DNA of 64,000 nt from Mesostigma viride. Its lineage: Eukaryota > Streptophyta > Mesostigmatophyceae > Mesostigmatales > Mesostigmataceae. Each line of letters starts with the position of its first letter. Position 1 is the first letter of the stretch. The stretch spans positions 735,473 to 799,472 of the forward strand of contig RPFO01000082.1 in assembly GCA_009746045.1 (NCBI GenBank), in the 5' to 3' direction. Of the stretch, positions 1 through 64,000 are shown in pieces. The notes under the pieces are model-generated. The model was not told the DNA's origin. It searched no databases and saw only the letters and a program-made list of their open reading frames with translations. The position numbers and the translations under genes were made by a program.

Positions 1-2
1 AT

Positions 3-725
3 AAACAGACCATTGTGAAGGCCTTGCCAGAGAAGATCACCCAGGCTGCAGGACCTGAGTTGAGAGGCATGTGGGCCTGGTTTGCCAGCATCTGTGGTCC
101 GTCTTTGATGGTCCATAGCAGAATGCCTGATGAGGTGCTTGAGGATGAGAAGCCTCGAGTCATAGCCCGGTTGGTGGAGAGTACCCCTGATCTGATTTTG
201 TCTGGGATTGACTTTACCCAGCCTATCACCTTGGAGATCTTTGTTGACAGTTCCATGGATGCTCGCCAGGTTACCAAGGTCAGGGGGAGATCTGCTGCTC
301 TGTTTGCTTTTTATCAGAGCAGGGCAAGTTTGTTCAGCTGGTACAGCAGACTGCAGAAGAGGGTCTGTATCAGTTCAGATGTGGCAGAATGCAGGGCCAT
401 ATGCGAGGGGATCCAGTCCAGCCTGTACATAAAGGAGTTAATGCTGGAGCTGGCTTCAGTTACCCCTTGGACCTTGCAGATGGAGACGTTGTTGCTAACA
501 GACAGCATGGGTATGGTCCAGTTTGTTCACAAGCAGCTGGCCAGGAGCCGGGACCTGGATTATTTGTTGCTGAAGGAGTTGGCCAGTTTGGTTGACTTGA
601 AGCATATCCCTGGCGAGGAGAACCCTGCTGATGCATTGACAAAGCTGCCACACAAGGCCCCAGCCCAGTACAATGTACTGAGGAAGCTCATGAATGCTGA
701 CTGTCAAGTCGGTCTATCTGTCTAA
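3..725 (+). CDS. Element G: C-terminal part of copia-like Pol (RNase H), 5' partial
   Basis: The frame is open from the window edge and stops at 723-725. It encodes the end of a retrotransposon polyprotein. The RNase H signature is seen as FVDSSMD (about 240-260), then WYSRLQ, then AECRAICEG (about 380-410), TDSMGMVQFVHKQLA (about 500-540) and NPADALTK near the C-terminus. These match the same blocks in B1 and B2, so G belongs to the same copia-like group. RNase H would degrade the RNA strand during reverse transcription. Everything upstream (gag, IN, PR, RT) lies outside the window. No stop or frameshift is seen in the visible part. Confidence 0.85.
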   Translation, partial: KQTIVKALPEKITQAAGPELRGMWAWFASICGPSLMVHSRMPDEVLEDEKPRVIARLVESTPDLILSGIDFTQPITLEIFVDSSMDARQVTKVRGRSAALFAFYQSRASLFSWYSRLQKRVCISSDVAECRAICEGIQSSLYIKELMLELASVTPWTLQMETLLLTDSMGMVQFVHKQLARSRDLDYLLLKELASLVDLKHIPGEENPADALTKLPHKAPAQYNVLRKLMNADCQVGLSV

Positions 726-1473
726 AAGCTGAGAGCTGGGTGCTTAAGTCTCTGGATATCAGGCTGGGAGCTTGATTGTACATAATCCTGAGCACACCTT
801 GAGGGGTGAGACATGTCTCTGGTGTGGGAATGTCTGACATTGTCTCTGATGGAGAGATGTCTATCTGGGGTTTTCATCTCAGTCTGAGGTTTCCCCAGAT
901 CTGTGGTTTGTGGGCGGGGTTCGATTCCCTGGTGCCGTCTTAAGGCGGAGTTTCACGGACTGGCTGACCCATCCACCATGCTGGTGAGGTGGCGACAGGT
1001 CCCCTGATTTTCCACGGTTGGAACGAGTATGGGAGCTTGTGTTTTGCATGTGCTTCGCGTAGATGTTGTGTCTGGTTCGATAAGGGGCAGCAGACCGGCG
1101 CCGACTCCCGTCTGGGGGTCAGCAATGTTTTCTGATGAGCTGTTGTGGGTGATCTGTGGGGTTTCGCCTAAGGTCCTGAAGGTTGTACATACTTCTCAAG
1201 TTCTTAACTGAACACCTATGGGCTGCCACAGTTGGCCAACCTCTTGTACATGGGTAACACAACGAGCCTCCCGTGAAGGGATAGGGACTCATTGTAATTT
1301 GTTTGTGCTCCTGAGCCAGTATGGGTGCTATGTACATATAATAAGGAATCCAAGCTGACTGTCATGCCCAGCGGGTTGTGACTTGTAGTCTGGGGAGGAT
1401 ATCCAGTACCCATTGTGTGTGTTTGTATGTAGACTTGTGTGAGCTGCTACAGCTCAAGAAAAGAAAGGATTGG
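726..1473 (+). other. Element G 3' UTR and polypurine tract
   Basis: No credible gene is present between the RNase H stop and the LTR. It ends with a purine-rich run (AAGAAAAGAAAGG, about 1456-1468) and TTGG directly before the LTR. This is the expected polypurine tract position for plus-strand priming, and B1 and B2 have the same arrangement. By analogy with B, C and E, a primer-site-complementary hairpin should lie here, but G's 5' LTR is off-window so it cannot be tested. Confidence 0.6.
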
Positions 1474-2172
1474 AGTTAACGCCAAGAGCATTGGCGTGAT
1501 CCTGATTCGGCATATCTCTGCGATTCCAGCGGCACCGGAACGAGTTCATTCCGACAAGTATCAAGAAAGTTATGGCGTTCCGACTTCCCGGTCGCGCGCG
1601 AGCGCGAGCCGGCTGTTCTTCTAAGTCGGACGTGAATATTTGCCGACGACATATGGGGTCGACAGTAATTCCTGGGCTGACAGGAATTAGGTGCTGTACC
1701 TACGACGGTATTGGATTAATACGTCGTACGCAGGAAATAGGAGCCTTAACCTGTGGTCTGTTGGTACCGCAGGCTTAGTCCTGGACTTCTAGGTGCAGAT
1801 GCAATAATCACTGTGGTGACTGTACTCTGTGGTCACTGTGCCTGTATGGCAGACCTACTGTATAGGAACTGGGCGCTGTACAGGTAGTGAATACTGTACC
1901 GGGGGTGTTATTACTGAGCAGGCCTCCTAGGCTGCTCAGGACTAGCAAGCACAGTGCACAAGTATATAAACAATAGGCCAGTGCCAAATGGGCATCTCTT
2001 GCGAGCCCGCCTCACGTGTTGTGCCTTGACTTGGCAAACGCGTGTACAAGCCTCAAGTGTGTGAGCGCTGTAAACATTATCCGATTTTAACAAAGCTCCG
2101 TTTCCAACCATATCACACATTGCTGCATTGCAACCATATCCTTCACATTGCGTGTGCTAAGAAAGCTTAACT
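1474..2172 (+). repeat. Element G 3' LTR
   Basis: The repeat starts AGTTAACGCC and ends AGCTTAACT, so the ends are AGTTA/TAACT inverted repeats as in the other copia-like elements here. A perfect hairpin (ACGCCAA-GAGCA-TTGGCGT) follows the first bases. The partner LTR is off-window, so the boundary rests on the terminal motif, the preceding polypurine tract, and the point where homology to the gag-only element A resumes at 2173. CATGA (2173-2177) is the likely right-hand target duplication. Confidence 0.7.
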
Positions 2173-3221
2173 CATGAGCCGCACTATACCGCCACTGATC
2201 CGTCCCCCCCCGGCAACGCGAATGAGTGTCCTGCCATAGCAGCAACGCACTAGCTGCCCATCAATCCTGGATGGCTGATACCCAACCCTTAGTTGGAAAA
2301 AGTGCTCTAGATGCGACATTCCCCCCTCACTCAAAGCGGCTGCCCATGGACACAATAGGGCCACACAGTCCCACACATATGATACGGCAACACATGCCAA
2401 CAAAGAAGGTCCCTATGAGCTAACCCAAACGGTATAGAGGTAGGGTAACGGCAACAACACGTGCTGTACACACACGGAGCAACATAACATACGCCATCTC
2501 ACAAAATTAATGACACCAACATCACGTTTTACGCCAATTAAACGTTAACGGGGTGAGCAAACAAACAAATTGGCAACAAATGCCACGCAAACAAGGTGCA
2601 ATGCAACCTTCAACACAAAACACAGTGGCCATAACAGATAAACACGCTTCATAGCAAGGAAAACCGGACGTGCAAAACATTACCGCCACAAAGGCGAATT
2701 ACACAAGTAACGATCACGTCACGATTCACAAATCAGTGCCCGAGAGTAAACATTACGTCCGACATTACAGGCTATGCCGAAATGCACAGCCAAATTCGAC
2801 TACAAAGGACGTAAGCATTTGCATACAACCAATGCTCTCAGCACAAAACAAAATAACACACGCGTCACAGGCACTTTACTTACGAAAACAAGTCGTAGAC
2901 GACGATACAACGGCGCTTCACTACGCCGCAAACTAGTGCCACAAATAGCGTGCAAAAACTCTTGATATACACTCCAGGTACGTAGAAAACGTCTCGTGGG
3001 AACAATACCAAAATGCGTGGGCCATTGCCACTGAACGCATGGCAAAATAAGCACATAATTGCTGGAAGAACACAAAGAAAGAACCAGAAAACGCACGCTT
3101 ACGGCGCCTCACAAATTCCAGCAAACACGACACAAAAGTCGACATACAAGTTAATTTCCCACAGACAAAACATTAGGGCAACCTTGAGAAGTGGGGTCTG
3201 TGCACTCCTGGGCGACAATTT
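2173..3221 (-). mobile_element. Gag-only copia element A1, 3' non-coding part
   Basis: Read on the minus strand, this matches 43091-44118 of A2 almost throughout, which is the non-coding region between the gag-like ORF and the 3' LTR. It is one half of A1. The other half resumes at 23017 after the B1 insertion, with AATTT duplicated at 3217-3221 and 23017-23021. The remaining part and the 3' LTR lie beyond the G insertion, off the left edge. Short ORFs here are not conserved as proteins and are not called. Confidence 0.85.
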
Positions 3222-3865
3222 AGTTAGCATTTTGGGCAACCAATATGCTAAGTGGATGCAGTTTGGAAAGACCTTTCCAACGCCGTGCTGACCGCCTGAA
3301 ACAGACAAGGGGCAAGAAAGATATCAAGTCCCGAAGTCCTAGCCATCCGTGGCCGACTAGGGTGCAGTCCTCTGGCATAGTGGACAGGACACGTGGCAGG
3401 CCGGGCCTGCACAGGCTTAGCCTGATTATCACGTGACTGTGGTCCACGTAGATCAGAGGAGCAGCAGCCTGTGACTGGTGGAATACTGGAGCTGGCACAG
3501 GTCTGCAAGGATACTAGGCCTTGCAGGCTTGTGACAGGTCCTGTACTTCCTAGGTTGCAGAGTCTAGGCAAATCCAGTTCGTCCTGGCTCTGCACTGATG
3601 CCAGTGGACGTTGAGGATTTGCTTGCACGCCTGCACGTGCCTCGTCACGCCGATGGGAACGAGGAACAACGCAAAGGATATAGCTTGGTCATGGGGGATG
3701 ACCAGCTATCTCGGAAAGCACGAACCGTGGGTGCCACCTTGGTCGTGGAAGTGCCCATTGTGGTCGTGGCCTGGTGAACAGATTTAAGGTTGCTGCCTTG
3801 CAACATTGGCTAAGACGCGCTGTGAAAGATCAAGAGCTCACATACGTTGGGAGCTCTTTCTAACT
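3222..3865 (+). repeat. B1 5' LTR
   Basis: A 644-bp repeat starting AGTTAGCATTTTGG and ending CTTTCTAACT, matched by the 3' LTR at 22105-23016. Near the start TTAGCA pairs with TGCTAA, and a short perfect palindrome TTGGAAAG-AC-CTTTCCAA lies near 3268-3285. Near the end AAGAGCTC pairs with GAGCTCTT. Related LTRs are found in B2 and in the palindrome at 49831-51635. Confidence 0.92.
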
Positions 3866-3876
3866 CGTATTATTGT
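3866..3876 (+). promoter_or_regulatory. B1 primer-binding-site position, complementary to own 3' UTR
   Basis: CGTATTATTGT lies immediately after the 5' LTR. It does not start TGG as a tRNA-primed site normally would. Its exact reverse complement occurs at 10745-10755 in B1's own 3' UTR, inside a hairpin loop. See findings. Confidence 0.75.
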
Positions 3877-3890
3877 CTCCTTACTTCTTC

Positions 3891-5078
3891 ATGTCCAACG
3901 TGCCGAGGGAACAGGCCATTGAGCCTTCGCAAAGCCAGAGCTCGCAGCCGCAGCTTCGGGTAGGAGCCCCGGAGCGATCACGACCTTTTCATCCCTACGC
4001 TCATCCGAGCACCGCATCAACCTTCGTCCAGGCGGCGTACCTGGCAAGGGGGCTGGCGAAGAAAGGTTGGGTAGCAGTTTGCGGAACTGCAGCAGGGCCG
4101 GCGGCGAGCGACCCCATTGTGATGCAGATTGAGGCTTCGACAGCTCCCGGCGAATTGTCGCGAGAGGCCGTCGAAAAGTTTGTGTCAATACGGGACGAGC
4201 TGTCCTCGACCATTTACGGTCTGGAGGTGGCTCACCAGGGCGGGCACGTGACCGTGTCGCAGCTGGATTTGGCGCGGGAGGCACTGGGCCAGATCGTGGC
4301 CATTGGACTGGGAGCAGCGCGACTGTTCAACCATCAGGTGGCAACGTCTGTGCTGGGCGCGGGAGTTGAAGTCCCGGACGTGATCAGGCAAGCGCAGGCG
4401 CGCGAAGTCGACAACCCCTGGTCGTCGGCGGAGGTGGTTTCACAAACGTGCGAACACCTCGTGAACATTCTTTTGCAGGAGTCACGGGGTAACGCAGACC
4501 GGTGGGTGATAACCACACGACCATTTGGGATTTGGTCAACACTCGACACACCGCGGGCGGCGGAACCAGACGCACACGATCCAGTGGTCGAGGTCATCAC
4601 GGGTCGGGAGGTAACGCCAGAAGACTTCCATTACCAATTCGTTGATCAGCCAGAGGGGATCATCGAACGTTCATCTCAGCAGATAGATCAAGGCGACGGT
4701 ACCACAGAAGGGTACGCTGCACGACGTCGTGCTGAGCTGCACGTCCCGCAAGAGCCCGAACACGACTACGGTGGTCGTGGGGCTTGCAACGACAAGCGGG
4801 GTGGTGGAACGCGGTGGGTGAGGAACCTTGAGTGGGATCGCTCGAGTGGGAGCGAGCCCCGGATCCCAGTGGAGAAGTCTGCAGACGGGCGACCCGTTAG
4901 CAGAGTGTTTGGACCCTACGCCGACGGGGAGGACGCCGCTGGCAGCGACGAGGAGCGGCCAGAGACGCCCATCGCAGCCACTGCTCAAGAGCGAGAGCTG
5001 GAGGCAGCGAACCAAGCAGGTGCTGAGTCAGTAGCTGGGACGGTGCCCACGGCATCCCCCAGCGACGCCAGTGCTTGA
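3891..5078 (+). CDS. B1 ORF1, conserved protein of unknown function upstream of Gag
   Basis: 395 codons from the first ATG after the LTR. I do not recognise a known domain. A block near residues 45-130 (FVQAAYLARGLAKKGWVAV and following) and a block near residues 235-275 (EDFHYQFVDQPEG, QGDGTTEGY) recur in the B2 counterpart, so the protein is under element-level conservation. The C-terminal third is acidic and low complexity. The stop at 5076-5078 sits inside the upstream extension of the gag frame, so ribosomes would need reinitiation, a frameshift or splicing to reach Gag. E has a separate ORF in the same place, and in C this N-terminal part is fused to Gag. Confidence 0.7.
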   Translation: MSNVPREQAIEPSQSQSSQPQLRVGAPERSRPFHPYAHPSTASTFVQAAYLARGLAKKGWVAVCGTAAGPAASDPIVMQIEASTAPGELSREAVEKFVSIRDELSSTIYGLEVAHQGGHVTVSQLDLAREALGQIVAIGLGAARLFNHQVATSVLGAGVEVPDVIRQAQAREVDNPWSSAEVVSQTCEHLVNILLQESRGNADRWVITTRPFGIWSTLDTPRAAEPDAHDPVVEVITGREVTPEDFHYQFVDQPEGIIERSSQQIDQGDGTTEGYAARRRAELHVPQEPEHDYGGRGACNDKRGGGTRWVRNLEWDRSSGSEPRIPVEKSADGRPVSRVFGPYADGEDAAGSDEERPETPIAATAQERELEAANQAGAESVAGTVPTASPSDASA

Positions 5079-5131
5079 GTCAGTTCTTCCTTTTTCCTTC
5101 GCCTTTATTGTTGTGTCCCCACTTGTATATA

Positions 5132-6484
5132 ATGCCTCGTGGCAAACCGGGCGACGGCGACAAGGGCGAGGAGGGGGCACCGGCTGGAGGAGCCAGGAGC
5201 CTGGGAAGGGCAAGGAGGCGCTGGTGGGAGAGGCGATCCCAGCCAGCGACGGCGATGGGGGAAAGCGACCAGGGAGCAAGAGGCGACACGAAGACTCGGT
5301 GGAGGAGGCGCGCAAGGCGCGGGCGCTGGGGGCATCTGATGCAATAACGGTGGCGAATGGGCAACCTGCCGTGGAGAAGCGTAAGAGGGACCCCTCTGCT
5401 GACGGCAATGGTAAGAGGCCTCATGTGGATGTGCTCTCCCCTGTGCCTGCTGGACCAAGTGGTGCTGTTGTTGTGACACCCGCTGTGGTGGAGCCAGTGA
5501 AGGCGCTGCCAGGGTCGAGACCTCACATGAGTGCTGTCACTGTTATGAATGGACAAAAGCCTCTTAACCCACCACTAGCACAGGAAGCTTTGGACAAGTG
5601 GCTAGAGGACATGGAGCTTGTTGTGTTCTCCGTGGACCCCACTGTCAACCTAGTGCAAGTGTTTCACTCGTCCACGTGCAACAGGGACTCGTCAGAGCGT
5701 GTCAGGGAGAAGGCTAGGACTGCTGTCAAGGATAAGCTAACCTGGGCACAGTTCCTGGAAGGGTTGAGGGAGAGTTCTCTGACAAGGTTCTCAACCTCAC
5801 CAACTACTACAAGCACAGTATGACACCTTTGAGATAGTGGGCCCTGTGGCAGAGGAATGGGCTAGGCTCAACCGTATCAGGGACAAGGGGGCCAAGTATG
5901 GCTTCCTGGTCACAGATAGGGCCTTGGCAGACTATTTCCTGGACCGTATGGGTTTGAGTGTGGATGGGAGGAACGGTGCCCGCATGTTTCTTAACCAGAC
6001 TGATGGCTCCTTGCGTGCTCTGGAGCTTGTAATCCTCAGCATAAGGAAGCCAGAACCTGCCTGCAAGGCTATCCAGTCCCATGGCAGCAATGCCACCTCC
6101 GCTGTGCAGGGCCAAGGTGATGTCCCCGGGTACCCAGCCCGTGATGGGGCAAGGCCCAACAAGCGTAAGCGCTTCAGGCGCCAGAGGCAGGGGGCTCAGG
6201 GTGGCAAGGGTGCAGGTCCCCAAGGAGGGGTTGGGGGCCAGCAAGCTGGTGGTCAGCAGGGTAAGGGTGGCCAAGGGCAAGGCAAGGGCCAAGCTCAAGG
6301 CAACCAGGGCAAGCAGGGTGGGCAGCCTCAGGGAGGCCAGGGGAAGCCTGGCAAGGGTGGGGCTGGGTCTGGGAAGAAGGGTGGAGCATGTTTTGTGTGT
6401 GGCAAGGAAGGTCACTGGCGTCGTGAGTGTCCTGACAGGAAGGCCAAGCCTGCTGGGGCAGGAGGCCAGTCTGGGCAGCAGTGA
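5132..6484 (+). pseudogene. gag: B1 gag (capsid and CCHC nucleocapsid), frameshifted
   Basis: The capsid-like core runs from about 5520 (motif WLEDMELVVFSVDPTVNLVQVF) through YFLDRMGLSVDGRNGARMF near 5935-5990. A long Gly/Gln/Lys-rich linker follows, then one CCHC zinc knuckle CFVCGKEGHWRREC near 6391-6432. The ATG at 5132 and the C-terminal half share a frame, but the core between about 5200 and 5775 is read in a different frame. Comparison with the B2 gag places one break near 5775, where one or two bases are missing. Gag would form the particle and bind RNA. The stop is UGA, followed in frame by pol. Confidence 0.75.
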
Positions 6485-6488
6485 CTAG
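6482..6488 (+). promoter_or_regulatory. Candidate Gag-Pol stop-codon readthrough site UGA-CUAG
   Basis: The gag stop TGA (6482-6484) is followed by CTAG, and the same frame then stays open through the whole of pol to 10057. UGA followed by CUA is a known leaky stop context in some viral and cellular mRNAs. B2 also has a single in-frame TGA followed by C at this point (33267-33269). Confidence 0.65.
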
Positions 6489-9400
6489 CTACATCATCCC
6501 CTGTAAATAGTCAATCACCCCTTGGGGAAGGTGTGCTGGATGTACATAAGGACGGGGGTGTGCCCCTTGTGCAGCACCAAGGGTGTAAAGATGTTGTTCT
6601 TCCACTGGATTGCAATAACAATGCTGCAGCTGAATTCCCTATGCCTCATGCAGGTGGTGGGTCTCCAGCAGGTGCTGGCCTGGAGGGCCAAGGGACCTTG
6701 CTGGAAGGGCCTGGAGCGGTCCAGGGTGCAGGACCTGACTTGGGGCGTCAGGACGGCCTGCAGGGAAGCCCTGGAACCTCAGGAGTGGATCATGTGTCCC
6801 CACACACGGTTCAGACGTCTCGCCAGGTCAGTACTGAGAGAGTGCTGAGCTATGCTGAGGCTGGCCATAGATTGCATCACATGTTTGGGCATTCTGGGCA
6901 GGCAGCAATGTTTGCTTGGAAGCTAGGTAGGGAGCCTTTGTGGGAGGCTTGCCAGGCTGCTGCTGAGAACTGTGGTTGCCAGGAGAATGCTGTTCACCCA
7001 CCTCAGTCCCATGCTAGGGAGCCTGCTAGGGAGCGTGGCGACATCCAGATGGATATCCAGCATATCAGGGGCTTGTATATATTGGTGGGGGTGGACAGGT
7101 TCAGCAGATACAGGCTGATAGACGTTCTGCCTGGTATGCAGGAGCACCACTTGTTGTTGGGTATGAAGGCCCTGATCCCAGGCTTTGGGGTGTGCAAGAG
7201 TGTGCAGGCAGACTTGCAGTTTGACTGTTTGCTCAAGCATCAGGACCAGCTGCCTTGTAAGCTGGTAGTAGTCCCCAGGGAGAGTCATGGGCAGCAAGGG
7301 GCTGTAGAGAGATCCATACGTGAAGTGAAGACAGTGGTGCTAGCAGCAGAGTCAGTGCCACTTGTGGCATCTGCCTTAGAGAGGGCAGCCTGGTGTAAGG
7401 GGATAGAAGAGCAGCTGAACCACAGGGTTAACTATTACTTTGATGGTGTGGCTGTCTCTCCCCTGGCCCTGCAGTATAGCTTATTGCCTGAGAACGTGGT
7501 GCAGGCCAGTCTTAGGAAGGCAGATAGGTTATTTGCCCAGCTGAGACGTAAGGACAAGAACTGGAATGTGCTGAGGCCTCAGGTGGGGCTGAAGGTCAGG
7601 ATGTGGAAGGAACCATCTATTCCAGGCAAGCGGGGGAAGTGGCAGGATGGGGTTGTCACTCGTGTGGAGGAAGCTAACAGATCTTGCCTGGTGGCTTTGG
7701 AAAAGGATCCAAGGCACGTGTACAGGTTGTCCTGGGCTCATGTCAAGGAAAGAAGGCCACATGCAATCTGGCCTGCAGACGGGCCAGGCCCTCCCAGCTG
7801 GGTTGAGGAGCCAGGCCAGAGCCAGGCAGCAGCAGCTAACAATCCTCTGGTGGTGGATGATGGTCTGTCCCTGCTGGAAGATGACGAGCAGGAGGAGGCT
7901 GCTGAAGCAACTGTCACAAGGCCAGAGGGGACGGGGCAGCCACCTAAGGCCCGGGGGCCTCTCATGGCGGACGTCATCCGAGCACTCATGCGCAGCAAAC
8001 ATGATCCCAAGGTATCCAAGCTCACGGGGTGGGGGTCGTGCTGGGCAGCTACAATGGAGGTAGATACCAACTCACAGGTGTCTGTCATCAGGGAAGAGGA
8101 TGCTGTAGGCTTACAGATGTCCCATCCCAGTTGCCTTGCTGTGTCTGATTTCTCAGGAAAGGTGTCCATGAAGATCCTTGGGGAAGTGAGTGTGCCTATC
8201 TTAGGGGTGCCCACCACGTTCTGTGTGGTAGAGGGCTATCAGGGGCCTGCCATTCTGGGTCAGAACTTCTTGTGCATGCCAGGGGTTACTTTGACCTCTG
8301 ATGAGTTGGCACTAGAAGGCAGGGGCAGCCTCCCCCTTGAAAGATATCACTATTCCCAGGGTCTTGCAGTGGCGGTCAAGGCTGTTAGGAGTCAGCCAGC
8401 TGAGGGTCCTCAAGGTCAGGAGCCCATAGCTGAGGACCTGTTGATAATCCCAACCACCTTTGATCCACGGCAGTTAGGGGTAAACAGGTACCAGATAGCT
8501 GCTCACAGTCCTATTCCCTGGCGCCAGCTAGTCGAGATGATGCAGAGCCCCAAGATGGCTAAGGCATGGACTCTTGGCTTTGTTGCTTCTGGGCATGAGT
8601 GGATAGTTTCCAACTGTGCAGAACCTGTGGATGAGCTGCCAGAAGTTCACCAGCTGCTCAGATTGATGTTTGTCCTCAAGCTCAAGGAGGTAGATGGTGT
8701 CCAGGTGCCACATGTCAGACCAGTTGTAACCGAGTATCATGGCACTGGCCAGTTGTTAGATGAGGAGCTCTATACTCCAGGGATGCTGCATGACACGTGG
8801 AGGATTCTGCTGTGTATATTTCTGTCTTTTCTGGTTAAGGGTGTGCCCTATAGCTCTGTGCTGATTGATTTCAAGAGGGCTTTTCTCAAGGGTGACCAAG
8901 ATCAGGCTAGGCAGACTTGGAGAGATATCCCTCCTTTCTTTGTGACTGTACCTGCTGTATGGAGAGCAGAGATAAAGGCCAGGTACCTGAGAATTCTGAA
9001 AGGGTTGGAAGGTCTCAGGTCCAGTCCCATTATCTGGAGAAAGAGCCTAGAGAAATTCTTGAAGAATACTTGTGGGTTTTCTGTGTCTCCAGTGGATCCC
9101 TGTTTGTTCCAAGGGTCCCACAATGGCCTTCCTGTCTTTGCCTCACTGCATGGTGATGACCTGCATCTCATAGGTCCACCAGACTGGGTTGAGGCTGTCT
9201 TGGCTAAGATCCAGAAGCGGTTTGAGCTGGGTAAGATACAGCACATGGTGGAGAATGAGCCTATGGTCTTCTGTGGCATGCAGGCTACGTTGTTCCAAGC
9301 CAAGGGCTCGTGGTTCATCAGGATGGAGGGTGGTAAGGACTACCCACAGCAGATTGTAGATGCATTGCAGGAGCCCATCACGCAGGCTAGGTGTGCTACC

Positions 9401-10057
9401 ATCAGGGGCATGCTGGCATGGCTTGCAAGTATATGTGCCCCTGACTTGCTGGTTTTGAGTCGACTTACTGATTCCCAGCTGGTTGAGGTGGGTGCTGAGA
9501 GTGTGGTGCAGGCTGTCATGATGTCTCCCCCTCTCATACTGGGTCCTGTGGATTTGTACAAGCCCCTTGACATGGTTCTCTATGTGGACAGTTCTATGGA
9601 TAATAGGAAGGTCACAGAGGTCAGGGGCAGGGCAGCAGCATTAGTTACCCTGGAGCAAGATCACACCTCACTTGTTACCTGGTACAGTCGGTTGCAGAAC
9701 AGGGTTACACCCAGCAGTGATATTGCTGAGTGCAGGGCAATCTGTGAAGGGCTGCATACTGCTCTTTACTTGAGGGAGCTCTTCTACCAGCTATGTCAAG
9801 TGGCTTCCTGTAGGTTGCAGCTGCACACACTGGTGAGGACTGATAGCATGGGCATGGTGCAATTTGTGCACAGGCAGCTGGCCAGGAGCAGGGACCTTGA
9901 CTACTTGTTGCTCAAGGAGATGTCCTACCTAGCTCACATTGAACATGTGCCTGGTGTGGACAACCCTGCAGATGCCCTCACCAAGCTGGAGGAGAAGGCG
10001 GAGAGGCAGTACCCCCTGCTCCGTGGGCTCATGGACCCCTTACACGGGCGGCCATAG
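6485..10057 (+). CDS. pol: B1 Pol: integrase, protease, reverse transcriptase, RNase H
   Basis: A single open frame of about 1190 codons entered by readthrough of the gag UGA. Order of domains: an HHCC-like zinc region (about 6870-7005), the integrase core with Asp in QMDIQHIRG (about 7050), Asp in VQADLQFD and Glu in GQQGAVERSIRE (about 7280-7325). Next is a chromatin- or SH3-like tail, then an aspartic protease EVDTNSQVSVI (about 8055-8090) with its flap or C-lobe near GPAILGQNFL. The RT follows with FKRAFLKGD (about 8870-8895) and HGDDL (about 9150-9165), then RNase H (YVDSSMD, AECRAICEG, TDSMGM, NPADALTK). The protease lies after the integrase, the reverse of classic copia order. Protease Gly is replaced (DTN) and the RT box is HGDD, not YVDD. 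No internal stop is seen. Confidence 0.88.
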   Translation, partial: LATSSPVNSQSPLGEGVLDVHKDGGVPLVQHQGCKDVVLPLDCNNNAAAEFPMPHAGGGSPAGAGLEGQGTLLEGPGAVQGAGPDLGRQDGLQGSPGTSGVDHVSPHTVQTSRQVSTERVLSYAEAGHRLHHMFGHSGQAAMFAWKLGREPLWEACQAAAENCGCQENAVHPPQSHAREPARERGDIQMDIQHIRGLYILVGVDRFSRYRLIDVLPGMQEHHLLLGMKALIPGFGVCKSVQADLQFDCLLKHQDQLPCKLVVVPRESHGQQGAVERSIREVKTVVLAAESVPLVASALERAAWCKGIEEQLNHRVNYYFDGVAVSPLALQYSLLPENVVQASLRKADRLFAQLRRKDKNWNVLRPQVGLKVRMWKEPSIPGKRGKWQDGVVTRVEEANRSCLVALEKDPRHVYRLSWAHVKERRPHAIWPADGPGPPSWVEEPGQSQAAAANNPLVVDDGLSLLEDDEQEEAAEATVTRPEGTGQPPKARGPLMADVIRALMRSKHDPKVSKLTGWGSCWAATMEVDTNSQVSVIREEDAVGLQMSHPSCLAVSDFSGKVSMKILGEVSVPILGVPTTFCVVEGYQGPAILGQNFLCMPGVTLTSDELALEGRGSLPLERYHYSQGLAVAVKAVRSQPAEGPQGQEPIAEDLLIIPTTFDPRQLGVNRYQIAAHSPIPWRQLVEMMQSPKMAKAWTLGFVASGHEWIVSNCAEPVDELPEVHQLLRLMFVLKLKEVDGVQVPHVRPVVTEYHGTGQLLDEELYTPGMLHDTWRILLCIFLSFLVKGVPYSSVLIDFKRAFLKGDQDQARQTWRDIPPFFVTVPAVWRAEIKARYLRILKGLEGLRSSPIIWRKSLEKFLKNTCGFSVSPVDPCLFQGSHNGLPVFASLHGDDLHLIGPPDWVEAVLAKIQKRFELGKIQHMVENEPMVFCGMQATLFQAKGSWFIRMEGGKDYPQQIVDALQEPITQARCATIRGMLAWLASICAPDLLVLSRLTDSQLVEVGAESVVQAVMMSPPLILGPVDLYKPLDMVLYVDSSMDNRKVTEVRGRAAALVTLEQDHTSLVTWYSRLQNRVTPSSDIAECRAICEGLHTALYLRELFYQLCQVASCRLQLHTLVRTDSMGMVQFVHRQLARSRDLDYLLLKEMSYLAHIEHVPGVDNPADALTKLEEKAERQYPLLRGLMDPLHGRP

Positions 10058-11024
10058 AGACCAGGCCTTGCTTCAGCTTGGGTGCCCCAGTGGGCTGCTT
10101 GACCAAAGTACCAAGTGGTGACTGGTGCTTACTGGTTGACAGCCGGTCCTTCAGGGTTAGGTACACCCTCCTGGACAGGAGTTGGTGTGGAATGTCACTC
10201 CTACCAGCTGAGAATCATGCCTGGCCCTCCCCATGGGGTTCAGAAGAGTCGCCAGGACTTAAGTCGACGCCTTTGGCCTCAAACAGTTAGGCCATGCAAG
10301 GGCAACCCGAATGCTGGTTCTTACAGGTTGCTGTATATATGTTTTCTAGTGCTTGTTTCCAACCTGTTGCTAATAAAGAACCTGGTTGTGTGACCATGTG
10401 GAACATGGTTGCCAGGGAGCCACATTCTGGGTTATATATGCTTGAATAAAACATAATCATGTCATGTCATTCTCATGTTGTTCTCATGGTTGTAATGTTT
10501 CTCTTGTGTAAGTTCCAGGTCACCTATAAACCTGGAGGTTGGGGTGGGGTTCAATTCCCCAGCAGAGCCACAGCCTGGCATGAGTGATTCCTGGGCTTAA
10601 CACCCAGTGAAGACATGGGCTCCCCAATGAGGCAGTATTTGTATAGGTGCTACCTGAGTCTCTTTGAGCATAAAAGGGAAAGGCTGGCCAAGGCGGGCGC
10701 CATAAGAACGGGCGCCTGTGATAACTGTGAAAGATCAGGAACTCACAATAATACGTTCTTGGCATCCTTTAATCCCAGCCATTGGACTAGGTAATGTGCC
10801 TTGACTTTAATCTAACACCAAGTTCCCAAGGAAAGGTTGGGAGCTGACCAAGGGGCAGGGGATAACCTGGGGTGACCTCTGATTCACTGGCCAGTACACC
10901 TAGCCTGGTCCAAGGGCGTATATGTTGTTTCCCAAAAGGAGGCAGGACCCTGGGCCCTATCAGGTCTGATCAACCCCAAGGGACCAAGCGGTCTGTGGCT
11001 GAGTGAGCACAAGCAAGGTTAGGC
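10058..11024 (+). other. B1 3' UTR, left part
   Basis: A non-coding stretch that is partly conserved with the B2 3' UTR (28746-29675 on the minus strand). It contains AATAAA-type signals near 10370 and 10445, a GGCGCC...GGCGCC inverted repeat near 10698-10720, and the hairpin whose loop complements the primer site. It is interrupted at 11025 by TIR elements and continues at 22064-22104. Confidence 0.75.
10738..10761 (+). promoter_or_regulatory. B1 3' UTR hairpin carrying the primer-site complement
   Basis: The stem AGGAAC / GTTCTT (one G-U pair) encloses a 12-nt loop TCACAATAATAC. ACAATAATACG (10745-10755) is the exact 11-nt reverse complement of the sequence directly after the 5' LTR. The B2 equivalent keeps both the hairpin and the complementarity with a changed base pair. 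Confidence 0.7.
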
Positions 11025-12113
11025 TGTCGCGTTTGCGTGCCATTATATCCTAGCCTATCACTTGGAAGGCATATCCATAGCAATAGAGTACTCTTGTGTG
11101 TGATCCACTATATTCATGACAGGCAGCGCAGCCAGCCGATATTTATATTATGAAGATTGCAATAATGCTTTATGATGAAAGCAATGCCCAAACCATTCAT
11201 TCCATAACATTTGACAAATTACAATGAATGCCGAGTTGTGCTGCCGCAACTGTAAGAGTAACTACATATCCTTGAGACCCATCGAAATCACCACAGACCG
11301 ACCATGACGCCACTGTGGCGCAACAGTGTTTACTTACGTCATAATCTATATCAACTGTGTGACTCTGCGCTCATGTCCCAGTTACTGGCACACTGGCCAA
11401 CGACGAACCGGCCCTTTCCCGGGACTGTTCCCGGGTCAGCAGAACGTTTCTCGTCCACAATGCCAACAACATCCCAACCGGATCAAACCATTGTCAATCT
11501 TATCAACCATCGTCATGGCAACGACATGCAACCACTCACGGGGGCTGCTCCGGGCTGTTCGAGAAGTTTAACCCCATGAAGACAACAAACTAGTTGTGAG
11601 GGAGAGAAACGAGCGAACAACGACCACCATGGCCGCTGCGCTGCTCCTAAATACCTCCAAAAATCCCGGCATCCATGCGCTGTCGCATTTGCCAGCAAGC
11701 CGCCTGACGTGCAGTTAGACTGCCAGCAAAATGCAGAGCAAGTCTGTTCGACAACCACGTGCGAGCCAGCACACCGCACACTACGATCTGCGTATCTAGC
11801 TTTGTCAGATGGACTGAACATCATTCCGTCTGGACAGTACAAAAGATTCATAACTGCCAAATGTCACGCACCGGAATATTGCGCAAGCCACCAAGGCTTT
11901 GCGCCCCAAAGTCTTGCGCCTGAACCTAAGTCAGGTCACCTAAGACTGTCACTCTAGAAATTCAGGCCTTTCCGGCGCGGCGCTCCACACCGGCCCAAGG
12001 AACAAAGCCTGCGGCGTACTGAATCGGAACCAACCAAACGTCGGTAACGATTCCGATTACGGCAACCGCGTAACTTCTTGAGTGCACGGACGTAAATGAT
12101 CACGGACGTGACA
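11025..12113 (+). mobile_element. TIR DNA element I1 (short, internally deleted copy)
   Basis: Starts TGTCGCGTTTGCG and ends CACGGACGTGACA, so only the outer TGTC-CG / CG-GACA is inverted. The insertion into the B1 3' UTR is flanked by AGGC (11021-11024, and 22060-22063 after the second copy). It shares about 90 bp of left end and about 1 kb of right end with I2 but lacks I2's middle. No transposase is seen. ORFs here are short and do not resemble known proteins. Confidence 0.7.
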
Positions 12114-12239
12114 GCTGTCGCGTTTGCGTGCCATTATATCCTAGCCTATCACTTGGAAGGCATATCCATAGCAATAGAGTACTCTTGTGTGTGATCCACT
12201 ATATTCCCCCCCACTTTTTAGCTCGAAAAAATGAAGAGC

Positions 12240-12696
12240 AGTTAGATGAGATGCTTAGGCTGACACACGGATTTCTGGCCTGCGCGCCGCGTATTGCCTA
12301 CCGCGGCTGAGCGGGACACCTCAGTACAGTACGGCAGGGTGTACGGTACTGAGGTGTCATGTGGACCGATGTGCGGTTAGTGCCAGACTGTGCCTAGACT
12401 CTAGCTCGACCCGCCAGACCCGGGTTATCCGGTTCTGGACGGGCCGAGTGTAGTTGATGCTAGTGACGTGGTCGCATGGCATTGCAGTGTACAGTTGTCC
12501 ACTGGTCGTGTGCTGCAGGTAGCACCGCCATAGGCATATAGGCGTAGCACTGGGGAGTGCCACAGCACCCGAGTTTGCCCAGACGTTCCATTCTGAGCTC
12601 TCAGCTTCCTTTGCTCTCTCATTGTATTATTGTAATACAATCATCATTCGCTCTCAGCTTTCGCAGTTGTTTGTCGTCCCTAGTCTCCATCCAACT
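12240..12696 (+). repeat. E 5' LTR
   Basis: 457 bp, starting AGTTAGATGAG and ending CATCCAACT. The 3' LTR (456 bp) differs at few positions, for example near the ends of the central CCGGTT/CCGGGC segment. The terminal bases are not TG...CA. Confidence 0.92.
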
Positions 12697-12707
12697 TGGA
12701 CTGAAAA
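12697..12707 (+). promoter_or_regulatory. E primer-binding-site position, complementary to own 3' UTR
   Basis: TGGACTGAAAA directly follows the 5' LTR. Its exact reverse complement is at 20146-20156 in E's 3' UTR, in a 12-nt hairpin loop. Because it begins TGG, a tRNA primer cannot be excluded for this element alone. Confidence 0.7.
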
Positions 12708-12744
12708 GTTCGATATTTTTTTTACAATCAAAAAAAAAAAAGAT

Positions 12745-14460
12745 ATGGCTTCCAACAACGGCAACAACGGCAACAACAAGGGGAAGGCGCCTGCCAGGCG
12801 CACCTCACCCCGCCTTTCGCCGGAGGGCACGCCCTCCACCAACGATGCGAGGGTGACGCCCAACGTCACCTTCCGCACGGTGGTCGCTGACCACCCCAGG
12901 CGTCGGGGCCCGCAGGTGGGGCCCGGCGCCCGGGGAATGGCGAGCGGTCGTCCGTTTGCCATAGGCGGTTCGTCCGCCATGGCACCTGGGGGGCAGGTCC
13001 CCCGGGCACGCAATGCCCCCGTCGCAGGTGACGGGGGTCGTGAGCGGAGTGATTCCTCGGAGGAGGATGGCGAGGTGCCGCCTGCGAGGCCTCGGCCTTC
13101 GCTCGAGCTGTCGTCGCAGACACCTGCGACGTCTGGCAACTTGTCCGTGGGCCGACAGATGGCCGTCATGGACATTGACCGGTATGGGGAACATGTTCCG
13201 CCCCCGGTCGCATTCGGGCGCCCACCCCATTTTCTCCCCATTGGGGAGGACGACATCCCCGCCTTCATTTCGATGAACGGCCGGATTTTACGTCAACGTT
13301 TTCAGATGCTTCCAGATGAGGAGATGCACGCGATAGAGGTTCATCGGGTGCACACGCAGATCGAGGGGCGGCTGAGGATGCAGTTCTCCCTGGTTCAGGT
13401 AGCAGTTTGGCTGTACTGTTTCGCCAATCGGCCGAGGCACAACCCCGGCACTGTTGATCAGTGGGCGTCCCGACAGCGCCAGCGAGAGGCGCTGAGAGTG
13501 GTCGCCCGACAGGAGATCCAGCTGACTCCGTTGGGGCCGTGGCCCCAAGTCACGCCAGTTGGCTGGGGCCCGGATAGGCGTGAGGCGGCTGCGATGCCGC
13601 CTGCGACGGGGCGCGGGGCGGCAGACGCCCCCAACATGCCCATGGGTGGTGAAGCCACCCAGGATCCTCTGGCAGGTCAGAGGGTCCAACCTCAGCCGCA
13701 GGCTCCCCCGCCCAGCGTGGGGGGCCAGGTGGCTGAGGAGGCCACCGGGGTCGCAGGGACCCCGGCGGCGACACAAGCGCCCGGGGTCGCAGGGACCCCG
13801 GCAGCGACGCCGGCGCCTCCGGCGCTGGCGGGGGATGCAGCCCCCATGGAAGGTGTCACGGGCACCTCCAGCGGCTCTGGGGGGCAGGCCCCCTCTAGTC
13901 GCAACAAGGACAAGTCCCTGGCAGGGCCGGAGGGGCCCCAGGGTCCCACCGCAGCTGGGCAGCAACCAGCACTGCTGGAGGGCGACCTGCAAGGTCGCGA
14001 CTTCATCACCCTGGGTGATGAGGCCGTGTGGCGTGCCATACAGACAGCCACAGCCTCCTTCCGTGGGCTGGCCGACAGGAGCCAGCAGATGCATGTCGCG
14101 GAGGCGGGCAGCCTGGTGTGTGCAATCATCACGCACATCCTGGGCCTGCCCAACCTCCAAGAGGGCACACGCAGGGTGTGCGACGACCTGCTGCCTGCCC
14201 TGCAGGCTCTCCTCTCAGGGAGGAGGGTGCAGGGCAGCAGGGTGCGTCTGGTGCGTTTGCTGGAGCTCCTGCACAACGCCATCCTGAGAGGGGCGGGTAG
14301 GTGGCTAACTCTGCCTACCTGGTTGCATCATGATCTTACTAACCCTACTGACGATGAAGTGTCCCTCTCTCCCACCTTCCATGATTGGGAGGAGGCCCGC
14401 AGCAGGAGGCGGGAAGTGACACACACTCACACCCCCACCCAGCCCCCCTATGTTGTCTAA
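12745..14460 (+). CDS. E ORF1, unknown protein upstream of Gag
   Basis: 571 codons from the ATG that follows an A-rich leader. I recognise no named domain. The N-terminal third is basic and disordered (Pro/Arg/Gly-rich), the middle is Ala/Pro/Gly-rich with a near-repeat GVAGTPAAT, and the C-terminal part (about residues 430-540) looks globular and Leu-rich. The stop TAA at 14458-14460 overlaps the ATG of the gag-pol frame (14450) by 11 nt, an arrangement suited to termination-reinitiation. Its position corresponds to B1 ORF1 and to the N-terminal half of C Gag. Confidence 0.65.
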   Translation: MASNNGNNGNNKGKAPARRTSPRLSPEGTPSTNDARVTPNVTFRTVVADHPRRRGPQVGPGARGMASGRPFAIGGSSAMAPGGQVPRARNAPVAGDGGRERSDSSEEDGEVPPARPRPSLELSSQTPATSGNLSVGRQMAVMDIDRYGEHVPPPVAFGRPPHFLPIGEDDIPAFISMNGRILRQRFQMLPDEEMHAIEVHRVHTQIEGRLRMQFSLVQVAVWLYCFANRPRHNPGTVDQWASRQRQREALRVVARQEIQLTPLGPWPQVTPVGWGPDRREAAAMPPATGRGAADAPNMPMGGEATQDPLAGQRVQPQPQAPPPSVGGQVAEEATGVAGTPAATQAPGVAGTPAATPAPPALAGDAAPMEGVTGTSSGSGGQAPSSRNKDKSLAGPEGPQGPTAAGQQPALLEGDLQGRDFITLGDEAVWRAIQTATASFRGLADRSQQMHVAEAGSLVCAIITHILGLPNLQEGTRRVCDDLLPALQALLSGRRVQGSRVRLVRLLELLHNAILRGAGRWLTLPTWLHHDLTNPTDDEVSLSPTFHDWEEARSRRREVTHTHTPTQPPYVV

Positions 14461-15394
14461 CCCTCCTACACAGCCCATGTTTGCCCATCCTGCTCAGCTC
14501 ACTCAAGTAGCACTTCCCTCTCAGCAGGTCTCTCCTGTGAATGCTGCAGCAGCAACACCATCTTCTCCCTCTCCCCCTGCATCCCCCTCTAGGTTGCCCA
14601 CTTACAATGAAAACCGTCCTGTGGATAGGATTAATGTCAGGGGGCTGCCTGAGGGGTATACTAGGGAGCAGGGGAATCATGCACTTCTCTCTCTGCAGCT
14701 GGCTAGGGAGGAACTGAATGTCAAGAATTGGTTTGGATCTCTCATGCAGGGGGATTTCTACCATCAGTCCTCTTCTCAGATTCAGAATCTCATTCTTGTC
14801 TTCCAGCGTAGGTATCCCAAGTGGCAGGACACGCAGGCTAGGGCAGTTTGGGAGGCTTTCATGAAGGAGCTAACTGACCTCCTCTCCACCCCCTCATCTG
14901 TGGACATATATGGGGCATTCAGGTGGGTAGAGGAATACAGGGTCACATCAGTGGACTATGTGGCTGAGACAAAGAAATATGAGCTAGCCATCAAAGCACG
15001 TCCTGATGTCCAGCAGCTAGATCACAAGTTCTTGCTGCGTTCCTTCCTTGAGAAACTCAAACTTGACAAAAACACCTACGCTATGCTTGCCACAGGAATG
15101 GCAAAGTACTGGGAGGACATGAAGGAGGCATTGGATTATATCAAGCTGGCCTTGGCTCCCCTTAGCCAGGGGGCCATGGGCACCTCTGTAAAGAGGGTCA
15201 GGGGGGAAGAGAGGGAGGAGGAGGATAGGGAGAGGGAAGACAGGAGCAAGAGACCTGTCACTATGGCAGAAGTCAAGTCCCTGCTGGGACAAATGTTTAA
15301 GGGCAAGGGCAAGGGCAAGGGCAAGGGCAAGGGCAGGGGCTGGGGCAAGGGCAAGGGTAAGGGGCAGTCTCCCTCCAAGGGGGGCAGCTCCAGC

Positions 15395-15471
<77 letters not shown>

Positions 15472-17638
15472 GAAGCAGGACAAGGAGGACAAGTCTTCTC
15501 AGCGGTGCACCCGCTGTGGCATGAAGTACCACCTGCGGCCCACCTGCCGCAAGAACGTGGACGAGCTGGGGCATTTGGACGTCCTGTGCCACAAGTGCCA
15601 CGGGCCGCCCCACGGTGACCCCAAGGACTGCAAGCGGCCTCCTTACGGCAAGAAGTGTGAGTCTCCCTCTCATGCTGGCTTGAGTGTGCCTGCTTCACCT
15701 CTTTCATCTGCATGCCCCACTGTCAGAGCAGTGAGCAGTTCTGGAAAGGTGCTACAGCTGGTTTCAGAAGATTATGTCTCTAAACCAACCTTCACATCTA
15801 TGGTTCCCAAGGTGTGCAGAGTGTCCCCAGCAGAGGATGCTCAGATCAGTTTTCAGGAGCTTGCTTTGCAGTTGCATTTCCTTTATGGGCATGAAGTGAG
15901 TGCAGAGGTGGTGGCAGCAGCAATAGGGGGGGCAGCACTCAGACGTGCATGCCAGGTGGTCAGATCCCACTGCCAGCATTGTCAGTTCAATGCACCCAAA
16001 CCCCCTAAGTGGCATGTAGCTACCCCACCTAAGAGCAAGGGCAGGGTGGTAGGAGATGTCTTTCATATCAAAGGACAATCTTACTTGGCACTTAAAGATG
16101 CATGGTCAAGGTACACAACCATTGAACCATTACCTGGAATGGACAAGACACAGTTGCTCAGGGCTCTCTTGATTGCTCAGGCCAGGTACTACCCTGTGGA
16201 GGCATTGTTACTGGATCAGCAGTTCACGTGTCTTGCCAATGAACCAGGGTGTGAGGCTATTGATCTGGCTGGGCTAGAAGATCATGAGAGGCAAGGCATT
16301 ATTGAAAGGGCCATCAGGTCCATTAAAACCCTTGTAGCCAAAGAAGATGGCAATCTGCTGGCTGACAGTGGGTCATATGCTGACAGAGCTCTGTGGTCCA
16401 CCAGGTTGTGCCAAGTCCTCAACAGGAGGCCACTCATGAAAACCCCACAAGGGGTGGTCATTACACCAGATGGATTGCATGCAGGCATTTATCCACCTGA
16501 GGTACTAGCCCTCTACAACGCACAGCGAGCACAGACAGCTAGCAGGTTAGCTGTCAAGGATGCAAAGCATCCACGTCCCACCTTCAGAGAAGGGGATCAG
16601 GTCCTATTCTACAAGGAGTCGGGACTAGGCAAGGTGGGTACCTGGCATGGGCCAGCCACCATCCTAAAGTTTAACACCACTGGCAGGACAGTGTTAGTTA
16701 AACACAATGACACGGGAAAAATTCACAGGTGTTCACCTCACAGGATGAAATTGTATTTTCCAACTGTGTCAGACGTGGCAGAGGAGGAAGAGCTGTTGGC
16801 CGACAGCCCTGTACAGTTGCCTGGCATCCCAGCGTTGCCCAGTGAGTGGTTGTTTGGAACACCCACTGGTGAGTGTGAGAGCCACACCCACTGTGACACC
16901 CAGGTCACCCTTGATGATTGCAGGCAGTCACTGCAGGATTGGCCCCCTGCAGCAGAGGGTCACATTGGCAAAACAGGTGATCAGCAACCTATCACCTCTA
17001 CAAGTGTGAACATAGCTCAGCCACTAGCTGCACCTTCCAAACGCAGCCTAGCAGACGCTGTTCGCATTTTACAAGCAGCTCATAGAGCCAAAGCTCAAAC
17101 TGCTGCAGGATCAGCTAAGGTGGGGAAGGTTGGGCAGAATGACAATAGCCCATTTATGGTTGCAGTGGACACACAAGCCCAGGTCAGCATTATCAGTGCC
17201 CTGGCTGTGCCCCATTTGCCTTTGGAACCTTCACCCTGGCACCATGTGGCTGATTTCTCAGGGCAGTCATCCCTCAAGGTATTAGGTCAGGTCATGTTGA
17301 CTATACTCGGTATCCCCACTCCTTTTCAGGTCTTGGAAGGTTATAAAGGGAATGCTTTGTTGGGGGATCCTTTTCTCTGTTACCCTGGTGTCCTCATATC
17401 CAGTGATAGACTATCCATCCAGGACATGGGTGGTGTTGATCTGAATCATTTCAAAATTTCTCTTGAAAAACTTCTTAACACCAACATTGCTTCTGTAAAA
17501 TTTGCTACACCCAAGTATGCCCCAGGGCAAGAACCCTGTGTGGCAGACTGGTTCACAACCAAAAACTTCATCCCAACTCATTTGGATTGGGCAAGCATGA
17601 TGTGGCTAAAATGTCTCCTCTTTCTTATGAACAGATAG
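14450..17638 (+). CDS. gag-pol: E Gag-integrase-protease (fused Gag-Pol, N-terminal part)
   Basis: The Gag core begins near residue 65 (GLPEGYT, conserved with C) and is followed by a Gly-Lys repeat tract, a long Asn run encoded by CAA/AAC repeats, and Cys-rich knuckles CTRCGMKYHLRPTC and CHKCHGPPHGDPKDC. There is no stop or shift between Gag and Pol. The integrase HHCC region (about 15865-15990) is followed by Asp in GDVFHIKG (about 16060), Asp in LLLDQQF (about 16220) and Glu in QGIIERAIR (about 16300). Next come a GPY-like tail (WHGPATI) and then the protease AVDTQAQVSIIS (about 17164-17199). The frame breaks near 17580, just after the protease, so the stop at 17638 is not genuine. Confidence 0.85.
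15299..15362 (+). repeat. Gly-Lys coding repeat (GGGCAA)n in E gag
   Basis: Tandem hexamers encode alternating Gly and Lys. This gives a basic, probably RNA-binding, linker in Gag. B and C also have low-complexity Gly/Lys/Gln stretches at this place. Confidence 0.85.
15394..15471 (+). repeat. (CAA)26 microsatellite encoding an Asn tract
   Basis: 78 bp of uninterrupted CAA/AAC units inside the E gag-pol frame, read as poly-Asn. The length is a multiple of three so the frame is kept. Confidence 0.97.
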
Positions 17639-19210
17639 AGCAAGACTGTCGCACACACATAGGATTCCTAAAATGGGTGGAGGCCTTTAACAAGGCCAGG
17701 GAAGAATGGGTAGTGCCAGATCCTCTTAGTCCTTCTCATACTCCCCTGTCACACCTATTGACAAAAAGCCTGCAGGGTGCAAGCACTTGCGCCTGAAGTT
17801 TGTGTGTAAACATAAGCCAGCAGCAGATGGGTCAGTCATTTTCATGCTAGACCTTGTGTGACAGAGTTCAAGGGCACCACTGATCTGACAGAGGCAGAGT
17901 TGTACACGCCAGGCATTCAGCAAACATCCCTAAAAATCTTGCTGTCTGTCTTTGTGGGTCATCTCAATGATGGGGATGACTATATGTAAGGCTACAGACA
18001 TTAAAAGGGCTTTCCTGAAAGGCTCACCTGAGATAGCACAACAAGTGTGGCATGGTCAGGTGTACGTAGTCTCCACTCCCAGAGTTTGGGCAAAACACAT
18101 CCCTCAGCAGTACCTGAAAGCTAACATAGGTGTTGAAGGGCTGCAATCAGCTCCTCGCATTTTCAGGATGTCAGCTCAGGCTGTGTTTGAAAAGTTAGGG
18201 GCTAGATATGATGACATAGACCCTTGCTTCTTTGTGGTCCCACACCCTCATGGCATTCTCACCTTTGTGTGGCATGGGGATGATCAGCTGATTGCTGGGC
18301 CAAGGCGTGCTGTGGATGATTTTATTCAACAAGTGTCACAGCATTTTGAGATTGGCAAGCAAGTAGAGCTGGGCACCACTGCCATAAAATTTTGTGGCAC
18401 AATGTTACAACTCCAGCAGCATCAAAACCAGTGGGTGTGTGCACTCTACTCTCCCAATGATTACATGCACAGCTGCTTGGAGGTTTTGCAAACAAAAATC
18501 AAACCTGGAGCCTGTCCTACCATTAGAGGCAAGCTGGGGTGGTTGTGCTCAACGTGTGCACCTCACCTGGCTGTGGTTAGCAGAGTTGATGATGATGTCT
18601 TGATGCAAGTAGGTCACAAAGCCATCACCAAAACTCTCCAGGAGGCCCTCCCCTTATCTTGCACTCCTTGGATCTCCACAAAACCATTCACATCCAAGCT
18701 ATGATGGATAGTTCCATGGAGTCCAGGCAGATTACCAAGATGCAGGCAAGGGAGTCAGGCTTGTATTTTGTGCAGAATGATGATGCACCCTTGTCTCTCA
18801 TTTCATGGTACAGCCGGTTGCATAGACGCAAGGCTGTCAGCAGCAATGCTGCTGAGTGCAGGGCAGTGGTGTCAGCAGTGCTTCATGCCAGGTACTTGAA
18901 TCATGTGCTGGTTTGGTTGCAGATGCAAGCAGGCAGCAATGCTGGGGTGGTGGCACACTTGCTCACTGACAGTCAGTCAGTCCTCAGTTTCCTTGCTAAC
19001 CCCTATGCTGTCCACACTGATCTTGACTGGGTGGTCCTGAAACAGGAGTCCACCTACTGGGAGTCCACCCGTCACGTGGAGGACAAACACAACGCTGCTG
19101 ATGCACTCACTAAAGTGCCTCAGCAGGCAGCTGAACAATATCAGCTGTTGTACCACTTGATGAACCCCTATGGCAAGCAGGCAACCCTGCCCCATAGGGG
19201 GGACGCCTAG
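17580..19210 (+). pseudogene. pol: E reverse transcriptase and RNase H, frameshifted
   Basis: Comparison with intact C shows the continuation GKHDVAKMSPLSYEQ in another frame from about 17582, a further shift near 17740, one near 17845 (a lost or gained base before the RPCVTEFKG block), one near 17985, and one near 18660. Between them the RT motifs TDIKRAFLKGS (about 17998-18030) and WHGDDQL (about 18272) and the RNase H blocks (DSSMES, AECRAVVSA, TDSQSV, NAADALTK) are clear. The last frame runs to the stop at 19208-19210. With about five breaks this copy cannot make RT. Confidence 0.85.
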
Positions 19211-19599
19211 CAGGGTCCTGTTCACCAGGGCCGCCTAGGTCACCCAGTACCCCTTGGGCAGGTCCAAGGGGTAGGTTGTGGCTTCCAGCAGGGGGGTTGG
19301 TTGGAGTCTGTTTTTCATACATCTGCGTGCCCTATGCCCAATAAAATCTGTTTTGATTTTCTCAACACCATGGAATTTCGTTATGCACACCTTCATAGGT
19401 GGGCATGGGATGTATCTCACACCTTTATTCCCTAGGGCGTATGCCTTGGTGGAATGGCCTTGAGCTCAGTGGCTCAGGTGCCCCCATTCAAGTGGAGGGT
19501 CAAAGCTCCCTTGACAGGTGGTTACCCAGGACCCCAGTTCACTGTGGATATCCTGGGCCACCTGGCCTTACTGTTCAGTGGCAGTAAGGCATGGGTGCT

Positions 19600-19870
19600 G
19601 TCATGTTGTCTAGTACAACGTGCTCAGCACAGGTGCAGGATGAAATATTCCTGTCACCTGTCACCAGGACTTCAGTCACCCATGTGCAGGGCAGGGGTGG
19701 CTGGTCTCACACGTTGTGCAGGTGCAATGTGGCCAGGTCCAGGATGTCATAGTCCTGTCACCTGTCACTCGGACTTCAGCCCCCTCTGTGCAGGGCAGGG
19801 GTGGCTGGTCCTCACATGTTGTGCAGGTACAACATGGACAGTGCAGGGTGCAATAAACCTGTCCACTGTC
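19600..19870 (+). repeat. Imperfect tandem repeat of about 105 bp in E 3' UTR
   Basis: Two full and one partial unit are visible. Each has TCCTGTCACCTGTCAC, a GGACTTCAG block, TGTGCAGGGCAGGGGTGGCT and a TTGTGCAGGT block. Confidence 0.8.
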
Positions 19871-20141
19871 ACTCCTCAGGTTGCAGGTAACCTGAGCTCA
19901 GTTGACCCAGCCTGGCTGGGTATTTTTTCTCTGAGTGGGCGATGATGATGGAACAACATGGAACCTCTTAAACGGTTACCTTGGCATTTTTTTACAATGG
20001 CTCTCTTGGCTGGTGATGCACTCCCTGGATAGGCAGACAGGCATAGCTATCTCCCTTGTGAGCTCGCGAGGAGGAGGAACTCCCCGGGCATGTTGAGCTA
20101 AACGTGATGCCATCACAAGTATTGCACGAGTTCTGGGGCCC

Positions 20142-20160
20142 ATCTTTTTCAGTCCAGATG
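20142..20160 (+). promoter_or_regulatory. E 3' UTR hairpin carrying the primer-site complement
   Basis: CATC (20141-20144) pairs with GATG (20157-20160) around a 12-nt loop TTTTTCAGTCCA. TTTTCAGTCCA (20146-20156) is the exact 11-nt reverse complement of 12697-12707. The stem is short (4 bp). Confidence 0.6.
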
Positions 20161-20275
20161 TTGCAGTATGGGTGTCAGTTGCTCAGCACCTCAGTCAGCT
20201 TGGAGTCAGTCTCCTAGCTGGGCAGGGTCAGGCTTGAAGTCGCTAGCCTTCAACCTGAAAGGAAAACATAATGGG

Positions 20276-20731
20276 AGTTAGATGAGATGCTTAGGCTGAC
20301 ACACGGATTTCCGGCCTGCGCGCCGCGTATTGCCTACCGCGGCTGAGCGGGACACCTCAGTACAGTACGGCAGGGTGTACGGTACTGAGGTGTCATGTGG
20401 ACCGATGTGCGGTTAGTGCCAGACTGTTCCTAGACTCTAGCTCGACCCGCCAGGTCCGGTGTATCCGGGCCTGACGGGCCGAGTGTAGTTGATGCTAGTG
20501 ACGTGGTCGCATGGCATTGCAGTGTACAGTTGTCCACTGGTCGTGTGCTGCAGGTAGCACCGCCATAGGCATATAGGCGTAGCACTGGGGAGTGCCACAG
20601 CACCCGAGTTTGCCCAGACGTTCCATTCTGAGCTCTCAGCTTCCTTTGCTCTCTCATTGTATTATTGTAATACAATCATCATTCGCTCTCAGCTTTCGCA
20701 GTTGTTTGTCGTCCCTAGTCTCCATCCAAGT
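20276..20731 (+). repeat. E 3' LTR
   Basis: 456 bp, starting AGTTAGATGAG and ending CATCCAAGT, followed by the AGAGC duplication. It is collinear with 12240-12696. Confidence 0.92.
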
Positions 20732-20736
20732 AGAGC

Positions 20737-21059
20737 CAAAAAGTCAAAAAGAGGATCACATAGGGAAAAAAAATTCCCACGACAGGACCGTGACATGCTT
20801 TTCAAATAGGCTAAGCAATAACCTCTTCAGTGCTTTTTCAAGGATAAGCATAATCCTCTGCATGGCTTTTTCAAGGATAAGCCTAATCCTCTTCATAGCT
20901 TTTTAAAGGATAAGCTTAATCCTCTTCCAAGTGCTTGATTCTGCAAGCAGCTTGGGTATATCTCCGGCTCAGGCTGTCCGAACTGAACCCGCCAAGGGTT
21001 GTTCGCTCGTTTAAATAAAGTGGAAATGATAGGTGTGGTCCTTGACGGCACCACCACCT
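20737..21059 (+). other. I2-specific central region with 33-bp repeats
   Basis: This sequence is absent from I1. It contains three imperfect units of about 33 bp (about 20829-20930) built on GCTTTTTCAAGGATAAGC followed by ATAATCCTC. Each unit has its own small palindrome GGATAAGC...TAATCC. No gene is seen. Confidence 0.75.
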
Positions 21060-22104
21060 TCATGACAGGCAGCGCAGCCAGCCGATATTTATATTATGAA
21101 GATTGCAATAATGCTTTATGATGAAAGCAATGCCCAAACCATTCATTCCATAACATTTGACAAATTACAATGAATGCCGAGTTGTGCTGCCGCAACTGTA
21201 AGAGTAACTACATATCCTTGAGACCCATCGAAATCACCACAGACCGACCATGACGCCACTGTGGCGCAACAGTGTTTACTTACGTCATAATCTATATCAA
21301 CTGTGTGACTCTGCGCTCATGTCCCAGTTACTGGCACACTGGCCAACGACGAACCGGCCCTTTCCCGGGACTGTTCCCGGGTCAGCAGAACGTTTCTCGT
21401 CCACAATGCCAACAACATCCCAACCGGATCAAACCATTGTCAATCTTATCAACCATCGTCATGGCAACGACATGCAACCACTCACGGGGGCTGCTCCGGG
21501 CTGTTCGAGAAGTTTAACCCCATGAAGACAACAAACTAGTTGTGAGGGAGAGAAACGAGCGAACAACGACCACCATGGCCGCTGCGCTGCTCCTAAATAC
21601 CTCCAAAAATCCCGGCATCCATGCGCTGTCGCATTTGCCAGCAAGCCGCCTGACGTGCAGTTAGACTGCCAGCAAAATGCAGAGCAAGTCTGTTCGACAA
21701 CCACGTGCGAGCCAGCACACCGCACACTACGATCTGCGTATCTAGCTTTGTCAGATGGACTGAACATCATTCCGTCTGGACAATACAAAAGATTCATAAC
21801 TGCCAAATGTCACGCACCGGAATATTGCGCAAGCCACCAAGGCTTTGCGCCCCAAAGTCTTGCGCCTGAACCTAAGTCAGGTCACCTAAGACTGTCACTC
21901 TAGAAATTCAGGCCTTTCCGGCGCGGCGCTCCACACCGGCCCAAGGAACAAAGCCTGCGGCGTACTGAATCGGAACCAACCAAACGTCGGTAACGATTCC
22001 GATTACGGCAACCGCGTAACTTCTTGAGTGCACGGACGTAAATGATCACGGACGTGACAAGGCTTGTTTCAAGCTGGTCCAGCTCCAAAAGAAGAAAGGG
22101 TTGG

Positions 22105-23016
22105 AGTTAGCATTTTGGGCAACCAATATGCTAAGTGGATGCAGTTTGGAAAGACCTTTCCAACGCCGTGCTGACCGCCTGAAACAGACAAGGGGCAAGA
22201 AAGATATCAAGTCCCGAAGTCCTAGCCATCCGTGGCCGACTAGGGTGCAGTCCTCTGGCATAGTGGACAGGACACGTGGCAGGCCGGGCCTGCACAGGCT
22301 TAGCCTGATTATCACGTGACTGTGGTCCACGTAGATCAGAGGAGCAGCAGCCTGTGACTGGTGGAATACTGGAGCTGGCACAGGTCTGCAAGGATACTAG
22401 GCCTTGCAGGCTTGTGACAGGTCCTGTACTTCCTAGGTTGCAGAGTCTAGGCAAATCCAGTTCGTCCTGGCTCTGCACTGATGCCAGTGGACGTTGAGGA
22501 TTTGCTTGCACGCCTGCACGTGCCTCGTCACGCCGATGGGAACGAGGAACAACGCAAAGGATATAGCTTGGTCATGGGGGATGACCAGCTATCTCGGAAA
22601 GCACGAACCGTGGGTGCCACCTTGGTCGTGGAAGTGCCCATTGTGGTCGTGGCCTGGCAGAGTGCAATCATACGCCGTATAATACGGTATAATACGGTAT
22701 AATACGTAATACGCTGGCTTTGAGCGTATGATTTTTCATACGTAATACGTTTTAGCGCATAATGACGTATTATACCGTATTATACCGTATAATGCCGTGT
22801 TTTCCGCGTTTTTTTTACGTTTTGCGCGGCTAGGATGCCAGAACGACAGGGCAACGATTTGAAGCAACAGATTTCGTATCTCTACTAAGTACTGACCCGT
22901 CTGAACTTTCACAATTCGACGATGAACAGATTTAAGGTTGCTGCCTTGCAACATTGGCTAAGACGCGCTGTGAAAGATCAAGAGCTCACATACGTTGGGA
23001 GCTCTTTCTAATAACT
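22105..23016 (+). repeat. B1 3' LTR, with a 265-bp insertion
   Basis: Collinear with the 5' LTR (3222-3865) except for an insert at 22658-22922 and three extra bases (ATA) just before the final ACT. It is preceded by the polypurine tract AAAAGAAGAAAGGG and TTGG, and followed by the AATTT duplication. 912 - 265 - 3 equals the 644 bp of the 5' LTR. Confidence 0.9.
22658..22922. repeat. AT-rich palindromic insertion in B1 3' LTR
   Basis: The 5' LTR reads GGCCTGG-TGAACAG without this sequence. The insert contains CGGTATAATA units (about 22676-22710) mirrored by TATTATACCG units (about 22765-22795), giving a large imperfect hairpin. I see no clear target duplication and no terminal inverted repeat. 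It could be a small MITE-like or foldback element. Confidence 0.7.
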
Positions 23017-23021
23017 AATTT

Positions 23022-25064
23022 CCAAGGGTCGTTGCAGCTAGCGCAATTGCAAATGCCATGGCCTGGCCGAACACCGTAAACTGACCGACGTGATGCCTTG
23101 GCAGCATTTTGCACCTGAGTTGACCGTTGGTACTTGACAGCACTGTGGCTGACAGGTCGCTGTCCACGTCGTTGTCGGCTCGCTCGAGGCCTCGCGCCAG
23201 CACCGGACTTGGCAGTCCAGGACTTGGAAAAATTTGGCAGCTTGGTCGATTTCGCCCTCGCGTCACGAATTTGTTCCCCCTCAGTTAGGCTGGCAGCGTT
23301 CGTGCGCCGCGCCTTTGGTCTGGTCGCCGGACTTCGGTTACTAGCACCAGTATCACCTGGTATGCTGGCGGCGACAACGCGCTCCGCCTGCACTGGGCTG
23401 TTCTGGACCGCGGTTTCTGGAAGTACTTCAGCGTCTGACACGGACTTCTCCATTGCGCTGGAAACTTCTCGAATTGGCGTGAACTTCCACTGGGCCGGCG
23501 CAGAGTATAAAAAGCCACGCAGTGTGCGAGTAATGCCCAGTAGGCCGCCCCCGATCCCGCATACACGGGCAAGCATGGCCAGTATGACCGTTAGGCCCAC
23601 GGCCAGCCACTCCGCCGCGTGTCCCGAGGCACGTGAGATGCTGCGCTCGCTGCTCGCCATTTTCTGCCCTTGACAGGCAGCGTCGACGTCCTTGAAGCTC
23701 GTCGCCGAAGATTTCAGCTCTGGGATGGCGTCCATCGCTGCGTCCGCACCGCGCGCGGGCAAAAAGTAGGCGTTGTTCCTCGTCACGATGCTGCAGGGCC
23801 TGCTGTCCAGCACAGCAACCCGCCTGACGAGGTCGACGTTGTGGCCATCCTTGACGAGCTGGCCGACAGATAAAAGTCGGGTGCTCAGCTTTGGAACGAG
23901 CAGCGCGTTTTGGAGGTGCACGTCTGCCTCCTGGCCCGGCAGCTTCAGCTTGACAGTCCCGATGGCTGTCGCCTTCAGTTTGCCGCCTGAGCCGGCGATT
24001 TCCCTGTTGTGAGGGTGCAGGCACACGAAATCCGACGGGCATGGCGTCATGTGACAGCTCGCTGCAGAATCCAGCACCCAGCTGGTCGGCGCCTTCTTTT
24101 CATATTGCGTGAGTGCAGCAGTGTCGGACGGCGATGGCGACTCGGCGATGGTGGCGAAGACGAAGCCGGATGGCATTTCTGCAGCCTCCTGGGTGATGTG
24201 CGCCTCGCTGGCACCTGGTGAGTGCCCCTTTCTCGCCGCTGATGTCGCATGGTTCCGTCGCGTCGCCTGGTTCTTGCGTTCTTGCTTCAGCTCCGGATGC
24301 TTCTCCCAGCACTGGGCCTCCACGTGCCCGAGCTTCTTGCAGTGATAGCACCGCTTTCCTCCACCTCTCTTGGTAGTAGTGTGGAAAGCCTGGCCGTCCG
24401 ATGAGCTCTCCTTCTTTGCTTCAGCAGAACACCCTCCCATCAGCATGTCCTCCGCCTCCAGCAGCGCAGCCTTGACCTCCTCCAAGTTGTCCTCCTCCTT
24501 GAAATGCACCGATATCAGCGCAGGGCGATATTTGTCTGGCAGGCCGCTCTTGAGAATGGCTGCGAAGTCTTGGTCACTCATGACTCCCCCCACAGCACGG
24601 TACTCCGCCAGCAGCAGTAGTCCCCTTAGGATATACTGCCCCATGGTCTCCCCTGGCTTCATTTGCAGCCTGTGCAGCTGGACCCTGAGGTCCATCCGGT
24701 GGCTCTTGGTGAGCTTTTGCTGCTCGTAGACCTCCCTCAGCGTCTTGTAGAGCTTGCTGCCAGATTGGTCTGGCACGAGCGATAGGATGCGCCTCGCTTC
24801 TCCAACAAGTGCAGCTGAGATGACAAGGCCGACAGCCATGTCAGCCTTCGGGTCCTCCTTGGTGCCAAGCAGAACATCCTTAACCCCGTAGAAGCGACAG
24901 AAGCCCTCAAGGGATGTCTTGGTCTCCTCCCAGCCACGTAAACTTGTGCCGTCAAATTTCAGCACCATCTTGGAGCACACATTCAGCATAGGAGTGTAGT
25001 CCACCTCGCTTGCCATGGAGCTTGTAACTGGGCTGGGTTTCTTGGTGGTCTTCTTGGAGCTCAT
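23022..25064 (-). CDS. gag: A1 Gag-protease with membrane-segment C-terminal domain
   Basis: The start is the first ATG after the primer site, read on the minus strand. The N-terminal part (about residues 15-200) is a copia-type Gag of the UBN2 kind (SKLYKTLREVYEQQKL, LRVQLHRLQMKPGE). A CCHC knuckle CYHCKKLGHVEAQC is near residue 240. A copia protease motif WVLDSAASCHM is near residue 335, with Ala in place of Gly. In place of integrase and RT the chain continues into a hydrophobic segment (WLAVGLTVILAMLARVCGIG, about residue 490) and a basic Arg/Lys/Ser-rich tail with CNCASC. The native C-terminus is cut by the B1 insertion at 23021. In A2 it continues about a dozen residues further to a stop. 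Confidence 0.85.
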
Positions 25065-25071
25065 GAACAAT

Positions 25072-25083
25072 CCTCCGATACCA
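25072..25083 (-). promoter_or_regulatory. A1 tRNA primer-binding site
   Basis: On the minus strand TGGTATCGGAGG directly follows the LTR end. This is close to the plant copia site TGGTATCAGAGC for initiator-Met tRNA. A2 has the same 12 bases at 41384-41395. Confidence 0.8.
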
Positions 25084-25938
25084 TGTTAGAAAAGTAGAGG
25101 AAACTAATGGGTTTTACACAATGCCTTTTGCTTGGCCTTGCTACCCTTTCACCTTGCAGGTGATGAAAGACTGAGCTTGAAGACAGTGGAAGAGAGACCA
25201 GAAAAAGAGTTTTATTTCATAGATTTAGAGGTTAGGAAAAGAGGTTCAATAGAGGTTAAATGGAGGTTCAATAGAGGTTAAGTGGAGGTTCAATAGAGGT
25301 TAAGTGGAGGTACCTGCCCTTAGGGGGCAGTTTCCTTTTATACCTTTTAGGCTAGGAAGGATGACATCAGCAATGACATCATCACAGAAGCTTGTAGAAA
25401 CATCCTAGCATAATCCTAGCATATTCCCAGCATATTCTCAGTATATTCCAGGAATATTCCTGGCATATTCTTAGAACAATCCTAGAACATTCTAGACATG
25501 ATCCAATGAGCTGGCATAATAGCTCGATGCCAAGTGTCTACGTAATAATGTGCCACATAACATGATTAATAAAGTGACACATCTCTTCTCCTTGGAGTGA
25601 CAAGTGTCATGCAATGAGTCTACCCACTTGTCATCATGTAAGTCATAACATGTGTCATCATGAGCTGCCAACACTTGTCAGCTCATGGACCAAACACTTG
25701 TCCAATAGGCCATAGCACCACTTGTCAATCAAATACGTGATGCTACTAGGCTGACTCAGGTTACAAGTCATCCATGTCCAAGTATAGGACTATGGCACAT
25801 GAACATTGATCAGCTCATTGAGCCCAATCCATCTAGCTCATCATAGCTATCAAATTCCCAGTCCATAAGTAATAAATCCAACAAGAAATAAATCAGGCTG
25901 GGATATATTGTGGCCAGGTGGATATAGTATCCCTAACA
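25084..25938 (-). repeat. A1 5' LTR
   Basis: 855 bp, reading on the minus strand TGTTAGGGATACTATATCC to the terminal ACA. It closely matches the A2 LTRs (818 bp) apart from extra copies of a GGTTCAATAGAGGTTAAGT-type repeat near 25229-25312. The LTR also carries a TATA-like TATAAAAGG box (near 25335-25345 on the minus strand). CTCAT (25939-25943) is the flanking target base set in gypsy H. Confidence 0.92.
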
Positions 25939-26812
25939 CTCATCCTCCATGATCTGAAGCACCGCGTCCACATCCTCAAGATGATCGTCGAAAGTCTTGG
26001 AGTAAATCAGGATATCGTCGAGGTATGCGACGGCGCATTGGCGCTTATAGGTCCACGGCGGTTTGGTCCCCCTGTTGGGGTCGCGCAAGTCCTTGGAGAC
26101 CTGCGGCAGGTGAGCAGTTCCCATAACCGGGCGGAGCAGGTCGTTCATCAGCATTTGAAAGGATGCTGGGGAGTTGCAAAGTCCCATGGCTGCCACCCGG
26201 AATCGGTAGTGCCCAAACGGCGTCGCGAAGGCGGTCTTGTGGCAGTCCTCCGGGGCGATACGTAGTTGCCAGAACCCGTCCGCACAGTCAAGGACTGTGA
26301 AGCACGTAGCGCCTTGCACGCGGTTGAAGATGTCGTCAATGCGTGGCAAAGGGTACTTGGATTTGACAGTAATGGCGTTCAGCTTCCGGTAGTCTGTCAC
26401 GAGACGCCATTTCCCATTGGGCTTGGGCACCAGGAGCACCCCGGCTGAATACGGGCTATTGCTGGGCTCAATCAGACCTGCCTCAAGGAGAGAGATCAGG
26501 ATCTTTTTGAGCTCCTGCAGCTCAACTGGTCCCATCCGGTACATTGGGGACGCCGTGGGGCCTTGGCCTTCTTGCAACTTGATGCGGTGGAGCACCGACC
26601 GAGCCGGCGGGAACTGGGTGAGTCCGCTCCTCGAACAACTTGCCGTGCTTGTCCAATACCGCATCGAACCTGGCCTTCTCTGGCGGGGTGTAGTCTGCCC
26701 CGAGCTCATTGAGGAGGGCCTCAATCCCCGCCTTGTCCACCAGGTCCACTCGGTACATCTCCGAGATCTTCTTCTTGCGAACCTGGCGAAGGAGGGCCTT
26801 GTGACTCATGAG
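25939..26812 (-). pseudogene. pol: Gypsy H reverse transcriptase, cut by A1
   Basis: Minus-strand Ty3/gypsy RT. It starts near MSHKALLRQVRKKK, has a frameshift near 26610-26640, then shows GPVELQELKKIL, LLVPKPNGKWRLVTDYRKLN, PLPRIDDIFN, FTVLDCADGFWQLRI and the catalytic block VAYLDDILIYS. It ends abruptly after VLQIMED, where A1 is inserted. The rest of RT, RNase H and integrase lie on the far side of A1, off-window. The match to the D RT is close throughout. Confidence 0.9.
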
Positions 26813-27037
26813 AATCTCAGAACCCTTGCGAGGTCGTGTAGGCGCCCACTCATGTGTGGTATTACTAACGCTAACACCCTTGACGGCGAACTGTCCGTCG
26901 GGGCACCAGTACGACCCATCCGGGAACCATACTGATTGGTCCTTACATCCGATGTAGGCGTCGTGGGGTCCTAACCAATCTAAACCTAAAATAATGTCCG
27001 CGGCTCCAATCGGAGCGACGGTGGCGGCGACGTCAAT
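26813..27037 (-). pseudogene. pol: Gypsy H protease C-terminal half and PR-RT linker
   Basis: Minus-strand frame encoding VAPIGAADIILGLDWLGPHDA, which matches the D protease (LLGAADIIIGIDWLD). The N-terminal half with DTGAS lies at 37538-37902. The two halves are separated by the truncated LINE and by element J, and rejoin in frame when both are removed. Confidence 0.85.
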
Positions 27038-27360
27038 TAAATTAAATTAAATTAAATTAAATTAAATTATAACATGCCTCCGTGGGGAGGTCATGTAGCA
27101 CATATTTCATGATGGATGGGGTGGGGGAAGCCGCGTGATCGAACTATCCTAACTCTATCTAGAAAATCCTAACTGCACTACTCATCAAAACGCCTCCTCC
27201 GCTTGGGGGGAGGTGGCTTGCCCACAGGGTCGGGCGTGTGCGCCTTGACAATCTTCTTCCACCGCGTCTTGTCCTGCATGGCAGTCCAAAGACGGGAGAG
27301 AGAGTGGATGCGGTGCTCAAACTGGGCTGGGACCACGAGGTCGTCCAGCAGCATCTGAAC
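27038..27360 (-). mobile_element. 5'-truncated LINE with 12-bp target duplication
   Basis: Flanked by GGCGACGTCAAT at 27026-27037 and 27361-27372. On the minus strand it begins inside a coding frame (QMLLDDLVVPAQFEHRIHSL, then LWTAMQDKTRWKKIV, ending in Arg/Lys-rich PPPKRRRRFDE and a stop near 27178). A short 3' UTR and an (ATTTA)n tail follow. I take the coding piece as the C-terminus of a LINE ORF2. The duplication and tail are clear, but the ORF2 assignment is inferred. Confidence 0.8.
27077..27090 (-). promoter_or_regulatory. LINE 3' stem-loop next to the tail
   Basis: CCTCC pairs with GGAGG around a 4-nt loop, a few bases before the (ATTTA)n tail. The ORF1-only LINE has the same 5-bp, 4-nt-loop design with different stem bases at 45603-45616. 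Confidence 0.65.
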
Positions 27361-28091
27361 GGCGACGTCAATCCTAGTGTCTAATCACCAAGAAAATGTC
27401 CTCAAATGAGGACATTTTTAAGCATGGATACCATTTGTAATAACTAACACATGTCAACACATCCATGGGTACGGTATGGAACCATGTTCATTTATGATAT
27501 GTTCAAGAGTTGCAATGCTTAACATCCATGAAATATGCTCATTGTATAATTGTTTACGATTTATGAATGCAGGGGGGTCGCTACGCGAGTGACCAAATAG
27601 CACTCAAGTCAACAATATGCCAAGAAAGAAGGCATGGCCAGGTCATGGCTGGTCCTGAAAATGCACCCAGGGTGCCCACAACATGTCTATGTTACACCCT
27701 CGCAGTCCTATACCGGCTGCAGCCTGCCAGGGGGGGGCACAAAATGTAACTGGCAGCCAGGGACCATGGTGCAGGCCAAACAGCAGGTGTAAAGCTAGCT
27801 CAGTCCAAAGAGTGAAATATGAAGCAATTACTTGCCAAGGTTAGGTCCATGATCGTTAGTAGAGGCTCGGCTGCCACCACGGTGCTAAACCATGATGCTG
27901 AACCCTTACGTTATATATGAAACATATACTGCAAAGAGGCACAAGTTGTAACACAAGCACAATGTAAGTAAACATGACAAGCTCAAGTTTCCAAGCCAGT
28001 CTTGATCACTTGGACATGAGTTGAAGCATTAGAAACACATGGGCAACATACCAGCAAGCCTTGAAAAACTTCTCAGCAACAAGGCAGTATA

Positions 28092-28745
28092 ATTTGCACA
28101 GCAACTCGTCAGCAGAGCTTGTGAGCTCCTGGTCCTTGCCGGCTGGAATGACCCAAGGCTGCTGGCTAGCAACCTTTATCCTCACACCAGGCCTACGACC
28201 CTCGATAGGCTCGCCACTCGTCGTGACGACCAAGGTTCGTGTGTGAAGACCCTCGTTGCCTCGTTGGGCCTCGAGCTATATGCAACCTCGTTCCATCCTT
28301 GTTCCTCGGTCATGAGCAACGCTGGGCAACGCTACATTGCCAGAGCCTCGTATCGCTGCCTTGCATCCTCGTTGCAGGCAGCATACAGGAATCTCTGGCT
28401 ATCCTGTGTCTAGGACAGCACAGGACCTGCCACAGTCCTGCAAGGACTTACATCCTTGCAGACCTGCTGGCTGGTTACTGGCTTCTACTAGCCACAGTAC
28501 CGTTGAGCCCTCAGTACACTGTGTCCCAGTCACGTGAGAGTCCAGGCTAAGCCTGTGCAGGCACGGCCTGCCACGTGTCCTGTCCACTATGCCCTGAGTG
28601 TGCACCGCCCTCGCCCACCGGTCGGCAGTACTTCGGGACTTGATAACTTTCTAGTCCCTTGTCTGTTCTAGGCGGTTGACACGGCGTTGGAAAGGTCTCC
28701 TCAACCTGCATCCATCTAGCACATTGGTGCCCCAATATGCTAACT
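28092..28745 (-). repeat. B2 3' LTR
   Basis: 654 bp. On the minus strand it starts AGTTAGCATATTGGGG and ends GTTGCTGTGCAAAT. It is preceded by the polypurine-type run AACAAGAAAGGG and TTGG. It is nearly identical to 35823-36476. Confidence 0.9.
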
Positions 28746-29675
28746 CCAACCCTTTCTTGTTTTGGAGCTTGGACCAGCCTGAGAACCTATCAGCCACTGT
28801 CCCCACAAGCCTTGAACATCTGATCCCTCCCAGAGACCAGACCTGCCTTTTCTTTTGGAACCTGAGGTGCCTCCAAATATTAGCTAGGCCTGCTCATTGG
28901 TTCAAAGGTTGCCCTCTGACCCACATGACATCCCAACCCTTTCTTTGGGAACCTGGTGTAGATTAAAGTTAGGTCTTCACTTAGTCAGAGGAGTTTGGAT
29001 AGAGGAGTCCATGAACGTACTATTGTGAGTTCCTGGTCATCCAGTTATCACAGGCGCCCGTTCATATGGCGCCCGCCACGGAGCCTCCTTTATCTTTTAA
29101 ATCCTTCCAAAGACTGAGAGAGCCCTGACAAATGTTAGCCAACACATGGGGAGCCCATGTCCTCACTGAGTACTCAGGATTCATACATGCCAGGCTGAGG
29201 TCAGCTGGGGAATCGAACCCCACCCCATATCCTCCAGGTTTGGATCAGCTCCTGGAACTGAGCATCACAAACAACAAGACATGACAATAACAAGATTATG
29301 TTTTATTATAAAGAGTATAACCCATAGTGAGGCCCCTGGCAACCACGTCCAACATGGTCACACAACCAGGGATTTTATTAGCATGCAACAGGTTGGTTAC
29401 AGAGAATATATACAAATGTACAGCAACCTGTTAGAGCCAACACTTGGGCTGCCCTTGCAGGGTCCATTCCATGAAGACCCAAGGCCCATTACAAAGTCCT
29501 TAAGACTCTTCTGCAGCTCCATGACAGAGCCAGGCGAAATTCTCAGCCAGGGGAGTGACTCCACCCTGACCCCTGTCCAGCAGAGTGTGTCTGAACTCTG
29601 AAGGACCTGCTGTCAGCCACCACGTGGCTGCCCAGCCCACTGGGATGCCTCCCACCTAGAGCAAGGCTGTTTGGT
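28746..29675 (-). other. B2 3' UTR
   Basis: Non-coding. It shares conserved patches with the B1 3' UTR, including the GGGCGCC inverted repeat (about 29050-29080) and the primer-complement hairpin. An AATAAAA-type signal lies near 29297-29303 on the minus strand. Confidence 0.75.
29010..29033 (-). promoter_or_regulatory. B2 3' UTR hairpin carrying the primer-site complement
   Basis: On the minus strand the stem CCAGGAAC / GTTCATGG (one mismatch) holds a 12-nt loop TCACAATAGTAC. CAATAGTACG (plus coordinates 29016-29025) is the exact reverse complement of the 10 nt after the B2 5' LTR. Compared with B1, the A-T pair has become G-C on both sides. Confidence 0.7.
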
Positions 29676-32600
29676 CTACTCTGGCCCTCCCCCCTTGGAG
29701 GCCATGAGCCCACGAAGCAAAGGGTATTGCAGCTCAGCCTTCTCCTCCAGCTTGGTGAGAGCATCTGCAGGGTTGTCCACGCCAGCCACATGTTCAATGT
29801 TAGCTAAGCAAGACATTTCCTTGAGCAACAAATAATCAAGGTCCCTGCTCCTGGCCAGCTGCCTGTGCACAAACTGCACCATGCCCATGCTGTCAGTTCT
29901 TACCAGTGTGTGCATCTGCAACCGACAGGAAGCCACTTGACATAGCTGGTAAAATAGCTCCCTCAAGTAAAGAGCAGTATGAAGCCCTTCACAGATTGCC
30001 CTGCACTCAGCAATGTCACTGCTGGGAGTTACCCTGTTCTGCAACCGACTGTACCAGCAGACCAGAGAGGACTGTTCCTGCACCAGGGATATTAATGCTG
30101 CTGCACGGCCCCTGACCTCTGTGACCTTCCTACTATCCATAGAACTGTCCACATAGAGCATCATGTCAAAAGGCCTGTACAAATCCAAAGGACCCAGCAT
30201 GAGAGGGGGAGACATGCGAACAGCCTCTACCACTCTCTCAGCACCCACCTCAACCAGTTGGGAATCGGTCAACCGACTCAGTACCAACAGGTCAGGAGCA
30301 CAAATGCTGGCCAGCCATGCCAACATACCTCGTATTGTTGCACATCTGGCCTGGGTGATGGGCTCCTGCAAGGCATCTATGATCTGCTGAGGATAATCCT
30401 TACCACCCTCCAGCTGGATGGACCATGTACCCTGCTTGGACCAAGGTCGCCTGCATTCCACAAAACACCATGGGCTCATTCTCAACCATGTACTGGATCT
30501 TACCCAGTTCAAACCGTTTCTGGATCCTGGCCAGAGTCAACTCTTGCCAAGTGGGATGGCCCAGGAGATGCAGATCATCACCATGCAGGGAGGCAAACGC
30601 TGGCAGCCCCTCATAGCTACCCTGAAACAGACAAGGATCAACTGGAGAGACTGAGAGACCACAGACAGACCTGAGGTACTTCTCCAAGCTCTTCCTCCAG
30701 ATGATGGGACTCGATCTAAGGCCTTCCACGCCTTTGAGAATCCTCAAATACCTCGTCTTCAGCTCTGCCCTCCACACTGCAGGCACCTTAACAAAGAAAG
30801 GGGGTATTGTGCGCCAAGTATCCTGTGCTTCCTGCTGATCACCCTTAAGAAAAGCCCTCTTGAAATCTACCAACACAGAGCTATAGGGTATCCCCTTCTG
30901 CAGAAAAGACAAATAAATGCACAACAAAATCCTCCATGTATCATGCAGCATCCCTGGTGTGTAAAGCTCCTCATCTGCTAACTGTCCAGTGCCATGGTAC
31001 TCAGTCACAACTGGTCTAACATGTGGCACCTGCACGCCATCTACCTCCTTGAGCTTGAGGACAAACATCAATCTGAGCAGCTGGTGATCCTCAGGGAGGA
31101 CATCCACAGGCTCTGCACAGTTGGCAACTATCCACTCATGCCCAGAAGCAACAAAGCCAAGAGTCCATGCCTTAGCCATCTTGGGGCTTTGCATCATCTC
31201 CACTAGCTTGCGCCAAGGTACAGGACTCGTTCCTGGGATCTGGTACCTCTGCACACCCAACTCACGTGGGTCAAACGTAGTAGGGAGGATCAGCAGGTCC
31301 CCAGCAATGGGCTCCTTTGTATCAGGACCCTCTGCCTCTAGACCCCTCACAGCCCTTACAGCCACACTAAGACCCTGGGAGTAGCGATATCTCTGCAAGG
31401 GAAGGCGGCCCTGCCCTTCTAATGCTAGCTCCTCAGAGGATATCCTCACCCCTGGTAAGCACAAGAAGTTCTGACCTAGAATGGCAGGCCCCTGATACCC
31501 TTCAACCACACTGAACGTGGTGGGCACCCCCAGGATAGGCACACTCACTTCTCCCAAGATCTTCATGGACACATTCCCAGAGAAATCAGACACAGCTAGG
31601 CAGCTAGGGGATGACCACTGCAAGCCTGCAGCATCCTCTACCCTTAGAATGGACACCTGTGAGTTGGTATCCACTTCTAGTGCTGGTGCCCCACATGACC
31701 CCCATCCCGTGAGCTTAGATACCTTGGGATCACGCTTGCTGTTCTGCAGAGCTCGAATGATGTCCGCCATAAGCAGCCCCCTGGACTGTGGTGCAGCCCT
31801 GGCCACCTCTGGCCTTGTGACAGACGTCTCAGCAGACTCCTGCTCACCCTCATCCATCCAGGACAGACCATAATCCAAGCATGGTGGGTTAGCATCTGCT
31901 GCCTGGCTCTCATCCTGCTCATCTCCCTCCAAGGGAGGATCAGGGCCGTCTTCAGGCCAGATTGCAGTTGGCCTTCTCTCCTTGACGTGAGCCCAGGATA
32001 GCCTGTACACGTGCTTGGGATTACTCTCCAAAGCCACCAGACAAGAATGGTTAGCTTCCTCAACATGGGTTACCTGCCCATCTTGCCACTTGCCACGCTT
32101 GCCTGGTAATGACGGTTCCTTCCACATCCTGACCCTCAGTCCCACCTGGGGCCTCAGCATTTTCCAACCCTTGTCCTTACGCCTCAATCTGGAAAACACC
32201 CTGTCTGCCTTCTTCAGGCAGGCTGCCACCACGTCCTGTGATAGCATACCAAACTGCAATGCCAGGGGAGAGACTGCCACACCATCATAGTAATAGGTTA
32301 CCCTGTGGTTAAGCTGCTCCTCAATCCCCTTACACCAAGCTGCTTTCTCTAGAGCTGATGCCACAACAGGCACACTCCTAGCTGCTAGCACCACTGTTTT
32401 TACTTCACGTATAGATCTCTCTACAGCTCCCTGCTGCCCATGGATTCCCTAGGGACCACTACCAACTTACAAGGAAGCTGGTCAGCCAGCTTGATCAAGC
32501 AGTCAAACTGCAAGTCAGCTTGCACCTTGGTGTACACCCCAAAGCCTGGCAACAAAGACTGGAGACCCATCAACAGCTGATGCTCCTGCATTCCAGGAAG

Positions 32601-33266
32601 AATGGTCAGCAACCTATATCTGCTAAACCTATCCACCCCCACCAACAGATACATGCCCCTGATGTGTTGGATGTCCACCTGGATATCCCCCCGCTCTCTA
32701 GCAGGTTCTCTGGCATGGGACTGTGGGAGGCGAACAGCATTCTCCTGACAGACACAATTCTGAGCAGCTGCACTGCAGGCCTCTAGCAAAGGCTCCTTGC
32801 CAATCTTCCAAGCAAACATCTCTGCCTGCTTAGAGTGACCAAAGATATGGTGTAGAGTGTTTCCAGCCTGAGCATAGCTCAACCCCCTGTCAGCCTGGCT
32901 GCACAGAGAGGAACGTGACAAAGACTGTGTGCTTGGGATAGCACGACCCACCTGCTGTTCTCTTGCTCCAGGGACCTCCTCCAAGGTAGCTCGGCTCCCA
33001 GAGCCAGCCCCGGTTCCCACAGAAGCTGCAGGTCCTTCCAGTCTGGCGGCTTGACTCCCAGAGTCAACCCCAACAACTGGAGACCCTGCACCTGCCACAG
33101 GCACAGGGAATTCCACTGCTGCAGCAGCGTTATTGCAATCATTGAGTGGAAGCACCTCATCATTCCCAACCCCTTGCTGCTGCACAAGAGGGACACCCCC
33201 ATTACTATGTACAACTGTTCGTCCCACTAGGGGTGATTGACTATTTACAGGGGACAACATCTCAAG
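29676..33266 (-). pseudogene. pol: B2 Pol (IN-PR-RT-RH), two frameshifts
   Basis: It begins directly after the gag UGA on the minus strand. The first frame carries the HHCC region and integrase Asp residues (QVDIQHIRG, VQADLQFD) and breaks near 32440, just before the catalytic Glu block. The second frame continues with VVLAARSV, the SH3-like tail, protease EVDTNSQVSIL, RT FKRAFLKGD and HGDDL, and breaks near 30420. The third encodes RNase H (YVDSSMDSRKVTEVRG, TDSMGMVQF, NPADALTK) and stops at 29676-29678. Gene order and motifs match B1. The copy is inactive. Confidence 0.88.
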
Positions 33267-33269
33267 TCA
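33267..33269 (-). promoter_or_regulatory. B2 gag UGA, candidate readthrough stop
   Basis: TGA followed by CTTGAG, with the downstream pol frame continuous and in phase. It parallels the B1 site, where the next bases are CTAGCT. The +4 base is C in both. Confidence 0.65.
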
Positions 33270-34373
33270 TGGCTTACCCACCTGGCCAGAGCCTGCTCCA
33301 GCAGACTTGGCCTGGTCTGGGCAGTCACGTCGCCAATGACCCGTCCTGCCACATCCAAAGCACTTGTCATCCTTCCCAGCAGCAGCCTTCTTCAGGCCAC
33401 CCTGGTTCTGGCTGCTCTGACTGGCCTGGGTGCCCTGGCCCTGGCTCTTGCCTTGCCCTTGGCCACCCTTGTTCTGCTGACCACCCTGGTGACCACCAGC
33501 CTGCTGCTGACCCTTGCCTTTGGATCCCTGCTGCTGGCCCTTGCCACCCTGGTTACCATTCTGCCTGCGCCTGTTAGCCCTCTGACGCCTACTAGGTCTG
33601 GTTTCTCCCTGAGCACCCTGCCCAGGGGCGTCACCATGGACCTGATGAGCGGAGGCTGAAGGGGCACCAGTCACCTGGATTGCCTTGCAAGCAGCATTGT
33701 CAGATGGACGGATATTGAAAATAACCTTTTGCAAGGCTGGCCACGTCCCATCTGTCTGATCAGCAAACATCCTAGCTGCATTTCTCCCATCCACACTCAG
33801 CCCCATGCGATCCAGGAAGTAATCTGCCACTGCTCTATCAGTCAGATTGAAGCCATGCTTGGCCCCCTTCTCCCTGATGCGTGTGAGCCGCTGCAGCTCC
33901 TCAGCTATTGTGCCCTTGATCTCAAAGGTATCATAGCTGAGCTTATAGTGATTAGTGAGGTTGAGTACCTTATCAGAAAACTCCTGACGTAGGCCCTCTA
34001 GGAACTGAGACCAAGTCAGCTTGTCCTTGACAGCCTGCCTAGCCTTGTCCCTCACCCTCTCACTTGAATCCCTATTAGTCGTGGATGTGTGGAATACCTG
34101 CACAAGGTTGACAGTGGGATCTACAGAGCATGAAACTAGCTCCATATCCTCCAACCACTTGTCTAGCTCTTCCTGTCCCACAGGAGGCTTGAGAGGCTTC
34201 TGGCCATTCATCACAGCCACAGCACTCATATGAGGTCTAGTCCCAGGCAAAGCACGAGGGTCACTGCCAATGACAGCAGCTCCTACGGTGCTAATGGCGC
34301 AGGAACATAGCTGCAGGAACACCAGACGGAGGCACACATGGTCTCTTACCAGGTGCTTGCCGTTCAGCATCAT
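33267..34373 (-). CDS. gag: B2 Gag (capsid and CCHC knuckle)
   Basis: Minus-strand frame with the conserved capsid block (MNGQKPLKPP, KWLEDMELVSCSVDPTVN, EFSDKVLNLTNHYK, YFLDRMGLSVDGRN). A Gln/Gly/Lys-rich linker follows, then the knuckle CFGCGRTGHWRRDC. Unlike B1, the core is unbroken and serves as the reference that reveals B1's frameshift near 5775. The N-terminus is uncertain: a preceding piece in another frame (34310-34515, NGRRASNRKRKE) resembles the basic leader of B1 gag, so a shift near 34310 is likely. Confidence 0.75.
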   Translation of the reverse strand: MMLNGKHLVRDHVCLRLVFLQLCSCAISTVGAAVIGSDPRALPGTRPHMSAVAVMNGQKPLKPPVGQEELDKWLEDMELVSCSVDPTVNLVQVFHTSTTNRDSSERVRDKARQAVKDKLTWSQFLEGLRQEFSDKVLNLTNHYKLSYDTFEIKGTIAEELQRLTRIREKGAKHGFNLTDRAVADYFLDRMGLSVDGRNAARMFADQTDGTWPALQKVIFNIRPSDNAACKAIQVTGAPSASAHQVHGDAPGQGAQGETRPSRRQRANRRRQNGNQGGKGQQQGSKGKGQQQAGGHQGGQQNKGGQGQGKSQGQGTQASQSSQNQGGLKKAAAGKDDKCFGCGRTGHWRRDCPDQAKSAGAGSGQVGKP

Positions 34374-34964
34374 TCTGGCCCTCCCCCGTCAGCACCACGC
34401 CGTCGGTTGGCCACCCTGCACGCTCCTCCCCTTGTGCCACCTCTTTCCTCTTCCGGTTGGAAGCCCTCCTGCCATTGACGCCCTCTGCCGTTGGGATCGC
34501 CTGTCCCTCTGGCACGACGTTGGCGGGGCCTCCCGTGTCTGCCCTTGCCTCACCCCCGCCATCCCCCGCTCCTGCCCCGCTCCCGCTGCCGCCCCGCGCG
34601 TGTTACGAAGCATTATAGAATACCACAGAAAACACACGCAGATATGGCTGCTGGAACCCCTCAGGCTCACGCACTTACTCCAGACGAGGCCGCCTCCTGG
34701 CTTGCACTCGCCTGCCCCTCCTCACGGTCTGGACGCTCCTCAACACCCTCAGCAACCGGTGTGGCTGCTGCTGCCGCTGCGACTATCTGGAGGCTTGGGT
34801 TAAACTCTCCTAGAACGCAGGTCACAGGTCGCCCGTCTCCTTGCGTTCGACTGGATGTTGAGTCTCACCTGGGTTGCGATGCCAAGCAAGGTCGCGCACC
34901 CACCGCTTACCGCCGCCGACCAGCTCGTTCTGCTCGCCTCGGCCGTAACGGTCGTACTCGTGAG
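34374..34964 (-). pseudogene. B2 region between ORF1 and Gag core, degraded
   Basis: Fragments in changing frames match the C-terminal acidic part of B1 ORF1 and the basic leader of B1 gag. One example is the DRYGRGEQ...GGGKRWVRDL block read one frame over near 34860-34940. No continuous frame remains. Confidence 0.55.
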
Positions 34965-35799
34965 TCACCTCACGAGGGAATGCAGATCAGCTCTCTGCCT
35001 TTCCTCGTAGGTCTCGGTAGTGCCGTCGCCCTGGTTTATCTCCTGGGCAGAGCGCTTTACGGAGCCCTCTGGCTTGTCAGTCCACTCGAAATGGACGTCT
35101 TCAGGCGTCTTCTCGACCCCCGTGACAATTCCACCTCCGGACCCCACGCACTGGTGGTTTCCGGCCTCGGTGTATCAAGCCTTGAGTATACCCCGAAAGG
35201 CTGTGTGGTGATAAAGAACCTGTCTGCGTACCCTCTCGACTCTTGCAAAAGGACAGCAACAAGATTCTCAATGTTTGGGCAAATACCTCTGCCGTGCTCC
35301 AAGGATTTACCGTCTCCCGAGCACGCGCGTTCCGGATGATGTCGGCGTCTGGTACCCCCTCTCCTAGCACCGCTGTCGCCACCCAGTGGTTAAACAGCCG
35401 GGTGCTGCCGAGCGCTGTTGCCACAATCTGGCTAAGCGCCTCCCTGGCTAGGTCGAGACCGGCAAGAGTGATATGGGCGCCCTGATAAGCGACCTCCACA
35501 CGATTAGCAGTTTCAGCTAGCGCGTCACGTAGCCGCACCAACTCTTCCACCGCCACTCGCCCCGTCTCACCTGGAGAAATCACGACGCGAGCCCGTTGAA
35601 TAATCGGGTCCGCCGCCGCTGGCCTGCTGCCTCCCCCACTCACCGCCACCCACCCCTCTTCTGCCAAGTGCCTCGCTACGTAGGCCGCTTGCACGAATGT
35701 AGGAGCGTTTGCTTGGTTACGGTAGGGGAAAAACGCTTGCGCGTCTCTCTGCTCGTTCGCCTCACCAGCACCGTGGCTGCTTGACGATGAACCAGACAT
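34965..35799 (-). pseudogene. B2 ORF1 (unknown function), frameshifted
   Basis: The start ATG (35797-35799 on the plus strand) lies shortly after the 5' LTR, as in B1. The block FVQAAYVARHLAEEGWVAV and the DFHFEWTDKPEG...QGDGTTETY block match B1 ORF1. The frame shifts near 35140 and meets a stop at 34965-34967 where B1 reads on. The protein function is unknown. Confidence 0.7.
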
Positions 35800-35812
35800 G
35801 AAAGCGTGGAAG

Positions 35813-35822
35813 CAATAGTACG
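35813..35822 (-). promoter_or_regulatory. B2 primer-binding-site position, complementary to own 3' UTR
   Basis: On the minus strand CGTACTATTG directly follows the 5' LTR. The exact reverse complement lies in the 3' UTR loop at 29016-29025. Confidence 0.75.
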
Positions 35823-36476
35823 ATTTGCGCAGCAACTCGTCAGCAGAGCTTGTGAGCTCCTGGTCCTTGCCGGCTGGAATGACCCAAGGCTGCTGGCTAG
35901 CAACCTTTATCCTCACACCAGGCCTACGACCCTCGATAGGCTCGCCACTCGTCGTGACGACCAAGGTTCGTGTGTGAAGACGCTCGTTGCCTCGTTGAGC
36001 CTCGAGCTATATGCAACCTCGTTCCATCCTTGTTCCTCGGTCATGAGCAACGCTGGGCAACGCTACATTGCCAGAGCCTCGTATCGCTGCCTTGCATCCT
36101 CGTTGCAGGCAGCATACAGGAATCTCTGGCTATCCTGTGTCTAGGACAGCACAGGACCTGCCACAGTCCTGCAAGGACTTACATCCTTGCAGACCTGCTG
36201 GCTGGTTACTGGCTTCTACTAGCCACAGTACCGTTGAGCCCTCAGTACACTGTGTCCCAGTCACGTGAGAGTCCAGGCTAAGCCTGTGCAGGCACGGCCT
36301 GCCACGTGTCCTGTCCACTATGCCCTGAGTGTGCACCGCCCTCGCCCACCGTTCGGCAGTACTTCGGGACTTGATAACTTTCTAGTCCCTTGTCTGTTCT
36401 AGGCGGTTGACACGGCGTTGGAAAGGTCTCCTCAACCTGCATCCATCTAGCACATTGGTGCCCCAATATGCTAACT
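35823..36476 (-). repeat. B2 5' LTR
   Basis: 654 bp, near-identical to 28092-28745. On the minus strand it starts AGTTAGCATATTGG and ends GCTGCGCAAAT. The AGTTA start is kept but the TAACT end seen in B1 is not. Confidence 0.9.
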
Positions 36477-36481
36477 GTATA

Positions 36482-37531
36482 TGTGTTGAATCAAACTACC
36501 ACATCGCAATTAAGCACAGCGACTTCTACTTGCTGCTGTTTTGATAACGCAAGGCCATTTACCTTTTCAGTGACGCAACGGGAAAAGAAAGTACCGCCCA
36601 GCAAACTTCCGTTATTCCCCGGACATGAACGTAATCAAAACCACGAAGTTGGGCATTGAAAGCAACCGGAATTATCACGTCTGCGGGAGTTATAGGTTAC
36701 AATCCGCTTAACACGCTTACTTAGAACGATGCGGTTGAGAATGACAGTCGGAACCTTGTTCTTGCCATGCGCCCAGGCCGCCAGCTGCGCGGGCCAGCTC
36801 AAGAAATATATATTAAAGGACGGTGACGCGTGGGAAGCACCCAGCCTTGCGGCAAAAGAAAAATATGGCTCGCGCTCGCCCTGGTTTTCGCCAGGCGCGA
36901 CTGCGACATCACGACGAAAAAATAGAGACTCTTTGACGCATGCAACTGCCCAGGTCCCTCTTCTCCCCATGTCGCCCATAAGCCCAGAAGCGTACCATAA
37001 CCCATACTCGCGATATCCGCAGCGCCTGGGCGGAAAAAGAAATTGTAAAACCGAACTGCGAACTGACCTATCATGCGATCTACGTAGCTCTCAGATTTTC
37101 TTCGACAATGCCAAAATCCGTTCATGAACAAAATTTTCGACATATACAAAGCACCTGCACGTGAAGAATAGCATCTTCGAAATCACTAGATAACGATCTA
37201 AAATGCTGTCTTCGTCCGGGGCAAAATACTTCCCTATAACATTCAGGCAAGCCTCGGAACTGGCACGACCCCATAGCCGCCACTCGACAAAACACTCGAT
37301 TGCATTGCGATGTTCTTGCTATTGTAGGTACTTTTCGTCGCCTCATATTTTCCAGGTACGGTCGACCCCTGTCGACCCCAGGGGCTTGGCGCGCTCAGTA
37401 CCTATCCCAGTTTCGCGCCAAAACCCACCAAGTGACTCTATGACCAAATTTGGCGCCAAAACCGCGCCCCTGACCCCCCCCGTCTCAAACGAGGACTATG
37501 TCCTCAAATGAGGACATTGGGTTTTTGGACA
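36482..37531. other. Element J right arm, non-coding
   Basis: About 1 kb with short overlapping ORFs on both strands (for example 36729-37127 plus, 36799-37149 minus). They overlap each other, have no recognisable motif, and appear only once in the window. I call no gene. Near the end lie GTCGACCCC repeats (about 37361-37380) and the terminal TIR with its ATGTCCTCA palindrome. Confidence 0.6.
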
Positions 37532-37537
37532 CTAGTG

Positions 37538-37902
37538 CCTTGGAGGACCACGTTCACGTCTACTAGTCCCAGTGAAGGTTTGGTACGGCCATCGCTATAC
37601 CTGACTTGCATCGGGGCGGAATGCGGACGAACCTGCATCCCGCATTGGTGTGCTAATGTGTCACTGATAAACGTAACCGAGGCCCCCGTGTCAACGAGTA
37701 GCTTGACGTCTACCACTGCCCGGTCCCGTAGGTAAGTGTCCTGGGTTGGCTCAGACACTGCCATTAACCCATTAAATAGCAAAAGACTCTTTCGACTTCC
37801 CATCTGTGCTACCTCCACTTCGGTGGCAGCCACTGTCACGCTTTCCGAGCCCGCTACGCTCACGGGCAACGGAATCTGGGAGGTGGCCTTAGGGCCAGGC
37901 AA
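37538..37902 (-). pseudogene. pol: Gypsy H protease N-terminal half
   Basis: Minus-strand frame with the aspartic protease active site LLVDTGASVTFIS followed by VRYSDGRTKPSLG and VVLQGT. It is then broken by element J. The rest is at 26940-27025. In contrast to the copia-like group it has the canonical DTG. Confidence 0.88.
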
Positions 37903-37925
37903 GCCGCCTCCCGCGACCTGCCCGC

Positions 37926-39916
37926 CTACTCTTCCCCCTCCTCAAATTCATCTGCAGCTGGTTCCTCGAGCGTGAAGGCCACCTCGCCTGCTACGCGTCC
38001 CGGAGGATCCGCCTCAGCAGCTGAGGCCGCCTTCTCGGCTTCGTTGAGTGCTCGTTCAGCCAGCAGATGGTTGCTCGCAGGGGTGCGCGGTTGCCGGAAT
38101 TGCTGAGGATGCCGGGAGGCCTGGCCCAGCCGATGTGCACGGGCGCCTGCGTTCTGAGCCTTCTTGTACCCGCCCGATGTGGGCCTGGCGCCAAAGGCCG
38201 CTGCGGAGGAGCCCATGGTTGGCTTGGTACTGGGCAACCCTGCCTCCCGCCTTGGGCATGTGCGTTTGATATGCCCAATCTCCTGGCAGTAGAAGCACTG
38301 TAGGTGGCTGGCGTCGAGTGCGTTGAGTTGTAATTCGCTCAGCCGAATGCCGGGCAGCTCGTCGATCTCCGACCCGTCGTCGTCGTCGCCAGGGGCGCAG
38401 TCGAGACTATTCACGCGCCTGGTCGAGTGTGCTGTCTTGCCGGTGTGGTTATCCGCGGTTGTGAGGAGATACGCCTTGACCTGGGACATGTCCCACAAGT
38501 GCCATGGAATATCGGCGAACTTCTTCCTGGCCTCTAGCTGCAGGTCGGGGTGGATTGCTTCCATGAAGCGAATCTTGTACTCGTGGCCGGACATGTCCAA
38601 CAGTCGGCTGGCCATCTCATCGAAAGCCACCTCAAACTCGCGGTACGTCTTGTTGCCCTGACGGAAGGCGCCAAAGGCAAGGCGCTCCTGGAACTCGGCG
38701 TCTGGCGGGACAAGCTTCTGCTGGATCCGATCCATCAACTCATTGATGTCCTTGGGGTAGGACTGTGACGCAATGCTGTCGCAGTGGAGCAGCCGCGTTA
38801 CAGAGATGTCCATGGCTTGGGTGATGATCAAGTCAATCAAGTCCTCGGTGGACAGGTCCCAGTTTTGGTAGTTGGACCAGAATGTGATGGCCTTGTTCAC
38901 CAACCTAGCCCACTCCTGGATGTCTCGCGGCCTCATGCTCTTGTTGAGCTTGGGGATGTGCTTGAAGTCGGGCATGGGCGGCGCCTTGAAGAGTTTTTGC
39001 CGCCTGGGGCCGCTGAACTCCCGTGGCTCAGGCCACCCAAACGTGGGCGGCAGGAGAGTATGCTTGGACCGGTGTCCTGCCATGGAGCTTCCTGTCTGCT
39101 GTCGCGCTTGGGCGTAAAGTGGGTGATCGTAGCCCGGGTCATCTGCCGTGATGGTGCTGAAGTTCAGGTTCACGTCCGTGTCCCTGACTCGCCTACTCAT
39201 GGTGGATCCTGCAGACTGACGACGGCGCTGTCTGTGCGCGTGCTCCATCTCCTCCGAGGTCCTCCTCCACTATATCTGCTTCTAGTGGCTCCTCATCAGA
39301 GGAGGAGGTACTCCAATGTCCCGTCATCCTTCGCGCGTTGGCAAAGGAGACGCTACGACGTGAGCTATCCCGACGATTTTCGCTCCCGCCCCACGAGGGA
39401 CGAGGAGGTCGTGACGTGGTACGGCCTGGGACTAGGGTGCCATTCGGCGCCCCTCGCCCAAAGCCACGGCCCGCGCTAGTGCCTAGCACTGAACCTTGTG
39501 AGATGCCTACCACTCCTAACACTCCGTCCTCCCTACCGGGTGAGGTACGAGCCATGGGAACACCGTCGGAGCGGGCGGCTTGGCCATGCTGCTGCGAGCG
39601 AGTCGGGCTACCGTCTGGTCGTGGGATGCGTTCGGTCTGCACCCCAGTGTTGGGAATTAACACTGTCCGAGCGGACAGCTTGGCCATTTTGTAATTCCCC
39701 CATCGGGGAGGTCGTCGTGTGTTGGTAACTATCTACTTGGCTATGATGCTCTAGGACCACGCCCCCATCGGGACGGCCCACGCCCCCGTCGGGACGGGTG
39801 CTCGGACTATCGTCCAATGGTACATGTTGTTGAGCGAGCCTACGACCTGAGCGTAACGTCCGGACATCTATGTCTTCATCCGAGGGAAGCTCAGTCATTA
39901 GCTCGCGGTGCGCCAT
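37926..39916 (-). pseudogene. gag: Gypsy H Gag, frameshifted
   Basis: Minus strand. It starts near MAHRELMTELPSDEDID (39916), changes frame near 39610-39690 and again near 39195-39250, then runs open to 37926. The capsid region contains FKAPPMPDFKHIPKLNKSMRP and QKLVPPDAEFQERLAFGAFRQG, both shared with gypsy D. The CCHC knuckle CFYCQEIGHIKRTC is near 38275-38315. The C-terminus is acidic. It would form the gypsy particle. Confidence 0.82.
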
Positions 39917-40001
39917 CGTTTCCTAAGTGCTACTCGTACCGTGAGATTTTGGATGTGCTAGTCTATTAGGTGTTTTGGGCCCAGCACTCGAGGCCGGCTG
40001 C

Positions 40002-40019
40002 CGGGGTCACGGATCACCA
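40002..40019 (-). promoter_or_regulatory. Possible gypsy H primer-binding site
   Basis: On the minus strand TGGTGATCCGTGACCCCG lies about 90 bp upstream of the gag ATG. The TGG start and 18-nt length suit a tRNA site, but the adjacent LTR end is not a clear CA, so this is tentative. Confidence 0.4.
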
Positions 40020-40559
40020 CACCCCAACTACCCACCCTTTAGACAAGTCCACACTCACGCACACACACCTTTATAGCACTTAGTACTAATAGTAGTCCTA
40101 CTAGAACCACTCTTGATTCCTGGTCTACTTGTACGAGTATTATTAGTAATCCTAGACCTACTTTTAGTACGTGGTCACCTTATACACGGCTAACTGCAGG
40201 TCTATTGTTTTGTTTTATAGAATGTAATAAGTTTAGGACCCGGAATAGGGTGGCTTCTAAATCAAAATGCAGTATAACTTATGAAGGTCTAGGTCAAGCC
40301 ACAACCATTGTCCCAACTTTAAGGCCTAATGTCTTTGCCCATCGGCATATGGCATGAGAACCAATATTATGAGCCCATCGGCTTATGACATGACAACCAT
40401 CACGTTGAGCCCATCGGCTTAAGACATGACAACCATTACAATGAGCCCATCGGCTTAAGACATGACAATCATCACAATGAGCCCATCGGCTTAAGACATG
40501 ACAATCATCACAATGAGCCCATCGGCTTAAGACATGACAATCACCATTGAGCCCATCGG
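40020..40559 (-). repeat. Gypsy H 5' LTR region (boundaries uncertain)
   Basis: A non-coding AT-rich region upstream of the possible primer site. It abuts the start of the gypsy D LTR (TGTTAC at 40560). I cannot place the LTR's own first base, and no second copy is in the window. Confidence 0.45.
40335..40559. repeat. 36-bp tandem repeat, about six units
   Basis: The unit GAGCCCATCGGCTTAAGACA plus 16 more bases recurs with starts near 40371, 40407, 40443, 40479 and 40515, and a short last unit near 40549. There are no unique spacers, so it is not a CRISPR array. On the minus strand it would read as 12-residue repeats but no gene is implied. Confidence 0.92.
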
Positions 40560-40565
40560 TGTTAC

Positions 40566-41383
40566 TGTTAGGGATATTATATCCACCTGGCCACAATATA
40601 TCCCAGCCTGATTTATTTCTTGTTGGATTTATTCCATATGGACTGGGAATTTGATAGCTTTGATAAGCTAGGTGAATTGGGCTCAATGAGCTGATCAATA
40701 TTCATGTGCCATAGTCCTATACTTGGACATGGATGACTTGTAACCTGAGTCAGCCTAGTAGCATCACGTATTTGATTGACAAGTGGTGCTATGGCCTATT
40801 GGACAAGTGTTTGGTCCATGAGCTGACAAGTGTTGGCAGCTCATGATGACACATGTTATCACTTACATGATGACAAGTGGGTAGACTCATTGCATGACAC
40901 TTGTCACTCCAAGGAGAAGAGATGTGTCACTTTATTAATCATGTTATGTGGCACATTATTATGTAGACACTTGGCATCTAGCTATTATGCCAGCTCATTG
41001 GATCATGTCTAGAATGTTCTAGGAATGTTCTAAGAATATGCCAGGAATATTCCTGGAATATACTGAGAATATGCTGGGAATATGCTAGGAATATGCTAGG
41101 ATGTTTCTACAAGCTTCTGTGATGATGTCATTGCTGATGTCATCCTTCCTAGCCTAAAAGGTATAAAAGGAAACTGCCCCCTAAGGGCAGGTACCTCCAT
41201 TCAACCTCCATTCAACCTCCATTCAAGCTCTTCTCCAACTATTATATTCTAATAAAGCCATTTATTCTTCCACGTAAATTGTCTTCAACCTCTCTTTCTT
41301 TCAGCACCTGCAAGGTGTGTGGGTAGCAAGGCCAAGCACAAGGCATTGTGTAAAACCCATTAGTTCCTCTCCCAATCCAAACA
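40566..41383 (+). repeat. A2 5' LTR
   Basis: 818 bp, TGTTAGGGAT to CCAAACA. It contains GGTATAAAAGGAAACTG (TATA-like, near 41159-41175) and a short tandem CCTCCATTCAA repeat (about 41193-41227). Relative to the 3' LTR it differs at scattered single bases. Confidence 0.95.
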
Positions 41384-41395
41384 TGGTATCGGAGG
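41384..41395 (+). promoter_or_regulatory. A2 tRNA primer-binding site
   Basis: TGGTATCGGAGG immediately follows the LTR, identical to A1. It resembles the initiator-Met-tRNA sites of plant copia elements. Confidence 0.8.
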
Positions 41396-41466
41396 TTTGT
41401 TACTGAGGAACAAGAAGACCACTGTGAACCCAGAGACATCCAGTTCCATTGGCGACTGAAGACACC

Positions 41467-43132
41467 ATGGCTACCAAGGAAGCGTGCTACAAGCAATTCC
41501 GGGCAACAAGCAAGTCCATCACAACGTTTGATGGGCGGTCTCTGAGGAAATGGGAAGAAATCAAGGCTGTGTTGAAGGCCTTAGCATCGGCCTATTGTGA
41601 CCTGGTCAAGGTCCTAACTGGAGAGGAGGATTCGCTAAAGGAGGTCAAGACTGCGCTGCTGGAGGCGGAGGAGCTACTGCACGGAAGGCGTTCTGCTCAA
41701 GCAAAGAAGGAGGGCTCCCCTAACGGCCAGGTTTTCCACACTACTACGAAGAAAAGTGGAGGAAAGAGGCGGTGCAATTACTGCAAGAAGGCCGGGCACG
41801 TGGACACCCAGTGCTGGGAGAAGCATCCGGAGCTGAAGCAAGAACGCAAGAACAAGGCAACGCGACGGAACCAAGCGAGAAAGGAGCACTCACCAGGTGC
41901 CAGCGAGGCGCGTATCACCGAGGAGGCTGCGGAGCGGTCCGGCTTCGTCTTCGCCACCATCGCCGAGTCGCCATCGCCGTCGGATGCTGCTGCACTCACG
42001 CAGTATGAAAAGAAAGCACCGACCAGCTGGGTGCTGGATTCCGCAGCGAGCTGTCACATGACGCCATGCCCGTCGGACTTCGTGTGCCTGCACCCTCATG
42101 ACAGGGAAATCGCCGGCTCAGGCGGCCAACTGAAGGCGACAGCCATCGGGACTGTCAAACTGAAGCTGCCGGGTCAGGACGCGGACGTGCACCTCCAAAA
42201 CGCGCTGCTCGTTCCCAGGCTGAGCACCCGACTTCTATCAGTCGGCCAGCTCGTCAAGGATGGCCACAAGGTCGACCTCGCCCAGCGGGTTGCTGTGCTG
42301 GACAGCAGGCCCTGCAGCATCGTGACGAGGAACAACACCTACTTTTTGCCCGCGCGCGGTGCGGACGCAGCGATGGACGCCATCCCAGAGCTGAAATCTT
42401 CGGCGACGAGCTTCAAGACGTCGACGCTGCCTGTCAAGGGCAGAAAATGGCGAGCAGCGAGCGCAGCATCTCACGTGCCTCGGGACACGCGGCGGAGTGG
42501 CTGGCCGTGGGCCTAACGGTCATACTGGCCATGCTTGCCCGTGTATGCGGGATCGGGGGCGGCCTACTGGGCATTACTCGCACACTGCGTGGCTTTATAT
42601 CTCTGCGCCGGCCCAGTGGAAGTTCACGCCAATTCGAGAAGTTTCCAGCGCAATGGAGAAGTCCGTGTCAGACGCTGAAGTACTTCCAGAAACCGCGGTC
42701 CAGAACAGCCCAGTGCAGGCGGAGCGCGTTGTCGCCGCCAGCATACCAGGTGATACTGGTGCTAGTAACCAAAGTCCGGCGACCAGACCAAAGGCGCGGC
42801 GCTCGAACGCTGCCAGCCTAACTGAGGGGGAACAAATTCGTGACGCGAGGGCGAAATCGACCAAGCTGCAAAATTTTTCCAAGTCCTGGACTGCCAAGTC
42901 CGGTGCTGGCGCGAGGCCTCGAGCGAGCCGACAACGACGTGGACAGCGACCTGTCAGCCAAAGTGCTGTCAAGCACCAACGGTCAACTCAGGTGCAAAAT
43001 GCTGCCAAGGTATCACGTCGGTCAGTTTACGGTGTTCGGCCAGGCCATGGCATTTGCAACTGCGCTAGCTGCAACGACCCTTGGAAATTGTCGCCCAGGA
43101 TGCACAGACCCCACTCCTCAAGGTTGCCCTAA
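41467..43132 (+). pseudogene. gag: A2 Gag-protease-membrane ORF, deleted and frameshifted
   Basis: The ATG at 41467 opens a frame to 42516. Compared with A1, most of the UBN2-type Gag core (roughly 130 residues after LASAYCDL) is missing. The knuckle CNYCKKAGHVDTQC and the protease block WVLDSAASCHM remain. One G is missing near 42415, which shifts the frame. The continuation (GHAAEWLAVGLTVILAML membrane segment, basic tail, CNCASC) is read one frame over at 42447-43132. A2 still transposed with intact LTRs, so it was mobilised in trans or broke afterwards. Confidence 0.85.
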
Positions 43133-44282
43133 TGTTTTGTCTGTGGGAAATGAACTTGTATGTCGACTTTTGTGTCGTGTTTGCTGGAAATTGTGAGGCG
43201 CCGTAAGCGTGCGTTTTCTGGTTCTTTCTTTGTGTTCTTCCAGCAATTATGTGTTTATTTTGCCATGCGTTCAGTGGCAATGGCCCACGCATTTTGGTAT
43301 TGTTCCCACGAGACGTTTTCTACGTACCTGGAGTGTATATCCAGAGTTTTTGCACGCTATTTGTGGCACTAGTCTGCGGCGTAGTGAAGCGCCGTTGTAT
43401 CGTCGTCTACGACTTGTTTTCGTAAGTTAAGTGCCTGTGACGCGTGTGTTATTTTGTTTTGTGCTGAGAGCATTGCTTGTATGCAAATGCTTACGTCCTT
43501 TGTGTCGAATTTGGCTGTGCATTTCGGCATAGCCTGTAATGTCGGACGTAATGTTTACTCTCGGGCACTGATTTGTGAATCGTGACAAGTAATCGTTACT
43601 TGTGTTCGCCTTTGTGGCGGTAATGTTTTGCACGTCCTGTTTTCTTTGCTATGAAGCGCGTTTATCTGTTATGGCCACTGTGTTTGTGTTGAAGGTTGTA
43701 TTGCACCTTGTTTGTGTGGCATTTGTTGCCAATATGTTTGTTTGCTCACCCCGTTTATTTGGCGTAAAACGTGATGTTGGTGTCATTTATTTTGTGAGAT
43801 GGCGTATGTTATGTTGCTCCGTGTGTGTACAGCACGTGTTGTTGCCGTTACCCTACCTCTATACCGTTTGGGTTAGCTCATAGGGACTTTCTTTGTTGGC
43901 ATGTGTTGCCGTATTATATGTGTGGGACTGTGTGCCCTATTGTGTCCATGGGCAGCCGCTTTGAGTGAGGGGGGAATGTAGCATCTAGAGCACTTTTTCC
44001 AACTAAGGGTTGGGTATCAGCCATCCAGGATTGATGGGCAGCTAGTGCGTTGCTGCTATGGTAGGACACTCATTCGCGTTGCCGGGGGGGACGGATCAGT
44101 GGCGGTAGTGCGGCTCATGACCGCATGTTGGAGCTTCAAGCGTTTCACGAGGACGGCATCTTCATTTTCAGTTGCACCATGCTAGCAACTGGACGGCATG
44201 CTACGAGCATGTGGTTAAGGGGGGTGTTGAGATTCCACCTACCCAGTCATCTTTTGCTTTGTGCCCATGTGGCTAAGGGGGG
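43133..44282 (+). other. A2 3' non-coding region
   Basis: About 1.15 kb that matches A1 at 2173-3221. Small ORFs on both strands are not kept in frame between copies. Near the end, AAGGGGGGTGTT occurs twice (about 44219-44228 and 44275-44286), so a second polypurine-like motif precedes the true one. Confidence 0.75.
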
Positions 44283-45100
44283 TGTTAGGGATATTATATC
44301 CACCTGGCCACAATATATCCCAGCCTGATTTATTTCTTGTTGGATTTATTCCATATGGACTGGGAATTTGATAGCTTTGATAAGCTAGATGAATTGGGCT
44401 CAATGAGCTGATCAATATTCATGTGCCATAGTCCTATACTTGGACATGGATGACTTGTAACCTGAGTCAGCCTAGTAGCATCACGTATTTGATTGACAAG
44501 TGGTGCTATGGCCTATTGGACAAGTGTTTGGTCCATGAGCTGACAAGTGTTGGCAGCTCATGATGACACATGTTATCACTTACATGATGACAAGTGGGTA
44601 GACTCATTGCATGACACTTGTCACTCCAAGGAGAAGAGATGTGTCACTTTATTAATCATGTTATGTGGCACATTATTACGTAGACACTTGGCATCTAGCT
44701 ATTATGCCAGCTCATTGGATCATGTCTAGAATGTTCTAGGAATGTTCTAAGAATATGCCAGGAATATTCCTGGAATATACTGAGAATATGCTGGGAATAT
44801 GCTAGGATTATGCTAGGATGTTTCTACAAGCTTCTGTGATGATGTCATTGCTGATGTCATCCTTCCTAGCCTAAAAGGTATAAAAGGAAACTGCCCCCTA
44901 AGGGCAGGTACCTCCATTCAACCTCCATTCAACCTCCATTCAAGCTCTTCTCCAACTATTATATTCTAATAAACCATTTATTCTTCCACGTAAATTGTCT
45001 TCAACCTCTCTTTCTTTCAGCACCTGCAAGGTGTGTGGGTAGCAAGGCCAAGCACAAGGCATTGTGTAAAACCCATTAGTTTCCTCTCCCAATCCAAACA
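44283..45100 (+). repeat. A2 3' LTR
   Basis: 818 bp, collinear with 40566-41383, followed by the GTTAC duplication. Confidence 0.95.
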
Positions 45101-45602
45101 GTTACGGCCCAGACCTTTGTATGGGCGTAACAATGCCTTCAATAAATAAGTCGAAAGTCATTTGTTATTCGTTTGGGACTTTCGATAGCTCGCTTTCATA
45201 GTCCGCCGGACTATAGGACTCAATTCGGGACTTATTTGGGAATTTGTCCTAAGTTCGGGACTTTGTGTGTTTATTTGGTACTTTGTGTGTTCCGGACCAG
45301 TTATTTTGGGCCTAGCCAGAAGTACGAGATCTTCTAGGGGCCGGGCCGGCCCTAGACGTCATACAGAACCTATTGGGGCTTGACGGCAGTATCTGGAAGA
45401 TCGGCGCGCATGTCGGCGCGCCTGCACACCAACTTGCCAGCTTGGTAGCGCAGCTAGGTGAAATTGGTCTGTGGACGATGGACTCTCTCTCTTTGGTTTG
45501 ATGATTAATGAAACGAGTGTTGACGACTCTCTCAGACCAAGGGGCACTAATCCGGATGTCATTTGCCTCATGACATTAATTAATTAATTAATTAAACTCG
45601 TG

Positions 45603-45616
45603 CTCCCGTTGGGGAG
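45603..45616 (-). promoter_or_regulatory. LINE 3' stem-loop next to the tail
   Basis: CTCCC pairs with GGGAG around a 4-nt loop (CAAC on the minus strand), a few bases before the tail. See the equivalent at 27077-27090. Confidence 0.65.
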
Positions 45617-45983
45617 TCACGGAGCACCGAAGTGCTTTTAATCCCTGTGTGTGCACTACAGGAGAAAGGGCAGAGACCCCCAGTCTCCTTCATGCCAAAG
45701 GCATGCCACAGCTGCAATCGGGCGCGGCTAGCGAAAAGGACAGGCTAACGATCCGGCAAACTGTGGGTGCAATAAGACCCATGTGAGCATATCATAGCAA
45801 GGAGCGTGGGCAAGTAATCTGAACATAGCCAGGGCGTAGCATGGCTGTACTAGGACTAGGCTAAGGCTATGGCTGGTTGTGTACCGTGCGTTGGCGGCAC
45901 GTGACTAGGTGTGTTGGCACAGCTAGGCATGGCTGCCTTAGCGGCAGTGACGCCAATGGTTACAAGCTAGGGCTATTGCTATT

Positions 45984-47345
45984 CTAGCCCGCTGGGGGCG
46001 TCCACATCTTGTGGTTGATCATCAGGTCCCCGCCCCTCCAGTACACCTTGGGCTTCTGGGGGTCCTGCTTATGGCGGAGGTATTCCGGCCACAGGTCGCG
46101 TCGCTGCTGTTGCTGAGCGGGGGTGAGGTCGTCATCCAGCGTCCAGGTGAGGTCGTGCAACCGCTTGCGACGAGAGAGGAACCGCTGCTTATCCTCAGGG
46201 GAGGGGAAGGTGAGTAGGACTGGTGGTGGGGCCGCCTTGTCCCGTGAGTGGGGAAGGCGGTGGCACCCACGCAGTTCTACCTCACCTACCAGGCCCATGA
46301 GGGTAAGAAGCTGGTTCTTGAGCTCGTCAGCAAGAGAGGTTGACGTCTCACCTGGCTTCTGGGGGAAGCGACGTAGCACCACTCGGCACTCGCGGCGAGC
46401 GCGATCGGTGACCTCCCGTTGCTGGGCCTGGCGGTGGTCCTCCAGCTCCTGGAGCTTTGTGGCGATGGCGTCGGTGGTGGAGGCGGTCGCTGACCGCAGC
46501 AGGTCCGCGTAGGAGAGCGGCGGGAGGTCGCCAGCATCCTGCCGGGGTGGCTGGGATGCAATGGTGGCCGTCTGCTCCGCTATCTTGGGGACCTGTGTGG
46601 CCAGGGCCTCGGTGTGGGCGGTGATGGCCTCAAGCTTCTTCAGGAGCACGCCACACTTGCCCTCCACCTGGTTAAGGCGAGAGACAAGTGCAGCATGCGT
46701 TTCCGAAGCCTGCGCCGTGGTGTGTAGCGCCGTGAACTGGGGTTGTAGCTTGTGGACGACCTTGGTTTCCACGTTGGAGACCCGGGCCTCGACCGTGTTG
46801 AGCGTGGTGTTCAGCGATGTCAGCTGCTCGGCCAGCGGCCAGGTCACGTGCTCCTCCAGCACTGCGCGGATGTCATCCTTGCCGAGGGAGGAAGCCGATG
46901 GCGCTGCCGGCTGTGCGGGGGCTGGGGTGCGGAGCGTTCTGGTGATGTCGCCGAGGCGGATCTGGAATTGGCTGGTCAGGATAATCAGGCGTTGTTGTAC
47001 TTCGTTCAAAGCATAGAGCCAGGACATGTCTCCATTGTAGTCGATAGCCGCCCCCTTCCTGGGCACGAAGAGCTTCCGCTCCTGTTCGAGGAACTGGAGA
47101 ACCTCAATGCATTCCTGCGGCGACAACTCTTGCCACTCGGTGAGGGAGAATCGTCGGTCGCCGGGGAGGAACTCGCTCCATTTTCGATCGTGGCAGGGTT
47201 TCTTGGGCTCAGGCGAGGCGCTTGGCGAGGGTTTGGCGGGTAAGCCTGTCGGCTGAACAATGGCGAGGGCGAGAGGGTTGGGCTGGGCGCTGGGAAGCTG
47301 TGCCAGCTCCTTTTCCAGCCCTCGTTTTGCTTTGGGAGTCGTCAT
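45984..47345 (-). CDS. LINE ORF1 protein with RRM-like domain
   Basis: 453 residues with an intact frame. The N-terminal third is Pro/Lys-rich. A middle helical segment (about residues 150-260, with repeated Leu/Val/Ala heptad-like spacing such as LTSLNTTLNTVEARVSNVE) suggests a coiled coil for trimerisation. The C-terminal part (about 330-430) reads VVLRRFP, CHRLPHS, PPVLLTFPSPEDKQRFL, which is the pattern of the RRM-type nucleic-acid-binding domain of LINE ORF1 proteins. It would bind the LINE RNA as a chaperone. No CCHC knuckle is seen. Family assignment is by motif reading only. Confidence 0.75.
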   Translation of the reverse strand: MTTPKAKRGLEKELAQLPSAQPNPLALAIVQPTGLPAKPSPSASPEPKKPCHDRKWSEFLPGDRRFSLTEWQELSPQECIEVLQFLEQERKLFVPRKGAAIDYNGDMSWLYALNEVQQRLIILTSQFQIRLGDITRTLRTPAPAQPAAPSASSLGKDDIRAVLEEHVTWPLAEQLTSLNTTLNTVEARVSNVETKVVHKLQPQFTALHTTAQASETHAALVSRLNQVEGKCGVLLKKLEAITAHTEALATQVPKIAEQTATIASQPPRQDAGDLPPLSYADLLRSATASTTDAIATKLQELEDHRQAQQREVTDRARRECRVVLRRFPQKPGETSTSLADELKNQLLTLMGLVGEVELRGCHRLPHSRDKAAPPPVLLTFPSPEDKQRFLSRRKRLHDLTWTLDDDLTPAQQQQRRDLWPEYLRHKQDPQKPKVYWRGGDLMINHKMWTPPAG

Positions 47346-47771
47346 AGCTGGTCACGTGCGTAACTTTGTCTATACTGCGTGGCAGCCGTAACCGTTTATA
47401 CTGGCAAGTGCGTCTTAGAAAGGCGCATCGAATGCAAGTGGTCTGACCGAATTTGGGGCTCAGACGCAAAAGATCTGAACTCCGCCGTCAGCCATACCGC
47501 TGTCAGCCATTTTCGTTCAACTTGTAGTGTTTGCACATAAGCAAACTGATCATAGCCAGCTCATAGCCAGCTCATGACATGCCGTGTTATATAGCTAGAT
47601 TAATTAATCATGCTATAAGGCCTAGCTGAGGATAAACCGCTACTCAGTTAGTCAATTTACTGCGATCTTTGCTTGCTATCGCGGTACGCGGATGCGCGGC
47701 TATGCCGGCTTATTAAACTGCACCTTATACTAGATTAGATCTTTCGCACCGTCCGGCTCGGGATGTAACAC

Positions 47772-47782
47772 TGGATCGGAGG
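47772..47782 (+). promoter_or_regulatory. Gypsy D primer-binding site
   Basis: TGGATCGGAGG begins one base after the LTR end GTAACA. It is similar to the TGGTATCGGAGG of element A, with two bases missing. Confidence 0.65.
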
Positions 47783-48485
47783 TAGTTCTAGAGGTTTTCC
47801 ACAGGTGCTCGCGAAGAGCCCTTAATTGTGTTTAAGCCGCTAGGTGCATTCTTAATAGCGCAGGGCCTGCGCAGGACCGGCCCAATATTTAGTGAGATAG
47901 AAAGCCGAGTTCGACCCGCCAGCCTGGGCAGCTGGCTGTGGTGAAAGGCGGCATCGTCTAGCTGAAAGGGCGGTCATAGTGTAGGGCTTAGAAGCATCAC
48001 CTGTCGACTGGGCACCGACGGGGAGCTCGGCTCTGCACCACTACAAGGAATCGGCGCCACAAGCCAGGGAGGAAAGTCGGCTGCGCAACGCCAAGGTACG
48101 TTTTGTCATGCAGTATGTGGTAGTAGCTTGCAGCCAATTACCGCCTTGCTCCGTCTCTCTTACCTGCACGCGTAGGTTGTGCGCCCATCCTTGTTGTTTT
48201 GTTTGTGAATTTGTCGTTTCTGTGACGTATTGTGACTAGCGTCCTGGCTGCGAAAGCTGTGGGCGCTGGTAGGGTGGTTTCCGTGGCTTCGTCCTTGCGA
48301 AAAGGCGGGCAGTTATCACGGAGGCTACCCTCTTGTATGGAATTAGGGGCGCGAAGCTCCTGATTTCTGTGATAGTGATTAGATTAGAGCCCGTTGGCGT
48401 CCCCCCCCTGTGACAGGTCACACACTAGAGGTAAAAAGGTTCCTTTCTCTTTTCTATCTCTGTCTGCTGGCAATAGACAACGTGT
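47783..48485 (+). other. Gypsy D leader
   Basis: About 700 bp without a credible gene. A good 5' splice-site-like sequence AAG-GTACGT lies at 48093-48101. Confidence 0.55.
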
Positions 48486-48911
48486 GTGATGGCTAATAGT
48501 AATAATAGAAATAATAATAGATATAATAATGGACTTGGGGGTTGGGATAGTGATGTATCTAGGCAACTTTACTATGCTGTGGCACATGATGGAGGCACAG
48601 GGAAAGTAGGTATTTTCTATAGCTGGGTAGACTGCAAGAACTATATAGTGGATAGGCATAGGGCTATCTTTAAGGGATTCAAGACAGCATGGGAAGCAGA
48701 TAGGTTTATCCAGGAATACATGACACGTCCAGTAGGCTTGCACGTAGAGGCACCACCTCAGGAGATTAGGACTCGCCCAATGCCTAGGGGCCGTAGTTGT
48801 GCACCCAATAGTGCAACAGTAGAGAGCAGGACGGGGGACACACAGGCTGTCACAGTCACGTTCAGCCAACTCACTGTCAGCACCCCACCTAGGCAGCCAC
48901 CTAGTTTCTAG
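48486..48911 (+). CDS. Small ORF with RNase H1 hybrid-binding (viroplasmin-type) domain
   Basis: 141 codons from ATG to TAG. The leader is Asn-rich. Residues about 27-78 read YYAVAHDGG, VGIFYSWVDCKNYI, AIFKGFKTAWEADRFIQEYM. This is the pattern of the small RNA-DNA hybrid-binding domain at the N-terminus of eukaryotic RNase H1 and in caulimovirus viroplasmin. There is no RNase H catalytic domain. It lies inside the gypsy D leader, between splice-like signals (48096 and 49059), so it may be an accessory gene of D or an intron-encoded ORF. The fold assignment is by motif and the role is unknown. Confidence 0.7.
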   Translation: MMANSNNRNNNRYNNGLGGWDSDVSRQLYYAVAHDGGTGKVGIFYSWVDCKNYIVDRHRAIFKGFKTAWEADRFIQEYMTRPVGLHVEAPPQEIRTRPMPRGRSCAPNSATVESRTGDTQAVTVTFSQLTVSTPPRQPPSF

Positions 48912-49122
48912 AGGAGTAGAGTACTAATTATAGCTTACTATATAATAGCTACATTAGCAGAATAACGTAGGGCAGTCGCTTGGTTGATTGCTTGTGGGCA
49001 TGTACATGGCATTTTCCTCCTTCTTCCTCTCTCCTTCCTTCCTTCTCTTGTGGATGTAGGTCACCCAGGTGAGCTGGCTAGTACCTCCCGTGAGCCGCGA
49101 AGGCCACGAGGAGCGGATAGGA
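48912..49122 (+). promoter_or_regulatory. Candidate 3' splice site before gypsy D gag
   Basis: TACTAAT (48922-48928) could be a branch site. A long C/T run (about 49015-49050) ends in GATGTAG-GTCACC with AG at 49058-49059. Together with AAG-GTACGT at 48093 this would remove a 964-bp intron containing the small ORF. It is inferred from sequence only. Confidence 0.45.
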
Positions 49123-49829
49123 TGGATAATAGGGAGGAATACCAGCCGCAGCGAATGCAGGCTGAGTATAGCCAGCTGATGGAACGGGCAGGTGATGAGA
49201 CCCGGCCCAGATCGAATCCCACGAGTGCAGCCCAGCACCAGTCAGTGCAGCCGCAGCAACGCCCGCCCGGGCAGCCGCAGCAGCACCCAGTGCAGTCCCC
49301 ACAGCAGCATTCGGAACAGCAACAGCCGTTGCCGCAGCAGTGGCAGCAGCAGCCAGTACAGCAGCAGCAGCCACCGCCGCCGCCGCAGCAACAGTGGCAG
49401 CAGCCGCAGCAGCTTCCGCCGTTGCAGCAGCAGCAGCAGCCGCTAAGCCAGCCGACCGGGTCGCAGATGTTTGGTCCGCTTAGTCAGAACGCGGCCTATT
49501 ATTACGCGCAACGTGCCCAACGATTACAACATCCCTGGGCGAGCGGTCGACGGGTTTCTTTTAGCGGTGACCTGCAGTCCAATGCGACATCGCTGTGGAC
49601 CCAGGACGAGGCTAGGGTTCCACCGCCGGTATACGATGAGGCTGGGCCCGCGTCGTCCCATCCGGCGCGCAATGTCCCAGCAGCCGGACCTGCGCGGCCG
49701 AGCGTGTCGCATGGCAATAACCTCAACTTGAGTCGCATGGCACCCAGTGATCCTGGCTACGCGCATCCCTCGTCTGTCTGGCTACAACGCAGCGCGACTA
49801 GGTCAGCGCCTGCATCGGCAGATGACTCG
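49123..49829 (+). pseudogene. gag: Gypsy D Gag N-terminal part, cut by palindromic insertion
   Basis: From ATG at 49123. A Gln/Pro-rich stretch (about residues 35-115) is followed by SRMAPSDPGYAHP, which aligns with the gypsy H Gag (TITADDPGYDHPLY). The frame ends at a TAG created at the boundary of the insertion (49830-49832) and resumes at 51636 with FKAPPMPDFKPVP. Confidence 0.75.
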
Positions 49830-49830
49830 T

Positions 49831-51635
49831 AGTGAGCAGCCAGAACTGTGAGTTCCTGGTCTCTCACGCCACACAACGGGATGAGCCAAAGTTGCAAGGC
49901 AGCAACCTTTTAACCCGTGCACCAAGCCACGACCACGGTGAGCGGTTCCACGTCCAATGTGGGAGCCTCGGTTCGTGCTTGCCAAGATAGCTGGTCATCC
50001 CTCATGACCAAGCTATATCCTTTGCGTTGTTCCTCGTTCCCATCGGCGTGACGAGGCACGTGCAGGCAGGCAAGCAAATCCTCAACGTCCACTGGCATCA
50101 GTGCAGAGCCAGGACGAACTGGATTTGCCTAGACTCTGCAACCTAGGAAGTACAGGACCTGTCACAAGCCTGCAAGGCCTAGTATCCTTGCAGACCTGTG
50201 CCAGTTCCTGTAGTCCACCAGTCACAGGCTGCTGCTCCTCTGGTCTACGTGGACCACAGTCACGTGATAGTCAGGCTAAGCCTGTGCAGGCACGGCCTGC
50301 CACGTGTCCTGTCCACTATACCAGAGGACTGTACCCTAGTCGGCCACGGACGGCTAGGACTTCGGGACCTCATATCTTTCTCGTCCCTTGTCTGTTTCAG
50401 GCGGTCAGCACGGCGTTGGAAAGGTCTTTCCAAACTGCATCCACTTAGCATATTGGTTGCCCAAAATGCTAACTCCAACCCTTTCTTCTTTTGGAGCTGG
50501 ACCAGCTTGAAACAAACCTAACCTTGCTTGTGCCCACTCAGCCACAGACCGCTTGGTCCCTTGAGGTTGATCAGACCTTTGAGGGCCCAGGTTCCTGCCT
50601 CCTTTGGGTAACAACATATCTGCCCTTGGACCAGGCTAGGTGTACTGGCCAGTGAATCAGAGGTCACCCCAGGTTATCCCCTGACCCCTTGGTCAGCTCC
50701 CAACCTTTCCTTGGGAACTTGGTGCTGGATTAAAGTCAAGGCACATTACCTAGTCCAATGGCTGGGATGACCTCTGATGAGGGGATAACCTGGGGTGACC
50801 TCTGATTCACTGGCCAGTACACCTAGCCTGGTCCAAGGGCAGATATGTTGTTACCCAAAGGAGGCAGGAACCTGGGCCCTCAAAGGTCTGATCAACCTCA
50901 AGGGACCAAGCGGTCTGTGGCTGAGTGGGCACAAGCAAGGTTAGGTTTGTTTCAAGCTGGTCCAGCTCCAAAAGAAGAAAGGGTTGGAGTTAGCATTTTG
51001 GGCAACCAATATGCTAAGTGGATGCAGTTTGGAAAGACCTTTCCAACGCCGTGCTGACCGCCTGAAACAGACAAGGGACGAGAAAGATATGAGGTCCCGA
51101 AGTCCTAGCCGTCCGTGGCCGACTAGGGTACAGTCCTCTGGTATAGTGGACAGGACACGTGGCAGGCCGTGCCTGCACAGGCTTAGCCTGACTATCACGT
51201 GACTGTGGTCCACGTAGACCAGAGGAGCAGCAGCCTGTGACTGGTGGACTACAGGAACTGGCACAGGTCTGCAAGGATACTAGGCCTTGCAGGCTTGTGA
51301 CAGGTCCTGTACTTCCTAGGTTGCAGAGTCTAGGCAAATCCAGTTCGTCCTGGCTCTGCACTGATGCCAGTGGACGTTGAGGATTTGCTTGCCTGCCTGC
51401 ACGTGCCTCGTCACGCCGATGGGAACGAGGAACAACGCAAAGGATATAGCTTGGTCATGAGGGATGACCAGCTATCTTGGCAAGCACGAACCGAGGCTCC
51501 CACATTGGACGTGGAACCGCTCACCGTGGTCGTGGCTTGGTGCACGGGTTAAAAGGTTGCTGCCTTGCAACTTTGGCTCATCCCGTTGTGTGGCGTGAGA
51601 GACCAGGAACTCACAGTTCTGGCTGCTCGCTAACT
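49831..51635. mobile_element. Palindrome of two B-type retrotransposon 3' ends, head to head
   Basis: The left arm (to about 50682) is the reverse complement of the right arm (50780-51635). Each arm consists of the 3' end of a B-family UTR, the polypurine tract (AAAAGAAGAAAGGG) and an LTR, so both outer ends are LTR 3' ends. A unique centre of about 97 bp (50683-50779) is the extra UTR of the left arm. Near-matching 5-bp flanks ACTCG (49825-49829) and TCTCG (51636-51640) suggest integrase-mediated insertion into D gag. No genes are inside. Confidence 0.85.
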
Positions 51636-52848
51636 TCTCGTTGTCGATCTTTAATGTTCCGCCATATCGCGCAGTGGGCGGACCTCGGGCCGACGCGTTT
51701 AAGGCGCCGCCCATGCCTGACTTTAAACCAGTGCCCAAGCTGCGCGCGACTATGAACCCTCGCGAGATCGACGAATGGACGCGTATGTGGGTACAGATCT
51801 ACTGGGCGTGGTGCAACCACAATGGGTGGGAGCTAGCTACCGAGGTTCTTATCTCCTACGTCGTCACAAACTGTATGGATCCCTCAGTGGTCGGCATACT
51901 CAACTGTGAGAGTGTCGCGTCGCGCTTGTACCCTCGCACAGTAGAGGAGCTACTAGAGCGCATTGAGCGCAAGCTGGTGCCCCCTGACTGGAAGCTCCAC
52001 GAGCGTCTGGCTTTTTCCAAGCTACGCCAAGGCACCACACCGTTCCGCGAGTTTCTGACAGAGTTTGAAGCATTCTCGGCTCGCCTTGAAGACTTGACCT
52101 GGACAGAATACAGGGCGCGGTTCATTGCTAGGCGCTGAGTCCGGATCTCCTAGATGAGGTGCTAAAGCGCTTGGCTGAGATACCGTGGGAGCAGTGGGAT
52201 GTGATCGAGATCCAGCAGTACCTTCTAAAGGTGTCAGATGTGCTCGCACGCCGCCGCGCAGCGGTCACCTATCGGCATGCTGGTGCTGCACCGCGTCGCG
52301 TCCACTTCACTACGGTGGACCAAGACGGGTCCTCTGAGGACATTATCGACCACGAGCAGGAGGACGGCGACTATGAAGCGCCCCAGGTCAATGCCATCGA
52401 TGCGTCCAAGGCGCGATGCTTCCGGTGCGGCGAGGTCGGTCATCTCAAGAAGGACTGCACGCGACCACTACGGGATCGCGATCGTGGCGACGAGCAGACG
52501 TCACCCCGTTTCTCCGGGCCTGCCTTCGGTAAGCGCCCGGAACAAGCACGGCGCCCAGACCGGCCTCGCAACGCGGGCGAGCGCGCAGCCAAGTTGCAGG
52601 ACGCCCGGCAGCGTCCCACGCAGCACCAGACGCCCCGCGCTACGGGTCCTTCGTTCCAGCGGGTGAACCGCGAGTTGAATGAGTTGTTCTCACAGCAACA
52701 GGACTCGGGTAATGGCGCCTCGGGGGTTATGGATGGCAAGGCGGTCGCCGGCTATGGGCATGGCGACGAGGAGGATGAGGTAGAGGGGGAAGAGTGGACC
52801 GGGCGGTCGAACGAGGCGGTCTCCCGGCCCTCCGTTCCTCGTGCGTAG
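51636..52848 (+). pseudogene. gag: Gypsy D Gag C-terminal part, frameshifted
   Basis: The capsid blocks FKAPPMPDFKPVPKLRATMNP and RKLVPPDWKLHERLAFSKLRQG match gypsy H. A 2-base insertion near 52127 shifts the frame and produces a stop at 52136-52138. The continuation (RLAEIPWEQWD, then the knuckle CFRCGEVGHLKKDC near 52420-52460) is open to a stop at 52846-52848. Confidence 0.85.
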
Positions 52849-53772
52849 TGTCCCTGCCTACACGGATAGAGGTAGATGTAGGACAGGTAGATAGGGTAGC
52901 GCAAGTCAATAACGTCGGGCAGATAGACAGCTTAGATAAGGACACCCCGTTGGTAGCGAATATCAGCGCGGGCGCAGAATCAGTCGTTCCAGTAGAAAGT
53001 CGCACCCCGCTTGTAGCGAATACAAGTGCGGATGCATCCTTGGGCGAGAACTCTGCCCCAAGCACGCAGCCGGCCACGGGCAGCGCATGCAGCGAGCTCC
53101 GACCAGCCTACGCGCGCAACTCCGGCTGGTACCCGCAACTTGCTCCTGTTTAGGGGAGGTCTGGCTGTACCGGGATCAGCATTAGACCCCTACCTCAAGG
53201 ACAAGACCGTCATGGACGTGCAGTTCATGGTGGACACGGGTGCGTCTACGTCGTTCATCAACGAGGCATTGGCACGTCGCGCAGGATACGACATCCGGCC
53301 ACATGCGACAGTGGTGAATGTGACCTATTCAGATGGTCGCAAGAGCCCCTCGCCTGGTCGGGTTGAGATCAAGGCTGTGATTCAAGGCATCCCTGTGGAG
53401 CTCACAGCCACGGTCGCACTGCTGGGAGCTGCCGACATCATCATCGGCATCGACTGGCTGGACGCGCAGGATGTGGACATTAGCATTCGGCGTCGCGTGG
53501 TGTGGTTCCCTGACGGTTCCTTTTGGAGCCCTGTCAGCGAATACCAAGTGCAGGGCCCCGCCGTGCATAACATCACGCACGAGCGGGAAGTCACCCAGCC
53601 CCGCAACGCCTCGCAGATCCTCATGAGCCTCAAGTCACTGGAGAGTAAGCTGCGTCGAGGCAAGGAGTACTACATGTACCGTCTTGACCTCTCCAACATA
53701 GAGGTTCTCCTTAATGAGATCGCGGCGTGGGGTTTACACCCGAGGAGACGGAGCGTTATAACGCGGTTCTAG
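52849..53772 (+). pseudogene. pol: Gypsy D linker and protease, frameshifted
   Basis: The stretch just after gag is open in the -1 frame (to 53153), with a repeated TPLVAN motif. The protease itself is in a third frame from about 53130: VQFMVDTGASTSFIN (active site DTGA), VTYSDGRKSPSPG and LLGAADIIIGIDWLD. It ends by a frameshift near 53735, where one T is missing in the GGGGTTT run. Confidence 0.8.
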
Positions 53773-54335
53773 CGCGACGGGAGAAGCTCTTTGACGAAAG
53801 CAAGCAGGAGTTTCCCCCGCACCGCTCAGTGCTCCACCGCATCCAGGTGAAGGAGGGCTATGGTCCCACGTCCTCCCCCATGTACCGCATGGGTCCAGTT
53901 GAGCTGGTGGAGCTGAAGAAGATCTTGATGGCGCTCTTGGAGCGGGGTCTCATCGAGCCTAGCAATAGCCCCTTCTCAGCTGGTGTGCTACTGGTCCCTA
54001 AGCCTGGGGGCAAGTGGCGGCTCGTCACGGACTACCGGAAGCTCAATGCTATCACGGTAAAGTCCAAGTACCCCCTTCCGCGCATCGACGATATCTTCAA
54101 CCGCGTCCAAGGAGCCACGTGCTTTACAGTCCTAGACTGCGCGGATGGCTTCTGGCAGCTTCGCATCGCCCCGGAGGATTGTCACAAGACGGCGTTCAAC
54201 ACGCCCTTTGGGCATTACCAGTTTCGGGTGGCCGCGATGGGTTCGTGCAATTCCCCCGCGAGCTTCCAGATGCTCATGAACGACATCCTCCGCCCTGTCA
54301 TGGGAACCGCGCATCTTCCGCAGGTTTCCCGTGAC
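53727..54335 (+). pseudogene. pol: Gypsy D reverse transcriptase N-terminal part, cut by element C
   Basis: Ty3-type RT: GPVELVELKKILMALLE, LLVPKPGGKWRLVTDYRKLN, PLPRIDDIFN, FTVLDCADGFWQLRI, FRVAAMGSCNSPASFQ. The coding run stops at QVSRD, where C is inserted (GTGAC duplicated). The catalytic YLDD block is on the other side of C. Confidence 0.9.
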
Positions 54336-54748
54336 AGTTAGCCTCTAGTCGTGGACATAGGCTAAGTACCAGATAGCAATGTGCTATCTGGGGTTTCGCA
54401 CGTGTAGGCTCGGTCAGAAGTCCCGGCTATATGTGATTCGGCAGGCTAGACTATTCGATAGCCGAGTCTTGGCGGTACGGCGTCGCCAGTACCCACTCGG
54501 GACTGACATTGAGGTGTCGGATGTTGGACTAAGGTCCTGAGAGTCTAGCAGTGGCGTCGCGCCACTCAGGCTGCACCACAGAGCCCAACGGCCACTGTCG
54601 GCTGCTCCAGACGTGGCAGCCAGGCAGAGCGTTGCTTGTCGACAATGCTAAATGCCCTTGTGCACGTTGGGTGCGGGGCTTGTGATTTATTGTAATAAAC
54701 ACATGCGTTAGGCCATTGAGCATTGAGAGGTCCACTCGTTTATTAACT
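54336..54748 (+). repeat. C 5' LTR
   Basis: 413 bp, AGTTAGCCTC to TTTATTAACT. Perfect hairpins include CCAGATAGC-AATGT-GCTATCTGG (54369-54391) and TTAGCCT paired with AGGCTAA at the start. A TGTAATAAAC signal lies near 54692-54701. Confidence 0.95.
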
Positions 54749-54758
54749 TGAATTAAAG
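54749..54758 (+). promoter_or_regulatory. C primer-binding-site position, complementary to own 3' UTR
   Basis: TGAATTAAAG directly follows the 5' LTR. Its exact reverse complement CTTTAATTCA is at 61010-61019, in a hairpin loop in C's 3' UTR. Confidence 0.75.
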
Positions 54759-54779
54759 TCGTTTACCATAGACAAAATC

Positions 54780-57212
54780 ATGGGAGATCCTATTATGCCA
54801 GGCCTGAAATTCAAAAAGAAGCGGATAGATGATGCTGGCTGGCAGACGGTGCCAACAGTAGAGGAGAAGGCTGCGGCCAAGAAAATTAAAAAAGCAAGAA
54901 GGGCGCAGGCGGAGCAGGAACAGCTAGTGGCTAGGCAGCTAGCGACAGCGATGGCTCAGCAAAGCGTCAAGGCAGCCGCCCAAGAGCGGCAGCTGGCAGC
55001 CCTGCAAAAACAGGTAACCTCCTTGGCCGAACAGGCCGAAAAATCTGTTTTTTCTAGCCCAGCTAGCTCGCAAAAATCCGTAAGCAGTATGCGGTCCCCC
55101 AGCCCTCAGGCAAGCCCCGCTGACCTCCCCGCTAAGGCACCGTCCCAACCTCCTCAGGAGGAGGGCGGAATAGCCAAAAGCGGTGGAGAACAAGCGGGGG
55201 TGCCGATCGTCCCCTCATCCGCTCAGAAAGCGGGGGGGTACGAGAGGAAGCTGAAGAGGGACGCATACATGTTCAAAATGCGGACCAAGAAGGTCCCAGG
55301 ACCCGTCATCGGCAGCATTCAGCTGTCTGATGACGAGGTCACCCTCTCCCCAGGGGTTTCTGATGGGGAGATTGAGATGAATCCACTCAATCAGGCGGTC
55401 GAACAGGCCGCCGCCCAGTTTGTAGAGGCACGCCGTCTTGCACAGCAAGAGCGGGACCGCAAAAAGACAGCGGCCCGCAACATGACTGCTGAAAAGCAGC
55501 TGGCTGCCATGCAAGCTGGAGAGGTGCTCCATGAGCGCCTCTTCAATGAGCTGGTTGTTGCACAGGGGGACGAGGGGGTCACGCTAACAGCGGACCAACT
55601 CAATTCCCTCCTGTTGCAGCTGACCAAGCTGCAGGAGAAGATGCAGGCAACAGAAACGCCTGCACTCCCTGCACATACCCTCCCCACCCCTGGCACTGAT
55701 TTGAGCCAAAGGGTGGTTGGAGGGGCCGTGTCACCAAGGGTGCTGCAGGGCAAGAGCCAGGGCACTGTCCCCAGCTCCCCCAGCAAACCCCCAAGTGACC
55801 CGGATGCCCAGGAGCTCCACCGCCGCAAGGTGGTGGAGAATAAACTCCTAGAGGCCATGATAGCCCGTGAGGGCGGCCTGGCAGCCCAAGCAGCAGCGCT
55901 GCAGCAGCTTGGCCAGGCCAAGGGTTTTCCTACCAGCAGTGGAGTAAGGCAAGGGGAACAAGACCCTGCGCCTGCAGCTGGAACACCACCAGCCACTGCA
56001 CTAGCACAGCAAGCTGGAACACAACCACCTTCTGCGGAGGCCCAGCAGACTGCACCCACACCAGGGCAGTCAGATAAGAGCAAGGCGGTGGCAAAAGGGA
56101 CCCCAGTGGACCCAACCCCACCCACCCTTAAGGGGGACGTCCAAGAGCTGCTTGCCATACTCACGGCACAGCTCAAGACCATGGCCACCAACCCCATGGA
56201 CGACCTGTCGCGCACCCAGCTGGATGGCCTCCTGGCCAGTATCTCCCAGCTGGAAAGGGGCAGGGCGAACATGGAGGAGGCTGATCTTCAACAAGCAGTC
56301 AAGACTTTCTTGGCTGAAAAGAAGGACCCGGTCAAAGGTACGTTTAACCCAAAACAAAAAGAATCTAAAATAGAAATCCCTGGCTTACCTGAGGGTTACA
56401 CCCAGGAACAGGCCAAGGAATTTTTGTTTAGCCTGAACTACTGTTTTGAGTCTCTGAATGTCCAGAACTGGTTCAGTGCCTTGCGTGCATCCACCACCAT
56501 CCATAGGTCAGCCCCAGCCATTAAAACCTTGGTCCAGATTTACCAAGAAAAGGCTGGGACACCTAACCTAGCAATTGCATTGTGGCCAGCCTTCATGGAT
56601 GAGCTTAAGCACTTGCTGGTGGATAGGACACAGTTTGAATCCATCCGTGGTTTCAACTGGCTTAATGCTTACCAGGTCAACAAGCAAGACTATGCCACTG
56701 ATTGCAAGAATTATAGGTTGGCTGTAGAAAAGGACCCTGATCTCAGGGGTCTGCCTGCTAGCTACCTGCTGTATTCATGGTTGTCAAATGCTAACCTGGA
56801 CAAAGCTGTGTACGCCACTGTGGTTGCAGGTCTCAAACCTCTGTGGAACGATTTCCGGGCGGGGATGAACCATATCCAAGACTGCCTGACTCCCCTGGCT
56901 ATAGGTGCTCCGTCTGCAACCCCAACCCCCAAGGTCCAACAGACCCAAGGGAAGGGGCAAGGAAAAAAGCGCCAGCTAGGGGGGCAGCAGGGCGGCCAGT
57001 CCAAGAAGGCCAAGGGCAACCAGCCCCAAGGCCAGCCGGGACAGCCTGCTCAGCTCAAGCCAAACCAGTGGAGGCGGCCCACCCCCCCCACACCTGCCCC
57101 ACCCACCCCTGCACCCACTGCTCAGCCCCCCATGCAGGTCCCAAGAACAAGTGCACCCGGTGTGGCACCAAGGGACACCAGCGGGCGGACTGCAAGTGGA
57201 ACCCCGCAGTAG
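54780..57212 (+). CDS. gag: C Gag with long N-terminal extension
   Basis: 810 codons, intact. The first about 520 residues form an extension with a Lys/Ala/Gln-rich helical start (KKIKKARRAQAEQEQL), likely coiled coils and Pro/Ala/Gln-rich linkers. It occupies the place of the separate ORF1 of B and E. The capsid-like core begins near residue 530 with GLPEGYTQEQAKEFL and runs through LLYSWLSNANLDKAVYATV, matching E Gag. The C-terminal stretch is basic and Gln/Gly-rich, then Pro-rich. The zinc knuckles are not in this frame but in the overlapping pol frame, so only the frameshift product carries them. Confidence 0.85.
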   Translation: MGDPIMPGLKFKKKRIDDAGWQTVPTVEEKAAAKKIKKARRAQAEQEQLVARQLATAMAQQSVKAAAQERQLAALQKQVTSLAEQAEKSVFSSPASSQKSVSSMRSPSPQASPADLPAKAPSQPPQEEGGIAKSGGEQAGVPIVPSSAQKAGGYERKLKRDAYMFKMRTKKVPGPVIGSIQLSDDEVTLSPGVSDGEIEMNPLNQAVEQAAAQFVEARRLAQQERDRKKTAARNMTAEKQLAAMQAGEVLHERLFNELVVAQGDEGVTLTADQLNSLLLQLTKLQEKMQATETPALPAHTLPTPGTDLSQRVVGGAVSPRVLQGKSQGTVPSSPSKPPSDPDAQELHRRKVVENKLLEAMIAREGGLAAQAAALQQLGQAKGFPTSSGVRQGEQDPAPAAGTPPATALAQQAGTQPPSAEAQQTAPTPGQSDKSKAVAKGTPVDPTPPTLKGDVQELLAILTAQLKTMATNPMDDLSRTQLDGLLASISQLERGRANMEEADLQQAVKTFLAEKKDPVKGTFNPKQKESKIEIPGLPEGYTQEQAKEFLFSLNYCFESLNVQNWFSALRASTTIHRSAPAIKTLVQIYQEKAGTPNLAIALWPAFMDELKHLLVDRTQFESIRGFNWLNAYQVNKQDYATDCKNYRLAVEKDPDLRGLPASYLLYSWLSNANLDKAVYATVVAGLKPLWNDFRAGMNHIQDCLTPLAIGAPSATPTPKVQQTQGKGQGKKRQLGGQQGGQSKKAKGNQPQGQPGQPAQLKPNQWRRPTPPTPAPPTPAPTAQPPMQVPRTSAPGVAPRDTSGRTASGTPQ

Positions 57213-60200
57213 GCGACGTGGACCTCTGCTTCGGTTGCAAGCACCCCCGCCATCTGCCCCCCGGCACGTGGTGCGACCGGCAGGACAAGGCTCCAAAAGG
57301 ATGTACGTCCTCACAGCACGCCTATGTGGATTTATATGATCTCATTATCATTGGGGATAAAGACAAGGGACTGCTAGATTTTGAGGCAGCTCAGAAAATC
57401 TCCTCCACGTATAATGTGATACTGCCCTACCTCAAAGCTCTTACCCCAGCTGCTGTTGACACAGTAGACTTAAGGGAACTAGCAACCCAGCTCCACATAG
57501 CCATGGGTCATGAGGTGGTGGCAGAAAAGATTGCCAGAAGAGCAGGAGGTTCACGACTCAGGAATGCTGTCAGGTTGGCTAGAAAACACTGCCAGCAATG
57601 TCAGTTCCATGGCCCAAAACCTCCCAAATGGCATGTCGCAACACCACCCACCCAAAGGGGAATAATTGTGGGTGATGTCGTGCATATCGATGGTGAACAA
57701 TATCTGATCCTAAAAGACACATGGTCCAGATTCACTGTCATGGAACCCCTACCTGGCATGGCTAAAGAGCAACTGCGTGCAGCACTTGTGATAGCATTGC
57801 CCAGATTCTACCCAGTTGACACTATACTGCTTGATCAACAGTTTAGCTGTCTGGCTGAGTGTGAAGGATGGGATGCTAATATTGAGATTGCTGGATTGCA
57901 AGATCATGAAGGGCAGGGTGTCATTGAAAGAACCATCAGGTCAGTCAAAACTTTAGTGGCGAAATCCACTGACCTGAAAGCCACATCTGGAAGCTATGCT
58001 GACAGAGCACTGTGGTGCAGTGAAATCTGTGCTACACTTAACCTTAGACCTGTGTTGCATGCACCATGGGGGGAAATCCTTCCCATTGGCTTACAGGCAG
58101 GTGTGTACCCTCCAGAGGTATTAGCTCTGTATAACACAGTAAGAGCTAAAGTGGCTGATAAGCTAGCTGAAAAGGACATAACACACCCCAGAACAGTATT
58201 CCAACTGGGTGAACAAGTCCTATATTTCAAAGAAACCAAACATGGCAAGACAGGCATGTGGTATGGTCCGTGCACTGTTCTAAGAATGACCAAAAAAGGA
58301 AAAAATATGGATATTCGAAGTTTGGAAACAGGGAGAAAACACAGGGTGAGCAGTCATAGAGTTAAGAAGTATTTCCCTCCTTTGGCAGACGTGCCAGGGG
58401 AAGAGTCCTTGAACATGGATTCCCTCCTTAACTCTGGTGAGCAAGCAGAACCACCCAGCATTCCAACACCAGGAGCTGATGATGGCACTACCACACCCTC
58501 TGTCATTCCTCCACCCCTCAGTGAGGTACGTGTCACCCCACAACCTGGTGTAAGTCCCTCTGGGCAGAGTTCAACCAGGCATGAGGTACCAGAGCAAAAC
58601 AAAGGCAATCCAGCTGAGTTCAAATCCAAGCTAGAAAAAGCCCTGGCAGCTCTGCATAAGGCTCACAAGAGCAAGGCTAAACAAGCCTCAGGTTTGGCCA
58701 AGGTCTCTGCTGTGTGCTCCGATTATAGCCAGGAATCCTGCATCCTAGCTGTGGACACTCAGGCACAGGTCAGTGTGATCAGTGCACAAGCCATTCCTGG
58801 TCTGCAACTTGCACCCTCACCATGGACACAGGTGCAAGATTTTTCAGGCAAAACAACCTTAGATGTGTTGGGTCAAGTAATGATCCCCATACTTGGCATC
58901 CAGACACCTTTCCAGGTAGTGGAAGGGTACATGGGCAATGCTTTGTTGGGAGAACCCTTTATCTCTTACCCAGGTGTCACCATCACTGCTAGCCAGCTGC
59001 GTGTGACTGGGGTAGGAGCCATTCCCTTGGATCACTACAAGATTCCATTGTCCCAACTGGTTCATGGATTAGATGCCTATATCAAGGCCATTAACATCAA
59101 ATATGGGCCAGGTGAAATCCCTGACCTAGAGAAAAAGGTGCACAATCAAAGGCCACACCCGCAGTCCTTTGGGGTTGGAAAGTGGGACTTAGCCATGCAC
59201 TCTCCTCACAACTATGATGCTCTAATCCAACAATGCAAAACACAAAAAGGGTTTCAAAAATGGATCCAAGCCATTAGGCACCAAGCCCGCGAAGAGTGGG
59301 TGCTGCCAAACCCTAAGCATCCTGACTATAAGCCACCTGTCACTCCTGTCTGGGAAATTCCAGAAGGTGCCAAAAAGTTGAGACTCAAGTTTGTGCTAAA
59401 ACACAAGGCACAGCCAGTAGGCTCACCTATATATCATGCTAGGCCATGTGTGACAGAATTAAAAGGCATGTCAAAACTGTCCAAGGGTGAACTCTACACT
59501 CCTGGGCTGCAGCAAACATCCCTCAGGATACTGCTCTCTGTCTTCCTCCACCATCTCAATGCTGGCCAAGATTATGCCTGCAAAGCTACTGATATCAAAA
59601 GGGCTTTCCTTAGAGGGGACCCTGATAAAGCGCAAGATGTGTGGAAGGGTCAGGTCTATGTGGTTCCCACCCCTGCTGCATGGGCACATGATATTGATGA
59701 GCCATATCTACTCCTAAATCTAGGGGTGGAAGGTTTGCAAAGTGCTCCCACTATCTTCAGAAAATCAGCAGAAGAGGTGTTCAAGAAACTTAATGCCACT
59801 TATGATGATCTGGACCCTTGTCTCTTTGCTGTGCCCACACCCTCTGGCTTGCTCCTGTTTGTGTGGCATGGTGATGACCAACTGATTTGTGGACCAAGAG
59901 CTGAAGTTGACAAGTTCATTCAGCAGGTTCAGCAGTCATATGAGATTGGAAAGCAGACAGAGCTGGGGCCAGAACCCCTACAGTTCTGTGGCATAATGCT
60001 AGCACTGGAAGAGCAACAGGAACAGTGGGTGTGTACTCTATCCCCGCCTGCCCAGTACTTAGAAGAATGCCTAGAGCTGCTTGATATTCCGTGCATTCCT
60101 GCTCACATGTGTGCTACTGTCAAAGGAAAATTAGGGTGGCTGAGTGCTATCTGTGCACCTCATCTGGCAGTGGTCAGCAGGATTGATGACACAGTATTAC

Positions 60201-60802
60201 AAACCATGAAACCTAAGGATCTCCAGAAGCTACTAACGGCTGGACCTTCCCTTGTCATTCATCCACTCAACCTCATGGAAGATATTCACATTAACTGTCT
60301 GATGGACAGCTCCATGGAGAGTAGGGTAATAACAAAAATGGATGCCAGGGAGGCTGGGGTGTTCTTCCTTACCAACAAGGGAGACTATATGTCCATGGTG
60401 TCGTGGTACAGCAGATTGCATCGCAGAAAAGCTGTTGGCAGTAACTCTGCTGAGTGCCGTGCTGTGGTGTCTGCTGTGCAGCATGCTCGATCCCTTCAGC
60501 ACATACTAACCTGGTTGCAAACTCAGGCTGGCAGCAAGGCTGATGTGCATGCTCACTTACACACTGACAGTCAGTCAGTCATTAGTTTCCTTAACAAGAA
60601 ATCTGTGACTGCTGCTGTGCATACTGATCTGGACTGGGTGATTTTGAAACAGGAAACAAGCTATTTTTCCAGCTGGCAGCATCTGCCAGACGAGGAGAAC
60701 CTGGCTGACGCATTGACCAAGATTCCGTCATTAGCAGCAACCCAGTACCAGCTTCTGTGTGATGCAATGAATCCCTATCTGTCTAGTCAGACAAATGGAT
60801 GA
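56843..60802 (+). CDS. pol: C Pol: zinc knuckles, integrase, protease, RT, RNase H
   Basis: The open frame overlaps gag and is reached by -1 shift, so the true protein starts near 56969. Order: two Cys/His knuckles (CTRCGTKGHQRADC, CFGCKHPRHLPPGTWC, about 57150-57275), then an HHCC zinc region (about 57490-57605). The integrase shows Asp in GDVVHIDG (about 57675), Asp in LLLDQQF (about 57830) and Glu in QGVIERTIR (about 57925), then a tail with WYGPCTVL. The protease AVDTQAQVSVIS (about 58750) comes next. RT has TDIKRAFLRGD (about 59590) and WHGDDQLI (about 59868). RNase H has MDSSMES, AECRAVVSAV, TDSQSV and LADALTKI. The frame is intact to the stop. It has the same IN-before-PR order and HGDD box as B and E. 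Confidence 0.9.
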   Translation: MERFPGGDEPYPRLPDSPGYRCSVCNPNPQGPTDPREGARKKAPARGAAGRPVQEGQGQPAPRPAGTACSAQAKPVEAAHPPHTCPTHPCTHCSAPHAGPKNKCTRCGTKGHQRADCKWNPAVGDVDLCFGCKHPRHLPPGTWCDRQDKAPKGCTSSQHAYVDLYDLIIIGDKDKGLLDFEAAQKISSTYNVILPYLKALTPAAVDTVDLRELATQLHIAMGHEVVAEKIARRAGGSRLRNAVRLARKHCQQCQFHGPKPPKWHVATPPTQRGIIVGDVVHIDGEQYLILKDTWSRFTVMEPLPGMAKEQLRAALVIALPRFYPVDTILLDQQFSCLAECEGWDANIEIAGLQDHEGQGVIERTIRSVKTLVAKSTDLKATSGSYADRALWCSEICATLNLRPVLHAPWGEILPIGLQAGVYPPEVLALYNTVRAKVADKLAEKDITHPRTVFQLGEQVLYFKETKHGKTGMWYGPCTVLRMTKKGKNMDIRSLETGRKHRVSSHRVKKYFPPLADVPGEESLNMDSLLNSGEQAEPPSIPTPGADDGTTTPSVIPPPLSEVRVTPQPGVSPSGQSSTRHEVPEQNKGNPAEFKSKLEKALAALHKAHKSKAKQASGLAKVSAVCSDYSQESCILAVDTQAQVSVISAQAIPGLQLAPSPWTQVQDFSGKTTLDVLGQVMIPILGIQTPFQVVEGYMGNALLGEPFISYPGVTITASQLRVTGVGAIPLDHYKIPLSQLVHGLDAYIKAINIKYGPGEIPDLEKKVHNQRPHPQSFGVGKWDLAMHSPHNYDALIQQCKTQKGFQKWIQAIRHQAREEWVLPNPKHPDYKPPVTPVWEIPEGAKKLRLKFVLKHKAQPVGSPIYHARPCVTELKGMSKLSKGELYTPGLQQTSLRILLSVFLHHLNAGQDYACKATDIKRAFLRGDPDKAQDVWKGQVYVVPTPAAWAHDIDEPYLLLNLGVEGLQSAPTIFRKSAEEVFKKLNATYDDLDPCLFAVPTPSGLLLFVWHGDDQLICGPRAEVDKFIQQVQQSYEIGKQTELGPEPLQFCGIMLALEEQQEQWVCTLSPPAQYLEECLELLDIPCIPAHMCATVKGKLGWLSAICAPHLAVVSRIDDTVLQTMKPKDLQKLLTAGPSLVIHPLNLMEDIHINCLMDSSMESRVITKMDAREAGVFFLTNKGDYMSMVSWYSRLHRRKAVGSNSAECRAVVSAVQHARSLQHILTWLQTQAGSKADVHAHLHTDSQSVISFLNKKSVTAAVHTDLDWVILKQETSYFSSWQHLPDEENLADALTKIPSLAATQYQLLCDAMNPYLSSQTNG
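56963..56969 (+). promoter_or_regulatory. Candidate -1 frameshift slippery site A-AAA-AAG
   Basis: In the gag frame the codons are GGA AAA AAG, giving the heptamer A AAA AAG in the phase required for -1 slippage. The shifted frame is exactly the pol frame. A GC-rich stretch follows. A C-CCC-CCC run in the gag frame near 57083 is a second possible site. Confidence 0.6.
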
Positions 60803-61168
60803 TGAAATAGGGCACTCCAGACTAATGGTGCAGACTATGGTCTTTCCCAGCTGGTGGCAACTTGGCAACAAACATAATAATTTCTTGATGTGCCCCCTGG
60901 TTTTTTTCCATAGCCACTCATCACTCCACTGACTTGTACAAACAGGGGATCCTAGGTTCAGAAACCTCAAAGACACTGTCAGATTTAAAGGCAATGGGGT
61001 CTGTGGGCGCTTTAATTCACAACGTCCATTGTGGTCTGATATGAGTTTTCCTGTACCAATGTCTTATTCATGATATTGCCAAGTACCTGAAAAAAAACAA
61101 AAAGGAATAAAAACTGGAGGTGCAGCACTGATGCCTTAAAAAAAAAAAAAAAAAAAGAATAAAACTGG
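60803..61168 (+). other. C 3' UTR
   Basis: Contains the primer-complement hairpin and two copies of an A-rich GAATAAAA-CTGGAG motif (about 61104-61119 and 61157-61170), the second joined directly to the LTR after a run of about 20 A. The first copy looks like a duplicated polypurine tract. Confidence 0.75.
61005..61027 (+). promoter_or_regulatory. C 3' UTR hairpin carrying the primer-site complement
   Basis: GGGCG pairs with CGTCC (one G-U) around a 13-nt loop CTTTAATTCACAA. CTTTAATTCA (61010-61019) is the exact reverse complement of the 10 nt after the 5' LTR. Confidence 0.65.
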
Positions 61169-61581
61169 AGTTAGCCTCTAGTCGTGGACATAGGCTAAGT
61201 ACCAGATAGCAATGTGCTATCTGGGGTTTCGCACGTGTAGGCTCGGTCAGAAGTCCCGGCTATATGTGATTCGGCAGGCTAGACTATTCGATAGCCGAGT
61301 CTTGGCGGTACGGCGTCGCCAGTACCCACTCGGGACTGACATTGAGGTGTCGGATGTTGGACTAAGGTCCTGAGAGTCTAGCAGTGGCGTCGCGCCACTC
61401 AGGCTGCACCACAGAGCCCAACGGCCACTGTCGGCTGCTCCAGACGTGGCAGCCAGGCAGAGCGTTGCTTGTCGACAATGCTAAATGCCCTTGTGCACGT
61501 TGGGTGCGGGGCTTGTGATTTATTGTAATAAACACATGCGTTAGGCCATTGAGCATTGAGAGGTCCACTCGTTTATTAACT
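61169..61581 (+). repeat. C 3' LTR
   Basis: 413 bp. I see no difference from 54336-54748. It is followed by the GTGAC duplication and the rest of gypsy D. Confidence 0.95.
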
Positions 61582-62392
61582 GTGACCTCAAGGACCCCAA
61601 CAGGGGCGTGAAGCCCCCGGCCGTGGTCCTACAAGCGCACATGCGCTCTCGCGTACCTGGACGACATCCTCGTGTACTCCAAGACTTTCGAGGATCACTT
61701 AGAGGACGTCGACACAGTGTTGCGCATTATGGAAGAGGAGCATCTTTCGGTCCGCAAGGCCAAGGTCCGCGCTGGACGCAGTGTGCCCTTTTTGGGTCAC
61801 ACCCTCTCTGCCGCTGGCGTCGCGACGGACCCCGCAAAGATTGCTTCCATCCAACAGTGGCCGACCCCGACCGACGTCAAGGGTGTGCGCAGCTTTTTGG
61901 GTATCGCGTCATACTACCGACGCTTTATCCCCCGCTTCGCGACATTAATAGCTGCCCCCATCAACGCCCTCCTCAAGAAGGGTGTTCCCTTTAATTGTCT
62001 GGTCGGAACCGTGCCAGCAGGCCTTCGAGGCCCTCAAGCACAGCTTGACCACAGCACCCGTGCTCGCTATCCCGGATCCGTCAAGGCCCTTTGTGGTGGC
62101 CACGGACGCGAGCAAGGTTGCGATTGGCAGCGTCCTCCTGCAGGACCAGGGTCAGGGGTTACAGCCGGTTGAGTATATCTCCCGCACCATGATCCCCGCC
62201 GAGCGTAACTACCCGGTGCATCAGCAGGAGCTTCTTGCTGTGGTCTATACTGCTGTCACACTTGGCGCCATCATCTTCTCGGGGCTCAGTTTGACGTTGC
62301 GATTAGCGCGCAGGGGGACCTTGATCCCCACCGGCTGATCATCCACACGGACCATCGGCCCCTCACGCATCTGCTCGCCCATTGAACCTAAC
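61582..62392 (+). pseudogene. pol: Gypsy D reverse transcriptase C-terminal part and RNase H, frameshifted
   Basis: Continues directly from 54335 once C is removed. A shift near 61618 precedes the catalytic block AYLDDILVYSKTFEDHLEDVD. GHTLSAAGVATDPAKI and SFLGIASYYRRFIPRFA follow. A second shift near 61985 leads to RNase H (FVVATDASKVAIGSVLLQDQ, NYPVHQQELLAVV), a third near 62270 leads to HTDHRPLTHLL, and a stop lies near 62382. D is inactive. Confidence 0.88.
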
Positions 62393-64000
62393 TTGACGCC
62401 CCGTCAAGCGCGGTGGATGGAGTACTTGTCTCAGTTTGCCCCTTTCAAAATTCAGTACGTGAAGGGTGCAGAGAATGTGGTCCCGGACGCCCTTTCTCGG
62501 CGGGCGGACTACGCAGATTTTTATGAGACTATGGACGTACTTCACACCACATGTGGCTCCGCGCAGGAGCCTGGCTCGCCTTGTGGCGACCCAGGGTCGC
62601 CGCACAGTCGCTATCTGTTCCACACCGGTCGCACGGCCCAGGACGACCTGTCTCCCGACTGGGAGGCCGCGCGCGAGGACGTGCGCGCCCCCGGGGAAAG
62701 GGAGGGGTCCCGGTCACGAGTGCCACTCAGCCACGTGGTACCGGCTCAGGGAATTTTTCACCTGCAGCGCATCGGGCCCCCTAGCATTTTTTCGGAGTAC
62801 GTGCACCAAACCCTCGAGGAGGAGGCGGACACGTACACGATCACTTCTGTCCTGGAGACGTTGATTAGTCGGTTCACTGTCACGGAGCCCGCGGCCTTAG
62901 AGGCAATCAGGTCACACCCCAAGCAGATGGGCAAGCTCCCGTGCAAGTTCCAGGACGGGCGACTCTATGTCATGGTGAGGCCAGACTGCTGGCGCCTGTA
63001 CGTCCCGGAGATATGTCGAGCGGCTCTGCTCCATGAGCTCCATGACTCTCTCGCCGGTGGTCACCAAGGGATCCACCGCTTGCTGCCACGGGCCAGAAAG
63101 AACTTCTACTGGCCAGGCATGCGAGAGTACATTGAGACGTACGTGCGCGAGTGTCCATCATGTCAGATCATGAAGTCCCGCAATACGGGCTCACAGGCGG
63201 TCCCCCAGACCCTACCAGACCCGATGGGCCCTTGGGATTCCCTGATGATGGATTTTGTTGGCCCCTTCCGGAAGACCAAGAATGGCAACAGCATGATTCT
63301 GGTTTTCCTGGACCGTTTGACGCGCATGTGTCACCTGGCACCATGTCCGGCCGAACTCACGGCCGAGACTTGCGCTAAGCTATACCTTCACCACGTGTTC
63401 AGGTACCACGGACTCAGCCGGCAATTCATATCGGACGGAGACAAGCTGTTCACGGCCCGCTTCTGGCAGGAGTTCTTTGAATGCCTGGGCACCAAGGTGT
63501 CGCTGGGGACAGCATATCACAGCTCGTCCTCCCACCTGGTGGAGAGGCTGAACCGCACAGTGCAAGAGACCATGCGCCACTACACCGACGCGGTGGGAAG
63601 CAACTGGGAAGAGTTCTTGGGTTTGGTGGAGTTCTCCCTGAATAACGCCCCCCAGGCAGCTCATGGCTTCACACCATTCTTCCTCAACACGGGCAGGCAT
63701 CCGCTCACGCCGACTGACCTTCTCACAAGCCCAGCCTTAGCTGAAAAGTCGGTCCGGCGAGACACCCTCGAAGGGGTGGAGAGGCTGCTGGTCCAGATGC
63801 GCCAGGCCCATGATGACAGTGCGGTCAAGGGTTACCGGGCCGCCGCTGAGCGCTATATGGCGAGGACTGCTGGCCGCCTAGATGCGCGCACACCGGCCAT
63901 CGAGGTGGGCGACTGGGTACTGGTGGAAGGCCCCCGCCTAGGACGTTTCTCTGAGAAGGTAGAGGGTGAGCTCAAGACAAAGCTCCGTCCTATGTTCCTG
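62393..64000 (+). CDS. pol: Gypsy D integrase (open to window end)
   Basis: About 536 codons without a stop. It starts with the RNase H tail (LTPRQARWMEYLSQF, VPDALSRR). The integrase zinc region is HELHDSLAGGHQGIHR...CPSCQIMK (about 63035-63175). The core has Asp in LMMDFVGPF (about 63245), Asp in FISDGDKLF (about 63430) and Glu in HLVERLNRTVQE (about 63535). In the usual gypsy core the residues before that Glu are PQTDGQ, here SSSSHL. A C-terminal tail with EVGDWVLVEGP begins near 63905. The 3' end and the 3' LTR are off-window. Confidence 0.88.
   Translation, partial: MTPRQARWMEYLSQFAPFKIQYVKGAENVVPDALSRRADYADFYETMDVLHTTCGSAQEPGSPCGDPGSPHSRYLFHTGRTAQDDLSPDWEAAREDVRAPGEREGSRSRVPLSHVVPAQGIFHLQRIGPPSIFSEYVHQTLEEEADTYTITSVLETLISRFTVTEPAALEAIRSHPKQMGKLPCKFQDGRLYVMVRPDCWRLYVPEICRAALLHELHDSLAGGHQGIHRLLPRARKNFYWPGMREYIETYVRECPSCQIMKSRNTGSQAVPQTLPDPMGPWDSLMMDFVGPFRKTKNGNSMILVFLDRLTRMCHLAPCPAELTAETCAKLYLHHVFRYHGLSRQFISDGDKLFTARFWQEFFECLGTKVSLGTAYHSSSSHLVERLNRTVQETMRHYTDAVGSNWEEFLGLVEFSLNNAPQAAHGFTPFFLNTGRHPLTPTDLLTSPALAEKSVRRDTLEGVERLLVQMRQAHDDSAVKGYRAAAERYMARTAGRLDARTPAIEVGDWVLVEGPRLGRFSEKVEGELKTKLRPMFL

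Follow-up and report, generated by a model that had tools for sequence, protein, structure and literature searches.

In five LTR retrotransposons of Mesostigma viride that lie wholly or partly in the window (the whole 64,000-nt stretch of DNA analyzed here), the 10–11 nt directly after the 5' LTR were an exact reverse complement of a segment in the 3' UTR of the same element. The complement began at LTR +1 in all five elements of the AGTTA...AACT type (A, B1, B2, E, and C), and this arrangement suggests that minus-strand DNA synthesis is probably primed by a piece of the element's own genomic RNA, derived from the 3' UTR. The first-pass annotation had described four such matches, in B1, B2, E, and C, and each of them was recovered as an exact reverse complement (Table 1). 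However, the four amount to only three independent cases, since B1 and B2 are related (79% alike over 1.3 kb, with edge sites that differ at one base), and it is element A that provides the fourth lineage.

The AGTTA...AACT elements are a divergent Ty1/copia-like lineage of LTR retrotransposons. The TG...CA ends were absent from their LTRs, which instead began with AGTTAG or AGTTAA and ended with AACT (AAAT in B2). In a profile scan, an RVT_2-type reverse transcriptase was found in element C with a score of 36.0 bits, above the cut-off of 31.6, while the RVT_2 scores of B1 (21.8 bits) and B2 (19.3 bits) were both below it, and one scanned frame of element E gave no RVT_2 match. Matches to rve were also below the cut-off in B1, B2, and E (E-values 0.02–0.18), and in B1 the match was located upstream of the reverse transcriptase. 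Element C included a protease-like stretch directly upstream of its reverse transcriptase, identified by a weak match to gag-asp_proteas (E-value 0.09), an order that would be unusual. The element C reverse transcriptase had a single protein relative at an E-value of 1e-20 or better, Mesvir1 (48% across 33% of the query), and a search of viral_contigs found no relatives.

The LTR edges of B1, B2, E, and C were determined from the LTR pairs together with 5-bp target duplications, the latter recognized by eye. Because the edges were fixed in this way, the match can be said to start immediately past the LTR.

Table 1. Coordinates in the window of LTRs, primer sites, and 3' UTR complements
Feature	Positions	Strand	Sequence	Remark
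Element A 3' UTR site	1292..1301	+	TTGTAATTTG, after GGGACTCA	reverse complement of the first 10 nt past the 5' LTR of A
Element A 3' LTR	1474..2172	+	AGTTAACG...GCTTAACT	same LTR end at C557:728096-728218
Element B1 5' LTR	3222..3865	+	AGTTAG...CTAACT	target duplication AATTT, 3217-3221
B1 primer site	3866..3876	+	CGTATTATTGT	adjoins 5' LTR
B1 3' UTR complement	10745..10755	+	ACAATAATACG in GGAACTCACAATAATACGTTC	exact match
B1 3' LTR	22105..23016	+		split by insertion at ~22658-22922; AATTT target duplication downstream
Element E 5' LTR	12240..12696	+	AGTTAG...CCAACT	target duplication AGAGC
E primer site	12697..12707	+	TGGACTGAAAA	adjoins 5' LTR
E 3' UTR complement	20146..20156	+	TTTTCAGTCCA	exact match
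Element E 3' LTR	20276..20731	+	end ...CCAAGT	LTR pair
Element B2 3' LTR	28092..28745	-		LTR pair
B2 3' UTR complement	29016..29025	-	CAATAGTACG in GGAACTCACAATAGTACGTTC	exact match
B2 primer site	35813..35822	-	CGTACTATTG	adjoins 5' LTR
Element B2 5' LTR	35823..36476	-		target duplication TATAC
Control element D, tRNA-type primer site	41384..41394	+	TGGTATCGGAG	LTR TGTTAG...AACA; site begins TGG
Element C 5' LTR	54336..54748	+	AGTTAG...TTAACT	target duplication GTGAC
C primer site	54749..54758	+	TGAATTAAAG	adjoins 5' LTR
C 3' UTR complement	61010..61019	+	CTTTAATTCA	exact match
Element C 3' LTR	61169..61581	+		LTR pair

Within the 64 kb of the window, each 10-mer of B1, B2, E, and C and its complement occurred as a single copy. 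The distance from the 3' UTR site to the 3' LTR was 172 nt in A, ~312 nt in B1 (without the nested insertion), 270 nt in B2, 119 nt in E, and 149 nt in C. Additionally, the motif GGRACTCA was common to A and B, directly 5' of the 10-nt segment. The sites were also frequent throughout the genome: at two or fewer mismatches, the LTR end of E joined to its primer site had 418 matches, the extended 3' UTR site of E had 336, and that of A had 659, with 0 matches for the control in every case. The 10-nt site of B1 was identical in 13 of 20 fetched B1 5' stretches, and the other seven did not include the junction. Duplex predictions between the whole 5' end and the UTR consisted of long, scattered pairings only and were set aside.

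Element A passed a test outside the window, where its 5' end had been invisible to the first-pass annotation. This end was located 7.3 kb to the left of the window by a search for the LTR end, and the first 10 nt after the 5' LTR (C557:728219 onward) were the exact complement of the 3' UTR site inside the window.

Copies of the B lineage provided a comparison within one family, as its subfamilies differ at one base of the site. A total of 53 primer-site rows were used, for 18 of which no loop partner was within reach. In all 35 paired copies, which were identified by patterns that took only sites otherwise intact, the two sides agreed at the variable base (21 with C/G and 14 with T/A), as did 28 of 28 when pairs were limited to distances of 6–10 kb and 18 of 18 fetched copies, a set that overlaps the 35 pairs. 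For example, B1 and B1b were 98% alike over a 183-nt stretch of the 3' UTR, yet they differed on both sides of the pairing. Independent change of the two sites, which had been named beforehand as evidence against a pairing, was found in none of the B copies with both ends and with sites otherwise intact. This covariation is a single A-U/G-C switch inherited by many copies, rather than many events. Two exceptional copies were also observed. In L052, which carries an altered loop (CAATAGCACG), the expected partner site had 0 matches genome-wide and a search for the 5' end of the copy did not find it, and a second covariation in this copy was dropped, as the partner site is absent from the genome. 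In L015, a G loop occurred inside a B1-type 3' UTR, and a search for its primer site did not find it.

Short complements might also be expected by chance if long UTRs were scanned until one appeared. An exact 10-mer did arise in 0 to 27 of 4,000 dinucleotide shuffles of the 3' UTRs, depending on the element (three for A, none for B1 or B2, 27 for E, and two for C). However, the site is fixed at the LTR edge, and therefore no search over offsets was involved. The product of the shuffle rates for A, B, C, and E was below 1e-11 with B set at three per 4,000, where none was seen. Moreover, element A obeyed the rule from outside the window, and the base change was concordant in all paired B copies. 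Chance is thus already contradicted by element A and by the joint change in the B lineage, and the earlier assertion that the matches were not accidental gained support from the shuffle rates and from both of these observations. In control element D, which has a tRNA-type primer site, no long complement of that site was found in the 3' region at 43133–44278, where the longest reached 7 nt.

The structural context of the 3' UTR sites was more varied than a 12–13 nt hairpin loop in each element, as had been proposed. In minimum-energy folds of 60 nt, such a loop held for B1, where a 12-nt loop contained the site except for its last base, and it held in part for B2 and C, where about half of the site was unpaired. 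It did not hold for E, in which eight of the 10 bases were unpaired in a loop other than the one claimed. The site of element A was entirely inside a 12-nt loop. Ranked by accessibility among positions, the sites were in the top 5% (A), 15% (B1), 22% (B2), 8% (E), and 25% (C), with a Fisher combined p of 0.022 for the five elements.

In the proposed mechanism, the 10 nt that adjoin the 5' LTR would pair with a 10-nt stretch in the 3' UTR that is accessible, partly in a hairpin-loop context, and 119 to ~312 nt before the 3' LTR. The two partners may belong to one RNA molecule (pairing in cis) or to the two RNAs of a dimer. Cleavage at the 3' end of the 3' UTR stretch, either by the element's RNase H, as happens in Tf1, or by a nuclease of the host, would then create a 3' end that would be extended into U5 to give minus-strand strong-stop DNA. 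If plus-strand synthesis then carried the primer over into the primer site of the new element, both sites would stay matched and co-evolve by themselves. The first-pass annotation had suggested either self-priming or circularization; the complementarity on which both would depend was borne out by element A and by all 35 paired B copies. A self-primer of the Tf1 type was ruled out, as the longest complement of the edge site inside the LTR was 5 nt or less in all five elements tested (for A, in its 3' LTR).

The main rival of self-priming from the 3' UTR is 5'-3' cyclization, in which the pairing would circularize the genomic RNA and aid the start of reverse transcription while another RNA serves as the primer. 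The pairing does link the 5' and 3' ends in A, B1, B2, E, and C, and efficient initiation in Ty1 and Ty3 needs an end-to-end interaction (PMC4974528); the CYC5:CYC3 pairing of Ty1 genomic RNA is one of the close parallels. However, CYC5 of Ty1 is located downstream of the tRNA primer site, whereas the pairing here covers the primer-site position itself, from LTR +1 in 5/5 elements. A second primer would therefore have to displace the pairing, and every lineage would need one with the same 10 nt. Since the match abuts the LTR exactly and has a uniform length of ~10 nt, a primer is favored over a mere contact between ends, and cyclization appears unlikely.

A host RNA, such as a tRNA, a half tRNA, or another small RNA, might also be the primer, with the 3' UTR mimic serving in packaging or delivery. 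Precedent exists in Osser and other copia elements of the plant lineage, whose primer sites complement a half tRNA-Met (PMC6317226); a tRNA T-arm-like stretch was present in the 3' UTRs of A, B1, and B2; and the site of E, like that of control element D, starts with TGG, which would be compatible with a tRNA. In contrast, the first 10 nt contained no TGG in A, B1, B2, or C, so the 3' CCA end of a tRNA cannot pair there. The 3' UTR also carries the sense of the primer and not that of the binding site, and would therefore be a competitor rather than a binder of such a primer, and a separate host RNA would be required for each of the four lineages. Across the whole window, ARAGORN predicted 0 tRNAs and Rfam gave no match at gathering level. 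A tRNA-like structure over the site was rejected on this account, and Rfam gave only unrelated weak matches in the B1 3' UTR. Among the matches listed for the fetched loci, tRNA-Gly predictions from ARAGORN spanned ~870–950 bases and ended on the T-arm-like stretch, and they were taken as spurious. Priming by a host RNA is considered improbable.

Self-priming from the 3' UTR would resemble several known systems in part. Tf1 and Tj1 of the Tf1/Sushi group self-prime without a tRNA, and the same has been predicted for Tcn1 and the TAR copia lineage (PMC7175516, PMC4600332, and PMC6317226). As in that group, a complement of the element's own RNA, ~11 nt there and 10–11 nt here, directly follows the LTR; the Tf1 primer, however, is the RNA 5' end (the first 11 nt, in the 5' LTR), whereas the segment here is in the 3' UTR. 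The split 5'-3' primer binding site of Ty3 similarly involves the 3' UTR in primer placement (PMC4974528), but its 3' UTR segments bind tRNA-iMet, while the 3' UTR segment here is in the primer sense. Osser-type elements share a copia primer site unmatched to a tRNA 3' end, although their primer comes from within tRNA-Met (PMC6317226). PMC7175516 refers to a study of Cryptococcus Tcn2-5 for "novel mechanisms of priming", and that study may already describe priming from the 3' UTR.

The balance tips slightly toward a distinct class of priming, in which the primer would be excised from the element's own 3' UTR. A 10-nt "primer cassette" would be free to drift between lineages, since every round of copying would rewrite the primer site from it, and the lineage would no longer depend on tRNA sequence. 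In the plant survey of PMC6317226, self-primers were sought in the 5' LTR only, and a primer source in the 3' UTR would have escaped it for this reason. The edge test, in which the 10 nt adjoining the LTR are compared with the element's own 3' UTR, is now applicable to every orphan family of LTR elements that lacks a tRNA-type primer site. If confirmed, the mechanism would show that the primer need not be the RNA 5' end, would explain the free variation of primer binding sites between families, and would provide a built-in route to the co-evolution of two distant sites.

The window (G000:C557:735473-799472, in a 440-Mb genome) is filled with nested LTR retrotransposons. Elements A, B1, B2, C, and E share the LTR form AGTTA(G/A)...AACT (B2 ends ...AAAT), and their edges were taken from LTR pairs and 5-bp target duplications read by eye, or for A without a duplication. 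Pol carries an RVT_2 reverse transcriptase whose match exceeds the Pfam cut-off in C; the B1 and B2 matches fall short of that cut-off, and the one frame of E that was scanned gave no match. The pol of A is similar in parts to that of B, as is that of C to E, and the primer sites show no sequence relationship among A, B, C, and E. A protease-like stretch, seen through weak profile matches and by-eye motifs, apparently lies between integrase and reverse transcriptase, an unusual order for copia elements.

Features of the elements, with positions in the window unless a contig or locus is named; target duplications were read by eye
Feature	Element	Location	Details
Target duplications	B1, B2, E, C		AATTT, TATAC, AGAGC, GTGAC, respectively
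Control element	D		LTR TGTTAG...AACA; target duplication GTTAC; ordinary primer site TGGTATCGGAG
5' LTR	A	C557:728096-728218	outside the window
Complement of primer site	A	1292-1301	exact, first 10 bases after 5' LTR
3' UTR sites	A	G000:C224:860090-871387	four, one strand, spacing 3,758-3,759 bases
U5 end	B lineage	3820-3865; L078, L080	repeats GAYCARGARCTCACA of 3' UTR hairpin
Hairpin repeat	B1b		U5: GACCAGGAACTCACA then GTTCTGG; 3' UTR: GATCAGGAACTCACA, ATAGTAC, GTTCTTGG
T-arm / B-box-like stretch	A, B1, B2	915-930; 10545-10561; 29206-29222 (minus strand)	GGGGTTC(G/A)ATTCCC, in 3' UTRs
Protease-like stretch		6533-10057; 56843-60802
1,001-bp repeat		11113-12113; 21059-22059	99.9%; LTR-like, brackets E
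93-bp recurrence		11023-12206	93 bp preceding first 1,001-bp copy recur exactly after that copy
Palindrome		49830-51632	B1-type LTR and 3' UTR; arms 853 nt, spacer 97 nt
11-bp-period repeat	D LTRs	40998-41110; 44715-44816; 25383-25506

The first-pass annotation had reported that the bases following the 5' LTR in B1, B2, E, and C are complementary to a site (here the loop) in the same element's 3' UTR. All four pairs were exact and unique within the 64-kb window, although B1 and B2 are related and count as one lineage. The only complement of such length in the window was in each element's own 3' UTR. Measured from the LTR edge, the match was 10 nt in A, B2, and C, 11 nt in B1 and E, and 10 nt in subfamily B1b and the copy C2:3139382, as expected for a unit fixed at 10 nt that is sometimes extended by chance. 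In control D, only 6 nt matched from the tested position (two bases before TGG), and at most 7 nt over the first 40 offsets. Per 4000 dinucleotide shuffles of the element's own 3' UTR, an exact 10-mer occurred 0 (B1), 0 (B2), 27 (E), 2 (C), and 3 (A) times. As a second null, edge matches of at least 10 nt at 9139 window positions numbered 18 (A), 45 (B1), 151 (B2), 31 (E), and 3 (C), counts that are inflated by real inverted copies.

Only the 3' part of A reaches into the window, and its 5' LTR was located through a search with its LTR end. The 91-base read at this junction runs ...GCTTAACT then CAAATTACAACC, and of the first 40 offsets, offset 0 gave the best complement. The primer site is identical in a second A copy, L094. 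The 3' UTR site is preceded by GGGACTCA in A and by GGAACTCA in B. With up to two mismatches, the genome contained 659 matches to the A loop, 336 to the E loop, and 418 to the E LTR end plus site, each with 0 in the control and with 100 of 100 listed matches exact. The regularly spaced A sites on contig C224 may form a tandem array or belong to a short A derivative.

In the B lineage, primer site and loop differ together at one base. The loop pattern GGAACTCACAN{5,12}GTTC had 707 genome matches vs 11 for its reversed control; among the 100 listed, 82 were loops, where the variable pair was AT, GT, or (once) GC, and the other 18 came from the LTR ends of a subfamily. The LTR-end-plus-site pattern CTAACTCGTAYTATTG (at most one mismatch) had 432 matches vs 4, all 100 listed being exact. 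Both patterns accept only sites intact elsewhere, so that decayed copies fall outside these counts. Pairing considered the 53 of the 100 listed primer sites whose contigs the loop list covers, and required a same-strand loop 4-15 kb downstream. A partner was in range for 35 and missing for 18, and the variable base was concordant in all 35 (21 C with G, 14 T with A; Fisher 4e-10, a statistic that ignores the relatedness of copies), including 28 of 28 at distances of 6-10 kb. Retrieved loci (23 primer sites, 57 loops) included 18 copies with both, all concordant, a set partly overlapping the 35. The junction was present in 13 of 20 retrieved B1 5' stretches, with an identical site each time, and absent from the other seven. 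The primer site matching the lone loop variant at locus L052 was absent genome-wide, and none was found to pair with the G loop in a B1-type UTR at L015. The joint change is a single switch between subfamilies, and a recent one, as the 3' UTR stretches of B1 and B1b remain 98% alike across 183 nt.

The hairpin loop claimed for the 3' UTR site held in part. In local folds, a 12-nt loop encloses the site in A and all but one base of it in B1. Roughly half of the site is unpaired in each of B2 and C, and E leaves 8 of its 10 bases unpaired, but in a different loop from the one claimed. Predicted accessibility was in the top quarter or nearly so in all five elements, with a combined p of 0.022 that could come from AU-richness alone, leaving "loop" a fair but unproven label. 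The 5' half of the 3' UTR hairpin recurs at the LTR's U5 end in the B lineage, as if both were read by one shared factor; the LTRs of A, C, and E did not show this motif. The U5 copy of B1b resembles the 3' UTR hairpin minus the primer core. The 3' UTRs of A, B1, and B2 also include a stretch resembling a tRNA T-arm or B box, and the long-intron tRNA-Gly calls that ARAGORN built on it were rejected as spurious.

In published reports, the Tf1 primer is the first 11 nt of its own RNA (PMC7175516), and self-priming is predicted in plants for Tcn1 and TAR elements through a search confined to the 5' LTR (PMC6317226). Other reports describe Skipper and SM-Tcn1 as having neither such a complement nor a known primer (PMC5006619, PMC2864245), the fungal GalEa as having no primer site (PMC5445492), and Ty1 and Ty3 as making contacts between RNA ends (PMC4974528). 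No description of a 3' UTR primer was found in these reports or among the open-access titles and abstract openings listed.

The LTR edge in LTR elements is defined by the 3' end of the primer, and the 10-nt site is placed where a primer site belongs, since it adjoins that edge. The simplest account, as read from the sequences, would be a primer made from the 3' UTR segment, which would be cut at its own 3' end. Cyclisation through the same 10-nt bases is a possible alternative, and the two could also act in sequence, with pairing first and cleavage next. Plus-strand synthesis in LTR elements copies the primer into the new primer site. A primer derived from the 3' UTR would likewise be copied into the primer site of the new element; this would account for the two sites matching within each element despite their total difference between lineages.
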